Shown: positions 1 to 57,981 of the stretch, piece after piece | How positions within the stretch are numbered: the stretch's first letter is position 1 | Layout of the letters: every line of letters starts with the position of its first letter | IMG/VR virus record: IMGVR_UViG_3300020439_002263 | Coordinates: 1 to 57,981 of that record | From: a virus | Direction: 5' to 3' (one strand) | Length of the DNA: 57,981 nt | The notes under the pieces: generated by a model | What the model was told of the DNA's origin: nothing | The model's input: the letters and a program-made list of their open reading frames with translations, nothing else | The model's database searches: none | Position numbers and translations under genes: made by a program

Positions 1-896
1 GACGCAGCGGTGTGTCTCAGGATGTGGAGCGTCACGTCTTTAAGTCCAGCCGCATTTCTCATTATAGTGAAACGCTTGATACACCAATCCCGGGCAGACG
101 CGAGGCGAGATTGACTTTCGATAACACCCTCAGTTACTCGCTGCCAGCGTTCGTTTTGGAATAAAAACATCAGAGCCTCCTCGGCTTCTGGCGTCAAGGG
201 TACCCCCCGTGGGCGGTTATTCTTCGTCGCATGTAGTACGAGTGTGTGATTTATCACATCATCAGGACGGGCCTTAAGTACCTCAGAAAGACGGCAGCCC
301 GTTTGTATAAGAACATCTATTAGAGCGATCATTATAGCCCCGCTTTGTGTGGGCTTTTTATTTTTCTCGCGGTGCTGGTCTAACAGTACCGCTTTAGATT
401 TTAAAAGGTCTTCTTCTTCCTTAGTTAACCACCTGACCTTTGTATTATTAACGGGTAGCCGTGGTAGGAGAGGCATCGTCTCGATATAACCCATAGCAAC
501 CGCCTCTTTTAACGCTCTAGATAATGTCGACAGTGCGCTGTTTATTGAAGACGGCTTTAGTCCTGCTTTCTTCATTTTAGCCACCCACTCATCAGCCAGT
601 TTGTAGGAGACGGCGGCGGCAGGCGTCTCCTGCCAGTACCTCCGGACCCTCTCTACTTCGTATGACTTCTGCAACGCACTTTTGTCATACTTCCATTTTT
701 TTTCCCACATGGCATCCAGCGCGTTGCTTACACTATAAAATTCATCTTCCCGTATACGCTTTCCGGATACAATCCTTTGGGCCTCTATTAACGCCTCTGA
801 GCGGTCTCTACGACCCGTGCTACGTCGTTGACGTTTACCATTCTCATCCACCCACTCAACGGTATATATACCATTTGATCTTCTACGCAGTTTCAT
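1..896 (-). CDS. int: Phage tyrosine integrase, 3' end outside window
   Basis: The ATG at 896 opens 298 codons without a stop to the window edge. The N-terminal 60 residues resemble an arm-binding domain (basic, with KRQRRSTGRRDR). A core-binding domain follows, then a catalytic domain with the first Arg in QTGCRLSEV, a Lys in HATKNNRPRG and the box II motif LHILRHTAAS. The second His and the nucleophilic Tyr lie beyond the edge. The start overlaps the end of the MarR-like gene by 14 nt, so the two are translationally coupled. It should catalyse phage integration at the tRNA-Thr site. In some marine T7-like phages (P-SSP7) int also sits next to the RNA polymerase gene, matching this permuted layout. 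Confidence 0.92.
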   Translation of the reverse strand, partial: MKLRRRSNGIYTVEWVDENGKRQRRSTGRRDRSEALIEAQRIVSGKRIREDEFYSVSNALDAMWEKKWKYDKSALQKSYEVERVRRYWQETPAAAVSYKLADEWVAKMKKAGLKPSSINSALSTLSRALKEAVAMGYIETMPLLPRLPVNNTKVRWLTKEEEDLLKSKAVLLDQHREKNKKPTQSGAIMIALIDVLIQTGCRLSEVLKARPDDVINHTLVLHATKNNRPRGVPLTPEAEEALMFLFQNERWQRVTEGVIESQSRLASARDWCIKRFTIMRNAAGLKDVTLHILRHTAA

Positions 897-1284
897 TCTC
901 TTCCTCTTCCAGTAAATGGTTAAGTTGCGGCCAAACGGCTTTATAGACTTCCTCCATGACCCGCCGTCCTTTATGCGAGAGACGGACGGGGCGGCGTCGA
1001 CGGTCCTTCCAGTCCGTTATCGTTTCGACCACCCCCAAGCCGGGTCTTTGGAGACGGTGCCACTCTCCTAATGCTTGAATATTTCGCGATACTGATGAAG
1101 TACTTAACCCCGTGACTCTAGCCATCTCTTTCATGTCGATACCTTCATCTTGATTTACTGTGGCGACCGTTAAAAAGATCACACCTTGATGCCACGGCAT
1201 GTTAGTATCGAGTTGTTCCCCCAGTACTCTAGTTGCGGTCAACATTAAACGCTCGAAGCCTTTTTTGTTTTTTCCTTTCTTCAT
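883..1284 (-). CDS. MarR-like winged-helix regulator
   Basis: This is a 133-residue protein. Residues 50-75 read as a helix-turn-helix (KEMARVTGLSTSSVSRNIQA), followed by a beta-wing with IxDWKDRRRRPVRLS and a C-terminal helix, the MarR arrangement. It sits directly upstream of and overlaps int, so it probably controls int or the lysis-lysogeny choice. A perfect 14-bp palindrome upstream of the gene before it (1523-1536) is a candidate binding site. A SD-like AAAGGA lies 10 nt before the ATG. It is the clearest DNA-binding regulator in the early block and a candidate repressor, but nothing in the sequence proves that role. Confidence 0.7.
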   Translation of the reverse strand: MKKGKNKKGFERLMLTATRVLGEQLDTNMPWHQGVIFLTVATVNQDEGIDMKEMARVTGLSTSSVSRNIQALGEWHRLQRPGLGVVETITDWKDRRRRPVRLSHKGRRVMEEVYKAVWPQLNHLLEEEENETA

Positions 1285-1459
1285 ACCTCTTCAATCCTTT
1301 CTTAGGTTTAATCCATATGGAAAGCATGAACTCCACCTTCCATAGAACTATATCTGTGGTGGTGACTTTATAGGGTGCAAGATGTTCCTCTTGCCATTTT
1401 TTAAAACTAAATAATTCGCGAGTAGTTAACACTGGACCTACATAAAGATCTAGCTTCAT
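1229..1459 (-). CDS. Small hypothetical protein of the regulator-int operon
   Basis: I chose the ATG at 1459 because GGAGAG lies 7 nt upstream; a longer frame opens at 1522 without such a site. The product is 76 residues, starts MKLDLYVGP and ends in a Lys/Arg-rich tail (KPKKGLKRYEERKKQKR), suggesting nucleic-acid binding, though I recognise no family. Its end overlaps the MarR-like gene by 56 nt, which makes a three-gene coupled operon with int. Confidence 0.6.
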   Translation of the reverse strand: MKLDLYVGPVLTTRELFSFKKWQEEHLAPYKVTTTDIVLWKVEFMLSIWIKPKKGLKRYEERKKQKRLRAFNVDRN

Positions 1460-1522
1460 ATTTTTACTCTCCAAGGCTATAAGTTGACTATAGCTCCCAT
1501 AAATGTTACATATTAAGCACAA

Positions 1523-1536
1523 ACCAGCTAGCTGGT
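1523..1536. promoter_or_regulatory. 14-bp palindrome, candidate operator
   Basis: ACCAGCTAGCTGGT is a perfect palindrome 64 nt upstream of the first gene of the regulator-int operon. MarR proteins bind palindromes of about this size, so autoregulation by the adjacent MarR-like protein is a reasonable inference. It differs from the TCCCAnnnnTGGGA sites elsewhere in the prophage. Confidence 0.45.
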
Positions 1537-1538
1537 AA

Positions 1539-1583
1539 AACGGGAGAAGGTCGTGTATTGGTAGTCCGCGACCCTCTCCCGTT
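1539..1583 (-). terminator. Long hairpin, probable intrinsic terminator
   Basis: The arms 1539-1553 and 1569-1583 pair over 15 bp with one mismatch around a 15-nt loop. Read leftward, the stem is followed by TTTTACC. It lies after the beta-clamp-like gene and before the regulator-int operon, so it would separate the two units. Confidence 0.55.
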
Positions 1584-1666
1584 ATCTACTGTTTCGCGCT
1601 TAATTTTTATTAACGCAAAATGTAGTTCTGGAAGTTACCCCTTTCTGGGGTTGCTTCTGTGTTTCT

Positions 1667-2347
1667 TTAAGCGGCTTGTAGCTCATGAGAGGATTCAAGC
1701 CAGTCGGGCATAAAAGACGGGTTAAAATTAACAGGCATCGCCACGCCTAAGAACTCCGGCACTTGTTCTGTTCGGACGAGGATAGCTCCTGATGCCTCGC
1801 TTTGATGAAGACATACGTGGTTGTCCACGCCTTTTAAACCCAGCTCTCCGAATGCCTTAAAAAACATGTCAAAGACCTTCTTCTGTACAGAGAAGCTTTG
1901 AGGCTGCTTCTCAGCGGGACGCGGGATTACCCTGCGCCATGCGGGAAAGCTCCAATCCATAAAAACGTCCCCAATGGCGGTTATCCAGTTCGGATGCTTA
2001 GCGCCCCGCTCAGCTACGTCTAGATAATCATTTAGACCGCCAGCCTTGATTTTTCGTACTAGCGTGGCTGCGCTATTGCCCGGCTCGCCCTCTAAGACAA
2101 CCACCGCTTCTTCCTGCTTCCGTATCTCAGCTAGGAAATTCTTATTCAATGAGACTAGAACATCTTTATCCGCGGAACCTTCGGCATCATAAAATACGCT
2201 CAAGGCTGCCCCATTTGTAGCAACGATATAGACGCCGCCCGAGGGGTGCGGTTCAATATATATCCCTTCTGTGTATGGTCGAGAACTGTCTTTCTCAGTG
2301 AAATGTTGAGAAGCGGCTATATATTTAGAATTTAAAACAGCGTACAT
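1667..2347 (-). CDS. Beta-clamp-like (DnaN-like) protein, tentative
   Basis: This is a 226-residue protein. The N-terminal part (KDSSRPYTEGIYIEPHPSGG, then VYIVATNGAALSVFYD) resembles the repeating unit of bacterial sliding clamps, where a V.ATDG.RL.v segment is typical. The C-terminal part ends with a clamp-like segment (VAMPVNFNPSFMPDWL). It is about two thirds of bacterial DnaN length, as in several phage clamp-like proteins. If the call is right it would tether a DNA polymerase or act as a decoy clamp. T7 itself uses host thioredoxin for processivity and has no clamp. It lies 12 nt after the ArdA-like gene in the early block. The fold assignment rests on motif resemblance only. Confidence 0.5.
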   Translation of the reverse strand: MYAVLNSKYIAASQHFTEKDSSRPYTEGIYIEPHPSGGVYIVATNGAALSVFYDAEGSADKDVLVSLNKNFLAEIRKQEEAVVVLEGEPGNSAATLVRKIKAGGLNDYLDVAERGAKHPNWITAIGDVFMDWSFPAWRRVIPRPAEKQPQSFSVQKKVFDMFFKAFGELGLKGVDNHVCLHQSEASGAILVRTEQVPEFLGVAMPVNFNPSFMPDWLESSHELQAA

Positions 2348-2359
2348 GTGACTTCTCCC

Positions 2360-2848
2360 TTAATGTGCTCTATATACTACTTTCATACCGCCTACTACTG
2401 TTTCCGTGTAGTCGTAGGATAGATATCGCCCCAGTTCTTCATAATCTATAAAAGGTGTTAGACTCGACGAAACGTCGCCGAATATTCCCTCTGCAACAAA
2501 TTCCTTCGCTAAGTCCTCTAGCGAGTACTCCATATATATATCTATGTATAAGTCGTTGGGATCATCTCTAGATAAATCCCAGCTTGAACCTAGTTCCCTT
2601 ATATAGATTATAACTCTTAACTTGTTGTAGTCGTCCCATTCTTCTACCGCGTTAAAGAATTCTGGAATAGTCTCTGGTCCGACGTCTAATACCTTGAACA
2701 GCTCACAGTCTAAATCTGAGCCGTCAATAAATTGAACGTTATAATCTTGATTCTTCGATGCCTTTTTTTCAAATTCTTCGGGTTCTTCAAAATAAAAACC
2801 CCGAACCGGGTCTGCAACTGGTTCAGCATACAAACAAATCGTAGTCAT
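2360..2848 (-). CDS. ardA: ArdA-like antirestriction protein
   Basis: This is a 162-residue, strongly acidic protein, close to the roughly 166 residues of ArdA. The C-terminal third has the family pattern: SLEDLAKEFVAEGIFG, then FIDYEELGRYLSYDY and a closing GG.KVVYRAH. ArdA proteins are dimeric DNA mimics that bind and inhibit type I restriction-modification enzymes. In T7 the first early gene (0.3, Ocr) does the same job with an unrelated protein, so this supports the block being the early region. The start follows GAGGACTACCAAG and lies inside the preceding 50-residue ORF. It may also protect against the neighbouring BREX genes; that is inference. Confidence 0.75.
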   Translation of the reverse strand: MTTICLYAEPVADPVRGFYFEEPEEFEKKASKNQDYNVQFIDGSDLDCELFKVLDVGPETIPEFFNAVEEWDDYNKLRVIIYIRELGSSWDLSRDDPNDLYIDIYMEYSLEDLAKEFVAEGIFGDVSSSLTPFIDYEELGRYLSYDYTETVVGGMKVVYRAH

Positions 2849-2975
2849 CTTGGTAGTCCTCTTGGTAGTCCTCTTTAAAATGTTCTAGTATTTCGGCATA
2901 TTCTTCAGCCCAGTAATCAGGGCTGAAGAATTCTAGGAACTCAAACTCTTGAATGCTCATCAATGGACTATGCAT
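2823..2975 (-). CDS. 50-residue acidic peptide
   Basis: The ATG at 2975 overlaps the stop of the preceding gene, with AGAGGG 8 nt upstream, and the ArdA-like gene starts inside its end. The product (MHSPLMSIQEFEF...) ends in the tandem acidic repeat EDYQEDYQDDYD. This repeat arises from a duplicated SD-bearing leader, GAGGACTACCAA, upstream of ardA. It may be a real acidic early peptide or only a translated leader coupling ardA to upstream genes. Confidence 0.5.
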   Translation of the reverse strand: MHSPLMSIQEFEFLEFFSPDYWAEEYAEILEHFKEDYQEDYQDDYDLFVC

Positions 2976-3174
2976 TCCGTTTACCCTCTTGGGAGTAATC
3001 CGCTAGAACTCCCTCGCCCAGCCAGTAACACTTTAGGATGTGTAAAAGCTCTTGTTTTCTAAACGAGGGACTCTTTAGGCAGTCTCTGACATCGTCATAA
3101 ACATCATTCCATGCGTCAGAACCTTCAGGATAACGACGCCGTACGGTATCAACTATATGAAATAAATCTGTCAT
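2968..3174 (-). CDS. Early hypothetical protein
   Basis: This is a 68-residue soluble protein beginning MTDLFHIVDTVRRRYPEG; I recognise no family. It starts 6 nt after the stop of the 127-residue early protein, and its stop overlaps the ATG of the acidic peptide, which places it firmly in the early operon. The leader (AGGTTAGACTACC before ATG) is related to the leaders of its neighbours. Confidence 0.6.
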   Translation of the reverse strand: MTDLFHIVDTVRRRYPEGSDAWNDVYDDVRDCLKSPSFRKQELLHILKCYWLGEGVLADYSQEGKRNA

Positions 3175-3180
3175 GGTAGT

Positions 3181-3564
3181 CTAACCTTTTCTAGCTTTCT
3201 TTCTTTCTTGGGCACCTCGGCATTTAGAGCATTCACATTGTATAGATCCGATAAAAGCTTCTATGTCTGCATCTGAGTATCCAAACAGACGTCCCATTTT
3301 CCTGTGGTACTCTTTTAGACCATAAGTTTTTACACCTTCGTACAGTAAAAACAGATATTCCCGAATTAATCTCGCTCTTCGGGATATTATTACTTCAGGA
3401 CCTTCCTCACCTGTCCTGTAAACGGTGATTACCCCTTCCAAAGACCCCGCTTTAGTATAGGCTTCGGGATTCTTCCTTTTTTCAATCACTGCCAGCGGTT
3501 TTTTTCCTGTCAGCACTAGTTCAATCTCTCTTCCTTCATGAGGTGCGATTTGTCCTTTAGTCAT
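3181..3564 (-). CDS. First early-operon protein, unknown function
   Basis: I chose the ATG at 3564, preceded by AAAGGACTACCAAA; a longer GTG-started frame from 3651 has no such site. The 127-residue product begins MTKGQIAPHEGREIELVLTG and ends with a cysteine cluster (CECSKC) and a basic tail, suggesting a small metal-binding domain. It is the first gene after the putative early promoter at 3827-3853, whose spacer is a palindrome. A product made from such a promoter could be the repressor itself, but no HTH is visible. I do not recognise the family. Confidence 0.6.
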   Translation of the reverse strand: MTKGQIAPHEGREIELVLTGKKPLAVIEKRKNPEAYTKAGSLEGVITVYRTGEEGPEVIISRRARLIREYLFLLYEGVKTYGLKEYHRKMGRLFGYSDADIEAFIGSIQCECSKCRGAQERKKARKG

Positions 3565-3826
3565 TTTGGTAGTCCTTTCTCTCTCTCTTTTTTTCACAAA
3601 CCCAAAATCTAGACCTAATGACCTAGACCTTAGGTTTGCGCTGTTTTCCACAGAAAAAACAGAAAGAGGGCATCCACTCGGCCTGCTGGCTCTTGGCGGT
3701 TTTACTAGGTCTTATGCACTAGGCGCCTAGCCTTCCCGGCTGCCTCGGTTTAACCCTTAACCGGTGGGTTTATGAAACTCGGGTCTGCGTTCCCTCGGAA
3801 GCTCACCGCGTTTCGTTGATTCCTGT

Positions 3827-3853
3827 ACTATCCCACATGTGGGAATATGTCAA
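3827..3853 (-). promoter_or_regulatory. Putative sigma70 early promoter with embedded operator
   Basis: Read leftward, a perfect TTGACA (3853-3848) is followed after 15 nt by GATAGT (3832-3827), preceded by TGG as in an extended -10. The spacer contains the perfect 14-bp palindrome TCCCACATGTGGGA, so a protein bound there would block RNA polymerase. It would drive the early block starting at 3564. Confidence 0.6.
3831..3844. promoter_or_regulatory. Operator-like palindrome O1
   Basis: TCCCACATGTGGGA is a perfect 14-bp palindrome between the -35 and -10 elements of the early promoter. Related sites occur at 35650-35663 and 38204-38217. A partial copy, TCCCTCTAGTGATA, lies at 3955-3968, and a half-site like TTCCACATG at 3921-3929. 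Confidence 0.65.
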
Positions 3854-4530
3854 CATGAAAAATAAAATTTTTAATTTTTTTTTTTTTAATCCATTATAAA
3901 CAAATAAATAGAATAAACATTTCCACATGATAATCTCTCTTTAAATGTATAAATTCCCTCTAGTGATACATTCTCAACGAAAAAAAAAAAACAGATAGAC
4001 AGAACCACATACACATAAAAATAAGACTGTGTTTTATAAAGCCTTGTCTAATGTTAGATTTAGATATTTAATTAGAAGAAAACGTTGATTTCCTGCTGAT
4101 TTCCGTGTATTGTGTGTCAGAAAGTGTGATATTTCTATTAATAAACTGTCTGACAAGAGCACAAGCATGGCCTATGGGGGGATTTTTGACCTCAATCACT
4201 TATCATGCCCCTTCAGATTTTTTTACCAAAAAATTCGGGCACCTAGAATAACCAAGATGTAGTTTTCTTGATGACTACGCTTGAGTAGTAGATCAGTGAT
4301 CGCTGGTAGAATAGACCAGAAGATCTGCTTACTTATGTTATGTTATGTTAACTTATCCATAAAGACCGTAAGATGCATAACAATATATACGGATGCCCCA
4401 TGTAGTTCTTAGTGATATTCTTAAAGAAACCACATGAGGCAACGCACAATGAATCATCTTTAGTAAATATCTATATTATAGATGTGTTATTATTATTATT
4501 ATTGTTATATAGGGGACTCTCTTAAAGGAT

Positions 4531-4651
4531 CTTTAGGATGTTCCTGAAGGATAAGCTTAACGATTATCCTTTAGGATGTTCCTAAAGGATAAGCTTAACG
4601 ATTATCCTTTAGGATGTTCCTAAAGGATAAGCTTAACGATTATCCTTTAGG
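4531..4651. repeat. 38-bp tandem repeats with CCTAAAG heptamers
   Basis: Three 38-bp units begin at 4532, 4570 and 4608, with a partial fourth at 4646. The heptamer CCTAAAG occurs at 4581 and 4619 (CCTGAAG at 4543), and its complement CTTTAGG at 4531, 4569, 4607 and 4645. T7 carries arrays of the same heptamer (SRL and SRR) next to its terminal repeats. The array lies just downstream of the terminase gene, where a T7-like genome end belongs. Confidence 0.75.
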
Positions 4652-4691
4652 ATTTATATGTCTATATAATATATCTTTGGAACCCCCCCTC

Positions 4692-4709
4692 TGTAAGGAT
4701 GCACCCTAA
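4692..4709 (-). promoter_or_regulatory. Putative phage RNA polymerase promoter, copy 4
   Basis: TTAGGGTGCATCCTTACA begins at the terminase stop codon and is followed by a G-rich start region (GAGGGGGGG). It is identical to the copy at 27109-27126. Pointing leftward, it would transcribe toward the genome end, as the last T7 promoters do. Confidence 0.7.
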
Positions 4710-6448
4710 TTGATCCAGAAAGAGACGTACTGCTTCCTGTCGCTACCGGGGCGTAGTGTCTTACACCTTTTCATGAATTCCTTGAGCCTCAGTCGCTGAA
4801 GCTTATCTTTATATTCTTCCTCCGTTTTCTGTATATCTCTATTCAAGGCATCCACCCAGTAACCCACAGCTTCCGCTAAAACATCAATCCTGTCGTCATG
4901 CCTGAGACATCCTCTATCCCTTGTGATGTGGGTAAACTGGTAGAAAAGTTTATATTCTCTATCAATGTCCTCTTTATAGTCCTTCTCAATTAAGGACTGA
5001 TCAACGACGAGGCGGTGGCCTTGAACGACGGGCTCTAGTTTATCTAAGATCCTAGCTTCTTTCTGTCCAGTAACCTTATATTCGGTAAGAGTTACCGGAT
5101 AAATACTTTTAAGAACGGGCGAGAAGAGTTGTAGATACATGCCGTCGCCGAAGTTTCCTTCCACATGGACTTCATTCACGGCCTCTTCTTTAGCAATTTG
5201 AGCTAGTTTTCTGAGGGTATCCGAGTCATAACCTCCAGAGAACCCCCCAGCCCTGGTGAGGTATATCATGCCGTTTAGCATTTTCGTTACTGCAAAGGCT
5301 GTTTCGTCACCGCCCCGGCCTGACGGATCTATGAACATTACCGCACCTTGATACTTATCGAAGTGCTCCTTTGAGATATACATAGGGCGGTGGTAACGGT
5401 CGCCGTCGAAGCCCAAGTTAGGTAATTCAGAGATTTCTTGATCCTTACCTGACGCCCACGTCACCTTTACAGGCGCCATTTCTTTATCAAGGGACATAAC
5501 GATAAGGTCTTTGAGTTTGAGAGGATACTTCTCCGCATCGCTTAGACGTGTGTCCAGCATGTACTGTAACATGAACCCCGACGCTTTATACTCCGCCTCT
5601 CGTTCGATCAGATCTAGGTCATTAAACCGAGCCGGGTCAGTCGGAGCGCCCCCTAGCGCTGAGCCTACGGGCTTGGTCAAATCTGGGTTATTTTTGATAT
5701 CGTCCTTTAGTAGGGGCGCTAAGTAGGGACCATAGTTAACTAAGGTCTCTTCAGTTGGGTACCTCGCCGGCCAGATCCGTATATCATACCCTTTGTCGGG
5801 TAAGTGTCTGTAGATACTCTCTTGAGATTGGGGGGTACCTAGATAGATAACTTCACCACTGCGGCCGTTCTTTTCAGCGGGTTTAACGATAGCCGCGAAC
5901 TCTTTAGTGCGGTCTTCTAGCTTCTCCCTCATCGCCTCTGTTTCCGAGTTCTTAGGGACTTCGACATCATCCGCTATTAAAAGATAGGCGCGGGCTCCTG
6001 TTATCTGTCCAAAAATACCGTCACAACGGACCGACGGCGCTATGTTAGGACCGGCAGGACCAACGTCAAAACTTAACACACTGTCGCGTCTTCCGCCCCG
6101 TAATGGGGATAATAAATCTACTGTCTCGATTAGCTGCTTAATAAACATGGCATTTTCGGCAGCTTTTTTCTCGTTCGCAGACACGATTAGAATGAGTAGG
6201 TGAGGATCACGCCAGAGGCGCCAACACACATAAGCACAGGTAATCCATGATTTACCTACACCACGGAATGCCTGAATCATACGCTTTCTAGGACCGTTTT
6301 GTAGGTAATCAGCGATATCGTACTGAATACGCGTAGGTCGCGGTAAGGACAGACACTTTGTCCATAGGTACCATAAGAACGCTGCGAACGAATTATACAT
6401 CACCTTATCAGACTTGGTGACGATCCATTCAGGTATGTTATTCTTCAT
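4706..6448 (-). CDS. terL: Terminase large subunit (T7 gp19-like)
   Basis: This 580-residue protein matches the usual T7 gp19 length. The ATPase domain has a Walker A motif at about 62-67 (RGVGKSW) and a Walker B segment near 155 (YLLIADDVEV). The C-terminal nuclease domain has IDPSGRGGDETAF and later DDRIDVLAEAV, which supply the acidic metal ligands. It pumps concatemeric DNA into proheads and cuts it at the ends. It follows the small subunit after a 105-nt spacer with a 10-bp inverted repeat. The phage promoter repeat overlaps its stop codon. Confidence 0.95.
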   Translation of the reverse strand: MKNNIPEWIVTKSDKVMYNSFAAFLWYLWTKCLSLPRPTRIQYDIADYLQNGPRKRMIQAFRGVGKSWITCAYVCWRLWRDPHLLILIVSANEKKAAENAMFIKQLIETVDLLSPLRGGRRDSVLSFDVGPAGPNIAPSVRCDGIFGQITGARAYLLIADDVEVPKNSETEAMREKLEDRTKEFAAIVKPAEKNGRSGEVIYLGTPQSQESIYRHLPDKGYDIRIWPARYPTEETLVNYGPYLAPLLKDDIKNNPDLTKPVGSALGGAPTDPARFNDLDLIEREAEYKASGFMLQYMLDTRLSDAEKYPLKLKDLIVMSLDKEMAPVKVTWASGKDQEISELPNLGFDGDRYHRPMYISKEHFDKYQGAVMFIDPSGRGGDETAFAVTKMLNGMIYLTRAGGFSGGYDSDTLRKLAQIAKEEAVNEVHVEGNFGDGMYLQLFSPVLKSIYPVTLTEYKVTGQKEARILDKLEPVVQGHRLVVDQSLIEKDYKEDIDREYKLFYQFTHITRDRGCLRHDDRIDVLAEAVGYWVDALNRDIQKTEEEYKDKLQRLRLKEFMKRCKTLRPGSDRKQYVSFWIN

Positions 6449-6481
6449 GTTTTGGTGTATAGGGTTTAAAGGCGATATAAG

Positions 6482-6552
6482 GCTCGTACAGCTTATGTAA
6501 GGTGTTTTTCTATGTAATATAGTCTGACTTAATTTTACCCCACTGTACGAGC
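6482..6552 (-). other. Inverted repeat between the terminase genes
   Basis: GCTCGTACAG (6482-6491) and its exact complement (6543-6552) enclose 51 nt. In the leftward mRNA this could fold into a stem with a large loop. T7 has RNase III processing sites in the corresponding late region (R18.5), so a processing signal is plausible. No U-run follows it. Confidence 0.4.
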
Positions 6553-6553
6553 T

Positions 6554-6838
6554 TTAAAACGGCTTGGAGAATGGAAAATGAGTGACATTATTACTATTGA
6601 ATTCCTCTTCTAACTCATCGGCCAGAAGGTCTTCAGGATCGCCCGGTTTTACCGCTCGATCTATGCCGTTATCCTTCAAGAACTTAATAGCCTGAGCAAT
6701 GAGCGATGCGGGTATAGGCTGAGGGTTCCCCTTATCGTCAAGTACCTCCCCGTTCCTATACCGCTTGATTTCATCGAGAAGAGTACAAGCCACGGTCCCG
6801 TGTAAGGCGTCTAGAAGATCGTCTGTAGCTCTACTCAT
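6554..6838 (-). CDS. terS: Terminase small subunit (T7 gp18-like)
   Basis: This 94-residue protein (MSRATDDLLDALHGTVACT...) is close to T7 gp18 in length and immediately precedes the large subunit. The segment IPASLIAQAIKFLKDNGID resembles the helical DNA-recognition part of small terminases, and the C-terminus is acidic. It should recognise concatemer DNA and load the large subunit. Its ATG overlaps the end of the preceding membrane-protein gene (ATGAGTAG), showing translational coupling. Confidence 0.85.
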   Translation of the reverse strand: MSRATDDLLDALHGTVACTLLDEIKRYRNGEVLDDKGNPQPIPASLIAQAIKFLKDNGIDRAVKPGDPEDLLADELEEEFNSNNVTHFPFSKPF

Positions 6839-7073
6839 TTAGTTGTCTCTCCATGCGGTCGTTTAGTACGGCTAGATGCTTATTCGCTTCGTTCAGTTCT
6901 GTGGTGAAATCTTCCAGCGTCTCTTTAAGTTCGTCTAGTTGTTCTAACTTCACGTCTTGTCTGACGTTATCCATTTTATTAGAAATCACTGTACTTCCTC
7001 CGCCCAGTAGCGCAGCCATAGCGACAGCATAGGCGGCCTTAGCAAGCCAAGGATGTTGATCTGATAAAGCCAT
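6831..7073 (-). CDS. Small membrane protein with coiled coil (lysis candidate)
   Basis: This is an 80-residue protein. Residues 9-30 form one hydrophobic segment (AKAAYAVAMAALLGGGSTVI). The rest is a charged coiled coil rich in Leu, Glu and Asp, ending LNDRMERQLNE. One N-terminal membrane helix with a long helical tail suits an inner-membrane spanin or a small holin accessory. In T7 the holin (17.5) and Rz-like spanin (18.5) flank the small terminase gene, and this gene lies next to terS. I cannot decide between holin and spanin. Confidence 0.6.
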   Translation of the reverse strand: MALSDQHPWLAKAAYAVAMAALLGGGSTVISNKMDNVRQDVKLEQLDELKETLEDFTTELNEANKHLAVLNDRMERQLNE

Positions 7074-7089
7074 GCGTTAAGCCTGTTCT

Positions 7090-7110
7090 AGAGGGGGAGA
7101 GGCCCCCTCT
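7090..7110. other. Perfect hairpin between two small membrane-protein genes
   Basis: An 8-bp stem (AGAGGGGG with CCCCCTCT) encloses a 5-nt loop. Neither strand has a clear T-run after it, so it is more likely an mRNA stability or processing element than a full terminator. Confidence 0.4.
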
Positions 7111-7114
7111 GTTA

Positions 7115-7261
7115 TTAATATCGCTTCAAGTTACGGTCTTTAAAAGTGCGGGAACCGCGGACTCTGTTCGTCCCGCCTTTCCCCACTTTAGAGCGTCGGA
7201 AGAGGCTCACACCGAAGGCGATAGCGAACAGGCAAAACACGATGCCTAGGAAATAAACCAT
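7115..7261 (-). CDS. 48-residue single-span membrane protein
   Basis: The ATG at 7261 follows a strong AAGGAGAG. The product has a hydrophobic N-terminus (MVYFLGIVFCLFAIAFGVSL), then a strongly basic tail with RRSKVGKGG, RVRGSR and ending KRY. A single helix plus a basic cytoplasmic tail resembles T7-type holin 17.5, or a small pinholin-like protein, and the position after the fibre genes suits that. A separate three-span holin candidate lies at 27.9-28.3 kb, so the roles are uncertain. Confidence 0.65.
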   Translation of the reverse strand: MVYFLGIVFCLFAIAFGVSLFRRSKVGKGGTNRVRGSRTFKDRNLKRY

Positions 7262-7272
7262 AAAACTCTCCT

Positions 7273-7671
7273 TTATTGTAGTGTAGTTACGTTCAGTAGA
7301 ACGGTTACTGTCTTAGAGATCCCGTTGTAACTAGCTGTAACTAGATACTGAGCGTCTGCGTCCTGACCATTAAATGACAGAGTGATATATGTAGACGTAC
7401 CTGAAGCAGGACCTGTGACACACGTCGTTCCTTGTACCTTCTGAAAAGTCCATAAGACACTCTTGTCTGCGTAAATGTTCACACGGGCGTCTGAGTTTAC
7501 GGAATACTGAACGCCGTTTGGTGGGTCCATCCAGACCGTCAGGGGCGCATGTACAAGCTTCCAAACCCCACCGTCCCTGACGTATACTTCCGGCTGCTTC
7601 CAAACCCCACCGTCCCTGACGTAGACCTCGGGGATCTTCCATGTCCCACCGTCTCTCACATAGAATGACAT
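7273..7671 (-). CDS. Fibre-associated protein with YVRDGG repeats
   Basis: I chose the ATG at 7671, after AAGGTG. The 132-residue product opens with three tandem copies of a 13-residue unit, YVRDGG(T/V)WK followed by P-E-V or similar. A Pro-rich linker and a beta-rich domain then end in ITLSFNGQD...YLVTASYNGISKTVTV, an immunoglobulin-like (Big-type) pattern. Such domains occur in phage surface and adhesion proteins. It begins 3 nt after the fibre stop, so it may cap or decorate the fibre. The family is not known to me. Confidence 0.6.
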   Translation of the reverse strand: MSFYVRDGGTWKIPEVYVRDGGVWKQPEVYVRDGGVWKLVHAPLTVWMDPPNGVQYSVNSDARVNIYADKSVLWTFQKVQGTTCVTGPASGTSTYITLSFNGQDADAQYLVTASYNGISKTVTVLLNVTTLQ

Positions 7672-7673
7672 AG

Positions 7674-10220
7674 TCACACCTTAAGCCAGATGTCCCCATC
7701 TGTCCCTCCTGTCGGTGCGGCGGTGGAGACAGTTACGGCTCCGCCAGTGCGTGATCCAGAATTGTGATAGAGGTACCCTCCCTGCTGATACCTACGAATA
7801 CCACCGCCATCGACAAACAGTGGTTTATTCATATAGAACGCTGGTCGGTCTGTTTGGAAGTGGCACCAAAGAGTGTTTCTAGGTCCAACGTCTACGTACC
7901 CTGAGTTTGTCGTAATGCGGGCTGTATTGTAGTCCCCTTTAGATATAGTACTGTTGGAGTCCCTGAGGCGGAATCCGAACCTAGCATATATATAACCTTC
8001 GCCGGTGATCTGGGCAGCGGCCTCAGAACTATGGTAGAGGTTGTGAAACACCCAACCCCTATTACTGCTATGCATACGGAAGTACATGTTGTAATCCGCA
8101 GATGTGTCTAGAGGTGTAACTGTCACGGGGGTGTAGTCTTTATGGCTCATGTAGATCTTATAATAGTCTGAGCCCCAGAAACGTAGTCCTTTACCGTGAC
8201 CGTCTGCTATACTGAAGCCACCCACACTATAAACAGCATCAGGTCCTGTATTACTGACGTAGAAGCGCTTACCACCATAAACGCGAACCCACACAGAGTC
8301 TGCCATGTGGATCCCACCGCCATAGGTCTGGTTATACCATCCTGTCGTCCCAGAAGATCTAAACCAACCGCTACAGCTTATTGAGTCTGCTACTCCGCTA
8401 TCGAACCCGGCAAAGACGCGATCCCCTGAGATAGAACCAACTGTATTCAGGTCCCCTGAAGTATTAATTGTCATAAGAGCGTTAATACTATCAGCGGTTT
8501 GCTTATCATGTTCTACTGTTGCATACCGACATACTGCAAATTTATCGCTACCGGAGTAGGGCCGGCCCCAGAACCATTCATTACCACCGCCAGCGTCATG
8601 AGCGTATGTACCTAACGCCCGTTGGTTTACGGAGTCTTGGGCTTTCAGAACGATAGCCCCATTATGATAGGAAGGACCGTTACCTGTAATTATCAACTCT
8701 GTGGATCCACCTGAGTCTAGCTGTAAATCCGATTTGATATAAGACAGCCCACCGTCGGAACGGAGGTTAACTTTTAGCGCTCCTGCTGAGTCCCTGAGGT
8801 ACATGTTCCAGTTGGAACTTGTTGACCAGAAGCCGGACCAGTTAGATAAACTGGTAGACGATACTCTCACCCCCCACCGATCAGATGATGTATTCACGTC
8901 TACGTTAACTTGACCGGAAAGAGTGCCCCCCGTTACAGGGAGGTAATCATTAGGGTTTAAGTTCCCGGTATGCCAAAGCTTCTCCCAACCTGTCCATGTG
9001 CCGTTATTTTGCGTACGGACATACCACTCGTTTTGCCGCCAATCTCCGGCTAGTTGTGTGGACCATAAACCGTTGTACCGGAGCGTTAGCAAGGACGTGT
9101 CCACGACGCCTATGGGTTTATCGCCGGCAGGAGAGGCCAGATGATGTACTTCAATTCCTGATGAGACCGCCCCTCCAGCACTCTCAAGTCTTCGGTTTAC
9201 TAGATAATCAGTGGAGAGATAATTGTGAGTATGACTCACGTCAGCTTTATTAGAGAGAAAAGCGTCAATCTCCGCTTCGGTATAGTACAGGTCGTTGTGC
9301 GAATGCGTCTTCTGAGCATAAACTGCGTCGTGATCATGAGCGTTGGTGGCGAAATCAGACGGATTAAAGTTCGCAGACGTCCATAAGCGTCCGCCGTTTG
9401 CTTGCCACTCGCCCACGGCTTCATTCCAAAGTAGCGTAGCTAACGGTAGGGTACCCCGGTTGACGTGAATGCCTGCGTTTTCTGTAGGTGTAGAACCGTT
9501 ATAATCAGCGTTCAGTGTAAGAATACTGTCGCCGATGTCGACGACGTTAGAATTTATGAAGTTGATGTCGCCGGTGACTGTAAGGTTGCCAGAGATGCCC
9601 ACATCGCCTGTGATCTGCCCACCAGACTTTGCGAAGTATAACGTAGGGTCAAATGTCTGAGCTAACGCAGCCGAATTAGCTGCGTCTAGTGCCCAGCTCG
9701 CTGCGCTCTGTTCAGCCGCCGCCGCAGCCTGAGCCGACGCCTCAGCATTCTGTTCGCTGGTCGCAGCGGCCGCTGCCGAAGCGGCCGCGTTCTGTCGGTG
9801 CGTCAAAGATGAGGCTGCGTTAGCTTCTGCATTAGTCTGTGCGTTTTCAGCCCCTAACTTTGCCGCCAGCGCCGCGTCACGGTAGCTAGCAGCGTTGTCC
9901 CTATGCTGTAGCGAGAGGGATTCATAAGCGGCAGCCAGAGATTCGCTAGAAGCCGCGTTACTCGCTGCAATTTCTGCCGATTCTTTATAAGAAAAAGCTG
10001 AGGAGACCAGCCCAGAGACGTCCTGCTCAAGCTGGGCAGGGGATTTAGTATACCTGACGTTACCGTTAAAATCGGTCAGTGGGTATTTACCGTCTGACGC
10101 ATCACCTCCGCCGGCAGGCCCTGAGAGCCAAGTTTGAAACTCCGCTTCCCTAGAATTGAAGAACTCGATTAGATCACTTATTTTCTTAGCGAGCTGAGCG
10201 TTGGTGATGTTTATCGTCAT
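7674..10220 (-). CDS. Second tail fibre protein
   Basis: This is an 848-residue protein. Residues 75-200 are an Ala-rich coiled coil with repeated AAAS/NAAS steps, the shaft of a trimeric fibre. Next comes GNLTVTGDINF...SILTLNADYNG, a segment common to T4-type fibres, then YYTEAEIDAFLSNKADVSHTH and LPVTGGTLSGQV, which recur in long tail fibres. The C-terminal half is Gly/Tyr/Trp-rich receptor-binding beta structure. It should determine host attachment together with the T7-type fibre upstream. It has no T7 gp17 N-terminal anchor, so it probably attaches through the 795-residue fibre or the 71-residue protein between them. Confidence 0.85.
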   Translation of the reverse strand: MTINITNAQLAKKISDLIEFFNSREAEFQTWLSGPAGGGDASDGKYPLTDFNGNVRYTKSPAQLEQDVSGLVSSAFSYKESAEIAASNAASSESLAAAYESLSLQHRDNAASYRDAALAAKLGAENAQTNAEANAASSLTHRQNAAASAAAAATSEQNAEASAQAAAAAEQSAASWALDAANSAALAQTFDPTLYFAKSGGQITGDVGISGNLTVTGDINFINSNVVDIGDSILTLNADYNGSTPTENAGIHVNRGTLPLATLLWNEAVGEWQANGGRLWTSANFNPSDFATNAHDHDAVYAQKTHSHNDLYYTEAEIDAFLSNKADVSHTHNYLSTDYLVNRRLESAGGAVSSGIEVHHLASPAGDKPIGVVDTSLLTLRYNGLWSTQLAGDWRQNEWYVRTQNNGTWTGWEKLWHTGNLNPNDYLPVTGGTLSGQVNVDVNTSSDRWGVRVSSTSLSNWSGFWSTSSNWNMYLRDSAGALKVNLRSDGGLSYIKSDLQLDSGGSTELIITGNGPSYHNGAIVLKAQDSVNQRALGTYAHDAGGGNEWFWGRPYSGSDKFAVCRYATVEHDKQTADSINALMTINTSGDLNTVGSISGDRVFAGFDSGVADSISCSGWFRSSGTTGWYNQTYGGGIHMADSVWVRVYGGKRFYVSNTGPDAVYSVGGFSIADGHGKGLRFWGSDYYKIYMSHKDYTPVTVTPLDTSADYNMYFRMHSSNRGWVFHNLYHSSEAAAQITGEGYIYARFGFRLRDSNSTISKGDYNTARITTNSGYVDVGPRNTLWCHFQTDRPAFYMNKPLFVDGGGIRRYQQGGYLYHNSGSRTGGAVTVSTAAPTGGTDGDIWLKV

Positions 10221-10436
10221 CTATTCCTCTTGGATATTTTCGTTCTCAGTTTTGTTAGCAGGATGTGGTGCCGTCTGTGCTAGCGCGATACCAGCCAGAA
10301 TGTTGCGTAGAGCTGTGATTTCTTTATTGACTACTTTTAGGTCAGCTCTAAGTCGCTCCTTCCTGAGCAGTGCTTCGTGTAAAGATTTCTCCAACTGGAC
10401 GGTATGCTGAGAAAGAGGGACACTGTTCTGATCCAT
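10221..10436 (-). CDS. Small helical protein between the fibre genes
   Basis: This 71-residue, mostly helical protein (MDQNSVPLSQHTVQLEKSL...) has heptad-like Leu spacing at residues 12-50 and a Pro/Asn/Glu-rich tail. Its stop abuts the next fibre start. A short coiled-coil protein between two fibre genes could be a chaperone or connector, but that is only positional inference. Confidence 0.5.
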   Translation of the reverse strand: MDQNSVPLSQHTVQLEKSLHEALLRKERLRADLKVVNKEITALRNILAGIALAQTAPHPANKTENENIQEE

Positions 10437-10468
10437 AAGTTTCTCCTATTATTTATGGAGTTTAATCC

Positions 10469-12856
10469 TTACTCTTCGGTCGCTAGAAGAGTTAATACTT
10501 GTGACCTATTCTGGACTCCCGTAGGGAAGGCGGGAACATTCTCTGCGGTGAGCTTTAACGTTCTATCGTCGGTACCTCCAGCAGTATCAGTCCATGTAAA
10601 AGAACCACTCATGCTATAGTCATATCTAGACCCCGTTCCGAGTTCCTGATCGTCGCTGAGCCTTTCCCTTACATAACCCTGAAATGACCCAGTAGCGACT
10701 TGGGTCCAAGACGATCCGCTCAGCTTATAAAGTCGGGCGGTTACGGGGCCTCCCCAAGGACTAGTTCTATCACTATAAACATTAAACATGTTGAAGTTCC
10801 CTAAAACCTGATACCCGCCCATGGCTAGGCTACAAACAACGCTAATGGGGTTTCCTCTAGTACCGAACGGTCCCACCTCGACTGACGGACTAGATGTGAT
10901 TGTAGTTGACGACGCGCCGTTCTTATAGACACCGGCGCTGAGCGACCCGCCATAGTATGCCGAGCCGTCGGTCTTTAGATAGCGAATGGCATCAGCTTCT
11001 GAGCATAATGAAGGGGAAGGCTTTGAAGGACCGAACCATTCAATGAATTGATTGTTCGTACCGAAGCCTAGTCCCTCTACCATCATAACGGTACCGTTAT
11101 CCCATATAATTCGTCCGGTACCAACAGTAATGTCACCATTCTGTGTGATGTTTGCGTTGAGGGCACCCCCCGTGAGTTTGTCCACCTTTAGGTCAGAAAT
11201 CCAAGCATTTGATATGTATGCGTTTTGCATATAGACGTTACCATTGGACACCGAGAAGACAGGCTTAGGGGTTGTCAACCCCTTCGAGGGGTCCACGATA
11301 TGAAATTTATCGGCAAGTATCGCGAAGGTACCAGACTCCCCGTCATTGTTCTGCACAAAGCCGGTGATGTACCCGTTTACGTCTAGGGACACTCCATACC
11401 GGGCTTCAAGACCGCTTATGGAGCTGGCAAATTGTGTTATTGAAGATGAGTGACCGTTTACGGTCGTGGTGAGTTGTGTAATGTCCTGCGCTAGCGCGGA
11501 ATCAGCTGCGGTCCGTGCCGTCTGCTCAGAGACGATAGAAGCTTGTACACCAGTGATTTGGGAATCTAAACCGGAAAGCCGAGAGGCTAAGCTTGTTGAG
11601 CCACTATCGACCAGTACTTTGTTTTCGTCCAGAATAAATGCTGTATTAGTACCGTTCTTCGCCCCTAACAGATGAAGCTCGTCAGCTATGGCCTGATCCG
11701 CCGCGATACGGGCGCTCTGTTCGGTAAGTATATCTGCCTCAAGAGTGGCCTTTATATCTCCGTCCTGAGCTACGACCCATTGTGAGCCATTCCAAACATA
11801 TGGCTTATTATTCTCAGCAGTATTAAACCACAAATCCCCCACACCGCCTGCCTCAGGGGCTGTCCCCTGATGCCACACGCGGTTTTTTGTATCTACCTTT
11901 GCCTCAAGAACCTGTCTAGCAGCGGCCTCCGCCGATAGGGCGTCAGCTCGCGTAGTTTGTTCGTTAAGGATAGCCGCCTGGTTGGCCGCCACATCGCCCT
12001 CGACTGTATCAACACGTGCCTCCAGCAGGGAGATGTTCTGTGCTAGAGCGTTGTCTGCGTTTGTCCTTGTAGAAGCCTCTTGAGCTATTAAAGAGTTGAC
12101 GCCATCGACCGATGCGTCAAGAGCTGTAAAACGCTCGGCTAGTGATGTCGTTGGGTCGACTCGGACAGTATTCGTGTCTATAATAAAAGCCGTATTATCG
12201 GCCGATTTCGCGCCTAATAATCTTAAATCTTCAGCTAAAGCAGCATCGCCCGCAATACGCTCGTTCTGTTCATTTTGGATGAATGTCACGATACCTGTGC
12301 CGTTTACATCGGCTAGGGAATCTACAGTAGCTTTTAAGTCCTGTAGTCTAGAAGCTACATCTAGAATTGTTTCAGAAGCTACGTCTATGTCTGTGACTCT
12401 CTGTCTCAGTTCCGCAGCAAGTTCATGGTTTAGGGTCTCATTAACCAGCTGTTGAATAATGGCGTCAGCGTCGGTAGGTACCCAACCTTTGTCACTCGCG
12501 ATCTTTGTTAAACCATTCTCTAGCGTTTCTACATATATATCTCTAATCTCTTGAGAGATATAGAAGTTTTGAAGGTGAGCCAGATCGAGCTCAGCCTCCG
12601 TTAAAACAGCCCCATTTTGAAAATCAACCAAACGTCTTTCGTAAGGCGTTTCCCTATGAATCGTTATAGCGTCGCCTTGTTTTGGGATAGTCTTAATGCG
12701 GATGCTGCTGTCTGATAACCATTCATACTCATATGGGTAGAGTTCGGTGTTGTTAATCTTTACCTTAACATGAGTACGGGAAATATACGGGAACGGAATA
12801 GAAAATATGCTGGTAGATCCGTCCCCCGTGTAGGAGACGCGGGAATTTAAAGCCAT
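10469..12856 (-). CDS. Tail fibre: T7 gp17 N-terminus fused to lambda J-like C-terminus
   Basis: This is a 795-residue protein. Residues 1-115 match the T7 fibre anchor domain (FSIPFPYISRTHVKVKI, then TIHRETPYERRLVDF and LTEAELDLAHLQNFY). Long coiled-coil stretches follow, with repeated LLGAK....TAFI.D segments and a GDLWFNTAENNKPYVWNGSQW unit. Residues 480-600 (YGVSLDVNGYITGF, TFAILADKFHIVDP, YISNAWISDL) are the DUF1983 module of lambda J-type central fibres. The N-terminus binds the tail tube; the rest projects outward. The fusion suggests that an adhesin module was acquired from a siphovirus-like source. Confidence 0.88.
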   Translation of the reverse strand: MALNSRVSYTGDGSTSIFSIPFPYISRTHVKVKINNTELYPYEYEWLSDSSIRIKTIPKQGDAITIHRETPYERRLVDFQNGAVLTEAELDLAHLQNFYISQEIRDIYVETLENGLTKIASDKGWVPTDADAIIQQLVNETLNHELAAELRQRVTDIDVASETILDVASRLQDLKATVDSLADVNGTGIVTFIQNEQNERIAGDAALAEDLRLLGAKSADNTAFIIDTNTVRVDPTTSLAERFTALDASVDGVNSLIAQEASTRTNADNALAQNISLLEARVDTVEGDVAANQAAILNEQTTRADALSAEAAARQVLEAKVDTKNRVWHQGTAPEAGGVGDLWFNTAENNKPYVWNGSQWVVAQDGDIKATLEADILTEQSARIAADQAIADELHLLGAKNGTNTAFILDENKVLVDSGSTSLASRLSGLDSQITGVQASIVSEQTARTAADSALAQDITQLTTTVNGHSSSITQFASSISGLEARYGVSLDVNGYITGFVQNNDGESGTFAILADKFHIVDPSKGLTTPKPVFSVSNGNVYMQNAYISNAWISDLKVDKLTGGALNANITQNGDITVGTGRIIWDNGTVMMVEGLGFGTNNQFIEWFGPSKPSPSLCSEADAIRYLKTDGSAYYGGSLSAGVYKNGASSTTITSSPSVEVGPFGTRGNPISVVCSLAMGGYQVLGNFNMFNVYSDRTSPWGGPVTARLYKLSGSSWTQVATGSFQGYVRERLSDDQELGTGSRYDYSMSGSFTWTDTAGGTDDRTLKLTAENVPAFPTGVQNRSQVLTLLATEE

Positions 12857-12880
12857 ACTTTCTCCGTTAATTTAGGGGAA

Positions 12881-12962
12881 ATTAAGTAACCCGCCGGGGT
12901 GCGCAGTGCGAAACCGAAGCTTCGCCCGAGGCGTGGCGGGTCTTGTTATTCGGTTACTTAAT
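12881..12962. other. Nested inverted repeats between gp16-like and fibre genes
   Basis: The outer arms ATTAAGTAAC (12881-12890) and GTTACTTAAT (12953-12962) pair perfectly over 10 bp. Just inside, CCGCC (12891) can pair with GGCGG (12935), and the interior is GC-rich with smaller palindromes. The mRNA could form a branched structure. This 160-bp gap (12857-13016) has no gene. A processing site or attenuator before the fibre gene is plausible. Confidence 0.5.
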
Positions 12963-12977
12963 AATCTAGATTTATAC

Positions 12978-13005
12978 GAGTGGATACCTAAAATGATATC
13001 CACTC
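12978..13005 (-). other. 9-bp stem-loop after the gp16-like gene
   Basis: GAGTGGATA (12978-12986) pairs perfectly with TATCCACTC (12997-13005) around a 10-nt loop. It lies just after the 1103-codon gene and four TGAA/ATGA tetranucleotide repeats. No U-run follows leftward, so termination is unproven. Confidence 0.4.
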
Positions 13006-13016
13006 CGTTCATTCAT

Positions 13017-16000
13017 TCATTCATCTAGTAACCACTTATCGTCGTCCTCTGGGAATGCCTCTACAAGTGGGTTTAGGAGCCAGCCTAGATACCAAGCGTT
13101 TTGGAAGGGTACCGCCCCTGACATGATCTTTTCGATGTCGTTTCGCTCAATTTCACCGTCACGGGTTATTCCCTGTATACCTCTTAGTAAATCGTTAAGT
13201 CCTTTAAATACAGGGGTTGTCCCTAGAGGATCAATAAGATCGCCTCGCATGGTAGAGGCGCGTACTGTAGCAACCCTGAGTTCGTAGCCGGGAACGAATT
13301 CAGCAAGTGTATCATGAGCGAAGGGTATAATTGAAGAATGTCCGCTATAATAAAAAGCAGCCTTACCTATCTCAGAAGGTGTAGCCTTACGGGATAAGAA
13401 CTCTTCTTTTTCTTTCTCGCTCATACTTGTAGATATCGCATATACCCGGGCCATGTACCCTATACCACCGAATATAGTCATCATGAGAAATTCATGAAGG
13501 ACCTTATAATCTCGGATGTTTAATCCAAACAATGTGTGCTTGGTATAGGCGTTCGTAGTGAAGTTAAGGAACTGAAGCGCAATGCTTACTATCGGATTTT
13601 CTTCCATCCAACGAGCGCGGCCCCCTAAATCACCCTCTAGAACAACTCGACGGGAGTTACGGTCTATAGCGTTTATGAAGGCCATAGCAGCCTCTTGATC
13701 GTCCCACTCGTCTATTCTAACGTCACGGACACGACCACCATGCGGTGTTTTAATTAATGGTGCTTTCTCTAAATTTCGGTGAATAGCTTCCATAGTATTC
13801 TCGTCTAGACCTAGATAGGCCATTCGCCGTTTACTAAAGTTCCGGCCTCCAGATCTAGCAGCTTGCGCCCACCACTCAATCTCGCCAGAAATGAGGGTCA
13901 GCCGCATTAACTCAGTCAGAGGACTAAGGCCAGAGAGTTTAGCAGCAACGTTAGTAACACGTTTAGTTACGTCATCTATTCTCTCGACCAGACTACCTGT
14001 CTGTACGACGCCGTTTATGTCAGCAGACTCATTAGTACCTTCTCTGAAGGCCAGCCGATTCCTCACTTGCAACGAGCCTGCTCCATACATCGCATCAGCG
14101 AAAGCAACCAGCCCTTCAGGTTCCTCTCCCCGCCGCAATTGACGGTACATTTTCCAAACAGCGGGGATTTGACGGATCGTTCTAGTGAAGCCTATTTGAG
14201 ATATTACGGCACCGAGCTCAGACAACTGAGAGAAACCCACATTGTTCAGGTAACGAGTGAAGGCCCATCTCTTAAGCCAGTTGGCTCCCATCTCTACAGC
14301 TTCGTCAAAGGGAGTCATTTTCTTGGTCCGACGTCCCATAATGGAGTTGAGTACGTAATCTAGGTGGTCAAGCTCCTCAGTGACTTTCTTCAGTCCTGTG
14401 TTGGACTTCTGCTCAGCGGATATCCTGATGTCATTCATGACGGCTCTTACCTCGCTTTCCGACCGGAAACCGGCCCTTAGCAGGCCCGCAAGGCCCGACA
14501 TGTGCCGCCCATACGCACGTGTTACATGACGCGCATCCCACTCCCAGAGCCTCATCAAGTCCCCGTCTTCGTCTGCCCTTAGGCGAAGAGCGAGACGTCT
14601 CCGCGCCCGTGCGCTTTCTGCTTTATCCTGTTCAGGCATAAGCATGTTAATGACGTCGTCTATAATGTCATCATCCATGTCATCAGGCTTACCCTTATAG
14701 TCGTACATCTCCGCTGCAAGCTCTTTAGCACGTTCTCTCAACGAAGCCCTCTGTGCCTTTGAAACGGCTACAGACTGCTCACCGCCTCTGGGAATGTCTG
14801 CACGTAGTGCCCTTACTGTAGCTAGATAAGCCTGAGCAACCCTCACCGCCTCATCCCAGACAGAAGTTCCACGCTCAGAAGCCCGTGCTCTTAGCTCTTC
14901 AAGGTTAGCCCGTTGAATAGGTACAGCAAGCGCCCTAGCAACCTCCATGTCCCCTCCCAGCCTCTCGCGAATACGTCCGTATTCTTCGTAATTAACGAGG
15001 CGTGGGAAGTAATTTCGGTCTGCCTTTACATCTTCGAAGTCAGCGTTGGACACACCACCACCGCCTACTTCGAATCGACTATCCTTTACGTGGTTCAGGT
15101 GGTACTCAATTAGATCTCGATAAGCATCCGCCGCTTTATTGATATGTACATCGTCAGTTTCTAAAGCCCCGTCGATGACCATGCCCACCTGTCGATAGAA
15201 CTCAGCCTCACTGTTCATCCCCGGGAACCGTCTACCACGCTCGGCCCAGTAATCTCGCATCGCCTGCTCTGCCTTCCTATGGTAGCGGGACCCACCTTCG
15301 TTAATCCTACGAGCGGCTTCGAACGCAGAATGACGGTTGACTGCGCCATCCGCTAGACCTGTTTGCGAAGGGATTAACCGTTGAGTGAGCTCCCTAACAG
15401 CCGCCTCGTCTGAGTTGTTAAGACGGGCCTCTAGATCGAAGCGGACACTGGGCGCAAAAGCCCTTCCGGGGTTATAAGATGCCTCCAACATATCAACCCG
15501 TCGCTGCGCTGCGTCACTTAAAGGCTCTGAAACAACGGTACCGGGAACCCTAGCAGCACCTACTGATTGGTAATCCGCGCCGGTTTGCTTTTTAGGGATA
15601 AAACCTCCCGCCTCTGCCGCTTTCATACGCTCATCCGGTGTCAGTTTACCGCCGAATTGGTTCAACAGACCCCCGAAAATAGCAGAGCCAAGTAGGGAGT
15701 AGGCCAAGGTTTCAGAGTCTTCCACGGGATTAAGACCTACCCTGACGGCCTCAAGAGGTCCATCTACGGCTAGACTTGTCGCAGCTCCCTGTCCGAATCT
15801 ACCTATGAATGTACCGGCCTTAGTTACGTTACCAATCCCAGCGCCTGCGATCAGCGTTACTGGGTCGACGGCGTTGACTGCTAACCGGGCTGGGTTGAGG
15901 ACACCCGGCAGGGCTTTACTGATCTGATCATAAGCATCTAACCTCTCCCTTAAGTTCTGCGCAATCCACACCATATGCTCAGGGGAGCCCGCTGCTGCCA

Positions 16001-16328
16001 GTTCGTTTAAGAGGTCTGAGGGTATCCCGTATTCTGAAGCGACTGCCGTCAGCTCCTCTGGCGTAGGGTCGTAGCTAAAACGATCAGTCGTTACTCCGCG
16101 TTTTTCAAGATCTAACTTATCTCTAGCCGATCTGATAAGTTCAGAAGTGAACCAATCGTGTTTAACAGCGAGTAACATGCCCTGAAGCATGCCCGGCGTA
16201 GATGACCCTGGCTCCGCGTCGAAACGCCGGGCGTCCGTTCCATTAGCTACTACGCTATCACCCGGTACGGGACTTAAAGCCTCATCCAGCGTAGCGTTAA
16301 AAGCGTCTTCCATCAAATTCAGCCTCAT
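13017..16328 (-). CDS. Internal virion protein, T7 gp16-like position
   Basis: This 1103-residue protein is the largest gene and sits between the gp15-like and fibre genes, as gene 16 does in T7. T7 gp16 (1318 residues) starts with a lytic transglycosylase domain. Here the N-terminus (MRLNLMEDAFNATLDEALSP) shows no such ESRF-type active site, so the lytic function is absent or elsewhere. There are Ala/Gly-rich stretches near 150-220 and a hydrophobic segment near 970-995 (HEFLMMTIFGGIGYMARVYAI), compatible with insertion into the cell envelope during DNA ejection. The ATG overlaps the previous stop by 4 nt (ATGA). Confidence 0.75.
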   Translation of the reverse strand: MRLNLMEDAFNATLDEALSPVPGDSVVANGTDARRFDAEPGSSTPGMLQGMLLAVKHDWFTSELIRSARDKLDLEKRGVTTDRFSYDPTPEELTAVASEYGIPSDLLNELAAAGSPEHMVWIAQNLRERLDAYDQISKALPGVLNPARLAVNAVDPVTLIAGAGIGNVTKAGTFIGRFGQGAATSLAVDGPLEAVRVGLNPVEDSETLAYSLLGSAIFGGLLNQFGGKLTPDERMKAAEAGGFIPKKQTGADYQSVGAARVPGTVVSEPLSDAAQRRVDMLEASYNPGRAFAPSVRFDLEARLNNSDEAAVRELTQRLIPSQTGLADGAVNRHSAFEAARRINEGGSRYHRKAEQAMRDYWAERGRRFPGMNSEAEFYRQVGMVIDGALETDDVHINKAADAYRDLIEYHLNHVKDSRFEVGGGGVSNADFEDVKADRNYFPRLVNYEEYGRIRERLGGDMEVARALAVPIQRANLEELRARASERGTSVWDEAVRVAQAYLATVRALRADIPRGGEQSVAVSKAQRASLRERAKELAAEMYDYKGKPDDMDDDIIDDVINMLMPEQDKAESARARRRLALRLRADEDGDLMRLWEWDARHVTRAYGRHMSGLAGLLRAGFRSESEVRAVMNDIRISAEQKSNTGLKKVTEELDHLDYVLNSIMGRRTKKMTPFDEAVEMGANWLKRWAFTRYLNNVGFSQLSELGAVISQIGFTRTIRQIPAVWKMYRQLRRGEEPEGLVAFADAMYGAGSLQVRNRLAFREGTNESADINGVVQTGSLVERIDDVTKRVTNVAAKLSGLSPLTELMRLTLISGEIEWWAQAARSGGRNFSKRRMAYLGLDENTMEAIHRNLEKAPLIKTPHGGRVRDVRIDEWDDQEAAMAFINAIDRNSRRVVLEGDLGGRARWMEENPIVSIALQFLNFTTNAYTKHTLFGLNIRDYKVLHEFLMMTIFGGIGYMARVYAISTSMSEKEKEEFLSRKATPSEIGKAAFYYSGHSSIIPFAHDTLAEFVPGYELRVATVRASTMRGDLIDPLGTTPVFKGLNDLLRGIQGITRDGEIERNDIEKIMSGAVPFQNAWYLGWLLNPLVEAFPEDDDKWLLDE

Positions 16329-18574
16329 AATGTTGCCGGGTAGCGGTAACGCATCCCGTTAGCTGTGAAAGTGCCCCGTTCTTTCAGATACTTTTCTGTA
16401 TTTTTGGATCTTTCTACAGCCTTCCCGGCCTCTTCACTCAGTTTTAAATCCTCCATAGCGCGTCTCTCGTTCCTGATCACACTAGCTGCTCGCTGAATCT
16501 GACCCACCGAAAGTATGGGATAATCGCCTACTGCCGTTCCATCAGAAGTAGACACCAAGTAGAGGTCCCCCGGTAAGGGGGTTACTTCTATATCGTCATC
16601 ACCCACGCCGTACCGCCGAACGAGAGCCTCTAGAGCGTCCTCCATAGTGGCCTGCCACTCAGTCGGTGTATAATCATGGGGTACGGGGATTATCCTACCT
16701 TTAACCGGAACGTGCGTCCGCTTAAACTCGTCAACAGCCCGCTCTACTAAAGTTTTATCCACGGGACGTCCTGTTGTTTGAGCCAGTAGGCGGGTTCTAT
16801 CTCTAACCCAGTCTTCAGCCATGCGACTGTCCTCATCAGGAATATCCTCAGTTTTCACCCCGAACCAGCCATCTCTTAAACGGTCCACGACGTCAATTCC
16901 AGAAATAGCAGCTTCTACTTGGTTGTCCAGCCTACGCTTCTCTAGCGGTGGCCGGGTCATGGCCTGTGCAGCGTTAACAAGCGCTGTCTCCACATCCTCA
17001 CCGGAATCAATGCCCAGTAAGGTGTACTCTATAAAAGTACGGGACCTCTCATCATTTACGTGCCTAAATGCGGTATCATCTCCGATTGTCCTGATGAACT
17101 TCACCCGCTCGACGAGCTCTTCAGGGACTTCACCCCGCTCAGCTATGTTCTTAATAGTCCCGAGATTATACATACCAGTAAGTCTAGACCGCCACGCAGG
17201 GTCTACGATATTATTACCGTCTAAGAACCTCGCATATTCGTTTAGACTCTTTTCAGGGCTATCCGGATAACGGTCCGAGAAATACTTTTGAGCAACCTCC
17301 AAGGCACCCTCGATCACCGCAGTTCTTGTTAGGGTTATATCGCTGCCGTCCACCGGATTCTGGAAGGTCATATCCTGAATCTCCCACCCCCGGCTACTGA
17401 GAAGCGCTTGAAAAGCCTTATTAATAACATCTGAACGTAGGAATTCCTCAGCAGCCTGAGCCTTGAGATGCATTTCCTCCCGCTCTTGGCGTTGCTGCGT
17501 CGCTCTCATGTTAATCAAAAGCGCACGGCGATCGCTCTCGCGAAGTCTTGTATCATTCAAGATCGCGGTCTCTGAAGTCGATCCTTCCGCGATAGCTGTA
17601 TCGTAAGGGATTAGGACGTTCTTTATGTATTCGTCCCTAGCTTCGCGCATGGCAGCTGTTAGATCTTCAGTAGCCCTTCTGCCAGCTTTAAGTCGTGCCG
17701 TATTCAGGGCGTCAGCGTATTGGGGAATATGTCGAATAGAAGGGGTACCGTTCTCCCACCGGTCAGGGATAGCGTCAATCAACTCCGGTAAGCCGTTATC
17801 TATAGCTACCCGTGTCAGGACTTCTGTCATCGCCGCGTTGACACGCGAGCCGTCCCCTCCGTACAAGGCGAAAAGTTGTTCCCGCCAAGCTTTCCAATTT
17901 ATAGCACCCCTAACGGCGTTAGCCCTTAATGTCTCTACCCCTACCTGATCACCGTCCCGAATTAATTCAGCTAGCTGGTCGGCCTGTTCTTCCAACGCAG
18001 CGTCTACCTCCGATTTAAGGTCAATAGAGAGATTCGCCAGTCTGTTTTGCTCAACAACAACCTGCTGCTTCTCTACTAATTCTTTACGTTTTCTCTCCCT
18101 ATACTCAGCCATTCTGGGGACGAGAACTTCAGCAGCGAACTCATCATCTAAACCGCCATACCTAAGCATGAACTGCTCGTCTAATACTGCGTCAAGCTCA
18201 TCAGGCGTTAACTCATCGAGACCTAGCGAGTTTATATGATCATCAATGTCCTTAACATCCTGCGCCCAAGCCGCCTTAGCTTCTAATTGCGATACAGCCT
18301 TTGCGTAGGCAAGATCTTCACTGACACGCTCTCTATCTACTTCACCTATTTGATAATCTGTTACGCCCTGTTTAAATGCGTCGAGATCCGCCCGCTCCGT
18401 TTCCCTTTGTACAATCTTCCGGGCCAGACCAAAAGCGGAAGCCAGAGCTTCTGCGGCGACGGAAGCGTCGTTAGTAGACCTCACATTAAGAGGTGCCACC
18501 GCCTGCAACGCAGGGATTCCTCGCGACTCCTGTACGTTTACCCTGCGTGTTTTAAGCTTAACATCACGACTCAT
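16325..18574 (-). CDS. Internal virion protein, T7 gp15-like position
   Basis: This is a 749-residue, highly charged and mostly helical protein. I prefer the ATG at 18574, which has GGAAGG at a workable distance; the ATG at 18580 abuts it. It overlaps the genes on both sides, as 14-15-16 do in T7, and matches T7 gp15 (747 residues) in length. T7 gp15 is part of the ejected internal core that forms a periplasmic channel. I see no enzymatic motif. The identity rests on order, length and composition. Confidence 0.72.
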   Translation of the reverse strand: MSRDVKLKTRRVNVQESRGIPALQAVAPLNVRSTNDASVAAEALASAFGLARKIVQRETERADLDAFKQGVTDYQIGEVDRERVSEDLAYAKAVSQLEAKAAWAQDVKDIDDHINSLGLDELTPDELDAVLDEQFMLRYGGLDDEFAAEVLVPRMAEYRERKRKELVEKQQVVVEQNRLANLSIDLKSEVDAALEEQADQLAELIRDGDQVGVETLRANAVRGAINWKAWREQLFALYGGDGSRVNAAMTEVLTRVAIDNGLPELIDAIPDRWENGTPSIRHIPQYADALNTARLKAGRRATEDLTAAMREARDEYIKNVLIPYDTAIAEGSTSETAILNDTRLRESDRRALLINMRATQQRQEREEMHLKAQAAEEFLRSDVINKAFQALLSSRGWEIQDMTFQNPVDGSDITLTRTAVIEGALEVAQKYFSDRYPDSPEKSLNEYARFLDGNNIVDPAWRSRLTGMYNLGTIKNIAERGEVPEELVERVKFIRTIGDDTAFRHVNDERSRTFIEYTLLGIDSGEDVETALVNAAQAMTRPPLEKRRLDNQVEAAISGIDVVDRLRDGWFGVKTEDIPDEDSRMAEDWVRDRTRLLAQTTGRPVDKTLVERAVDEFKRTHVPVKGRIIPVPHDYTPTEWQATMEDALEALVRRYGVGDDDIEVTPLPGDLYLVSTSDGTAVGDYPILSVGQIQRAASVIRNERRAMEDLKLSEEAGKAVERSKNTEKYLKERGTFTANGMRYRYPATL

Positions 18575-18576
18575 GT

Positions 18577-19053
18577 TCATCCTTCCGGTATTGACAGTCT
18601 CTTCAACCGCTCCGATGTATTAAAATTATTATATGCAGTATACCCGGCATCGGCTATTTGAAGACCTGCTGACAGGACGTTCGGTTTTCTAATACTAGCG
18701 AAGGCCGAGCCGATAGAAGCTTCAGAAGCACGATTATTGAAGAAGCCTTGCTTCCTTATAGTAGCTAAGTCTTGATTCTGCTGGCTAAATGAATTCATGA
18801 GTTGAGCCTCAAAGGAAGGCCCCCGGACACCAGCCTCGCCAGCAGCAACTAGCATTCGCGCCCTCTCCTTCCGCGCTTGTTTAACCCGCTCTCCCATTTG
18901 CTGTTGTTCTCGGGCATGGAGCTCCTCAGCTTGAGCCTTACGCTGCGCGTTAAGCGCCGCCGCCTGCGTATTTGCCGCTTGAATCTGCGAATACGTGCTC
19001 GCCCCCGCGCCCGCGATAGCTAAAGCGGTCATGACTGTAGAGACTTCACACAC
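18577..19053 (-). CDS. Internal virion protein B (T7 gp14-like)
   Basis: The GTG at 19053 follows AGGGAG at 8 nt and gives a product beginning MCEVSTVMTALAIAGAGAST, like the MC...AxxxG start of T7 gp14. The 158 residues hold an N-terminal hydrophobic Ala/Gly segment, then a Gln/Ala/Arg-rich coiled coil (AQRKAQAEELHAREQQQ). gp14 is thought to form the outer-membrane pore during T7 ejection. The gene overlaps the GNAT-like gene upstream and the gp15-like gene downstream. Confidence 0.78.
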   Translation of the reverse strand: MCEVSTVMTALAIAGAGASTYSQIQAANTQAAALNAQRKAQAEELHAREQQQMGERVKQARKERARMLVAAGEAGVRGPSFEAQLMNSFSQQNQDLATIRKQGFFNNRASEASIGSAFASIRKPNVLSAGLQIADAGYTAYNNFNTSERLKRLSIPEG

Positions 19054-19532
19054 GGCGATAACTCCCTAAACGATGCGTATTGAATGAATAAACAACGGCC
19101 GTGACCGAACTCAGGATCAGCGTGTATGGGGTGGAACCCGAGCCGCGTCAACCACCGTAGCGACCTTACGTTTCTGTAATCTATGAAGTTAGTCAAGATA
19201 CGATACCTTCCATGCATAACACGGATGTACTCGGTAGAATACTTCCAGACCTGAACCTTGTATTCATGCATCCGTGGAGTTCCAAGCAACCAGACAGCTC
19301 CTGACTCTACTGAGCCTTGGATAAGAGGCGCCGCACCGAACATGCACAGGGGGGTATCGTCTAACAACCCTGTCCATCTTAAATCATGATCTGAATACGA
19401 AAACGAGCTAAGTAAAGCCTCATAAGGCGTAAGCCCCGACGAGGCTTTTACTTCATCCACATCCTGCTGTCTTAAATTATGCGCTAGGTATTCAACATGC
19501 TCATACTCCGCAGGGACTACCTCGACACGCAT
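19029..19532 (-). CDS. gp13-like protein with GNAT fold
   Basis: This 167-residue protein starts at the ATG that overlaps the tail-tube stop (TGATG), with GGAG 6 nt before it. The pattern LRWTGLLDDTPLCMFGAAPL, then WLLGTPRMHEY, then RSLRWLTRLGFHP is the beta-strand/helix layout of GNAT N-acetyltransferases, and the RSLRWLTRLGF end is typical. Proteins in the T7 gene 13 position, needed for virion assembly, are related to this fold. Whether it acetylates anything is unknown. The pyrophosphate-loop motif is not clear. Confidence 0.7.
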   Translation of the reverse strand: MRVEVVPAEYEHVEYLAHNLRQQDVDEVKASSGLTPYEALLSSFSYSDHDLRWTGLLDDTPLCMFGAAPLIQGSVESGAVWLLGTPRMHEYKVQVWKYSTEYIRVMHGRYRILTNFIDYRNVRSLRWLTRLGFHPIHADPEFGHGRCLFIQYASFRELSPCVKSLQS

Positions 19533-21733
19533 CACAAGCTCCGCGCCCGGTTGTAGTAAAACGCCTCGAACTCGGCGCTTTGAAACACTGATTGTACATG
19601 TGCGTCATTTATTAAACTTACTTTAGCTACCTTGGAATCGCCGTATACTTGAAAGGCATAACGGCCTGTATGAAAGACGGGCTCCCCAATCTTGAGGGAG
19701 CTCTCCCCCAAGGACTTACCAGTAAATTCAGAGAGCTGGGCAGGTACAACGCTCTCAACAAGCGGGTCAGTACCGTAAGGGGCGACCTCCGTTTTAAAAA
19801 ACGCGGTGTCTGTATAATATACAACGAAAGTCCTCAGCATCAATCTCCCGGTTGTTACCGCCTTATCGCCGTTCATCATGAACTGCTCGGAGAATGTATA
19901 CCTCATGGTATAGCCTTGGCCGGCCCATACAACTTTATCTGCATGGTTTCCCGGTGCTCGAATAGTTGTAGGACTAATCCACTGATACTGAGAAGGGTCA
20001 ACCAGGGAAAGAACTTGACCAGCGAACCCAGAACCACGTACCAGTCGAAATCCCGGCTGGTTAACAGGATCTACCTGATAAGGAAGTCTCCATTCTGTAT
20101 AGTCCCCAGATGAATAATATGTACCAACGACAGCCGTCAGCCGGTCTAGAAGAACCTGTCTATTCAAATCTCCTGTGGTGGCACCAGACTGAAGATCGGC
20201 TTTCTCTAAGAAAACACCCTCGCTTCTCTCTATCAAGAGATACAGTTCATTGTCCAGAACCTCTATAGAAAGGATTTTATCTGTAGAAGGTAGTTCCCAG
20301 TAGGACCACGCCGATTGGGCTTTTCCCCCTTCATTCCAGAAGAATTTATAGACATACAGGCGGTTAGGTGTATCGGCTGATAGAGCGAACAATACATCCT
20401 CGTTCGCGTTTCCTGTCATTTTAATAACATTCTTAGGTAAATAACGAGGGACATGGGCGGTGATGTCGGCAGCATCTGTGGAGTTCGTATCACCGTCATC
20501 TACGAAATACTCACGGACCCGACTGTAGTTACCGGATTCTGTCACGAAGTAGACGTCGTTACCTATAGGCACAGGACGTACTTTAGTGGACATCTCATAG
20601 TCCGTAACCGTGTCGATAGAAACACTGGAAGGCGTGAGTAACTGATCAACGTTCAGGGCGAACTGTGTCTGATCTGCAAACAACATCATGTTATTGTTAA
20701 AGGGTACTGCGTACTTCAGAAGTGAGACTTTAGTTGATGAAACAGCTACATCAACCACGTCTGAGTCAAGTAGGTCCGTGACGGTGTTGCGCCAGAAGTT
20801 TCCGAAGTCGCCCGCACATGAGAACACCACGTTCTCGTCAGTAACAAAGCCCAGCCTGTTCTTATAGTAAAAAACGTCTTGTATAGTCCTCCCAGCGAAA
20901 GACGGGACGGGATTAGATACTTCGTCCCCGTACCGGCGGACGTCCCAAGCGAACGGTCTGAAAGAGAACGTACCGTCGCTCTCCCTGACTAGAGCATGAG
21001 GCATGGTAGTTTCGTCAAACGCAGTGCTGTTACCCGGGGCATGTGTTTCTTCCCATACACCTCCCCGGCGAACGACATAGTAGGCTCCAAAAGAATCCTC
21101 GTCGTAACCGGCAACTTTCCAAAGATCCCCTTCCATAGGTGCCGGATTATCGCCCGGCTTAGGTAGATCATTGAAAGTTTGAACTACACCCCGGTAGGTA
21201 CCGTAAGCGGGGTTGTAATACCTTAGTTGATTTATAAGAGATGCTTCTAGCCGACCAAGTACTCCATCCCGTCTTGGGGATACCCATTCATTAAGGTTGG
21301 CAGGGACGCCTGTGGGAGCATCCTTAGTCTCTACCTTTATAGTCTTATTAACGACGAACGTATAATCAGCGATAGAAACCAACGCGAACGACTGGGATAC
21401 ATCGGTATTCCCTGTAACCAGATAGCTTTTACCTAGTGGGAAACTGACAACTTTTTCACTACCGTTGGTGTCGAAGACTTTTAAGTCCCCCTCAAATACA
21501 ACAACAATGTAACGCTCGGCTGTGTCGCGATTAATCGTGTGTATAAAAGCGCCATTAAACGGCGTCGCGCCCACTTTAGCGATATGCTCCAGCGGTGGAC
21601 GCTTCCGCAGTCCATCTGCTACTGTTCCGTAGGCATTTATCTGCTCTTCACACTGCGAGGGAAGTCTCAGTGTCGCAGGCTGCTGACTGACGCCATTGAA
21701 CAACGCAGGTAGCTGACGGCTAATAAGGGCCAT
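19532..21733 (-). CDS. Tail tubular protein B (T7 gp12-like nozzle)
   Basis: This 733-residue protein lies between tail tubular A and the gp13-like gene. The start (ALISRQLPALFNGVSQQPAT) is characteristic of gp12-type proteins, where a GVSQQP motif is common. The body is beta-rich with PFAWDVRRYGDEVSNPVPSF and FYYKNRLGF, also family signatures. gp12 forms the nozzle of the short tail and binds the fibres. GAGGTGAGAT precedes the ATG. Confidence 0.92.
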   Translation of the reverse strand: MALISRQLPALFNGVSQQPATLRLPSQCEEQINAYGTVADGLRKRPPLEHIAKVGATPFNGAFIHTINRDTAERYIVVVFEGDLKVFDTNGSEKVVSFPLGKSYLVTGNTDVSQSFALVSIADYTFVVNKTIKVETKDAPTGVPANLNEWVSPRRDGVLGRLEASLINQLRYYNPAYGTYRGVVQTFNDLPKPGDNPAPMEGDLWKVAGYDEDSFGAYYVVRRGGVWEETHAPGNSTAFDETTMPHALVRESDGTFSFRPFAWDVRRYGDEVSNPVPSFAGRTIQDVFYYKNRLGFVTDENVVFSCAGDFGNFWRNTVTDLLDSDVVDVAVSSTKVSLLKYAVPFNNNMMLFADQTQFALNVDQLLTPSSVSIDTVTDYEMSTKVRPVPIGNDVYFVTESGNYSRVREYFVDDGDTNSTDAADITAHVPRYLPKNVIKMTGNANEDVLFALSADTPNRLYVYKFFWNEGGKAQSAWSYWELPSTDKILSIEVLDNELYLLIERSEGVFLEKADLQSGATTGDLNRQVLLDRLTAVVGTYYSSGDYTEWRLPYQVDPVNQPGFRLVRGSGFAGQVLSLVDPSQYQWISPTTIRAPGNHADKVVWAGQGYTMRYTFSEQFMMNGDKAVTTGRLMLRTFVVYYTDTAFFKTEVAPYGTDPLVESVVPAQLSEFTGKSLGESSLKIGEPVFHTGRYAFQVYGDSKVAKVSLINDAHVQSVFQSAEFEAFYYNRARSL

Positions 21734-21749
21734 ATCTCACCTCACCTCA

Positions 21750-22349
21750 CTAATTACGGTAGAAGAACACCCCGTTGGTGTCGCTGCTGTTTCTGAAGAT
21801 ATTCCTATCTTTAGTTCTGGCCTCCATCCGCGTTAAAAGGGCGAATGCTTCGGTCTCGTGGAGATCGGTAAACCTAAACAGGATATCCGACCCGATCACC
21901 TGAGACTGGAAGATCCTAGCCGCTCTAGTAGCGATGTAAGTCCGAGCTGCCTGCGGGATAGCCTCAAAATCCATAGCCCAAATTATATCACATTCGACCG
22001 GGCTTTTATTTATTTTAAACGTATGATTCTTACGATCATACAACATTAACTGCCCGCCGTTGTCTCTAACCACTAGATCTAGACTGGGATCACTAGGATC
22101 TACGCTGAGCGAACCTGTGGGGACGTTTATATAACCGTTGACGTCCACAGAGAGTGGATAACGTTTATCTGTATTAAAAGACCACCCCCGGTTGAGGACT
22201 TCGCGGGTTGTGTTGTCCAAGGCCAGCGTGGCAATGTTTACATCCCGAATGCCTGTGACATCTAGAGAGTTCACTGGGGCTTGACCAATACTCGCCAACA
22301 TACCGTTGACAGCATCTAACTTAGTCATAGGGGAAAGGGGGTTGATCAC
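21750..22349 (-). CDS. Tail tubular protein A (T7 gp11-like)
   Basis: I chose the GTG at 22349, preceded by GGAGAG at 7 nt. The 199-residue product carries MTKLDAVNGMLASIGQAPVN near its N-terminus, the AVN.ML.SIG..PV motif of gp11-type proteins. TREVLNRGWSFNT and the C-terminal LTRMEARTKDRNIF also fit. gp11 forms the ring between portal and nozzle. It lies directly after a terminator that follows the capsid gene, as in T7. Confidence 0.9.
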   Translation of the reverse strand: MINPLSPMTKLDAVNGMLASIGQAPVNSLDVTGIRDVNIATLALDNTTREVLNRGWSFNTDKRYPLSVDVNGYINVPTGSLSVDPSDPSLDLVVRDNGGQLMLYDRKNHTFKINKSPVECDIIWAMDFEAIPQAARTYIATRAARIFQSQVIGSDILFRFTDLHETEAFALLTRMEARTKDRNIFRNSSDTNGVFFYRN

Positions 22350-22360
22350 AGTAGCTCTCT

Positions 22361-22390
22361 CCAAAAATAAAGGGGGGCTATAAACCCCCC
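22361..22390 (-). terminator. Terminator after the capsid gene (T7 T-phi-like)
   Basis: Read leftward, GGGGGG, a TTTATAG loop and CCCCCC are followed by TTTATTTTTGG. This strong stem and U-rich tail right after the capsid gene match the position of the T-phi terminator after T7 gene 10. Confidence 0.8.
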
Positions 22391-22402
22391 AGTACTAAAG
22401 TG

Positions 22403-23350
22403 TTACAGTATTTTAATCTCAACAGCACACTTAGTGAGAATAGGTCCATGACCGACAGCATATTCGGCGATCATCAGCGTCCCACGACGGCGTGGATCCC
22501 ATGCCGTCTCGAACCCGAGTCCCATGAGCTGTACGGTACCTACAGCCGCTTCAGTAAACACGACTGCCACAGTGTTTGTCATGTCAATACGATAGTCTAC
22601 AGGCAAGCTCGTGTTCGTGCTGTCGTTAACCCCCCAAGGGAAGGCATTAGATTTAACAACTTCAACCCCACCAATCATGGAGAACTTGCCCTTACTATAA
22701 GAGCCGTCTCCGTCAACGTCACGGTTGAGGATGAGTGTCGGTTCCTGCGCGAGCAGATACCACTGAGCAGGACGCACAGCGCAGTTGACCTTCACGTTAT
22801 CAACGGGGACGTCTTTTTCCTCCATCGTCTGTTTAGCTGTCCAAATGGAGCCAGCAAGAGACAGAGCATTAGAGTTTGCGTCGGCGTCAACGATAGCGCT
22901 CCCTCCCTGATCCCCCGTAAAGAGGGCGGCGCCGCGAGCAGCACGAATGAGGTTACGTGCGATGTTCTTATCATACTGGGTAGCAAGGAATTGACCCTGC
23001 TCATCAGAATAAACACTGCGCACATCATAGTGATTCATCGCCTCATCAATAGAAGCAATGAAGACGTCCGACACGAGCAGGTCGTCGATGTTGATCACTA
23101 CTTCAGTGTGGGAGATAGCCCGCCCAGTGAGTTCCTCACCGGGGGTATGATACCCACCAGATGCCTTAAATACAGCAGGGAAGCTCGCGCTCTTCCCGTG
23201 CGTAATCGTACGCTGGCGAGTCAGTTCTTTCAAAACAACGTTAGTTTCAAAAGCAGTAAGCACTTCGCCAGCGTATACTTTTTCAAAAAGGGCTTTATCG
23301 TCGCCTGTTTTATCGACTTGGCCCAAGCGAGATGCAGTTGCGTTAGCCAT
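22403..23350 (-). CDS. Major capsid protein (T7 gp10-like)
   Basis: I chose the ATG at 23350; the product begins MANATASRLGQVDKTGDDKA, like gp10-family proteins (short MA- start, then G.GQ..). It has 315 residues, near the 345 of T7 gp10A. The HK97-fold elements are suggested by FPAVFKASGGYHTPGEELTG, then DDLLVSDVFIASIDEAMNHYD and the C-terminal MGLGFETAWDPRRRGTL. It forms the icosahedral head. The gene sits between two hairpins. There is no sign of a T7-type 10B frameshift extension, since a terminator follows at once. Confidence 0.92.
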   Translation of the reverse strand: MANATASRLGQVDKTGDDKALFEKVYAGEVLTAFETNVVLKELTRQRTITHGKSASFPAVFKASGGYHTPGEELTGRAISHTEVVINIDDLLVSDVFIASIDEAMNHYDVRSVYSDEQGQFLATQYDKNIARNLIRAARGAALFTGDQGGSAIVDADANSNALSLAGSIWTAKQTMEEKDVPVDNVKVNCAVRPAQWYLLAQEPTLILNRDVDGDGSYSKGKFSMIGGVEVVKSNAFPWGVNDSTNTSLPVDYRIDMTNTVAVVFTEAAVGTVQLMGLGFETAWDPRRRGTLMIAEYAVGHGPILTKCAVEIKIL

Positions 23351-23504
23351 GTGTGATTCCGTTATTGTTGTTATAAGGTTGGAACAATTATAAATGCCCG
23401 AAATTTTCTCCACACCACGCTAAGGTTATCCTCCGCAGAGGGCCTAAGATGTCGTGTTGTCTGTGGGGCTTCTGGTGCGGGTGATCAGTCCGCATTAATG
23501 TGAG

Positions 23505-23546
23505 AGTAAAAAGTAAGCGGCCCTTCGTATATTGTCATAGGGCCGC
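23505..23546 (-). terminator. Hairpin with U-run between scaffold and capsid genes
   Basis: Read leftward, GCGGCCCT (23546-23539) pairs with AGGGCCGC (23524-23517) and is followed by TTACTTTTTAC. It sits in the 278-bp gap upstream of the capsid gene. A full terminator there would starve capsid, so partial termination, a processing site or a stabilised 5' end is more likely. I see no other gene in this gap. Confidence 0.6.
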
Positions 23547-23628
23547 CAGAGTCCCGGTAAAGAGTCAACCGAGACAGGAAGAGAGAGAGAGATTTTTATA
23601 TCAACTAGAGGGTTCGTTATCGCTAATA

Positions 23629-24516
23629 CTAACTACTGAAGAGATCAATACCAGCCTTCGCTGAGCGGTCAATTTTAGCGGCTACCTCATGCCTAAACGC
23701 CGGGTCCGTTTTATACTTCGGACTCCGCATATCCTCCATCATCTCCGCTCGGCTCTTATATACCGATATAGGTCCACTTCCGCCTGTGATATAATTATCA
23801 GGCTCCACATCAGCCTCGTTTCTGTAACGAGCGAGTAACCCTTTAACGGCGAAAATAGCGCTATCAGTATTCACGAGTGCATTATTATACGAAGAGATCT
23901 CTTCTGGGGATAGGTTCTCAGACGCCCATTTCACCAGCTTATCATACTGATCTGCGTCAACGCCGGCGGCTCTAAATACCACGTCGACTTGAGCATCAGT
24001 CTGAGCTTTTGCTCCTGCAATATACTGATCCACCATTGCACGAGAGAAGCCAGTCTTCTCAAGCGCCGCATAGGTCTCTTCGGAAAGAGCCCCCGTGTCG
24101 GCGAACTCCGCCTCCGCAGCGGCTCGTAACTCGTCAAAGGATGAGACTACTTTCCCCGGGGCGTCCCCTTTATTCTGATCGACCCCCGCACCGTCATCTC
24201 TAGAGCTGTTTTGTGATTGCTTAGAGCGGGCACTCTCCAACTCAATATAAGACTTCAATAAGGCATCTACGTTTATAGTACCCTTCTCTGCGTCCCAAAA
24301 CTTATCGGGCACGTGATCCGGCTTTGTGGACTTGTTCTCTTCAGTATTTGTTGATTGCTCACCCTCCGACTTGGTCACAACGACTGTGTTACTATCCTTA
24401 TCCGTTCTACGGAAGGTGATATCTGCCTCTTCAGCCTTTTTTACCATTACAGTCTCGTGCTCATCGGCGTCGCCAATAGAGCGGCCTTCACCCATCGGGA
24501 TGTTCATCTTAGCCAT
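23629..24516 (-). CDS. Scaffold protein (T7 gp9-like)
   Basis: This 295-residue acidic, Lys/Glu/Asp-rich, low-hydrophobicity protein lies between portal and capsid, the gene 9 position; T7 gp9 has 307 residues. The middle (DHVPDKFWDAEKGTINVDALLKSY) is a recurrent motif of podovirus scaffolds, and the C-terminal third is helical and basic. It directs prohead assembly and leaves before packaging. Confidence 0.88.
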   Translation of the reverse strand: MAKMNIPMGEGRSIGDADEHETVMVKKAEEADITFRRTDKDSNTVVVTKSEGEQSTNTEENKSTKPDHVPDKFWDAEKGTINVDALLKSYIELESARSKQSQNSSRDDGAGVDQNKGDAPGKVVSSFDELRAAAEAEFADTGALSEETYAALEKTGFSRAMVDQYIAGAKAQTDAQVDVVFRAAGVDADQYDKLVKWASENLSPEEISSYNNALVNTDSAIFAVKGLLARYRNEADVEPDNYITGGSGPISVYKSRAEMMEDMRSPKYKTDPAFRHEVAAKIDRSAKAGIDLFSS

Positions 24517-24525
24517 TTACAACCC

Positions 24526-24726
24526 CTAACTACCTCTACGAGTACGTAGGAACTTAGGATCAACATCGACCCTAGTCTCGATAGCATCCCCATTCGCTAA
24601 TTTACTGACTACATATTCGCTACCGTCATCTCTTTTCTCAGGTTTGGATGTTGACACAATGGGGTTGGGTTCTAGGACAGGTGCGTCCAAGCTACGTACT
24701 TTACGCGAAGGTTTAGCGTTAGCCAT
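24526..24726 (-). CDS. Small protein between portal and scaffold
   Basis: This 66-residue basic and Pro-rich protein begins MANAKPSRKVRSLDAPVLEP. Its ATG overlaps the portal stop, with AGGAG 6 nt upstream, and its stop lies 9 nt before the scaffold start, so it is translated as part of the head operon. I recognise no family. A minor head or assembly factor is possible. Confidence 0.6.
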   Translation of the reverse strand: MANAKPSRKVRSLDAPVLEPNPIVSTSKPEKRDDGSEYVVSKLANGDAIETRVDVDPKFLRTRRGS

Positions 24727-26266
24727 TAGATTCTCCTCTAGTTACTAAATCTGATATATTTTTAGCCAGAGCTCCAGACACTGGCCCGACTGCTTTATCC
24801 ATAATCTGTGCCGCCATCTGAGCCTGCTGTTCCTCAGCGATTAAACCCTCATCTTTCAGTAAACCATCGACGTCAACGTTATGTGCGGTAGCAAGCGTTT
24901 TAGCCACCTTCTCAACGTCGAAACGCTGAAGCGCCTGCGGACCCACAACCTGAGCCAGATCAGTAAAATAAGCGCGTAGTCGGTTGAGCTCATGGCCCCG
25001 TCCTAACGCGTCAAATCCCGTGACTATAACCGGCTCTATAGTATCCTGACCGTTCACTTTAGGAAGTATAGGGAACTCACCTGCTCGCCTCATCTGGGCT
25101 ATAAGCCGTTTAACGATAGGAAGCTGTAGTTCGCGAGAGAGAACTGTATATACACCGCCAAGGACGTCCTCTAGTTCCTGTGCCATAGCCCTAATTTCCT
25201 GAGCAGTCACACGCTCAGCATCGCGGATCATACCGCTTTGGAGAAGAAACGCGTTAGAAAGCCGTGACGTCAGCTCATCAGCGACCTCTTTAGAGACCCT
25301 GAAATCGGCGTATTTATCAAGCTGTAAGACGTCCACATCTTCTATTTTACCTGTAATTACGTCCCCCGACTCCGCTTCAACTAAGGCATCAACATCCGTC
25401 GTTGCGTTTGGGTGGACAAACAGTACGATTTTTCCGGCGGCAGCAGAGAAAGATAGAATAGCCTTGGAAATAACGTCTAAACCATGTAAATCTCCTATAT
25501 ACTCTTCTACTAGGCCCCGCCCATAGTCTTCATTCTCGACGGCAGTCCAACGAAGAAAAATAAAAGGTGACTCACTTACTTTATTCCGGCCTCTCGATTC
25601 AGGAACTTCGATGTCGTTGATCTCCTGAAAATACTCAACGAACTTGCCCCCATTTTTAAGCTCTATCTTTGTATAAACATCAACTTCTTCTCTACCGCTC
25701 TTCGGGCTCGGATCTACGGCACATGCCTTTCGCACGTCTTCTTTCAATGTAGAAGGATGTACAGTCTCCTTAATCACCGCTTCGGTAACGACCCCGTAGG
25801 CATCACGAACAACGCAATACTGATTCAGGCTATACATCCGCGCAGGCCCCTCAGTGGGGATAAGAAGTAAAGCGTTGCCGGTGACTATTAAGTGTTTAAG
25901 TACTTGGTGAAGGGTCACCCTGAAGTTGCTACTCTCGATGCGGCTCATGGCTCTGTTTTCAAGCTTTCGCAGCGCTTCCTCTACAGCATCGCGCTCAGCG
26001 CCTAACTCCTCTACCACTGAATCCGCGATCTGTAATCTAAAGAAAGACGTACCGGGCGGTAGCAGAGCCAGAAGAAGCTTAGACGCCAGATTATTCACTC
26101 CGAACGAGCCCAAAGACTGGTATGGAGTGGGTAGACTCGAATTTTCGTCAGAACCTTCCGGAGGCATAAGCGCCGGAATCGTTAAACGAGCGGCCTCCCG
26201 TGCCCGCCTTAGAACCCCACCCCGTTTGGTCTGTAAACTCTCCCACCGACTTTTTATACTAGCCAT
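24719..26266 (-). CDS. Portal (head-tail connector, T7 gp8-like)
   Basis: I chose the ATG at 26266, 6 nt after AGGAG. The 515-residue product has the gp8 family pattern: early RAREAARLTIPALMPPEG, then LGSFGVNNLASKLLLALLPP, PFIFLRWTAVENEDYGRG and the helical QSGMIRDAERVTAQEIRAM. T7 gp8 has 536 residues. Twelve copies form the portal ring through which DNA enters and leaves the head. Confidence 0.94.
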   Translation of the reverse strand: MASIKSRWESLQTKRGGVLRRAREAARLTIPALMPPEGSDENSSLPTPYQSLGSFGVNNLASKLLLALLPPGTSFFRLQIADSVVEELGAERDAVEEALRKLENRAMSRIESSNFRVTLHQVLKHLIVTGNALLLIPTEGPARMYSLNQYCVVRDAYGVVTEAVIKETVHPSTLKEDVRKACAVDPSPKSGREEVDVYTKIELKNGGKFVEYFQEINDIEVPESRGRNKVSESPFIFLRWTAVENEDYGRGLVEEYIGDLHGLDVISKAILSFSAAAGKIVLFVHPNATTDVDALVEAESGDVITGKIEDVDVLQLDKYADFRVSKEVADELTSRLSNAFLLQSGMIRDAERVTAQEIRAMAQELEDVLGGVYTVLSRELQLPIVKRLIAQMRRAGEFPILPKVNGQDTIEPVIVTGFDALGRGHELNRLRAYFTDLAQVVGPQALQRFDVEKVAKTLATAHNVDVDGLLKDEGLIAEEQQAQMAAQIMDKAVGPVSGALAKNISDLVTRGESNG

Positions 26267-26275
26267 GTACAACTC

Positions 26276-26635
26276 CTAGTACAGTCTTAGTCTCCCCAAA
26301 CCCGTGTCTTTACGATTTCCCCGACTGCGGCTATTGGGGTTACCTGAAGCAGGGACAGGTGTGGGTGATAGGGATTTTATTGGTTTGTTAACTAGAGGAT
26401 TAGAGCCCGGACGAGCGTTCCCTCGCGGCCCCAATGTCTGTGTACCCCTCTGCACCCCACCTCTACTACTAAAACCTACACCTAAACCTGTGTCGAGGGG
26501 GATGCGGAGAGAATTCCTACCGCTTCTCAGTGATCGTACTAGGGCTAGATCGCTTCTAGTATCATCCAAGTAGGGGTTCCTCATATACTGAGGCTCAGGG
26601 ATTTCTATCTTCTGTGGTTTCGGAGCGCCACACAT
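26276..26635 (-). CDS. Small virion or assembly protein with MCG start
   Basis: I chose the ATG at 26635, preceded by AAGGA at 6 nt. The 119-residue product begins MCGAPKPQKIEIPEPQYM. Its C-terminal half is Arg/Gly/Ser/Pro-rich (SGRNSLRIPLDTGLG...) and looks disordered. Proteins with a short MCG start occupy the gene 7.3 region just before the portal in several T7-like phages, where a tail-assembly or host-range role is known for T7 gp7.3. Assignment is by position only. Confidence 0.55.
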   Translation of the reverse strand: MCGAPKPQKIEIPEPQYMRNPYLDDTRSDLALVRSLRSGRNSLRIPLDTGLGVGFSSRGGVQRGTQTLGPRGNARPGSNPLVNKPIKSLSPTPVPASGNPNSRSRGNRKDTGLGRLRLY

Positions 26636-26819
26636 GTCGTTTCCTTGTGTTTTTATTTGTAGCTTCAAACCATTCTTGAAGGAACTCCACGACATCCACA
26701 GCCCCAGAGTACCTTAAATGTTCCTCATAACTTTCGTTAGATTTAATCCGTCTATCAGGATAAATCTTGACCAGTGTCGCTATTAAATCTTCAGTGTTCA
26801 AGGGGATAGGGTTCTGCAT
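26595..26819 (-). CDS. Hypothetical protein upstream of the head genes
   Basis: This is a 74-residue protein beginning MQNPIPLNTEDLIATLVKIY. The segment DVVEFLQEWFEATN is amphipathic helix and the C-terminus is basic. It overlaps the start of the MCG protein by 41 nt. The ATG has only a weak GGTG upstream. No family is recognised. Confidence 0.5.
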   Translation of the reverse strand: MQNPIPLNTEDLIATLVKIYPDRRIKSNESYEEHLRYSGAVDVVEFLQEWFEATNKNTRKRHVWRSETTEDRNP

Positions 26820-26968
26820 GAAATCACCATGTCTACGGGCCGCTGTCCGATCACGAACCGGCCTTTAAACACACCGCCATATAGTTCAATATCGAAGCCT
26901 ACTTGAGCTGGCGGAGACCTCGCGATGATACCTACCGTCAGTAGGCTAATACGCGTGTAGATGTTGAT
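26798..26968 (-). other. Open frame lacking a standard start
   Basis: A 56-codon frame without ATG reads, in its second half, like a beta-rich protein (VGFDIELYGGVFKGRFVIG). It ends 19 nt inside the next gene. A CTG at about codon 14, or internal GTGs, could start it, but no ribosome site is evident. It may be a real small gene with a rare start or chance. Confidence 0.25.
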
Positions 26969-26980
26969 TTAGGCTACTAA

Positions 26981-27032
26981 CAAAAGAAACGCCGCCCAAA
27001 GTCGGCGTCGGGCCGGAGATGTTATCTCCGGC
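26981..27032 (-). terminator. Two consecutive hairpins after exo and promoter copy 3
   Basis: Read leftward, GCCGGAGAT pairs with ATCTCCGGC (27032-27012). Then ACGCCG pairs with CGGCGT (27008-26989) and is followed by TTTCTTTTG. The second resembles an intrinsic terminator, but because it lies downstream of a phage promoter it may act partially or as an RNase III site. The gap 26820-27126 otherwise holds only a weak open frame. Confidence 0.6.
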
Positions 27033-27108
27033 GGGGTTTATAACCGTAGCCTAGGTAAGATAACCCGTTAATAAAAACCCAGCTACTAACTAGCAGTTTC
27101 GTGAGGGT

Positions 27109-27126
27109 TGTAAGGATGCACCCTAA
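27109..27126 (-). promoter_or_regulatory. Putative phage RNA polymerase promoter, copy 3
   Basis: TTAGGGTGCATCCTTACA begins immediately after the exonuclease stop codon and is identical to the copy at the terminase end. It would start the structural (class III) transcripts, a place where T7 has strong late promoters. Confidence 0.75.
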
Positions 27127-27897
27127 TTAATAAAGAAAGAAGGGTTCCCACAATTTAATCGTCTTCGTCTTGTAGTTATAATCATACCACCTGAGAATTC
27201 GGGAAAGCCTCGCTTGGTGTATGGCGTCAGCTTCAGTGAAGCCCTTAAGGCAATAAGCTTCAACGACAATATCCCACAGCTCTTCTCGCTCCGCACTTAT
27301 AACCTCCTCAGCGTAAACAGACTTAGGGCCTATTCCCGGACACCCGGGGTAACCATCAGTGCTATCTCCACACAGCGTCTGCCACATATGAAACCTATCC
27401 GCGTCCAGTTCACTAACCTCGATAACCCCTAGCTCCGCGTAGTTTGGGTTGTAAATCTTGGCCGGAATCGTGCGCATATCCTTATCCTCAGAGACTATTA
27501 CCTTCTCCCCCGGTATGATCCTAGGGTGCGTGGCGAGAATCCCCATAACGTCATCAGCCTCTAACCTAGGTCTGACGTATGATTCATATTTCTGGCCTAA
27601 GTAATCTTTAACGTAACTTAAGAGCACAGGCTTACTGATCTTCTCCCTGTTCTTTTTATAACTCGGTTCGAGCTGCTTACGGAAGTTCTGATGTGGATCC
27701 GTAAAACATATAACCACGGAGTCGGCTTTTAACACATCTGAGTATTCTTCAATCAGCTCATCCACACGTGCTCGTGCCGCTTGTTCGTCCACCGCGACCG
27801 CGAAGTCGCCATCCCCATTAAAATCATAGCGCTCTTCAGCGACTGCCGCTGTCTTATAAGCTATAATATCGGCGTCGAGAAGGATCGTCCTTCTCAT
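27127..27897 (-). CDS. 5'-3' exonuclease (T7 gp6-like)
   Basis: I chose the ATG at 27897: GGAGG lies 6 nt upstream and the ATG overlaps the holin stop (ATGA). The 256-residue product has the FEN/5' nuclease core: LLDADIIAY at the N-terminus, FRKQLEPSYKKNR (the arch region), RPRLEADDVMGILA and VIVSEDKDM with the metal-binding acids, then a GDSTDGYPGCPGIGPKSV helix-hairpin region. It removes RNA primers and degrades host DNA in T7. Confidence 0.93.
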   Translation of the reverse strand: MRRTILLDADIIAYKTAAVAEERYDFNGDGDFAVAVDEQAARARVDELIEEYSDVLKADSVVICFTDPHQNFRKQLEPSYKKNREKISKPVLLSYVKDYLGQKYESYVRPRLEADDVMGILATHPRIIPGEKVIVSEDKDMRTIPAKIYNPNYAELGVIEVSELDADRFHMWQTLCGDSTDGYPGCPGIGPKSVYAEEVISAEREELWDIVVEAYCLKGFTEADAIHQARLSRILRWYDYNYKTKTIKLWEPFFLY

Positions 27898-28304
27898 TTG
27901 CGGCCTCCGCCCAGTTGATTCATCCGCCACTCACCATATGCACGGTAGCCATAAACCGCAGCAATCATAACGGCTATCGCTGCCTGATACCAAACCGGAG
28001 TCTGCTCCAGGATCTGAAAGCCCCGCAGTATGTAATCGCTCAATCCGGGGATAAAACAGCCTATCATAGGAATTGAGAGTACAAGAGTCATATACTCATC
28101 TTTCCATCCGTTATTATTAAGAGCGTGTTGCTCCCACTTAGCTTCCTCAATTTTCCCCTGCTGAATTAAGTCCATAGCTCGGTTAAATCTAGCCTCCTCT
28201 AGTTTGTCCGCACGCTCTTTCTCCTTAGCTTTTTGTTCTTGTCTTTTTAGAAAATATTGTGGAACATAGCCTATAATACTACGAACAAGACTCAACCATC
28301 CCAT
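27894..28304 (-). CDS. Holin-like membrane protein (GTA three-span type)
   Basis: This 136-residue protein starts at an ATG 6 nt after AGGAG. The N-terminal half is a charged helix (KRQEQKAKEKERADKLEEAR). The motif WKDEYMTLVLSIPMIGCF and the later TPVWYQAAIAVMIAAVYGYR match the three-transmembrane holin family found in gene transfer agents and many phages. It should form the lesion that releases the amidase. Its place between DNA polymerase and exonuclease is unusual, since T7 has its holin near the terminase genes. Confidence 0.7.
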   Translation of the reverse strand: MGWLSLVRSIIGYVPQYFLKRQEQKAKEKERADKLEEARFNRAMDLIQQGKIEEAKWEQHALNNNGWKDEYMTLVLSIPMIGCFIPGLSDYILRGFQILEQTPVWYQAAIAVMIAAVYGYRAYGEWRMNQLGGGRK

Positions 28305-28827
28305 GGCTTTCTCCTATAGCACCTATTAAACGTCCCTTAGTGTTAGCTTTAATGTGTTTTAATTGAGCCGAGACAGAAGGGGCCTCTTCCTTCCGCCGAG
28401 TACTAGGTAAGTTACACCAATAATAGAGGATAGAAGCTTGGTCCCGCTTGAGCATTAAATGAGGTAAAACAGTGTATAATACGCTCCTCAAGTCGCGGAG
28501 AGCAGCAACTTCCCAAGTATGGACTACCTGTCCTGTAGAACGACGGTAGGTATAGAATCTGCCTCCATAAAGCTGCGCTATAAGCGACAATAACGCGTGC
28601 TCCCGTTTACCGATCATACTAACTGCCAATCGAGGGCGGTAGGAAGTCTTCGATTTATACAATCCCAGACTTCCTTCCCCGTCTATTAACCCACCTAAAT
28701 ACGCATTAGTGAGTCTCAGCCCACGAGGTCCCGATAGCGTAATCTCCTGCAAGGGGACACCGTAAGTTAAAATGCCTTCCGGCCTCCCTGATCGAGGCGG
28801 CCGCCATTCGTCCGACAAACTCGGCAA
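28279..28827 (-). CDS. LAGLIDADG-type homing endonuclease overlapping the DNA polymerase end
   Basis: The frame spans up to 182 codons. The motif LGGLIDGEGSLGLYK is the LAGLIDADG core with its acidic residue, followed by the usual beta-strand pattern (RPRLAVSMIGKRE, HTWEVAALRDL, LPHLMLKRDQA). One motif only means it would act as a homodimer. The open frame overlaps the last 120 nt of the polymerase gene in another register. The true start is unclear: an AGGAG lies near 28752, but no ATG follows between it and the motif, so translation may begin at 28827 or a rare codon. It could promote its own spread by cutting related polymerase genes. Confidence 0.75.
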   Translation of the reverse strand: MPSLSDEWRPPRSGRPEGILTYGVPLQEITLSGPRGLRLTNAYLGGLIDGEGSLGLYKSKTSYRPRLAVSMIGKREHALLSLIAQLYGGRFYTYRRSTGQVVHTWEVAALRDLRSVLYTVLPHLMLKRDQASILYYWCNLPSTRRKEEAPSVSAQLKHIKANTKGRLIGAIGESHGMVESCS

Positions 28828-30691
28828 CGTCTTCGTCTACCTCCATTTGAAATTCGTCGTGAATATTGCCACAGAACTCGTATTCTTCTCCGGGCGTTAA
28901 ACCTACCCGCTGGAGCAAATCGTCAAGAATAATAAGAGCTTTCTTCATCACCACGGCTCCTCCGCTTTGTAGTAAAGCGTTGGGCGCCGAATGCTCAGAC
29001 CTAATGTGGATATGACGGCCATCAAGCCCGATGAGGTATCCGCGCCGTGCGGCCTTCTTAACGGCCTCAATGAAATTACCCAGTGCCGGTAGGTTCTTCG
29101 CTACATTATCTCTAGTTTTCTTCCCCATACGCGCAATCGCGGCATCCCGCTTCTTACCTTTAGGGTAGGTTTCATAGAACCTCTTACGTCCCTCTTCGCT
29201 TAAGTCACCGAGCGCGATACGGCCCAGTTTATGATTACCCGCACCGTAGATCATAGCGTAAAACCATGTCTTCGCGTTGTCCCTCGAATTGAAGCCTAAC
29301 GCCTTTTGGTTTAGCGTATGAGCATCCGTGCCATCCTCTTTATTACCTTCGGTCACTGCTCTAACGTAGTCACCATTATCCCACTTAGCCATGTAGTGCG
29401 CGAGTAGCCGGAGCTCTAGTCCTTCCGCATCACATCCTACCAGCTTTTTACCAGTAGGAACCGTGAACAACCTACGACAAGCTTCCCCGTAAGGCGCCCG
29501 TGAAGCCGGTACCTGAGCGATGTTAGGTTCAAAGTGTGTCATCCGACCGGTTACGGCGCCGTTAGGGTTTACTCGTCCATGTATACGAGAGTTCGGTTTC
29601 ACGACCTTCAACCACGCCTGCGTCCCCTCAGCAACTTGTCCTAAGCGTTTCTCAACCATAAGATACTCTGACAACAGTTTCGCCTCATCCCACGGAAGAG
29701 AGGACAAAACCGTCTCGTCTACTTTCGGTTTCCCTGACTCCGTGAATTCATCCGGTTTCCACTTGAAGAGTTTAATCAACCTATCGGCAATATGATCTCT
29801 GGACCCCGGATTAAACTCCACAAGTTTTAACTTAGTCATCGGACATCCTGTAGTGTACCCCAAACGGGCGTTATCCCGTTTTGGAATAAAAGGCTTTGAA
29901 CCTACACGGACATAAAAAGGGGGGAATGTCTCCCTGAGTATTTGCTCTAGCTCTAGCTTCTTAAGTTGAAGTTCTTTAGTCAACCGCTCCGCAGCTTCAA
30001 CATCAAATAACCAGCCGTTCCTCTCCTGCCGTGTAATAATCGAAGCAACGGCATGTTCGATACTTAAGCACTCTTCCGAATAGTTCTTTCCGTCGAAGTG
30101 TTTTAAAACATATACACTCGTTCTGACGTCTTGCATGCAGTATTCGTCCATGTCCTTGATGAACGGCACGGTCTTCCATGTATACTTCTTACCAGTCCGA
30201 GGGTTAATGTAATGATCAGGGCTAAAATCATCTTTCAGAGGTCCGCCTAGCCGCATTCCCCAAGCTTCGAGTTTATGTGATCCAGCTAACCCCTTCCCGA
30301 AGAACGCATCGCTGAGACGACCGCGACGTCTCATAGCGAAATCTAAATCTTTTAGGTTAGCATACATAACACGAGACATCACTAAGGTGTCTCTAATTGA
30401 GACGCCATCTTTAGGCTTCCAGTCGGGATAAACCGCCTTAATCGCTGGAATATCATAATTTATAATGTTATGTCCCGCTAAGACATCGCCAGAAGCTAAG
30501 TGTTTTAAGCCGTCGCATATCGTCCCAGTTCTAGCCGTAGGTTCTTCCGTAAATCCCCCGGCTAAATCCTGATAGTGACTATAATCTGTGTAACGATATT
30601 CTTCATCAGTGTTTAGGTCTATAATGTTTATACAATATATTTTTGTAATATCATCAATAAGGCCATCCGCCTCTATGTCAAACACCAACAC
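28706..30691 (-). CDS. Family A DNA polymerase (T7 gp5-like)
   Basis: I chose the GTG at 30691, with AGGAG 7 nt upstream, rather than the first in-frame ATG. The 661-residue product has the 3'-5' exonuclease motifs FDIEADG, GHNIINYDIPAI and QDVRTSVYVL. Its polymerase motifs are A (GCDAEGLELRLLAH), B (RDNAKTWFYAMIYGAG) and C (NIHDEFQMEV). It replicates the phage genome with the primase-helicase. T7 gp5 has 704 residues and a thioredoxin-binding loop; whether that loop exists here needs an alignment. Confidence 0.96.
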   Translation of the reverse strand: MLVFDIEADGLIDDITKIYCINIIDLNTDEEYRYTDYSHYQDLAGGFTEEPTARTGTICDGLKHLASGDVLAGHNIINYDIPAIKAVYPDWKPKDGVSIRDTLVMSRVMYANLKDLDFAMRRRGRLSDAFFGKGLAGSHKLEAWGMRLGGPLKDDFSPDHYINPRTGKKYTWKTVPFIKDMDEYCMQDVRTSVYVLKHFDGKNYSEECLSIEHAVASIITRQERNGWLFDVEAAERLTKELQLKKLELEQILRETFPPFYVRVGSKPFIPKRDNARLGYTTGCPMTKLKLVEFNPGSRDHIADRLIKLFKWKPDEFTESGKPKVDETVLSSLPWDEAKLLSEYLMVEKRLGQVAEGTQAWLKVVKPNSRIHGRVNPNGAVTGRMTHFEPNIAQVPASRAPYGEACRRLFTVPTGKKLVGCDAEGLELRLLAHYMAKWDNGDYVRAVTEGNKEDGTDAHTLNQKALGFNSRDNAKTWFYAMIYGAGNHKLGRIALGDLSEEGRKRFYETYPKGKKRDAAIARMGKKTRDNVAKNLPALGNFIEAVKKAARRGYLIGLDGRHIHIRSEHSAPNALLQSGGAVVMKKALIILDDLLQRVGLTPGEEYEFCGNIHDEFQMEVDEDVAEFVGRMAAASIREAGRHFNLRCPLAGDYAIGTSWAETH

Positions 30692-30728
30692 AACGTTTCT
30701 CCTATAAGAAAGCCGCCGTGAGGCGGCC

Positions 30729-31286
30729 TCAAGCTGCGCGTGTCTCACCCACGCCCAGTAAACGGGAGCTAGTAGCTAGAAACTCCTCTAAACTACCGTT
30801 ATTGTGGATATTAATGTCAACAAGACGATGTGATATTCCCAGCTCACTCACGTGAGCTGATGCGTGCGCCACGCCGATTCTATGGATCTGAACAATCGTA
30901 CCTCCTTTGCTCTTCAGCCACTGCGCCTCGTTAGAGAAGCGTATATCCGGCACAACGATTTTTAAACCGGTCTTATTAATTAGATCTCGGTTAATTCGAT
31001 CTTCAAGTAGTCTGATCCATAGATCCTCACCCACCAAACGACGACCCCATTCAGTACCTAACGTCTGAGCTAGCTGACGTGGGGACACCCCCGTAAGGCG
31101 GTGCTTCGTCTCTTTCCATTTCCTATCTTCCCACATGGCCATGTTCCACCCAAACATGGCGTTAATGGCCTGCTTCAATGGCGTAGAAAGGGTGTATTTA
31201 GTAAATCCATGCTTAGCCACTAAGTAATCCGCGAGCGTGTCTTTACCAGACCCCGCCCGGCCAGTTATCCCAACGAATTTATCCAT
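30729..31286 (-). CDS. Deoxynucleoside monophosphate kinase
   Basis: This 185-residue protein has a P-loop at 9-16 (GRAGSGKDT), then STPLKQAINAMFGWN and a lid-like RKWKETKHRLTGVSPRQLAQ with TEWGRRL, the pattern of phage dNMP kinases (T4 gene 1, T5). It phosphorylates dNMPs from host DNA breakdown to support replication. It lies between primase-helicase and DNA polymerase. Confidence 0.88.
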   Translation of the reverse strand: MDKFVGITGRAGSGKDTLADYLVAKHGFTKYTLSTPLKQAINAMFGWNMAMWEDRKWKETKHRLTGVSPRQLAQTLGTEWGRRLVGEDLWIRLLEDRINRDLINKTGLKIVVPDIRFSNEAQWLKSKGGTIVQIHRIGVAHASAHVSELGISHRLVDINIHNNGSLEEFLATSSRLLGVGETRAA

Positions 31287-31297
31287 GCTATATCACC

Positions 31298-32962
31298 TTA
31301 ATATTCTAAGATACTATCGCTTCCCATGGGATGCTTACCTTTGGACACCGCGCTAAATGAACCGTCTGGAAGTAGTCTACCAGTACCACGATCGTAGACT
31401 AAGCGGTCTGCCAATCCTAAGTCGCCGAACATCCTATTCTTAAGAACCCTGGCTCTGCTTATATCGCACTCGTCTTCGTCTTGCTGATCACGCTCTAGGG
31501 CAATTATTGTGTCACTCAGTTGTTCGAGGGCTGCCGATCCCCGTAAGTCGCTGAGAGACACCTGTCCCCCCTCATTAAACGACTTTTTATTGTTTGGCCT
31601 CTTTAAGTGAACGATCGCAATTACACCTACGCCTGTACGCTCAATGAACGAGCGCAGTCTAGTCATTAAACGGTCGATATCTTTACGCTCTCCCTCCCCA
31701 GTACCTTCTTGATCAGCTACAACCATTGAGATATGGTCAAGGATAATAAAATCACACCTTTGACCTATCGCCATATAATTAAGCTTAGACACAAGTGTAT
31801 CGGACTCTAACGAGCCGAAGTGGTCATAAAAAAATACCCGCCCAGATAGTTTATCTATCGTCTCCCTGTACTGATCCGCCGTAAGCTTCTTAGGGTTAAT
31901 CATCAGTTCGCCCAGCGGTACTGCATGATCAATAGCTACATATCCGCGAGCGGTCTTCTGCACCGACTCTTCCAAATAGACATTTCCTACGTTAAGACCA
32001 TGAACAGCCGTTAGGTGATACCCCAGCTCCCTAGCCATCGTGGATTTCCCAATACCAGAACCTGCTGTTAAGAGAAGAAGTTCCCTCTTCCGTATCCCCC
32101 TAGTCTTTTCATTTATAACCGGGTAGGGAGTGGGATACCCCTGATCACCTTCATCCATCAGGTAATCAACACTAATTTCATCCAACGCCACTATACCGTC
32201 TGGACGATACTCTTTAGCCTCCCAGAGCGCGTTTATGAGCTCTTTAGCGAGTCCCTGTAACAAACATTCATTAGGGTCCTTCTCCGGTAAATAAGCGATA
32301 TAACCCTTCCCCGGCGAGAGAAGAGAGGCGCACTCTCTAGCTGCCGCAGCTCCCGGTTCATCCATATCAAATGCAAAGATAACTCGGTCAAACCGCTCTA
32401 CCCATTCTATCTCTTTAGCAATCGCCTTGGCTGCGGCCTGAGCGCCGTTCGGCACTGAGACCACTGGCCATTTATTACCCTGCAATTGCGACACGGTCAA
32501 AGCGTCTATCTCGCCTTCAGTAATGACTAGACGTTTACCTCCATTCCCCCAGAGATGTTGGCCGAACAAGCCTACCTCTTTGGGCTGCCCCAAAAACTTA
32601 AACCTTTTACCGGGAAATCTAAGCTTCTGAGCTATCACACCGGAGTCTTTCCTGTAATTAGCTATTTGGACAGGCTTACCCTCATACTTACCTACTTGAT
32701 AGCCAAAAAGGCGACATGTTTCCTCCGAAATACCGCGCTTAGCGAGGGAGCGGTATTCGCCGTCCACGATTAACCTCTTACCCATCTTCCCGCTGTGGCG
32801 AGTTTTAGTCCGACCGCCATCTAAACTGTTAATATGATAGCCGCAAGCAAAACAGTGAGCATGGCCGTCGCTGTAGACGACCAGATTATCCCCACTGCTA
32901 TCGCCACCCTTTGATGCACACTCAGGACATTGCTCCTTCCAACTAACGACTGAATCAATCAT
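31298..32962 (-). CDS. Primase-helicase (T7 gp4-like)
   Basis: This 554-residue protein is close to the 566 of T7 gp4A. A zinc-binding domain begins CPECASKGG with a second pair HCFACG near 35-40. The TOPRIM primase core has VITEGEIDALTVSQL and FAFDMDEPG. The RecA-like helicase domain has Walker A TAGSGIGKSTMA and the IILDHISMVV segment. The acidic tail (...SILEY) suits polymerase contact. The ATG overlaps the stop of the basic micro-ORF (ATGA). Confidence 0.95.
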   Translation of the reverse strand: MIDSVVSWKEQCPECASKGGDSSGDNLVVYSDGHAHCFACGYHINSLDGGRTKTRHSGKMGKRLIVDGEYRSLAKRGISEETCRLFGYQVGKYEGKPVQIANYRKDSGVIAQKLRFPGKRFKFLGQPKEVGLFGQHLWGNGGKRLVITEGEIDALTVSQLQGNKWPVVSVPNGAQAAAKAIAKEIEWVERFDRVIFAFDMDEPGAAAARECASLLSPGKGYIAYLPEKDPNECLLQGLAKELINALWEAKEYRPDGIVALDEISVDYLMDEGDQGYPTPYPVINEKTRGIRKRELLLLTAGSGIGKSTMARELGYHLTAVHGLNVGNVYLEESVQKTARGYVAIDHAVPLGELMINPKKLTADQYRETIDKLSGRVFFYDHFGSLESDTLVSKLNYMAIGQRCDFIILDHISMVVADQEGTGEGERKDIDRLMTRLRSFIERTGVGVIAIVHLKRPNNKKSFNEGGQVSLSDLRGSAALEQLSDTIIALERDQQDEDECDISRARVLKNRMFGDLGLADRLVYDRGTGRLLPDGSFSAVSKGKHPMGSDSILEY

Positions 32963-33117
32963 TTTCTACTAACGCCCTTTGATAATCTACGCCCCCTGAG
33001 AACAGTCCAAGCAGGTTCCTTAACAATACCTAAACCCTTCCTAGGTTTAAAACCTACCGCCTCGAATGCTAATCGCAACGCCGTAGGACGCCGCAAAATG
33101 TATTTACGCTGTGCCAT
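32959..33117 (-). CDS. 52-residue basic protein
   Basis: The ATG lies right after the HTH gene stop, with GAGAGGG 8 nt upstream, and the stop overlaps the primase start. The product begins MAQRKYILRRPTALRLAFEA and contains about a quarter Lys/Arg. Tight coupling on both sides supports a real gene. It may bind nucleic acid. No family is recognised. Confidence 0.6.
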   Translation of the reverse strand: MAQRKYILRRPTALRLAFEAVGFKPRKGLGIVKEPAWTVLRGRRLSKGVSRK

Positions 33118-33118
33118 G

Positions 33119-33331
33119 TCAACAACCCTCTCCCTCGAATGCCAACGAGTATCTAGCGTAGCGCTGACCTAGCAAGTCGCGTTTTAGTACCCGCTGTATC
33201 TTATGTCCTTCCTGTCGTAGAACAGAGATACGTTTCGGAAGATCACGAATTCTATATAAATCTTCTGCTTCCCTCCCGGATAGGCTACCAACCTCTTTGA
33301 GATGTCTTAATACAATCTCTTCCTGTCTCAT
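33119..33331 (-). CDS. Small winged-helix protein (HTH_39-like)
   Basis: I chose the ATG at 33331, 6 nt after AAGGAG. The 70-residue product is one compact domain: EIVLRHLKEVGSLSGREAED, then RIRDLPKRISVLRQEGHKIQ and a wing. This matches small phage helix-turn-helix proteins that often sit in replication modules. Its DNA target and role are unknown; a T7 gene 2-like host-directed role is only speculation. Confidence 0.75.
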   Translation of the reverse strand: MRQEEIVLRHLKEVGSLSGREAEDLYRIRDLPKRISVLRQEGHKIQRVLKRDLLGQRYARYSLAFEGEGC

Positions 33332-33351
33332 ACACAACTCCTTAGCGAAGA

Positions 33352-33786
33352 TTAACTGTTAGACTTCCACCATTCCCTAACGTCAAAGGACGGACATGCT
33401 TTATAAACATGTGGAAGATCCCTATGACCCAGTACTTCTGCATCCGGGTAAGATGCCTTCAAACCTCTAAGTAAACTCTTAAGAGAACTAAACTGAGCTT
33501 CTGTGAAATTATTCTCGGCTGTTTTACCGTCTCCAGCGACACCGCCTACGAGACATACACCTAAAGAGATATGGTTAAACCCCCGGGCGTGTGCTCCGGG
33601 CCTGTCAATAGAACGGCCAGCTTCTACAGTCCCATCACGGCGGATCACAAAATGATACCCAATATCGAACCACCCACGGTTCCTGTGCCATTTCCTGATT
33701 TCAGCAGCTCCAATATCCTGACTGGATCTGGTAGCCGAGCAGTGGACCACAAGATATTCCACCGAGCGAATTGTTTTATGCTTCAT
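33352..33786 (-). CDS. N-acetylmuramoyl-L-alanine amidase (T7 lysozyme, gp3.5-like)
   Basis: This 144-residue protein is slightly shorter than T7 lysozyme (151). Zinc ligands are visible as His15 in YLVVHCSAT, His in LGHRDLPHV and Cys in ACPSFDV; DIGYHFVIRRDGTVE is the amidase_2 core. It cleaves the amide bond in peptidoglycan at lysis. In T7 the same protein also binds the phage RNA polymerase and damps transcription. The ATG overlaps the end of the RusA-like gene. Confidence 0.95.
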   Translation of the reverse strand: MKHKTIRSVEYLVVHCSATRSSQDIGAAEIRKWHRNRGWFDIGYHFVIRRDGTVEAGRSIDRPGAHARGFNHISLGVCLVGGVAGDGKTAENNFTEAQFSSLKSLLRGLKASYPDAEVLGHRDLPHVYKACPSFDVREWWKSNS

Positions 33787-34207
33787 ACTCTCCTATTTCT
33801 ATATCAACACGAGGCGCTTCTTCGGGACAGACGAAGCGCTTCTCCCAGCAGGCTTTAACAATCTGGTCGTCATCCTCCCAGTAACCTTTTTTAGTGATCA
33901 CATCATAAACAGCCTTTTCAAAGTTATCGCCATCCCCTCTGGGGTAGGACCGTTTAGTAGTCCTAGGTCGGTGACACACGAAGCTCACACGAACTACAAC
34001 AGGTCCTTGTAAAGGCCCTCTTGTGTTCTGCGGTACAACGTCCTCCGCAACCTGCATCCACTCTTTATAGTTTTTACCGTAGTAAACCCCCCAACGACTA
34101 ACCCGGGGACGCGACGCTGGAACGGGCGGCCATAAAAGGGAGAGAGAGACCTGCCCCCTCTCCCCCCATTCAACCGCACACCCGGGACTAGAAATCGACT
34201 TCGTCAT
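33776..34207 (-). CDS. RusA-type Holliday-junction resolvase
   Basis: I chose the ATG at 34207, which overlaps the SSB stop by 20 nt; a longer frame opens at 34294. The 143-residue product has the RusA pattern: PPVPASRPRVSRWG near the start, then PRGDGDNFEKAVYDVI and a DDDQIVKA segment with the acidic metal ligands. It would resolve branched replication DNA before packaging. T7 and relatives have the unrelated endonuclease I (gp3) here, so this is a functional replacement at the same place. Confidence 0.88.
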   Translation of the reverse strand: MTKSISSPGCAVEWGERGQVSLSLLWPPVPASRPRVSRWGVYYGKNYKEWMQVAEDVVPQNTRGPLQGPVVVRVSFVCHRPRTTKRSYPRGDGDNFEKAVYDVITKKGYWEDDDQIVKACWEKRFVCPEEAPRVDIEIGEYEA

Positions 34208-34877
34208 CTTCGTCCACGTCAGGTTCAGTATCGCATAAGTCTTCTTCGCATACAGGATCCGCTGTATACCCCCCTTCAATAGCCTCGAAGCCATAGGCTT
34301 CCGCTGAAGGACCGCTTCTCCCCGGGCCTTTAAGATCTACTACCTGTACAGCTTGGATCTTAAGCGAAGGACCAAATTCTTTGAGACTTGAATTCTCATA
34401 GAAGTAAATAAAGCCGGCAATTCGTAGCTTAGAACCGCCCCATATATCATCAACCGCAATGGGCTTGTTGTTACTGTCAAACAAAAGAGGCGCCGCCTGC
34501 GGCATACCCTTACTGTCAAACGCCTTCTTGGAAAAGCTCAATAGGATGTTCCCCGTGGGGTTACCCTCGCTGTCTTCCTCTTCTACCCACAGGTCTTTAA
34601 TAGACCAATTCTTGTCGTATTCCCTACGTTTCCTAAGACTCGCTTCTTCATATTTTTGTTTATAAAAATCCTCTAGAAGCAGTTTAATCTCCCCGATGAA
34701 CTCCTCAGCCTCCTCAGCTGGAACAGCTAGTTTAACTTTCCACGCTTTAGTACCCTTGAATTCATCATACTTTACAAGCTTCGGGAATACTGCTGTACCC
34801 AGTGGGCTTATGAAATTAAAGAAAGTCTTGTTTCTAGATTTACGAACCGTGATATACTTATGCTTTTTACCCTTCAT
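34188..34877 (-). CDS. Single-stranded DNA-binding protein (T7 gp2.5-like)
   Basis: This 229-residue protein matches T7 gp2.5 (232). The N-terminal part (FNFISPLGTAVFPKLVKYD) and WKVKLAVPAEEAEEF are the family start of the OB fold, followed by GSKLRIAGFIYFY. The last 15 residues are acidic and end DDEVDF; an acidic tail with terminal Phe is the hallmark of gp2.5 and binds polymerase and helicase. Confidence 0.92.
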   Translation of the reverse strand: MKGKKHKYITVRKSRNKTFFNFISPLGTAVFPKLVKYDEFKGTKAWKVKLAVPAEEAEEFIGEIKLLLEDFYKQKYEEASLRKRREYDKNWSIKDLWVEEEDSEGNPTGNILLSFSKKAFDSKGMPQAAPLLFDSNNKPIAVDDIWGGSKLRIAGFIYFYENSSLKEFGPSLKIQAVQVVDLKGPGRSGPSAEAYGFEAIEGGYTADPVCEEDLCDTEPDVDEDDEVDF

Positions 34878-35266
34878 CTGTCTTCCTCAACAATGGTGTA
34901 AATCAGATCAAGCAATGGACCCGCGAAAGTAGGCAATCCGCGTCCGTCAAAGCCCAGCTTCCCTCGTTCTATATCCGTTCTAATCCTTTTAAAATCAGTC
35001 TTAACAGGGTCCCAGACGTACCTATAGCCATATTTTTTATCTAGAAACCCACGTACTTCGAATAGTCCATCCTCCACACGGAAAAGTACAAAAACTTGAG
35101 CATCGTTGGGATCTCTAGAACAGTAGCCAAATAGAATTTCAACGGAGTCTGGATCTATGAAGTCAGACTCCTCAAACACTTCCATTAATTCATCTACTGT
35201 TACACATTCTCCCATGATCAGAGGCGGACTAACGGTGTCCCCAGTCGATTTAAATCTACCCGTCAT
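34874..35266 (-). CDS. Hypothetical protein after the RNA polymerase gene
   Basis: This 130-residue acidic protein begins MTGRFKSTGDTVSPPLIM, and its ATG is the last of four ATG-bearing 13-bp repeats. Its stop overlaps the SSB start (ATGA). The sequence has alternating beta and helix (VDELMEVFEESDFIDPDSVE, FVLFRVEDGLFEVRGFL), with no known family. T7 has several small host-takeover genes between 1 and 2.5. Confidence 0.6.
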   Translation of the reverse strand: MTGRFKSTGDTVSPPLIMGECVTVDELMEVFEESDFIDPDSVEILFGYCSRDPNDAQVFVLFRVEDGLFEVRGFLDKKYGYRYVWDPVKTDFKRIRTDIERGKLGFDGRGLPTFAGPLLDLIYTIVEEDR

Positions 35267-35312
35267 GTCTACCCTTCATGTCTACCCTTCATGTCTACCC
35301 GTCATGTCTACC
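35255..35312 (-). repeat. Four tandem 13-bp repeats with start-codon motif
   Basis: On the coding strand, GGTAGACATGA(A/C)GG recurs at 13-nt steps (ATG at 35305, 35292, 35279 and 35266). The first copies encode the end of the 90-residue protein; the last provides the start of the 130-residue protein. Slippage expansion, or multiple ribosome landing sites for coupling, are both possible. Confidence 0.7.
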
Positions 35313-35567
35313 TATCTCGTGTTTCGCGTACTCCTTAATAGCTTTAATCGTGGAGCTAAAAGGACCGTCGACATCAGCCGCTGCCCTAGATGCAATCTCA
35401 AGTAAGTGTTTAATGTCAGTCCCTGTCGCTTCACACATACTCAACAACGCTAGCGCTGTTCCCAGGATCTGGTGTTCAGGTTTATCTTGTGTCCTATCAA
35501 TAACCCTGAACGCAGCTCTACGCAGGTCCGCGTTCGTAATGCCTAGCGAAAATCTATACCCGTCCAT
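35295..35567 (-). CDS. Hypothetical protein following RNA polymerase
   Basis: This 90-residue helical protein (MDGYRFSLGITNADLRRAAF...) ends inside the 13-bp repeats. It is the first gene after phage promoter copy 2 and so should be strongly expressed once the phage polymerase is made. I recognise no family. Confidence 0.6.
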   Translation of the reverse strand: MDGYRFSLGITNADLRRAAFRVIDRTQDKPEHQILGTALALLSMCEATGTDIKHLLEIASRAAADVDGPFSSTIKAIKEYAKHEIGRHDG

Positions 35568-35594
35568 GACTCCTCCGATCAGCGTTCTGGTTTC

Positions 35595-35612
35595 TGTAAG
35601 GATGAGTCCTAA
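35595..35612 (-). promoter_or_regulatory. Putative phage RNA polymerase promoter, copy 2
   Basis: TTAGGACTCATCCTTACA differs from copies 3 and 4 at three central positions and is again followed by GA. It lies 28 nt upstream of the 90-residue gene, right after the RNA polymerase gene, as the first class II promoters do in T7. Confidence 0.65.
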
Positions 35613-35649
35613 ACAGAGGGTTATGGATATATAACTCTATGTGTAATTA

Positions 35650-35663
35650 TCCCATAAGTGGGA
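35650..35663. promoter_or_regulatory. Operator-like palindrome O2
   Basis: TCCCATAAGTGGGA has 5-bp perfect arms (TCCCA/TGGGA) and lies just after the RNA polymerase stop, about 40 bp upstream of phage promoter copy 2. It shares the arms of O1 at 3831. Confidence 0.55.
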
Positions 35664-35666
35664 ATA

Positions 35667-38114
35667 TTATGAGAAGAAAAAAACACTCTCCTTAACGCCT
35701 TCGAGGTTTAACGAACCTTTAGGCGGAATCTCAGGAATCTTCTCCGCTGTTTCTGGGGATAACTGAGTCAACAACTCCTTTTTAAAAGACATAAGAATAT
35801 CCTCACTGTACATAGCTATAAACTCCTCTCGCAGAATTGCGTTCATCAGCGGTATATCGCAAGCATGCGTTCCGAATGAATCATGAATCATGGCGAATGA
35901 GGTTATACCGCACCGCGTACATGTGTTGACTGTCCGCATTAAATGCGCTGCGTCCATGCTATGAATAAAGTTAGGCGCAATACCAGAACGCTGAGCGTTT
36001 GCATCTATCTTTTCGGTGTCGCAAGCTAAACTGAGCTGTCGCTTTTTACCCTGAAACCAGACTTTCACGCGTTTTGATGTATATTTCCTCTCATCTTGTA
36101 ATACGGGCATCCCTACAGGGGTTGTCCAGTATAGGGGAACGCCGTCTCTTGCCGTTAAAGTGGCTACTTCCTGTAACCACTCCATCGCACCTGATGCTGC
36201 GATAACTGTCTCCCGAATGCAACGCTCTACGATCGGAGAAAGGTAATTCGCAGCCTCAAAATAACTAAGCCCGTCAAGGTAGTTACCTGAGTCGTCTAGC
36301 TTTTTAAGCGCATCAATTATTTGGTCACGGATCCCCCGGCTAGTTACCGAGTAGGCAAACGTCATACAGGGCTGTTTAACGATTTTACGTACTACTTTAC
36401 CTCGCCACCGCCTTGCTGCCTCATCGGTGGCTCTTTTAATATATTCCTCAACCCTCTTCGCCACCTCACTATAAATATCGTGACATTCATCACTCGGTGT
36501 TAAATTGACCGCAGTACCACCTATCTCATCTCTAAGCATCGCGCTAAAATGTTGAAGCCCGGAGCAAGAACCATCCACCGCCACCGGTATGTGGCACATA
36601 TAGTTGGGATCAAGACCGGATTCTACATACCCACTCCACTCAAAACATGCAGCCAAGGCTGTCCATGCACTGTCCCCTCCATTCGCGCTGGTCCAGAACC
36701 GCTCACCGTCAAGGGGATTCCGAGCTGAGTCCAGTATTAATTCTTCATGATCTAGAGTCCACCGTACCCTCTCAGATAACGGTAGCTTATCCGCTTCACC
36801 AAAACAATTAGCGACGTGGACTGCTAACCAGAAAGCTCCGGCATCACCCAAGGGCTTCCCCCTAGCAAATTCCAAAAGGGATTTTGCTTTATCATCCCCT
36901 TGAGGGTTTAGACCTGTGGGTTGGGCATAAATCCTGCCTCTGAAGTCCATTGTATAAGGGAAATAAATCTCCTCCTCATCTACATAGCGAGATGCCACAA
37001 ACATTTGTTGTGCAAACGCCAGTCGTTTCGAAATCTTCTTCGCGTTGTTTGTATAAACCTCTGCCGCAGCCGCCTTCCATTGCTTAAGTCGCTTCTGCTC
37101 CTCCTTAGATAAAGAGGACAGAGGAACATCTTCAGGTATATCTGAAGGTCTTGGTGGTACAGGATCATCATCATCTATAGGAAGACCGCCTAATGAGCTA
37201 CGCTGATCTCTAAGTGTTTTCATGACGTCATAAACCTTCCGGTTAATTCTCCACGCTGTCCTCTGGATAGCGTTAACCGCGTTGTAAACTTCAGGCATCT
37301 CCACCGAGAATAGCTCATCCAGTGTATCCCGTCGTTTAGTTTTAATTAAATACATACTTTTAAACAGGCCCCGGTTCAGATACCCGCCGTCCTTGGGGTT
37401 CGTCCAATCTCTAGGTTTGAGAATCATAGGCATATAAACAGGGGCGAGTAATGAAGCTTCCTCATGCCTTTTCTCCAACCACTCTTTAACCTTATCAGTG
37501 GGCCGTATGACAGCACGCTTCATTTTCCCTTTAAGATCTAAATGGACAGTAGCTAGCCCTGTTGCTTCGATAAAAAGTTCGACCAGTTTACTACCTACTA
37601 GTAGTTTATCCCTGTTAGTCCAGCCGAGACCCACAGCTTCCGGTACAAGTTTTAGTGCATGTTTCAGGACTCCCTGTCGATATCTAGCATGTGTGGACTT
37701 CTTAATTTTATCTTCGGTATGCCTCAGCAAACCAGGCGCATGTTTGGAGAATTGCACAAATCTGACGTGATCCTCTAATGATGTCCCTATAGAGATAGAG
37801 ACTTTAGTCAACGTCTCGTTCTTAATCATACTGTTGATTACCCAACGTGATGTAACGAAAGCAGCTACATCAGGTATAAAACACTCAAGGTACTGAGCCG
37901 CTGTGTGTCTTCTGCCTGCTTTACCGCTTGAACACTCCTTCACGAATTCCTCGATTTTTGAGGAAAGTTTAGGAACTGAGCGGTGGACTAAAGACTTCCC
38001 GGGAGGTAGCTCAGCTTCTTCACCGCCCTCACGGCTTTTATTATACCGGTCGACTCCTAAACCCACCATTATTTCTTCTAAAAGATGTTCTCTCTGAACT
38101 TTATCCATTTCCAT
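35667..38114 (-). CDS. Single-subunit phage RNA polymerase (T7 gp1-like)
   Basis: I chose the ATG at 38114, 8 nt after AGGAG. The 815-residue product is somewhat shorter than T7 RNAP (883). Catalytic elements are visible: DFRGRIYAQP near 390-400, VAVDGSCSGLQHFSAML with the first catalytic Asp region, KQPCMTFAYSVTSRG with the O-helix Lys and Tyr, and MIHDSFGTHACD with the second catalytic Asp. It transcribes the middle and late genes from its own promoters. Expression in a lysogen would be harmful, so repression of its host-type promoter (38278-38305) is expected. Confidence 0.97.
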   Translation of the reverse strand: MEMDKVQREHLLEEIMVGLGVDRYNKSREGGEEAELPPGKSLVHRSVPKLSSKIEEFVKECSSGKAGRRHTAAQYLECFIPDVAAFVTSRWVINSMIKNETLTKVSISIGTSLEDHVRFVQFSKHAPGLLRHTEDKIKKSTHARYRQGVLKHALKLVPEAVGLGWTNRDKLLVGSKLVELFIEATGLATVHLDLKGKMKRAVIRPTDKVKEWLEKRHEEASLLAPVYMPMILKPRDWTNPKDGGYLNRGLFKSMYLIKTKRRDTLDELFSVEMPEVYNAVNAIQRTAWRINRKVYDVMKTLRDQRSSLGGLPIDDDDPVPPRPSDIPEDVPLSSLSKEEQKRLKQWKAAAAEVYTNNAKKISKRLAFAQQMFVASRYVDEEEIYFPYTMDFRGRIYAQPTGLNPQGDDKAKSLLEFARGKPLGDAGAFWLAVHVANCFGEADKLPLSERVRWTLDHEELILDSARNPLDGERFWTSANGGDSAWTALAACFEWSGYVESGLDPNYMCHIPVAVDGSCSGLQHFSAMLRDEIGGTAVNLTPSDECHDIYSEVAKRVEEYIKRATDEAARRWRGKVVRKIVKQPCMTFAYSVTSRGIRDQIIDALKKLDDSGNYLDGLSYFEAANYLSPIVERCIRETVIAASGAMEWLQEVATLTARDGVPLYWTTPVGMPVLQDERKYTSKRVKVWFQGKKRQLSLACDTEKIDANAQRSGIAPNFIHSMDAAHLMRTVNTCTRCGITSFAMIHDSFGTHACDIPLMNAILREEFIAMYSEDILMSFKKELLTQLSPETAEKIPEIPPKGSLNLEGVKESVFFFS

Positions 38115-38164
38115 ATCCCCGTCTCCTACGTAGGAACTAAAGAAATATCTAAGGGATCCCCCCA

Positions 38165-38182
38165 TGTAAGGACGCACCCTAA
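38165..38182 (-). promoter_or_regulatory. Putative phage RNA polymerase promoter, copy 1
   Basis: TTAGGGTGCGTCCTTACA, one base from copies 3 and 4, is followed by a G-rich start region (TGGGGGGA) and lies about 50 nt upstream of the polymerase start. It would give self-amplifying expression of the polymerase. Confidence 0.65.
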
Positions 38183-38203
38183 CTGCTATTTTTGAAGGGA
38201 CAT

Positions 38204-38217
38204 TCCCACTAGAGGGA
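38204..38217. promoter_or_regulatory. Operator-like palindrome O3 upstream of RNA polymerase
   Basis: TCCCACTAGAGGGA, flanked by extra pairing AT bases, lies between the host-type promoter and phage promoter copy 1. Its complement TCCCTCTAGTG recurs exactly at 3955-3965 near the early promoter. Confidence 0.6.
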
Positions 38218-38277
38218 ATAATTGGGTAAAAATAGATTAACCCTCAAGATTAATTAAGAGGTGTTAGATTATTCGGC

Positions 38278-38305
38278 TATATAATTATCTGTAAAATACT
38301 GTCAA
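38278..38305 (-). promoter_or_regulatory. Putative sigma70 promoter of the RNA polymerase gene
   Basis: Read leftward, perfect TTGACA (38305-38300), a 16-nt spacer and TATATA (38283-38278). ATTCCACA just upstream of and overlapping the -35 resembles one operator half-site. The gap 38115-38395 otherwise holds only the operator and phage promoter already listed. Confidence 0.55.
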
Positions 38306-38395
38306 TGTGGAATGTTATCATATGTGTTAGTTTTAGGCTTTAGGTCTTAGCACAGAGTTTAACTAAGTCATTGAATCTCAAAGACGCCCAGCTCA

Positions 38396-38440
38396 TTTGT
38401 AATCAGTAGGTCCGCGGTTCGAGTCCGTGTGGGGGCACCA
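38396..38440 (+). other. tRNA-Thr(UGU) 3' fragment, right attachment site
   Basis: The stretch has an anticodon-loop-like TTTGTAA, then the 3' anticodon strand, a T-arm (CGCGG TTCGAGT CCGTG) and the acceptor 3' strand TGGGGGC with ACCA. E. coli tRNA-Thr(UGU) has the same TTGTAATCAGTAGGTC stretch. The 5' half is missing (no GCCCCCA upstream), so this is an attachment-core copy made by integration, not a working gene. The intact tRNA should lie at the other end of the element array. Confidence 0.8.
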
Positions 38441-38444
38441 TCTA

Positions 38445-38490
38445 AAAAAACCTTTGGTACCAATGCGTTATCAGGTATCAAAGGTTTTTT
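38445..38490. terminator. Bidirectional terminator behind the tRNA fragment
   Basis: AAAAAACCTTTGGTACC and GGTATCAAAGGTTTTTT pair with one G-U wobble around a 12-nt loop. A-runs and T-runs on both sides suit termination in both directions, both for the tRNA and for the second integrase. Confidence 0.8.
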
Positions 38491-38573
38491 ATTTGAGGTT
38501 TCCCCCCCTTGTGGTACAAAATCTCTGCTTTTCCAAGCTGTTGAAAACATTGGGAAACTTTTTTGAGCGTTTT

Positions 38574-39743
38574 TCAGCTTTGTACCAATTTTGTACCAAG
38601 GAGGCCCTCCATAGCCTGATTCACGGCCTGTTTATAGGACCCATCGTCAGGGAACAAATTCCCGTATAGGTCGTAAGTCACATTAATGGTGCTGTGTCCC
38701 ATATATTGCATGATTTCCTTTGGATTGGCTCCTTGTTTGATCATTAACGAGGCATAGGCGTGCCTGAGGTGGCGGAAGAGGTATTTTTTATGAACTTTCT
38801 TTGTTGAGTGGTCTATCTTGGCCAATCCTTTGGAGAGAAGGTGAGATGTCCAGACGCGTTTGTCCCAATTGCTTCTGTCGAGAGGCGTTCCCGCTGTTGT
38901 CGGGAAAACCAGATCATGGATAGCTTGCGGACACTCTTTCTGCCACGCCCGCAATAACTCCAGGGCGGGGACTGGAATGGGGATATTCCTGCGAGAGTTT
39001 TTGGTTTTCGGTGGGCCTAACTTCTTGAAACGATCCATGCGCTGTCGGATCAGAAGTTCCTCATTGCTAAAATCAACGTGTTTCCAGGAAAGACCCATTG
39101 TTTCTGAGACGCGGGTGCCGCACATGGCGGCGAGAGTGATCATTGTATGGTCTCGTAAGCTCAGGTTCCCGCGATCTAGGATCTTTTTTAAGTCCTCCAT
39201 GCTAGGGATAACGACCTCTTCATCCTCAACCTCCTTGATGGTCCGAGGAAAGCGCAGGCGGATATCTTTGACGGGGTTGGTGGCTGCGTACTCTTCCTCG
39301 ACTGCGAAGGTCAGGAGAGCCCCGAAAACGACCTTCACTCTGTTTAAGAGTACGGGGGAATATTGGTTATGTTTTAAATGCTGAAAGAAACGTTTTAATT
39401 CCGGGGTAGTGAATGTATTGGGGTCCCGATGGGCGAATTCAGGGTAGATGTGGTTTCTGAGTATCCCCCCGTAGTCTTTATATGTGACTTCCTCCAACCC
39501 CCGGGCCTTACATTCCTCGATGTAAAGTTTCCCGATTTGCTCAAGGGATAAGTGTCCAGCACCAGGTAAGAATTCACGCCGTTCAACTTTAAGGGTAACC
39601 TCGTCACGGAACTTCTGGGCTTCTTTGCGAGTTCTGAAGAACTTGGATCTCCACTTTCCATTCAGATCTTTATAAGAAACGCGGTACCGAGTTTGTGAAG
39701 CCCCGCTTGGCAAGATTCTGGTTTGTTTGGATAAAGAGGCCAT
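38574..39743 (-). CDS. int: Tyrosine integrase of the second element
   Basis: This 389-residue protein has an N-terminal arm-binding domain (YRVSYKDLNGKWRSKFFRTR), a core-binding domain near 70-160 and a catalytic domain with Arg in AAMCGTRVSETMG. The box YLFRHLRHAYASLM, the MGHSTINVT histidine and the nucleophile in TYDLYGNLF complete the active site. It is full length. It is not closely similar to the prophage integrase by eye, yet lies at the same tRNA site, consistent with two different elements using one target. Confidence 0.93.
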   Translation of the reverse strand: MASLSKQTRILPSGASQTRYRVSYKDLNGKWRSKFFRTRKEAQKFRDEVTLKVERREFLPGAGHLSLEQIGKLYIEECKARGLEEVTYKDYGGILRNHIYPEFAHRDPNTFTTPELKRFFQHLKHNQYSPVLLNRVKVVFGALLTFAVEEEYAATNPVKDIRLRFPRTIKEVEDEEVVIPSMEDLKKILDRGNLSLRDHTMITLAAMCGTRVSETMGLSWKHVDFSNEELLIRQRMDRFKKLGPPKTKNSRRNIPIPVPALELLRAWQKECPQAIHDLVFPTTAGTPLDRSNWDKRVWTSHLLSKGLAKIDHSTKKVHKKYLFRHLRHAYASLMIKQGANPKEIMQYMGHSTINVTYDLYGNLFPDDGSYKQAVNQAMEGLLGTKLVQS

Positions 39744-39799
39744 TTTAATGATTTTTTTTTGAAGTTTATGTTAGAAGAATTCTGAGAAAGTGACTGAAA

Positions 39800-40264
39800 T
39801 CACTTCAAACTCTCCCAAATTGGAAATTTCCCGGTCTTCAAGGCAGCTCTGTAATACTCCCTTGGGTAGAACGGATTCATGATATATAACTCTTCTAGGT
39901 TGTTTAAATGAAGAGGATATAAACCTTCAAGGTACTCTATGACGATCTCCAAAGAAGGTTTAGGAAACTTTGTGCGGAGATGATGAATTGGATTTATGCA
40001 ACCATTGGTATAACATCTCCTGTAAAGGCGTTGACGTGAATACAGCTTGTCACCGTAGTGCTGGTGTAAAAGTCGAGGGATACTCTGGTAAGCTTTTCCG
40101 CCAGCGTTCAGGCGGGGATGACCATTCCAAAAAGGACCAGACCAGACCCAACAACGCTTCCTGTCCATGAGTGGCCATTCGGTGGGATGGGTGCCTAAAA
40201 GACGGTCCAAGTCCAAGTCTTTTGGCAAGTTCTTCTTCAAAGCGAGAAGGATTTTCTCATCCAT
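39800..40264 (-). CDS. HNH-like endonuclease-fold protein
   Basis: I chose the ATG at 40264, 7 nt after AAGGAGC. The 154-residue product has the pattern of small HNH nucleases: RKCW.W.GPFWNGHPRLN, then IPRLLHQHYGDKL and CYTNGCINPIHHL, with cysteines that could hold zinc. The usual His-Cys start (V-H-x-C) reads RCYTNGC here, so catalysis may be altered. The rest is helical. It might be a homing-type endonuclease or an element regulator. Confidence 0.6.
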   Translation of the reverse strand: MDEKILLALKKNLPKDLDLDRLLGTHPTEWPLMDRKRCWVWSGPFWNGHPRLNAGGKAYQSIPRLLHQHYGDKLYSRQRLYRRCYTNGCINPIHHLRTKFPKPSLEIVIEYLEGLYPLHLNNLEELYIMNPFYPREYYRAALKTGKFPIWESLK

Positions 40265-40966
40265 AATCATGCTCCTTTATAAAAAGAGGGTGGTTTTACC
40301 GGTATTTTTAAGGGCCCAGGACCGGGAGGGGGAAGGGGTGAATCTTGCGTATTTAGGATATTCGCAAATAAAACTTTTAAGTGTGTATTTATGTAGTTTT
40401 TCACTCATAGATTCTACAGTACACAAAAATACTGTAAAATAGGGGGGTCTGCGAGAGACCTATTGTACATATATTCTTGTGTACAATAGGGTGTGCTGGA
40501 ATCCGATATTATGGAAAATTTTGGGAAATTGGTTTAGAAGTTCCTAATTAAGCGATTTCTAATATACCGCAGAAATCCTCGATTTTTTTATATTAGAAAA
40601 TTCTAATACGCGTATAAAGCCTTATATATCTATCTATCTTTTCTATATTATTTATTTATTTATAATTATTTAAATTACCTTATAAATAAATAAAGGAAAT
40701 AAGGGTTTATACTAGGAAAGAAAAAAACCAGTTTTACCCCCCCGGTCTCGGAGCCCCCCCAATTCTGGTCAAACCCCACCCCCCGGTCTCGAAGCAATAT
40801 ACGCCTCTGGTTTTGGGGCCCCAATTCTGGATCTTCACCTCACCTCTGCCCCTAATATGCCTCTTAATCGGCCTAGAACACCCCTACAATTAACGAAACC
40901 ACCTCTCAGAGGGTTAAGGTAGCGGACAGGACCCTTTCGTTAATTCTGGGCCATCTGTGGGCTTTA
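40265..40966. other. Gene-poor, AT-rich stretch with many inverted repeats
   Basis: No credible gene. It contains CCTATTGTACA (40459-40469) with a perfect inverted copy at 40480-40490, TATTAGAAAATTCTAATA (40591-40608), and the shorter TTCTAATATA at about 40556 and 40975. Between 40730 and 40830 a C-rich double repeat shows CCCCGGTCTCG twice and CCAATTCTGG twice. It looks like a regulatory or transfer/replication region of the element. Confidence 0.45.
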
Positions 40967-41128
40967 TTAGTTTTTTCTAATATAATCCCCCTCGATTGAC
41001 ACCTGACCGTCGCAGGAAGCACAAAAACCGTTCTTGAGAAACACGTCCTGAACTTCCCACCTCTGCCGTTCGGGGTCCCACTCAGCGTAAGCATCCGCCA
41101 GGACATCCTCTCCATTCCTTTCAGTCAT
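40967..41128 (-). CDS. Small conserved-looking protein with CxxC
   Basis: This 53-residue protein starts at the ATG at 41128; an alternative TTG at 41191 exists and neither has a good ribosome site. The core VLADAYAEWDPERQRWEVQD, then GFCASCDGQVSIE, suggests a small beta domain with one zinc-knuckle half. Similar short proteins with an AEWD.E..RW core are common in proteobacterial accessory regions, from memory. Function unknown. Confidence 0.5.
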   Translation of the reverse strand: MTERNGEDVLADAYAEWDPERQRWEVQDVFLKNGFCASCDGQVSIEGDYIRKN

Positions 41129-41177
41129 TGGGTGGGGAAGAGGAAAACCATGACAAAAACCCCTCCCCCACCCCGGC

Positions 41178-41630
41178 CTAGGCTTGGACAAAGCCTAGGT
41201 GCTTGAACCTATTGGTTTTTGTTACGGTTCCGTCGGGGTTTTTCACTTCGACGCTTTCCCGCCTTGAGAAGGCGTAAAGGGGCTTGATTCCCCTCAGTTT
41301 CAGGGCCTTTTCAAGGTGGGGCATCAGGTAGGGTGCTCCCCCGATCATGGCATAGGCACAGCCCTGTCCCGCGGCTATAGCCGCGAGCTCTCGGGCCCGA
41401 TCCTTCAATTCCCTCTTTGAGGGAATAGCCGTAAACGTGAGCAGATTAACAACCTGCTTCCCCAACCCGGTCCCCAACCCGCTTCCGGACCCCACCGGGT
41501 CATAGATTTCGATCACGGGAATTTCCCCGTTCCGTTGGTCATCCGTCACCTGATGCTGGGTCAGGTTCAGGACGGCGTTCTGGCGGGTTGCAATACGCAA
41601 CCCTTTGAAATCAATGAACTTTTTCAACAC
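41178..41630 (-). CDS. Conserved hypothetical protein with AMIGGAPYLM motif
   Basis: The GTG at 41630 follows GGAG at 7 nt. The 150-residue product has VVNLLTFTAIPSKRELKDRA, then YAMIGGAPYLMPHLEKALK and GIKPLYAFSRRESVE, ending FKHLGFVQA. The layout of strand, Gly-rich turn and helix suggests a Rossmann-like fold. I recall similar proteins in mobile regions but no known function. It is the last gene of a coupled unit with the two upstream ORFs. A hairpin (CCTAGGCTT/AAGCCTAGG) spans its stop. Confidence 0.6.
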   Translation of the reverse strand: MLKKFIDFKGLRIATRQNAVLNLTQHQVTDDQRNGEIPVIEIYDPVGSGSGLGTGLGKQVVNLLTFTAIPSKRELKDRARELAAIAAGQGCAYAMIGGAPYLMPHLEKALKLRGIKPLYAFSRRESVEVKNPDGTVTKTNRFKHLGFVQA

Positions 41631-41645
41631 TATTCTTCTCCATTA

Positions 41646-41729
41646 TTAGGCGAGTACATACCAGTAAACAATCACCCAGGCCAGATAGATCCACCCCGCC
41701 CAGGTCAGTCTCCACAGCCACTTATCCAT
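41646..41729 (-). CDS. 27-residue Trp-rich membrane peptide
   Basis: The ATG overlaps the stop of the 177-codon ORF (ATGGATAA), and the stop lies 15 nt before the next start. The product begins MDKWLWRLTWAGWIYLAWV, has six Trp and four Tyr, and is hydrophobic after a Lys/Arg-containing N-terminus, so it should sit in the membrane. Such small peptides can be toxins, modulators of a membrane partner, or chance. The tight coupling argues for translation. Confidence 0.5.
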   Translation of the reverse strand: MDKWLWRLTWAGWIYLAWVIVYWYVLA

Positions 41730-42255
41730 GGACCTTTGCCCCCCATTTTTCGGCCAGATCCAGGACCTGTTTTCGGTCCGCCCTGCTGAATTTCTGGTAC
41801 TCAACGGTTCCGTCCCGGTGGCGAATGATTACATCTCGCCCCAATTTGTCGGCGAGCGTAATTCCCCTCACAGGACCGTCAAGGGGTCTGGGTCCAACCC
41901 AATCTTCAGGGTGAACCATACAACCCAAAGTAGAACAGTAAATTCTTTCGCTGGACCCGGATCTGGCCCTGGGCCGTTTCGGGGTCAATTCAACCGAAAG
42001 TTGCTCGAATATTTCATCGGCCCATTTCTCCACCGTTTCCATGCGAGAAACAAGCTTCTTGTCTCCAAACACATCAAATGTGCTGGAGTTATGGTTATGT
42101 TTCAGATCTACTTTGCCGGGCCAGGTCTGGTTCAGGATCAAGGGATTTGGCGCCGGTATGGTCAAGCTGAATCCCGCAGAGGTTGCGCCAGAAGACTGTG
42201 GAGAGATCGGCCGGCAGGCCTTTGGACTGGCGGTTTGTGGCCATTCACTTTGCAA
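41722..42255 (-). CDS. Hypothetical protein, first gene of the coupled unit
   Basis: The frame spans 177 codons. The first 60 residues are Ser/Pro-rich and may not be translated; ATG at 42042 (METVEKWADEIFEQL) is an alternative start. The C-terminal part reads like a small fold (GVIIRHRDGTVEYQ-type: DVIIRHRDGTVEYQKFSRAD). There is a Cys pair in IYCSTLGC. No family is recognised. Confidence 0.45.
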   Translation of the reverse strand: MQSEWPQTASPKACRPISPQSSGATSAGFSLTIPAPNPLILNQTWPGKVDLKHNHNSSTFDVFGDKKLVSRMETVEKWADEIFEQLSVELTPKRPRARSGSSERIYCSTLGCMVHPEDWVGPRPLDGPVRGITLADKLGRDVIIRHRDGTVEYQKFSRADRKQVLDLAEKWGAKVHG

Positions 42256-42663
42256 ACATTTGGGTCAAACGCCCGGCCCGATACCCCACCACATCGCGCG
42301 GCACCGTCTTCCGCTACGCTCCATACGGCTCATGAGAGAACATCACGAGATTGCGACTGGACCTAAAATCGGGGGGATCAAGCAACACATCCATTCGCCA
42401 ACCTTCGCACTGAGCCGGGCCGCCCCATAACACCCCATAACAATGGACCAGGCAGTAACGATGACGATGATCCCAGCCTAGTCTTCTGCCTCTGAAATTC
42501 GTATCATATTTGTATCAGACTATTTGAATTTCAGAGTCAACAAGAAGACTGGTTAATTATCTGACTCTAGTGTGATTTTTAGTGTGATTTTTAAATTTGA
42601 AGTTCCTAAGTCGTATGACATAGTCAATGACAGGAACTTCAAATTCACCACACTAGGTCCAGC
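42256..42663. other. Intergenic region downstream of hipA with inverted repeats
   Basis: No gene is visible. AATTTGAAGTTCCT (42594-42607) has a perfect 14-bp inverted copy at 42632-42645; next to it AGTGTGATTTTT occurs twice. On the leftward strand the stem is followed by TAAAAATC, weak for a terminator. CACTAGGTCCAGCCTAGGTG at the hipA end is an imperfect palindrome. It could be the hipA terminator or the edge of a small mobile insertion. Confidence 0.4.
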
Positions 42664-43977
42664 CTAGGTGATGATCGCTTCCAGCTGGCGCAGGCGGCGG
42701 TGGTAGCCGCCGATGATCGACTCGGTGAGGCCATGTGGGAAACCGCTCGGCAGCGCGGCCAGCGTTTTGTCGATAGCTTTGTCGCTGCGATCCAGCAGCT
42801 CTGCGAACAGCTCCTGGACGATGTTTTTGCCCATGCCGCAAGCTTCGGCCGTTTCCAGAAAGTGCCGGGGAGCAATTCTATGCACGAGGTAATGCCGACT
42901 TTTACCGATGGCCATTGCCATTTTCATCTGACGTTGCTGCAGCTGCTTCGCGTCATAGAGTGGCTGGACCGACATGACATCGTAAAACGGCGTTAGAGAA
43001 AACCGGCTGCGTGGGTACAGGAACAGGCTGAAATTCTTGGCGTGACCGTCGGTCGCGGCGAGCAACCAGAACACAATCGCGGCCTTCATGATCCGCCGCT
43101 GATCCTCAAGGGGCGTATCGCTGCTGGTGAACAGGCCAATCAGCCCAGCCAGGCCCGGGCCACCATCGCTTTCATATTTCCGGGCCGGCGGAACCGACAA
43201 CGCCTGGCAGCAATCTTCCTGCGGCAGGCGCAGCAGCCGTTTATCCGTGGTCCAGAGCCGGTCGAACCGCTTGACGACGAGCACTTTCCTGTTGCCAAAG
43301 CGCGTGATTGCAGTTTCGGCAGCCGGCAGGCCGAGCGCATTCATCAGCGTCATGCACAGATGCTCGTTCTCGACCGAGAGTGAAAGGTCGATGCCGTCCG
43401 GCCGCTTGCCGATCTCCGGTTTGAAGATGTGGGTGGTCGCCGTTGTGCCGTGCGGGATATGCCACTGGTCCTTCCAATGCAGCAGGGCGGTTTTTTCCTG
43501 CGCGCCCGCCAATGAAATCCGGAATTCTTCATCCGCGCCAATGCCGAGCGGACTGTTGCCAAGGTCTCCTAGCAGCGCGGCGATCTCATCGTCACTCACG
43601 GGCCTTGCGTCGATCCCGCCGGGCGGTCCCGGGGCAATGTCTTCGGGCAAGAACTGCAGGGCGCCGACGCAGTCGCGGCCGATTGCGCTCAGCAGGTTGA
43701 AGGCATCGGTGCCATCGGCCCGGGCGCGTTCGGCAAGCTTGCGGCGGATATCGGGATTATCCGGGAGCAGATTATCGAACACCGCGATCACCGGCGCGCC
43801 GATATAGCGATCCTCGCGCAGCGGCAGCGAGAGGGAGATCGGGAAAGTATCCTCCCAGGACAGCCAGCTGTCATCATACTGGAAATCGACGGCGCCGCTC
43901 GCGGCCTTGCGCAGCTGGCCGACCAACCGGCTGTTCAGATAAACCGCAAGCGGGGCATGTCTTTTGCGGCGGGCCAT
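42664..43977 (-). CDS. hipA: HipA-family serine/threonine kinase toxin
   Basis: I chose the ATG at 43977, which overlaps the hipB stop (TGATG); an open frame continues upstream but only as the hipB shadow. The 437-residue product has the HipA N-terminal domain (LAVYLNSRLVGQL, PISLSLPLRED), FDNLLPDNPD, ISLAGAQEKTAL, then THIFKPEIG, VENEHLCMTLMNALGLP and KRFDR. The catalytic DGHAKNFSLF and the FYDVMS metal-binding segment follow. HipA phosphorylates glutamyl-tRNA synthetase in E. coli, causing growth arrest and persistence. All key residues seem present, so it is probably active. GC is visibly higher than in its neighbours. Confidence 0.93.
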   Translation of the reverse strand: MARRKRHAPLAVYLNSRLVGQLRKAASGAVDFQYDDSWLSWEDTFPISLSLPLREDRYIGAPVIAVFDNLLPDNPDIRRKLAERARADGTDAFNLLSAIGRDCVGALQFLPEDIAPGPPGGIDARPVSDDEIAALLGDLGNSPLGIGADEEFRISLAGAQEKTALLHWKDQWHIPHGTTATTHIFKPEIGKRPDGIDLSLSVENEHLCMTLMNALGLPAAETAITRFGNRKVLVVKRFDRLWTTDKRLLRLPQEDCCQALSVPPARKYESDGGPGLAGLIGLFTSSDTPLEDQRRIMKAAIVFWLLAATDGHAKNFSLFLYPRSRFSLTPFYDVMSVQPLYDAKQLQQRQMKMAMAIGKSRHYLVHRIAPRHFLETAEACGMGKNIVQELFAELLDRSDKAIDKTLAALPSGFPHGLTESIIGGYHRRLRQLEAIIT

Positions 43978-44231
43978 CAGAACAGCCCCTCGATATCCTC
44001 GGGCTTGGCCTGGCTGCGCGGCCGGACGACAAGCTCCAGATCGAGCGCGGCCAGGGCGGCAATGACCGTGGCAAGCTGCGTGGCCGGGGCGCCGTCCTCC
44101 AGCTTGGAAATGGTCGCCTGGCGCAGATGGATTTTTTCGCCGAGCTGGGATTGCGTCAGGCCCCGTTGCTTGCGGACCCGGCGCAGGATGGCGCCCAGCT
44201 GCTTTTCTGATCTGGCAATCTGTTCGGTCAT
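43977..44231 (-). CDS. hipB: HipB-type antitoxin and repressor
   Basis: This 84-residue HTH (XRE) protein reads LGAILRRVRKQRGLTQSQLG, then RQATISKLEDG, the recognition helix. A C-terminal tail (PRSQAKPEDIEGLF) resembles the flexible HipB end. It neutralises HipA and represses the operon through the three palindromes upstream. HipA translation is coupled to its stop codon. Confidence 0.92.
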   Translation of the reverse strand: MTEQIARSEKQLGAILRRVRKQRGLTQSQLGEKIHLRQATISKLEDGAPATQLATVIAALAALDLELVVRPRSQAKPEDIEGLF

Positions 44232-44253
44232 GATCCTGTCCTTTTATAGCCAA

Positions 44254-44325
44254 TATACGCAAATGCGTATAAAATGTCAATATACGCGAAAGCGTATAAG
44301 TTATTTTTATGCGCGAACGCGTATA
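44254..44325. promoter_or_regulatory. Three HipB-type operators spaced by exactly 27 bp
   Basis: TATACGC-N4-GCGTATA occurs at 44254-44271 and 44281-44298; TATGCGC-N4-GCGTATA at 44308-44325. The centre-to-centre distance is 27 bp both times. E. coli hip operators are also palindromes of the TATCC-N8-GGATA type upstream of hipB, so a cooperative HipB array is likely. Confidence 0.85.
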
Positions 44326-44485
44326 AATGGTGTTCTATAAATGATGTTCTGGGTAAAGGAGGCAAGAACGGGTGATGAGAGATGCCCGCGTCGATGCCTG
44401 ATGACAACGAGGATAGCTGCCGAGCGACCCGGGTGCTGTTGGATGGCATCAAAGCGCTGAGTCAGGCGCTGAGTTTCCAGAAGGT

Positions 44486-44809
44486 GACGAGGCGTCCCAG
44501 GAGCAGCTGGCGGCCAAGTACGCAGAGCCCGGGATGTTCCACTGAGAGATCCTGTACATCTCCCGCGACCAGTTTGCCACCCTGCAGGCGGAGCTCTGGG
44601 AACTGACCCAGGCTTTCCTCGACGCCAGACGGCGGGGTGTTTTCTACCAGAACACCGCGTTCTGTTTCCACTACCGGCGCCCCTGCGCCTGCTTCCCGCT
44701 CGACCGTTCCGGCGGAAGCACCAACGTCATCGAGAACCTGTACCGGAAAGTCCCCCCGCGTGAAGAGCTGCAGGCCGGGGTCTCGTGCGAAGAAGCCCTG
44801 GCTTTCTGA
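44486..44809 (+). pseudogene. Relic of a PD-(D/E)XK (Cas4-like) phage nuclease
   Basis: In one frame the text DEASQEQLAAKYAEPGMFH is followed by a stop at 44543, then continues EILYISRDQFATLQAELWEL, LTQAFLDARRRGVFY and CFHYRRPCACFPLD, ending about 108 codons on. The Cys pattern and helix layout resemble the C-terminal iron-sulphur end of phage PD-(D/E)XK nucleases. The N-terminal catalytic part is missing, so it is a truncated, interrupted gene on the plus strand. The family call is from motif memory. Confidence 0.5.
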
Positions 44810-44833
44810 GGATACGAAGAAGGAGGAACAAAA

Positions 44834-45100
44834 ATGCTGCCCAAGAAGAAAACCCCGCTCAAGTAGGACTTGGCCGGTCTCACGGTGCTGGTCTACGGCC
44901 CGAGCAAGATCGGCTAGTCGACCTGGTGTTCGCAGGCCGACGGCCGCGCCCAAGGCGGGTGCCTCGCAGACGAGTGTGGAGGGCTCGCCGACTTACCGCA
45001 AAGCAGTCTCCAATCCCGCGCTCCTCGTAACTCCTTGATAATAAACGCCGAAGTCATCTCGCACAAGCATTTCCCGCCAAGCCGACCAGAGAAACGATTT
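44834..45100 (+). pseudogene. Relic of a phage recombination ATPase (Sak4-like)
   Basis: A perfect AGGAGG lies 7 nt before an ATG encoding MLPKKKTPLK, then a stop. The frame continues DLAGLTVLVYGPSKIG, a second stop exactly where the Walker A Lys should be, then STWCSQADG. Intact relatives have GP.KIGKST here. Two nonsense mutations and loss of the remainder show decay. It follows the nuclease relic in the order typical of phage recombination cassettes. The stretch up to the IS end (45151) has no intact gene. Confidence 0.6.
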
Positions 45101-45175
45101 TCTCCCTAGATTTCCCACCACCGGACGAGGGTGACGGGTTTGCAGTAAAACGTAAGCGATCCATAACCCCCCCCG

Positions 45176-46783
45176 TCAGGTGGCGGGGCTCATATTCCAG
45201 GGCAGCAGTGCATCCAGGGCTTCGTCACAATCTGCCTGAGGCAGCCTTGCAAAGAGCCGGCTCAGGTAGGCATAAGGCTCATGGCCATTGGCCTTGGCGG
45301 TTTCAATCAGCGAGTAAAGTCGCGCACTGGCTTCGGCACCCCTGACCGTATCCGCAAACAGCCAGTTCTTCCTGCCCACCACGAATGGCCGGATACCGTT
45401 TTCAGCACCATTGTTGTCTATTGGCAGGTGGCCGTTGCGCAAGTAAGTGGTGAGCGTCTTCCAGTGCTTCAGGGTGTAACCAATGGCTTCGCCGAATTTG
45501 CTCTTCGGGGTGACCTGTATGGATTTCTTTTCCAGATGCGCCCGCAACTGTTCCAGCACCGGGCCCGCCTGACGCTTGCGCTCGGCCTGTCTTTTTCCGG
45601 GTGAGGCACCCGCCAGCTTTTTTTCGATGGCGTAGAGCTTGCGGATCCGGTTGAGAATGGCAGTGATGGCCGGTGACTTCCGCCCTTTGGGCAAGGCCTT
45701 TTCCGCTTCCACAAACTTGCGCCGCGCGTGTGCCCAGCAGGTGGCATGCTGCAGATTGTATTTTTCAACAGCCGCCGGATAGCCGGCATAGCCGTCCGTC
45801 ATCAGCGCACCGTGATAACCTGACAGCAGATCCACGGCGACCTCTCCGGCACGTGTCGGGCTGTAGTGGTAAAGGGTGATGTCCCGGCCCCGGGGGCAGG
45901 TCTCATCCGGCGGCGACAGGCCGCGCCGGATCCACATGTACGAGGTGCTGCTGGCTTTTCTGCCCGGCTCCCGGTTGACCTGCACGCGGGTTTCGTCCAT
46001 CAGGATCACCGGCACACGACGTATGGCGGTCTCCATGCGGGCCATGAGGGGAATCAGGGCCTGACTGCACTGTATCACCCAGCGTGCCAGGGTGTTGCGC
46101 GGCAGCTCAACACCCTGACGCGCAAAGATCCGGCTCTGCCGGTACAGGGGCAGCGAATCCTGATATTTGGCGACAATCACTGCCGCCAGCAGGCGATTGC
46201 CGGCGTTGCTGCCGGGAATCATTGAAGCAGGTTTCCGGGCAACCTGCACACCCGCCTCGCATTGCGGGCAGGCATACTTGTGACGGACGTGCCGCTCCAC
46301 GTACAGGCGGGCCGGGATGTACTCCAGACGCTCGCTGACATCTTTGCCGGTGCGCTGCTTGCGACACCCGCAGTCACAGACCTTGTCGGCTTCGTCAATG
46401 TCATGCTCGATCACTTCACGCGGCAGGCTTTCCGGCAGTTTCCTGCGGCCGGATGTACGGCGCGCACGGCCCCTGACTTCTGTGGGTTCAGAGGATTCAG
46501 AAGCGCTGTCCGGTTCTGCTGCCACCCGTTCTTCAGCTTCATTGAACAGGTCAGCCTGGGGATCGTCCTCTGTGCGGCGCTCACTGCGACGGCCGTACTG
46601 CTGAGCAAGGGTCAGGCGCAGCTGCTCTTCCAGATAGTGAATCCGTTGTGCCTGACGTCGGGCTTTCTGCTCCAGAGAGACAGCTTTCTGCTCACGCTCA
46701 ACCAGCGCCTGCTGCTGCTTTTTCAGCAGGGCAATCAGTTCTTTTTTGCCAAGAGATTCAACAGGTTGAGCGTATTCATTCAT
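45176..46783 (-). CDS. tnpC: IS66 transposase TnpC
   Basis: This 535-residue protein has an N-terminal leucine-zipper helix (LIALLKKQQQALVEREQKAV), a zinc-binding segment (KVCDCGCRKQRTG) and the DDE domain with VILMDETRVQVNREPG as first Asp. GALMTDGYAGYPA carries the second Asp and the terminal region (HLPIDNNGAENGIRPF) the Glu. The C-terminal IS66 motif NWLFADTVRGAEASARLYS is intact. It cuts and joins the IS ends together with TnpA and TnpB. Confidence 0.96.
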   Translation of the reverse strand: MNEYAQPVESLGKKELIALLKKQQQALVEREQKAVSLEQKARRQAQRIHYLEEQLRLTLAQQYGRRSERRTEDDPQADLFNEAEERVAAEPDSASESSEPTEVRGRARRTSGRRKLPESLPREVIEHDIDEADKVCDCGCRKQRTGKDVSERLEYIPARLYVERHVRHKYACPQCEAGVQVARKPASMIPGSNAGNRLLAAVIVAKYQDSLPLYRQSRIFARQGVELPRNTLARWVIQCSQALIPLMARMETAIRRVPVILMDETRVQVNREPGRKASSTSYMWIRRGLSPPDETCPRGRDITLYHYSPTRAGEVAVDLLSGYHGALMTDGYAGYPAAVEKYNLQHATCWAHARRKFVEAEKALPKGRKSPAITAILNRIRKLYAIEKKLAGASPGKRQAERKRQAGPVLEQLRAHLEKKSIQVTPKSKFGEAIGYTLKHWKTLTTYLRNGHLPIDNNGAENGIRPFVVGRKNWLFADTVRGAEASARLYSLIETAKANGHEPYAYLSRLFARLPQADCDEALDALLPWNMSPAT

Positions 46784-46807
46784 GGCTCCATGATACCATA
46801 TCCGGGA

Positions 46808-47176
46808 CTAAAAAGCGCCCGAGACGGAAGAAAAATGCAGGGTTTTGTGGGGCGTGAGGCGGTCCACATCAATGCCATCGAGCAGCCAGGACAACTGCTC
46901 AGGCGAGAGGCTGCGGACCGCTGCTGTGCCGGCATCAGGCCAGCAGAAGCGCTGCTTCTCCAGCCGCTTGTACCAGAGCACAAATCCGTTGCGCTCCCAG
47001 TACAGCAGTTTGACCTTGTCCCGTTGCCGGTTGGTGAAGGCAAACAGGGTGGGTGCAAAGGGGCTGCGTTCCAGCTCGGCCTCGACAATGGCGGCCAGTC
47101 CGTCAATACTCTTGCGAAAGTCGACCGGGTGCAGATACAGGCAAATCTCCCGCACCGGCCAGCGCCGGATCCTCAT
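46808..47176 (-). CDS. tnpB: IS66 accessory protein TnpB
   Basis: This 122-residue IS66 Orf2-like protein has ICLYLHPVDFRKSIDGLAAI and then NRQRDKVKLLYWERNGFVLW, the family signature. The ATG overlaps the tnpA stop (ATGA), the translational coupling typical of IS66. It is required for transposition, with unknown mechanism. Confidence 0.95.
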   Translation of the reverse strand: MRIRRWPVREICLYLHPVDFRKSIDGLAAIVEAELERSPFAPTLFAFTNRQRDKVKLLYWERNGFVLWYKRLEKQRFCWPDAGTAAVRSLSPEQLSWLLDGIDVDRLTPHKTLHFSSVSGAF

Positions 47177-47484
47177 GACGAGAGCACGCCGAGCACGGCA
47201 GACAGCTGTGCGGCCGGCACCCGCATTCGGACAGGCAGGCCATTGGCAAGTTGAGTATCCAGTTCGATGCAGTCATCAGCTTCATTACCAACCGGTACGC
47301 GGACGAAACCACTTTGGCTGCGATTGCCTTCCCCATAACCCTTGCGCCTGAGGGTATGGGCGGCATTGTACAGGGTGGCTGGGCTGACACCATGTTCGGT
47401 GGCTACCTGCTTCAGGGGTTTGCCATCGGCCCTGGCTTGTTCGATCAGGGACAGGTAGAAGGATTGCTTATCGGTGAGCGACAT
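47173..47484 (-). CDS. tnpA: IS66 protein TnpA (HTH)
   Basis: This 103-residue protein has an HTH (PLKQVATEHGVSPATLYNAA) of the IS66/IS3 Orf1 type, a basic linker (RRKGYGEGNRSQ) and a C-terminal domain with LANGLPVRMRVPAAQLSAVL. It is the first gene of the IS operon, and it likely binds the ends. Confidence 0.93.
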   Translation of the reverse strand: MSLTDKQSFYLSLIEQARADGKPLKQVATEHGVSPATLYNAAHTLRRKGYGEGNRSQSGFVRVPVGNEADDCIELDTQLANGLPVRMRVPAAQLSAVLGVLSS

Positions 47485-47675
47485 GTCGGACTCCTGTGCA
47501 ATGGACAGGAGTACCTTAGCTGATCCGCCGGGCGGTTTTTAGATGGGGGTTTTGGATCGCTTACAGTAAAACCGCACACCTCGCGCTGAGCTGAAACAAC
47601 TTGCCATCCAGATTTTCGGACGCCGGTTCAGTTCCCAAACCGGGAATCGAATTGGCTGTAGGTGGCAGCCACTTA

Positions 47676-47909
47676 TTACCCCTTTGGAGGATAAGGGTCG
47701 TTCCCGTGACTGTCCTTATTCTGGATCTTCCCGTCCTTACCATGGATGTAAAACTCAGTACCTTGGTTTCGGCTGATCTTCCGCCCGGCATCGATAGCAT
47801 CCTGCTTTTTGTCGAAGTAGCCACTGCTGCGGCTTGCACCACCTTTTTTGACATCCCAACCGCCGTCGGCATTGGGCACTACGTGATGTGATCCGGTTTT
47901 CTTTGGCAT
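47676..47909 (-). CDS. DUF2188 protein
   Basis: This 77-residue protein begins MPKKTGSHHVVPNADGGWDV and has KKGGASRSSGYFDKKQDAID, then GTEFYIHGKDGKI, the DUF2188 pattern. GGGAGG lies 5 nt before the ATG. These small basic proteins of unknown function are common in accessory regions. It is the last gene of the defence operon, 13 nt after the glycohydrolase stop, and probably co-transcribed. Confidence 0.85.
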   Translation of the reverse strand: MPKKTGSHHVVPNADGGWDVKKGGASRSSGYFDKKQDAIDAGRKISRNQGTEFYIHGKDGKIQNKDSHGNDPYPPKG

Positions 47910-47922
47910 GTTGACCTCCCGC

Positions 47923-48882
47923 TTACGCGTTTTTTTCTGAAATCAGCCGGCTTGCCAGATCCAGGGCATCGACCGGCCAGAAACACTCCGGACGTGGGCG
48001 CTGTACGCCGGGATGTCCGGCCTCAGGGCGGCAGTTCAGCAGGCAGTCGAGCCACTGGGCTGGAATAGCCTCCCGGCCGTACACAGCACCCAACAAAGCC
48101 CCACAAATCGCCGCGTTGGTATCGGTGTCGCCACCGCGCATAATGGTATCGACCACACCTTCCTCAAGGTTTGCCGCATGGAGCAGTTGCCAGAGGGCAT
48201 TGCGAAACGCGATCAGAACCCAGCCTTGCTGTTGGACATAGTCCGTTGGGCGAGCTTCGGCGGCCTCTTGGATGGCAGCCAGCAGTTTCGGTTCGACATC
48301 CATCTCGGCAGCCCAGGTCTGAATGGACTGATAGAGCGACTGCTGGTCAGCACCAGTATTGATGGCATGGGCAATCGCCATAGCGAAAAGCGCGTTGGCC
48401 TGTTGGCACACCAGGTTGGGATGGGTCAGGGAAGCATCGATCCGAGCCCAATCCGCAACCTGGTTCAGCTCGTAATTGGCACCGAAAATTCCCAGAGGGC
48501 TTACCCGCATCATCGCTCCGTTTGCCTGACTGTCATGGTTCGGGCGTCCACGGAGGCCTGCGGCGATGGTCATGCCGCAGTCGAATGGATCGGAGTCCAG
48601 CCAGAAAGTATAGGCTTCGCGAGCGGCCTCTGGAACATAGGTCCCGTGCTCAACCAACAGCCGGGCGAGCAGCAGTGCCATTTCTGAGTCATCGGTGGGC
48701 TGCCCCGCGATAGTGTTCCAAGTACCGCCATCGGCCAACTCCCGAACGCCATCGGGATAGCTATGCCGGATTTCCTCTGGCGACTGAAACTCAACCAGGC
48801 TACCTAGGGCATCACCTGCGAGCTGGCCGATAAGGCAGCCTTGGGCTCTGGATAGTTTATCTATGTGGCATTTGAAATTCAT
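47923..48882 (-). CDS. ADP-ribosylglycohydrolase (DraG-like)
   Basis: I chose the ATG at 48882, 8 nt after GGTG; a longer frame to 48915 overlaps the ATPase gene. The 319-residue product has the family motifs: GQLAGDALGSLVEF, QPTDDSEMALLLARLL with the binuclear magnesium ligands, DCGMTIAAGLRGRPN, and MRGGDTDTNAAICGALLGA. It removes ADP-ribose from proteins, nucleic acids or small molecules. Directly behind restriction-type genes it might undo an ADP-ribosyl signal or a phage-made modification, but no ADP-ribosyltransferase is visible in the window. Confidence 0.92.
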   Translation of the reverse strand: MNFKCHIDKLSRAQGCLIGQLAGDALGSLVEFQSPEEIRHSYPDGVRELADGGTWNTIAGQPTDDSEMALLLARLLVEHGTYVPEAAREAYTFWLDSDPFDCGMTIAAGLRGRPNHDSQANGAMMRVSPLGIFGANYELNQVADWARIDASLTHPNLVCQQANALFAMAIAHAINTGADQQSLYQSIQTWAAEMDVEPKLLAAIQEAAEARPTDYVQQQGWVLIAFRNALWQLLHAANLEEGVVDTIMRGGDTDTNAAICGALLGAVYGREAIPAQWLDCLLNCRPEAGHPGVQRPRPECFWPVDALDLASRLISEKNA

Positions 48883-48889
48883 CACCAGC

Positions 48890-50662
48890 TCACCCATTGC
48901 ATTGATGGACAACATCTGAAATCATTTTCTTGATAATTGGATTAGCTAATTTAGCCACAATTGAAATTGTATTGTCCCGGTTATGATTCCAGTGTAAGCC
49001 GTCATCGAATATCACCCTTAAGAGATAGTGCGATTCCGGAACTGAAGCACCACGTTGAGATGCCCAGTCAAGCTTTGGCCCGGTTTTGTGGGTTGTAAAA
49101 AATTCTTCGGAATCGGGGTGCTCGGAAATCTGTCTATAAGCGAGTTCCTCGATGGATCGTCGGGTTATTGCGCATATTGCGAGAGGGTCATACTGTTGTC
49201 CAGTTTCGTACTTGTTAAACTCTTCTGTTAGAAATTTTTGAAATCTGCCATGCTTTCCCCAACTCGATCTTACCCCTGAAATTACCTTCAAATCATCCGA
49301 GAAATCGTATTCGTCAACATGGTAGTGAACGAGGTATTTTGATATTTTGTTTTTCAGCTCTTCATCGCATCCAGTTTGCGAGCGTGCACCAATGAGCTTT
49401 TTCATTGCGTCGATAGAATCAAATGCTGATCCCTTGTCCAGGTAGACAGTATTTTGATTGCTAAATACATAGTTCCTGAAGAAGGCCGGGTTCAGATGTG
49501 TGAGGATTATAGTATAAATGGATCTGCCCTGCCGTTTATAATCTTCAATAAGCTGGGATATGTAATATTGAGCAACGGTTAGGTTAGCGTCATCCAAATA
49601 ATCGAAAACTTCATCAATTATTACAATTGCTCGGGATTTGGTCAGGTTGTGTCTAGCAATGTGAAGCAAAGAAAGAAGTACCATTACATCTCGTTGTCCA
49701 TTGGATATATGTGTCGGGTCGGGCATTTCGACGATTAATTTTCCTTTTGTTTCTTTCAGGGATGGAATTTTCCATGAAGTATTGAGGTCGTTTAAACCGT
49801 CCCGAAGCGATTGCTTTATAGCTGAATAGCGAAGCCACTCAAGATGGCTTTTGAGGGTGTCACTATTGCTTCTTGCAACCAACAGCATTTGCCAAAGAGC
49901 TAAGAATGCTTCGGCTTGATTTAGCTTGGTTGTCTGGGTGACAATAGTAAGAGCTCCTCTTGCTTCCTGCATGTTTCTGCATAATTCAACAATGCTGGAC
50001 TGAGCGTTTTCCAATGCTTCAGTTGTATCCCCATCGAAGTCGGATATCTGCTGCCTTACCTTTTCAATTTGACTCCATTTTCTGGTTTTTACAAGAGAGT
50101 TTATATATTGAAAAATCTCAGGCGATCTCATGATGAATTCATGAGATCGGAAAAGTTCATCATCTATATTGGGCAATAAGACATTGTGAGCGCCAAAAGC
50201 TCGTTTGGCTTCAGAAATCCTGTAGGGACTGGCAACTCGGGTGGTTTTATTACAAATGACAATCGGGTCGATAATCATTTTTGCTTCGGCTCTAGAAAAT
50301 CCCCCAAAGTTTCTAGATTGCGCCTTGATTCGTCTCAGATCTGATATCACATGAATATCAAAATTTTTGCGAATATCATTGGAATGAGCATCCTCTGAGG
50401 CGCTCAATTTTGAAAGGGTACCGTCCTCTTCCAATTCGAGTTTAATTTTTGACTTTCTCGTTTCATCATGTTGATGACGGTCTCCATCGCATATTTTGAT
50501 GAATGTTTGATGTGCTGCATTTCTGAATGCCGCAGCAATTGAGGTCTTCCCGAAGCCATTAGGAGCAACCAGAATATTAGGTCGATTTTTCAAGATATCA
50601 GCATTGATTGTGAGCAGATCAATTCCGCGCGTGTTTTCAATGCAGATATTTTTTATGGTCAC
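48890..50662 (-). CDS. AAA ATPase of the ABC/RecF type
   Basis: The GTG at 50662 overlaps the Mrr stop and follows AGGAG at 7 nt. The 590-residue product has Walker A at about 33-40 (APNGFGKTSIAAAF), a long helical middle, then an ABC-like signature (ISNGQRDVMVLLSLLHIAR) and Walker B VIIDEVFDYLDDANL. LTHLNP supplies the switch His. It resembles the ATPases of two-gene defence systems (OLD, Gabija, Septu-type). It has no visible nuclease domain of its own, so the Mrr protein upstream is the obvious partner. The gene is more AT-rich than its neighbours, pointing to a separate origin. Confidence 0.85.
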   Translation of the reverse strand: MTIKNICIENTRGIDLLTINADILKNRPNILVAPNGFGKTSIAAAFRNAAHQTFIKICDGDRHQHDETRKSKIKLELEEDGTLSKLSASEDAHSNDIRKNFDIHVISDLRRIKAQSRNFGGFSRAEAKMIIDPIVICNKTTRVASPYRISEAKRAFGAHNVLLPNIDDELFRSHEFIMRSPEIFQYINSLVKTRKWSQIEKVRQQISDFDGDTTEALENAQSSIVELCRNMQEARGALTIVTQTTKLNQAEAFLALWQMLLVARSNSDTLKSHLEWLRYSAIKQSLRDGLNDLNTSWKIPSLKETKGKLIVEMPDPTHISNGQRDVMVLLSLLHIARHNLTKSRAIVIIDEVFDYLDDANLTVAQYYISQLIEDYKRQGRSIYTIILTHLNPAFFRNYVFSNQNTVYLDKGSAFDSIDAMKKLIGARSQTGCDEELKNKISKYLVHYHVDEYDFSDDLKVISGVRSSWGKHGRFQKFLTEEFNKYETGQQYDPLAICAITRRSIEELAYRQISEHPDSEEFFTTHKTGPKLDWASQRGASVPESHYLLRVIFDDGLHWNHNRDNTISIVAKLANPIIKKMISDVVHQCNG

Positions 50663-51711
50663 TTTTCGACTCCTGTGATCGGCAGTTCCTCCAACTCGAA
50701 AAGGTCATGAGACATACGGCGGACGCCTATGTTGTATTCAATGAGCTGTGTGACCAGTTGTTCGCCGTTCATAAGAGCCACTGGAATCTTATCTGATTGG
50801 CTGGCTTCTTCTATGGCTCCCTTGCTGAAATCACTGGTGGTGATAATCAGGCCTTGCTCATGTGCTCCTAGGCTGCCGCGCACCTGCTGCACGACAGGAG
50901 CTTGGATGTTGTTCTTGAGCTTCCACTTCTTGACCTGGACGGCCATCTTGATGCGGACGACATCGCCCACCACCAGGGTGCCCCGGACATCGATGCCGCC
51001 ATCGCCACTGAGCTTGGTCACCTCGACCATCTCGAAACCCATCTCCGCCAGCAGTTGTGAGACGAGCTCCTCAAACTCGCCAGGCTTCATGGTTAATAGC
51101 CGCTCGAGCAGGGCCTTCCGAACCTGGTGGTTGTGCTGTTCTATCTGGAATGCCAGGCCGCGCCCCATCCACTGGCTCAGACCGACATAGCCTCGGCCGT
51201 GCTGGACAAAACGCGGGCGTTCGCCGCGCTTCTGTTGGCGTTTGATCTCGGTGATAACTTGCGCGTACATGGTGGCCTCAGGTGTTTTCCCACTCGTGAC
51301 CAGCCAGCCTTTTGCGAGAGCCTTTTCGGTGATCTCTTTGTAGTGCATCGGTTTCTTGCCACCGAATTCCTCAAGCACCTTCTGGGCGCAGTTCGTAAAG
51401 GAAAACCCTGCTATCGTCGAGCTGATCTTCTGATCTGTTGCAGCCTTGGATGGTTTCGCATGTAGGGCCTTCGCAGATTCCTCAGTGGAGTTTTCCCGTA
51501 GGGCAAATGTCTGCGGGGCCACCTTTATAAAAGGTGAGTTGTCGCCATTCTTCTTAATGTTCGAATATAGGCTGGCGCTGACGGTGGCTTCAGGGGTCTT
51601 TCCTGCAGACCTCCAGAGACCAGCTGCAATGATCTGTTCAGCGATATCTTTCGCATGAAGGGGTTTGCCTGCTCCTCGGAGAACTTCTATTGCTGCAGTC
51701 TGAACATTCAT
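50659..51711 (-). CDS. Mrr-type restriction endonuclease with HARE-HTH domains
   Basis: This 350-residue protein has two winged-helix repeats at its N-terminus (AIEVLRGAGKPLHAKDIAEQ, then KVLEEFGGKKPMHYKEITEK, each followed by GKTPEAT). The C-terminal Mrr catalytic domain reads EFEELVSQLLAEMGFEMVEV, GDGGIDVRG and VQVKKWK, giving the E/D/QxK nuclease site. Mrr enzymes cut methylated DNA; HARE-HTH domains may read modified bases. It starts 6 nt after the BrxL stop with a GGAG site, so it belongs to the BREX operon. It may cut phage DNA carrying the wrong modification. Confidence 0.9.
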   Translation of the reverse strand: MNVQTAAIEVLRGAGKPLHAKDIAEQIIAAGLWRSAGKTPEATVSASLYSNIKKNGDNSPFIKVAPQTFALRENSTEESAKALHAKPSKAATDQKISSTIAGFSFTNCAQKVLEEFGGKKPMHYKEITEKALAKGWLVTSGKTPEATMYAQVITEIKRQQKRGERPRFVQHGRGYVGLSQWMGRGLAFQIEQHNHQVRKALLERLLTMKPGEFEELVSQLLAEMGFEMVEVTKLSGDGGIDVRGTLVVGDVVRIKMAVQVKKWKLKNNIQAPVVQQVRGSLGAHEQGLIITTSDFSKGAIEEASQSDKIPVALMNGEQLVTQLIEYNIGVRRMSHDLFELEELPITGVEK

Positions 51712-51716
51712 AGTCG

Positions 51717-53762
51717 TTACTCCACCATTGCCTTGAGCAAGGCATCCCTGGCATCGGAATAGAATTGAATGTCGATCTTGGTCGCCATGTCATCCGATAG
51801 ATCAAACAATTGGCGGCGGCAGGCGACCGGCATCAGAAGTGCTGTCGCGCCTTTTTCAACAGCGATCTCTGCGATGGTTACCGGATTGTGGATTGGCTCA
51901 ATCGAGCCTCCAAGATTGATTTCACCAACAATAACGAGGCCACCGCGCACGCTTTTTTTCAGGAGAGATGTACAGAGCGCAACCAACGATGCCATGCCAA
52001 GCTTGGCACCGGATTTTGAGGCATCAAACGCTCGTAGCTGTGTCGTAAATTCATGATGGCGTGGGTCTTTGTCGCCAACCAATTGCATTGACCGCGCATA
52101 AAGGTTCTGTTCTGCGTAGCCCATGCTTTCTTTGAATGCAGGTGGCACAGGTTTGTTTAGGATCTTGACCCCCGAGCCAGGGCCTTCATTGATCTCTATG
52201 CGGTAGAGTCCTGGGTGTTCCTCTCCATCACCGGGTGAAATGCTCCAGACTTGTCCTGGCTCCAGGGGGTCACCGCCAATACTATTCTCGCTCTGTAATT
52301 CCGGTGTAGAAACGAATTTTTCAACGCCATCTGTACCCATTACATAGCTGAAATGGGTATTTCGGAATTCCGTCGCACCAATGCGTTTTTGCTGCTCTTT
52401 AACGCGCCTTCTGGATTCCATCGCAATCCGGACAGCCCATTCAATATCCTCATCAGAAACTTCATCGCCACCCGGATAAAGTAGCTTGAGCAATCCGCTG
52501 GCAGTTTTATTGACGGCATTGGTATCCCGTCCAGAGAGAGCTCCTCCGAAGAAGACACGGTTTTGCAGAACACTTACTCGGCTCTGATTGCGAAGCTGGC
52601 TCCAGCATTCGGAGAGGAAGTCACTCACCAATCCGAAGTGGTTAGTCAGCAATTCCTTGCTAATCTTGGGCACATCCCAGCCTGGCAAGAACGCATGGAT
52701 GCGATCCATGAATGCAGTATCATCCTTCATTTCCTGAGGCATGGGGCCGAACAAGTGTCCGATTCGTTGCTGGTGCTCAACATCGACCTCAAAGTTACCC
52801 ACCAGGACAATACTTCCATCAGCACGAATGCTCTCTTTGCCCCGGCTAAACTCGCCAGACTCCATGTAGCCTTTCATGATATTCACGCCGTCCTTTTGAT
52901 CGAAGGATATGCCAGACACCTCATCGAAGCAGACCACATCGTATTGGCAAACTAAACCACGTTGGCCTGTCGCGTTGTTGACAAACATCCTTGCAACGGT
53001 CGCCTTTCCACCAGAAATTAGATGTGCGTAGGGTGAAACTTGTTGGAAAAGGTGGCTCTTGCCTGTTCCTCTGGGGCCGAGCTCCACAAGGTTGTAATTG
53101 CGTTCGACAAAGGGAACCATGCGCAGCATAAAGGCATCTCGTTGCCGATCAGACAACCCGCTCGGTTCAATGCCGATGGAGCGCATGAGGAAGTCTTTCC
53201 ACTCCTCGGTCGAGAACGCTTTTCTGGCCTCGCACAACGTATCCAGCACATCTCTTTTGGAAAGCTGTATTTCTCGAAGTGACTCGATACCAAACGGACG
53301 TCCTTTGCTTTCCTGCGCGATAGCCGCGTCGTAATTGAGGCTGATCTCGGCGTAGAAACCTCCCGTCAGCATTCGTTCGTGTTCGTTAACCAGTTCTGGA
53401 CTGATGCGGACATCGGTTAGTCTCAAACTGGGCAGCGTGGCCACATATGAATCGGTCTTGGCGTCCAAGCGGGCAGTGATGAGGTCTATGATTTTGACGT
53501 CACCATTCTCTCTGGCCCTGGCTTTGAAGAGTTCTTCTTCTCCAGCCTTCACTGTTCGTGATTTGAGTTGGCGCTGGACAATTTCCAGGCCTTCTTCGAT
53601 TTCCTCCTGATCGGTACTCGCACAGTAACGGCCAAGCAAAAACTCGACGACGTATGTCGGCACCGGAAACTGGCGGCTGAACGTCCTGACCAGATCCTTC
53701 CGGACCAGGTAGCCCTCAAGCGAGGAGGCCGCCTTTCTGTCGATCTGATCCAATTCAATCAT
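51717..53762 (-). CDS. brxL: BREX protein BrxL (Lon-like)
   Basis: This 681-residue protein begins with the BrxL pattern VRKDLVRTF...VPTYVVEFLLGRYCA. The AAA+ core has VERNYNLVELGPRGTGKSH (Walker A), LISGGKATVARMFVNN and DVVCFDEVSG (Walker B), then MKGYMESGEFSRGKESI. The C-terminal Lon-like domain (SGAKLGMASLVALC, VGEINLGGSIEPI) lacks an obvious GPSAG-type Ser, so protease activity is doubtful. BrxL forms hexamer rings on DNA in BREX. The start follows GGAGG and overlaps the pglZ stop (TAATG). Confidence 0.95.
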   Translation of the reverse strand: MIELDQIDRKAASSLEGYLVRKDLVRTFSRQFPVPTYVVEFLLGRYCASTDQEEIEEGLEIVQRQLKSRTVKAGEEELFKARARENGDVKIIDLITARLDAKTDSYVATLPSLRLTDVRISPELVNEHERMLTGGFYAEISLNYDAAIAQESKGRPFGIESLREIQLSKRDVLDTLCEARKAFSTEEWKDFLMRSIGIEPSGLSDRQRDAFMLRMVPFVERNYNLVELGPRGTGKSHLFQQVSPYAHLISGGKATVARMFVNNATGQRGLVCQYDVVCFDEVSGISFDQKDGVNIMKGYMESGEFSRGKESIRADGSIVLVGNFEVDVEHQQRIGHLFGPMPQEMKDDTAFMDRIHAFLPGWDVPKISKELLTNHFGLVSDFLSECWSQLRNQSRVSVLQNRVFFGGALSGRDTNAVNKTASGLLKLLYPGGDEVSDEDIEWAVRIAMESRRRVKEQQKRIGATEFRNTHFSYVMGTDGVEKFVSTPELQSENSIGGDPLEPGQVWSISPGDGEEHPGLYRIEINEGPGSGVKILNKPVPPAFKESMGYAEQNLYARSMQLVGDKDPRHHEFTTQLRAFDASKSGAKLGMASLVALCTSLLKKSVRGGLVIVGEINLGGSIEPIHNPVTIAEIAVEKGATALLMPVACRRQLFDLSDDMATKIDIQFYSDARDALLKAMVE

Positions 53763-56113
53763 TATTTTCCTCCACCAATTACTGTGGCGATCTGCGCTAC
53801 CAGTGAGCCATTCGCATCAATCAAGACCACTATGGCGTCACGCCCCTCCATGTCTTCATCTTCGACGACTACGGAGGCTGTTCCGTTATCTTTGAGAGGC
53901 TTGACCCCAACGACCACACTGGACAATGAATTGCCAGCTTGGGTGCGAACATCAAGTGATAAACCCGAGAAGTTTCCATCTACTGCAACGGTGCAGCGCA
54001 ACCCTCTCCAGACCACATCGGTGACCTCAATAGAGGCCGTCTCCTGAAGAGAAGATCCTCGAGTGACAGTCATCTGCAAGGTCAGGCATTCCTGCAGGCT
54101 TAATCCGCCGTGTGTGTATTCTTCGCCTTTCTTAAAGCAGCTAATGCCATCAGCCAGGACAAAGTGTTGGTTCGGGTTCCAGTACCAGGGATAGAGTCGT
54201 TCATCCGTTGATGCGCCTGGCTTCAGAGAAGCGCAGCGGCCCCACTTGTTGTCCGCCAGGGCGCTGGGCAATTCGACCTTTGGCAGCCCACCGGGGAGGA
54301 GTAACCATCCGTGATCGGTGACTACCCGAACACGTTTCCACCCAGCAGCCAAGAGAGCAGCTATGCGGTCGGCAATCTCTGAGAGCAGACCATCAAGGTG
54401 TTTGGCCAGCTTCCATCCACGATCATGACCCTCGTGGTCAATGTCACCAAATTCACACCATGCTTGTCCTTGCCCGTTGCCGTTATCCGAGCGTTCGAGA
54501 ATCGTCCAGCCTGCATCAGCCAACAATTTCTTCAGGTGATAACCACCTTTTAGCGATTGGCCGGTTTCAGCAACAGCAGGCTCAAAGTCAACACTACCGT
54601 CTTGCCCGCGAATCTTGTCACGCACCGGAGTCACGGCTGCCTTCCCCGTTGCGGTGACACTAGGGAGTGCCGTCCAGGTCGGCTCGTCTGCAACATCAAA
54701 GCCTTTGCGTTCTAACATATCAACGAGTCGCTTGGCGGCATCAAAACGAAGACCGTCAACGAACAGAATGCAAACACCAGAACTGTTGGTCAGGGGGGAG
54801 GCCGACAGGCAGGTCCCCCCTGGATAAGACGCACCATCGATAATTTTCTGTAAGTGGCGTGCTGATTCTTCCGCCCAGGGCAGATAAACCGAGCGTATGG
54901 CCGTGGAGATGGCCTCAAAGTCGTCAGGTGTTTTAACCTGAGCCAAGGCACTGATTACGGCATCATCGACCTTCCAGCCGTGGCTGCGATACCCGTGAGC
55001 AAGATCATCAATGGTACCAGCAGCAAGACTTGTCTTGGTAACCTCGGCGAGTATGGCCAGATGTTCTAAGGCGCATGCAAGCGGCGCTTCACCCAACTCA
55101 GCCCATACGAGAGAGCGCCTGCGGCCATGCTGCTTTTCCAGCTCCAGCAGCTTTTTTCTACCCTCATGGGCGGGAGCGTTTCCAAGTGCCATCAGGTCAC
55201 GGTGAAGCAGCTTTTCTTGATCCTCGTTCCATTGAGGCCAGCCATCGAATGAGCTATCTCCCGCGTGCCAAAAAATGGTGTCGCTGGGCGGTCGGCATTT
55301 GTGAATCTGGGCAGGAATATTCGGATACCGCTTAGGAGCCTCGCAGAAGCGCTCCCATACCGCATGCCAGGGGCCTTCCTGGGCAGCTAATTTGGCTGCT
55401 CCGGCAAGCACCCCCTCATTTTGCGGGTTAAAGGCAAGCTGAGACTTGCATACCTCAACAAAAGCTTTCCATTCGTGCTCGCCGCGACTGGCCTGAAACG
55501 CATCACCCTGGTCGAGCCATTGCAACAAGTCACGTATTGGGTCCCCACCAGTGAGCAGGGTATTGAAATAATCTTTGTCCAGGCGCTTGCCTTTGAGCAG
55601 CTCCAGCTCCTCATCCAGCAACCGATACAGCGCCAGCTGCATCGCATTCTTGGCATCGTTGTCCTGAGCCACATCCAGCCCAAGGCCTCCCTGGTCTGAT
55701 TTGAGATAGGCCAGAATCGTCCAATCCTTGGCATTGATCTGTGACCAGATAACCCCTCGGTATTGAAGCTCCGCCAGGGGTTTTAGATGATCCGGGCAGC
55801 TTTCAACAGCGCGTAAATCCTGGCGGCTGACGCCTGGCAGATAGAATATCGGAGTGCGATCCTTAGGAAGGGATACATCATCAGTGTTGCCAGCGATAAC
55901 ACAACGCAGCCAGATTGCCGGGCCGGTTCTTTTATCCGGTGCGTAGTCACCCAGTATCAGCAACTCTGGCAGTTCAGCCTGGAGCAATGGGACAACTGCT
56001 TCCCACTGGCGATTACGATCCGGCCAAAGGATGCACGCCGGAGCGACCTGGACTTCCGGGTTGTGTACGGCGGCATCACGAACGGCTTTCAGAAGGTGTT
56101 CTATCACTCTCAT
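53762..56113 (-). CDS. pglZ: BREX protein PglZ (alkaline-phosphatase fold)
   Basis: This is a 783-residue protein. The middle holds the PglZ domain: SGVCILFVDGLRFDAAKRLV with the metal-binding Asp, TWTALPSVTATGKAAVT, and later VRVVTDHGWLLLPGG with the Asp-His pair. The N-terminal half is the BREX-specific region (ILWPDRNRQWEAVVPLL). PglZ is required for host methylation and defence in all BREX types, with a phosphodiesterase-like activity. The ATG overlaps the stop of the DUF262 gene (ATGA), with GGAGG 6 nt upstream. The subtype is not decided. Confidence 0.93.
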   Translation of the reverse strand: MRVIEHLLKAVRDAAVHNPEVQVAPACILWPDRNRQWEAVVPLLQAELPELLILGDYAPDKRTGPAIWLRCVIAGNTDDVSLPKDRTPIFYLPGVSRQDLRAVESCPDHLKPLAELQYRGVIWSQINAKDWTILAYLKSDQGGLGLDVAQDNDAKNAMQLALYRLLDEELELLKGKRLDKDYFNTLLTGGDPIRDLLQWLDQGDAFQASRGEHEWKAFVEVCKSQLAFNPQNEGVLAGAAKLAAQEGPWHAVWERFCEAPKRYPNIPAQIHKCRPPSDTIFWHAGDSSFDGWPQWNEDQEKLLHRDLMALGNAPAHEGRKKLLELEKQHGRRRSLVWAELGEAPLACALEHLAILAEVTKTSLAAGTIDDLAHGYRSHGWKVDDAVISALAQVKTPDDFEAISTAIRSVYLPWAEESARHLQKIIDGASYPGGTCLSASPLTNSSGVCILFVDGLRFDAAKRLVDMLERKGFDVADEPTWTALPSVTATGKAAVTPVRDKIRGQDGSVDFEPAVAETGQSLKGGYHLKKLLADAGWTILERSDNGNGQGQAWCEFGDIDHEGHDRGWKLAKHLDGLLSEIADRIAALLAAGWKRVRVVTDHGWLLLPGGLPKVELPSALADNKWGRCASLKPGASTDERLYPWYWNPNQHFVLADGISCFKKGEEYTHGGLSLQECLTLQMTVTRGSSLQETASIEVTDVVWRGLRCTVAVDGNFSGLSLDVRTQAGNSLSSVVVGVKPLKDNGTASVVVEDEDMEGRDAIVVLIDANGSLVAQIATVIGGGK

Positions 56114-57948
56114 GCGGCACCTCCTTGAAGCTTGAACAGCGCCATCACTTGTTCGACCAACTTCGTAGTTCTGGCATCAATCTGGGCTACGCTCCAGCTC
56201 TGCGCGGCTGCCAGGTCTTCATTGAGCTTGAGGCCATTTTTATAGCCGACCGCACGGCCTTGCCGGTCGGTTCGGTCTCGCTTCTCTTCAAAACTCTTGT
56301 TACCAAGGGCACTGTTGAATCCGGATATGGTCAGATTGCCCAATTTGTGAACATGAGTTTGTTGAACTTCCTTCGCCACCTGCTTGTCTCCATCGGCAAT
56401 CATGGCAACCCAGGACTGAGGAATGTTCTCGCCTTGCGGGAAGATATGCTCAATGGTCCAAACGAACTGTTTGTTCTCGAAGCGCCAGAGATCTACCCAG
56501 GTTTCCTTGGTCATGGTTTGTTCTGCCAAGGCGCACAGAATGAACCGTGTAACACCGGAGTTTTCTTCGTAAATCGGCCCTTCCAATTTTCGTTGGAACG
56601 ATTCATCAGAGGCTGAAATCTCGACGAGCTGATCTTGAATGGCCTGTGGGATTGCAGCGCCGGTAAGGCCATTCAGCTTATCGATGGTCGTCATGAACAG
56701 TCTGGTCAGATCCCGGGTTGGCGGGGTGTCCGTGAGATTACGACGAACAAAGAAGCGCACCAGCAAAGAGGCGATTGCCGAAAGATGATCGTTATTCAGT
56801 TGCAGCTCTTCCTTTCGAACCAAGAGATAGAGCATCAGCAGGTATGACGGCGCACCTTGAATTCGTTCCAGATCCTTAAGGGGTTTTTCCAGGCCGTTGA
56901 GTGCATCGTCCTGATTGCGCGACAGAATCAGCGCATAAAGTCGACCTGCTGAGCTGATCTTTTGCAGACAATCCTTCGCGTCATGATTGATAAGCTTTTC
57001 ATAGATCTGGATCAGGTTCGAACGAGTAGCCACGGGGACCTGATACACTGCTTTCAGCTCATCCTTGAAGGCGTTGTAGTATTGTCGGAAGAAACGCTCC
57101 TGAATGGAATAATCGTCCCCCAGGTAGCCGAGGAGACGATTCCAGTGGCCAAAGTAGTGATCGACCTTCCCCGGTTCAATGGATTCTAACCTAGCCAGCA
57201 GTTTATTTTTGATTAGGTCGATGGCTGTCAGGGGCATACCGCGATTGTTCAGCGATTCAAATAAGGTGTATGCGTCGGCGTGACTTGCCACCTCGATCTT
57301 GACCAGGCTCGCGTGGCTTACGTTGTCGAGGAACTCCATGATGGTCCCGAGCCGGTTATCCCACCCGTCAGTCATTTCATTGATGCGGTCCTGAAAATAC
57401 CGATAGGCACGGAATATCTTCCGGTTCCCGGCATAGGCGGGCACATCACACTCGCTGATAATGCCGGTCTCTGCTAGGACGGCCCGGTAATCGTTGTAGT
57501 TGTTGTTCTGGATCTGTGGAATCAGGCGAATCTGCTCGTCACCTTTTTTCAGGACCAACTTGCGTTTCAGGTTGATCAGTTCTACCCGTTGTTCGTCGTC
57601 CAGATCTGATTCATGGCTTTTGAAGGCGTGATAGATCGCAGCGAACAGCAGTGACAACGTAGTCAACCGCTGTTGGCCATCGACCAGCTCGAGTTTTTGC
57701 ACCGACAGCGCATCGGTCGATTGGTTGATGCAAATGATCGAGCCAAGAAAGTATCCTGGGTTATTCTCCAGCACATCGTCAAACAGGCTCTCCCACTGGT
57801 TTTTGCCCCAGGTGTATTCACGTTGGTAGCGAGGGATCGCGTACACCACACCCGCTTCGATATCGAAAAGCTGAGAGACCGGATAGTTATTTACGGATTT
57901 AATCTGTCCGTCTTCAAAGAAAGTTGGACTTTTTGCGGTCTGTGACAA
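56110..57948 (-). CDS. DUF262/DUF1524 nuclease (GmrSD/BrxU-like), start uncertain
   Basis: The product has 612 residues from a TTG at 57948. The frame stays open to the window edge, so the real start may lie outside. The DUF262 motifs are YAIPRYQREYTW and KLELVDGQQRLTTLSLLF (an NTP-binding ParB-like fold), then NRGMPLTAIDLIKNKLL. The C-terminal DUF1524 has an HNH-like end: TIEHIFPQGENIPQSW, then VHKLGNLTISGFNSALGNKSFEEKR. Such fusions (GmrSD, BrxU) cut modified phage DNA using a nucleotide. A BrxU-type enzyme inside a BREX operon is known from an Escherichia fergusonii plasmid. Here it would cover phages whose modified DNA escapes BREX. Confidence 0.9.
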   Translation of the reverse strand: MSQTAKSPTFFEDGQIKSVNNYPVSQLFDIEAGVVYAIPRYQREYTWGKNQWESLFDDVLENNPGYFLGSIICINQSTDALSVQKLELVDGQQRLTTLSLLFAAIYHAFKSHESDLDDEQRVELINLKRKLVLKKGDEQIRLIPQIQNNNYNDYRAVLAETGIISECDVPAYAGNRKIFRAYRYFQDRINEMTDGWDNRLGTIMEFLDNVSHASLVKIEVASHADAYTLFESLNNRGMPLTAIDLIKNKLLARLESIEPGKVDHYFGHWNRLLGYLGDDYSIQERFFRQYYNAFKDELKAVYQVPVATRSNLIQIYEKLINHDAKDCLQKISSAGRLYALILSRNQDDALNGLEKPLKDLERIQGAPSYLLMLYLLVRKEELQLNNDHLSAIASLLVRFFVRRNLTDTPPTRDLTRLFMTTIDKLNGLTGAAIPQAIQDQLVEISASDESFQRKLEGPIYEENSGVTRFILCALAEQTMTKETWVDLWRFENKQFVWTIEHIFPQGENIPQSWVAMIADGDKQVAKEVQQTHVHKLGNLTISGFNSALGNKSFEEKRDRTDRQGRAVGYKNGLKLNEDLAAAQSWSVAQIDARTTKLVEQVMALFKLQGGAA

Positions 57949-57981
57949 GGTGACGTTTCGGTCCTTTGTTGAGTTTAACCG

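Follow-up and report, generated by a model that had tools for sequence, protein, structure and literature searches.

T7-like phages are textbook examples of strictly lytic phages, and how their temperate relatives restrain a self-amplifying phage polymerase is an open question. A MarR-based switch has been proposed for Pseudomonas phage LUZ100, whose transcription start sites were mapped by ONT-cappable-seq. In this proposal the phage RNA polymerase (RNAP) is repressed in lysogeny, with MarR sites on either side of the promoter that precedes RNAP (PMC10134795). The same paper credits a MarR switch at RNAP to Boeckman et al. (2022, Virology 568:86-100), for phage Pasto. No stable LUZ100 lysogens were obtained and the MarR sites are only postulated. 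The text, from which the terms 'operator' and 'palindrom' are absent, gives no operator sequence, and it locates repression at RNAP's phage promoter (PMC10134795). The locus described here has the same marR-int-attachment-RNAP order and a homologous MarR-like protein (36-40%). It differs from the LUZ100 proposal in that an explicit operator also lies in the early host promoter and just past RNAP. The original prediction knew of no well-described T7-type circuit of this form. None has been demonstrated, but a MarR switch at RNAP was already proposed in print (PMC10134795), so the present operator network is a concrete formulation of a known proposal. Apparently new are an operator with an explicit sequence, its presence in the early promoter, the site just past RNAP and the diversification of the operator. 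Among open-access papers we found none that names the operator or its early-promoter placement; the subscription paper of Boeckman et al. falls outside that scope and may contain sites.

The stoperators of cluster A mycobacteriophages such as L5 are a second related system (PMC9283540). There, as proposed here, one repressor uses sites in early promoters and short intergenic gaps. The L5 repressor is a monomer with two DNA-binding domains and its sites are asymmetric, whereas the present prophage has a MarR-fold protein with a single winged helix-turn-helix (wHTH), a palindromic dyad and its own RNAP. Stoperators are numerous genome-wide in short intergenic gaps, are oriented with transcription and block its elongation; the window has three sites, without such asymmetry and orientation.

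The T7-like cyanophages P-SSP7 and S-CBP3 carry a marR-like gp0.7, int and RNAP in the same order as the window, but their next gene starts at the RNAP stop codon, with no room for the site called O2 below. In a cyanophage study a repressor homologue was reportedly not found. The T7-like cyanophage S-TIP37 integrates without classic lysogeny (PMC8776855).

The DNA analysed here, referred to as the window, is the whole IMG/VR contig of record IMGVR_UViG_3300020439_002263 (57,981 bases). It contains a T7-like prophage on the minus strand. The integrase and a MarR-like gene lie in its left part, RNAP occupies 35667-38177, and the 3' part of a tRNA probably marks the right attachment end (Table 1). 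The prophage encodes a single-subunit T7-like RNAP, as do temperate T7-like phages of the Pasto, LUZ100 and HTVC019P kind, and its marR-like gene lies directly ahead of a tyrosine integrase, across the attachment site from RNAP. The tRNA fragment is the basis for placing that site; a search of the window for a complete tRNA found none. Past integration is implied by the non-phage genes beside the prophage.

Table 1. Features of the prophage control regions in the window.
Feature	Coordinates	Strand	Remarks
Tyrosine integrase	3..896	-	PF00589, phrog_1; adjoins marR; cut by left end of record
MarR-like putative repressor, 133 aa	883..1284	-	phrog_9665; proposed binder of O1-O3
Candidate early host promoter	3825..3853	-	-35 TTGACA 3853-3848, spacer 17, -10 TAGTAC 3830-3825
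O1, candidate operator TCCCACATGTGGGA	3831..3844		exact motif; best matrix score; inside 17-bp early-promoter spacer
Variant phage-type promoter	35595..35611	-	3 mismatches; after RNAP, 38 bp downstream of O2
O2, candidate operator	35650..35663		exact motif; 4 bases past RNAP stop codon; matrix rank 2
T7-like RNA polymerase ORF	35667..38177	-	PF00940 E=5e-118, phrog_414; likely true start ATG at ~38114
Phage-type promoter TAGGGTGCGTCCTTACA	38165..38181	-	motif; upstream of RNAP, 22 bp downstream of O3
O3, candidate operator	38204..38217		1 mismatch; in RNAP leader; matrix rank 3
Candidate host promoters for RNAP	38268..38305	-	TTGACA 38305-38300; TTTACA-16-AATAAT 38295-38268
tRNA 3' end (Thr-like), probable attachment site end	38385..38441	+	from sequence; inferred

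The motif TCCCANNNNTGGGA is exact at O1 and O2; 0.05 exact matches are expected per window, and none of 100 shuffles had two copies. O3 alone is within chance (1.69 matches with at most one mismatch expected per window). A weight matrix was made solely from 24 sites in relatives, with the sites of the window excluded. By this matrix O1 (24.9), O2 (22.7) and O3 (16.6) are the top three positions in the 58-kb record, the fourth scoring 12.1, and the third-best score never exceeded 12.5 in 40 simulated windows. Judged on these comparisons of sequence, O1, O2 and O3 are real sites. The original prediction had placed O1 between the TTGACA and the -10 of an early promoter and had O2 and O3 flanking the RNAP gene. 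Both placements are borne out, the spacer being 17 bp and the -10 weak (TAGTAC, 3/6 matches). It had also listed partial copies at 3921 and 3955 and a half-site near 38307 at the -35 of the polymerase promoter. These fell away: the partial copies score far under O1-O3, at or below background, and the half-site is likewise at or below background. The stretch at 3955 has 12 bases in common with O3. Separately, a copy with two mismatches at the marR promoter (1495-1508) was rejected as not above chance, and the marR promoter of the window has no supported operator.

The candidate early promoter reads towards the early genes, marR and int. Scans for host-like promoters around O1-O3 gave no more matches than shuffled sequence, and the number of candidate host promoters found for RNAP is not above chance. 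O3, in the leader on the downstream side of the candidate host promoters, overlaps no recognisable -35 or -10. The phage-type promoter motif has four matches in the window against 0.19 expected. The conserved sequence TAGGGTGCRTCCTTACA is found on the minus strand at the terminase end (4692-4708), in the late region (27109-27125), before RNAP (38165-38181) and after RNAP (35595-35611), and is likely to be the promoter used by the prophage's own RNA polymerase.

Relatives were supplied by alignment scans, single-protein scans of viral contigs (RNAP, MarR) having yielded little; the RNAP alignment scan brought in 160 loci from bacterial genomes and viral contigs. The dyad TCCCA-N4-TGGGA occurs in phages whose RNAP is 36-44% identical, either 4-5 bases past the RNAP stop or upstream of RNAP. 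With 0-1 mismatch, TCCCANNNNTGGGA lies just past the RNAP stop in several loci (Xanthomonas arboricola L028, L091, L094, Telmatospirillum L043), and upstream of RNAP or at its start in L028, L094 and L161. The motif is also present in the early region beyond the terminase and in the marR-int region of such phages (L188, L189, L187, L193 and L191), and sites upstream of marR are present in L193, L061, L029 and L153. The DNA similarity of relatives to the window is confined to short stretches (about 65-78% identity) at 29.2-37.0 kb. None lies in the control regions, so the conservation of the sites is not mere relatedness. The Stenotrophomonas locus L044 (NZ_RAVT01000011.1) has no significant nucleotide similarity to the window over the 20.5 kb compared.

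A genome-wide search had been expected to place the motif in prophage control regions. This was the case in two of three relatives' genomes: X. arboricola has the motif three times in 5.1 Mb, two copies flanking RNAP and one at the int 3' end beside marR, and Coralloluteibacterium has it twice in 4.0 Mb, both within phage control regions. Telmatospirillum has eight copies in 5.0 Mb, part of them assigned. In the Xanthomonas-type prophages L188 (23-71) and L191 (7011-7059) two operator copies lie at the integrase 3' end, near the expected attachment site. A T7-like phage with a mycobacterial host label, Mycobacterium phage jiawei (L006, OR464703.1; RNAP 40.6% identity), resembles the Proteobacteria-type group in RNAP and gene order despite that label.

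In LUZ100 the element ATCCACTAGCGCAT begins 5 bases past RNAP. The LUZ100 host promoters P1 and P2 hold exact arm copies in the arrangement TTGACA-N4-[ATCCACCAGCGCAT]AAGAT, in which the site's final T also serves as the first base of the -10 TAAGAT. The element therefore lies inside the 17-bp spacers of mapped early promoters, which is the geometry of O1; P1 and P2 are similar to each other and perhaps not independent. P3, ahead of marR, has a copy with one mismatch, and further copies flank the terminator before RNAP. Exact copies also follow the stop codons of gp14, primase and capsid, and there are at least seven exact copies when those after stop codons are included. The exact copies are asymmetric and all in one orientation, as in stoperator systems, and the LUZ100 element appears to resemble a stoperator network.

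No clear common element emerged when known phages were searched for palindromes in general, but one did when the search was anchored at the stop codon of RNAP. A 5-N4-5 dyad stands at RNAP stop+4/+5 in many T7-like phages, and its letters have diverged (arms TCCCG, TTCCA, TCTCG, GTACG, GCACG, CTACG and TTTCC). Perfect dyads number 21 among 140 phages, whereas control positions give 1.3. In 17 of 37 genomes the sequence that follows RNAP is found again ahead of that genome's RNAP (at most one mismatch; about 1 expected); taking the upstream region of another genome as a control gives 3.2%. Away from O2 itself, the phages' own O2 sequences have 42 exact copies, while swapped operators give 3.9; for intergenic copies the numbers are 22 and 0.2, and for those directly past stop codons 7 and 0.1. 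Own-operator sites fall within TTGACA-type spacers in 6 loci (0.86 expected; largest of 200 swaps, 4). The operator letters thus change together at separate places, as expected for the sites of a trans-acting DNA-binding protein. Among pelagiphages, HTVC019P, 022P and 121P have a related dyad at RNAP stop+5, and 022P and 121P have a matching site about 36 bases ahead of RNAP.

In Pasto the phage's own O2 has one further copy only, which does not amount to a network. S2B and L047 have a MarR gene and no clear recurrent operator, and in S2B and BB8, where the wHTH is very diverged or was not found, no operator could be established. Column covariation pooled over the 140 phages is blurred by two registers and a possible third half-site. 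Such a third half-site is seen in L028 (12399-12425) and in L100 after the RNAP stop, at regular spacing behind the O2 dyad. The pattern is of the TCCCA-N4-TGGGA-N4-TCCCA type and suggests overlapping operators.

We propose that the phage's own MarR-family repressor (883-1284) uses O1-O3 to silence the early promoter and RNAP and so keeps lysogeny, and we consider this probable. The 133-aa protein models as a MarR winged-helix fold with long terminal helices (AlphaFold2 pLDDT 93.8). Its best Foldseek matches in the PDB are the MarR proteins PcaV, MepR and MarR (E 4e-5 to 1e-3, TM about 0.5-0.6), and the matched MepR and MarR structures include DNA complexes; its Pfam MarR_2 match is below the Pfam cut-off. 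A MarR-like gene is present within the fetched stretch in 31 of the 140 loci, nearly always directly ahead of int. Regulators of the MarR family bind palindromic operators as dimers. Operator similarity tracks MarR similarity given RNAP (0.31, p=0.0003) and given RNAP and integrase (0.22, p=0.01). As predictors of operator similarity, integrase and RNAP do not reach significance, nor does the recognition helix alone in an analysis that includes the remainder of MarR. Helices such as ISQASCSRN and LAQSSVSRN are common to phages with ATCCA/GCA operators (LUZ100, L101, L122 and L123), which is an observation only. Among the candidate regulators named earlier, the 127-residue, MarR-like and 70-residue HTH proteins, support was found only for the MarR-like one.

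It is unlikely, though worth weighing, that another regulator, host-encoded or another early phage protein, binds the sites while the MarR-like protein has a different role, for instance in redirecting transcription. Redirecting has been suggested for cyanophage P-SSP7, as cited in PMC12753301, and pelagiphage HTVC022P expresses MarR and RNAP at high levels early on (PMC12753301). MarR binding to the sites is predicted, and the correlation between operator and MarR is moderate. The operator letters, however, differ among phages yet recur within each genome, which makes a phage-encoded binder most likely, and the MarR-like protein is the regulator found beside int, with a divergence that tracks the operator. 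The original claim that one repressor acts at the early promoter and around RNAP is well supported by comparison. The same site is found at the same positions in distant relatives, and the diversified, self-consistent operators, the element in LUZ100 early promoters and the MarR co-variation all point the same way.

The location directly past the stop codon and the tetraloop-like geometry could also suit a hairpin in the RNAP transcript, with a 5-bp stem and a 4-base loop, that serves its processing or stability, O1 then being a coincidence. This is very improbable, as the same sequence occurs in untranscribed promoter spacers (O1, LUZ100 P1/P2) and upstream of RNAP, and single broken pairs are G-U in 3 of 24, which is no excess. 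Least probable of all is that the three palindromes are chance or part of phage-polymerase promoters, with no regulatory network: O3 alone is within chance and O2 and O3 are close to phage-type promoters, but the independent matrix ranks the three first, their positions are conserved in relatives, the phage-promoter motif is a separate sequence and the gap after RNAP in L028 cannot hold a promoter.

The sites, their positions, their conservation and their co-variation with marR can be read from the sequences themselves. From these we infer the steps of repression by the MarR-like protein: repressor binding, repression, roadblock or looping, and induction. At O1 a repressor dimer between the -35 and the -10 would block the host-type early promoter, and this promoter occlusion is the best-supported step of the proposed mechanism. 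Bound at O3, the repressor would keep host transcription out of the RNAP gene, and it may also interfere with the phage promoter that lies 22 bp downstream. At O2 it could obstruct polymerase on its way out of the RNAP gene, as a roadblock, or take part in DNA looping with O3. Neither O2 nor O3 overlaps a clear promoter, which makes their mode of action uncertain. In L028 the gap from RNAP to the next gene is about 43 bases, too short to hold a promoter; the lack of promoter space around O2 in some relatives favours a roadblock or looping over occlusion. Without RNAP the middle and late genes would remain silent, which would constitute lysogeny. Induction might follow from a ligand, an antirepressor or loss of occupancy. 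Since the 133-aa protein is a single winged-helix domain, too short to include a self-cleaving peptidase domain, classic RecA-stimulated cleavage is not expected to be the route of induction.

More tentatively, and as one joint proposal that we hold with somewhat less than even confidence, the sites may belong to a family-wide immunity system of temperate T7-like phages, with a MarR-fold repressor and fast-diversifying operators. The sites would lie in early promoters and, stoperator-like, after the RNAP stop and in some phages after other genes. They would block elongation, possibly that by the phage's own single-subunit polymerase. Phages would fall into immunity groups according to operator type, and losing the site behind RNAP would mark the passage from temperate to lytic T7, as exemplified by cyanophages that integrate without lysogeny.

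The operator network suggests how a virus type regarded as always lytic can stay silent in a chromosome. With an operator recognisable from sequence, the switch can be tested directly and immunity groups can be predicted. Such an operator also picks out therapy candidates that look lytic but carry a repression system, and it provides parts for repressible promoters.

Two further elements of the window were noted. A tandem repeat at 4531-4653 (38-base unit, 3.2 copies, CTTTAGGATGTTCCTAAAGGATAAGCTTAACGATTATC) sits in AT-rich sequence that separates the terminase from the early promoter and is probably close to the ends of the phage genome. Beyond the attachment site on the right, 38574-57981 is a BREX-type defence island adjoining the prophage, with a second integrase (38574-39743), HipA, an IS66 transposase, an ADP-ribosylglycohydrolase, an Mrr-like nuclease, BrxL, PglZ and GmrSD.
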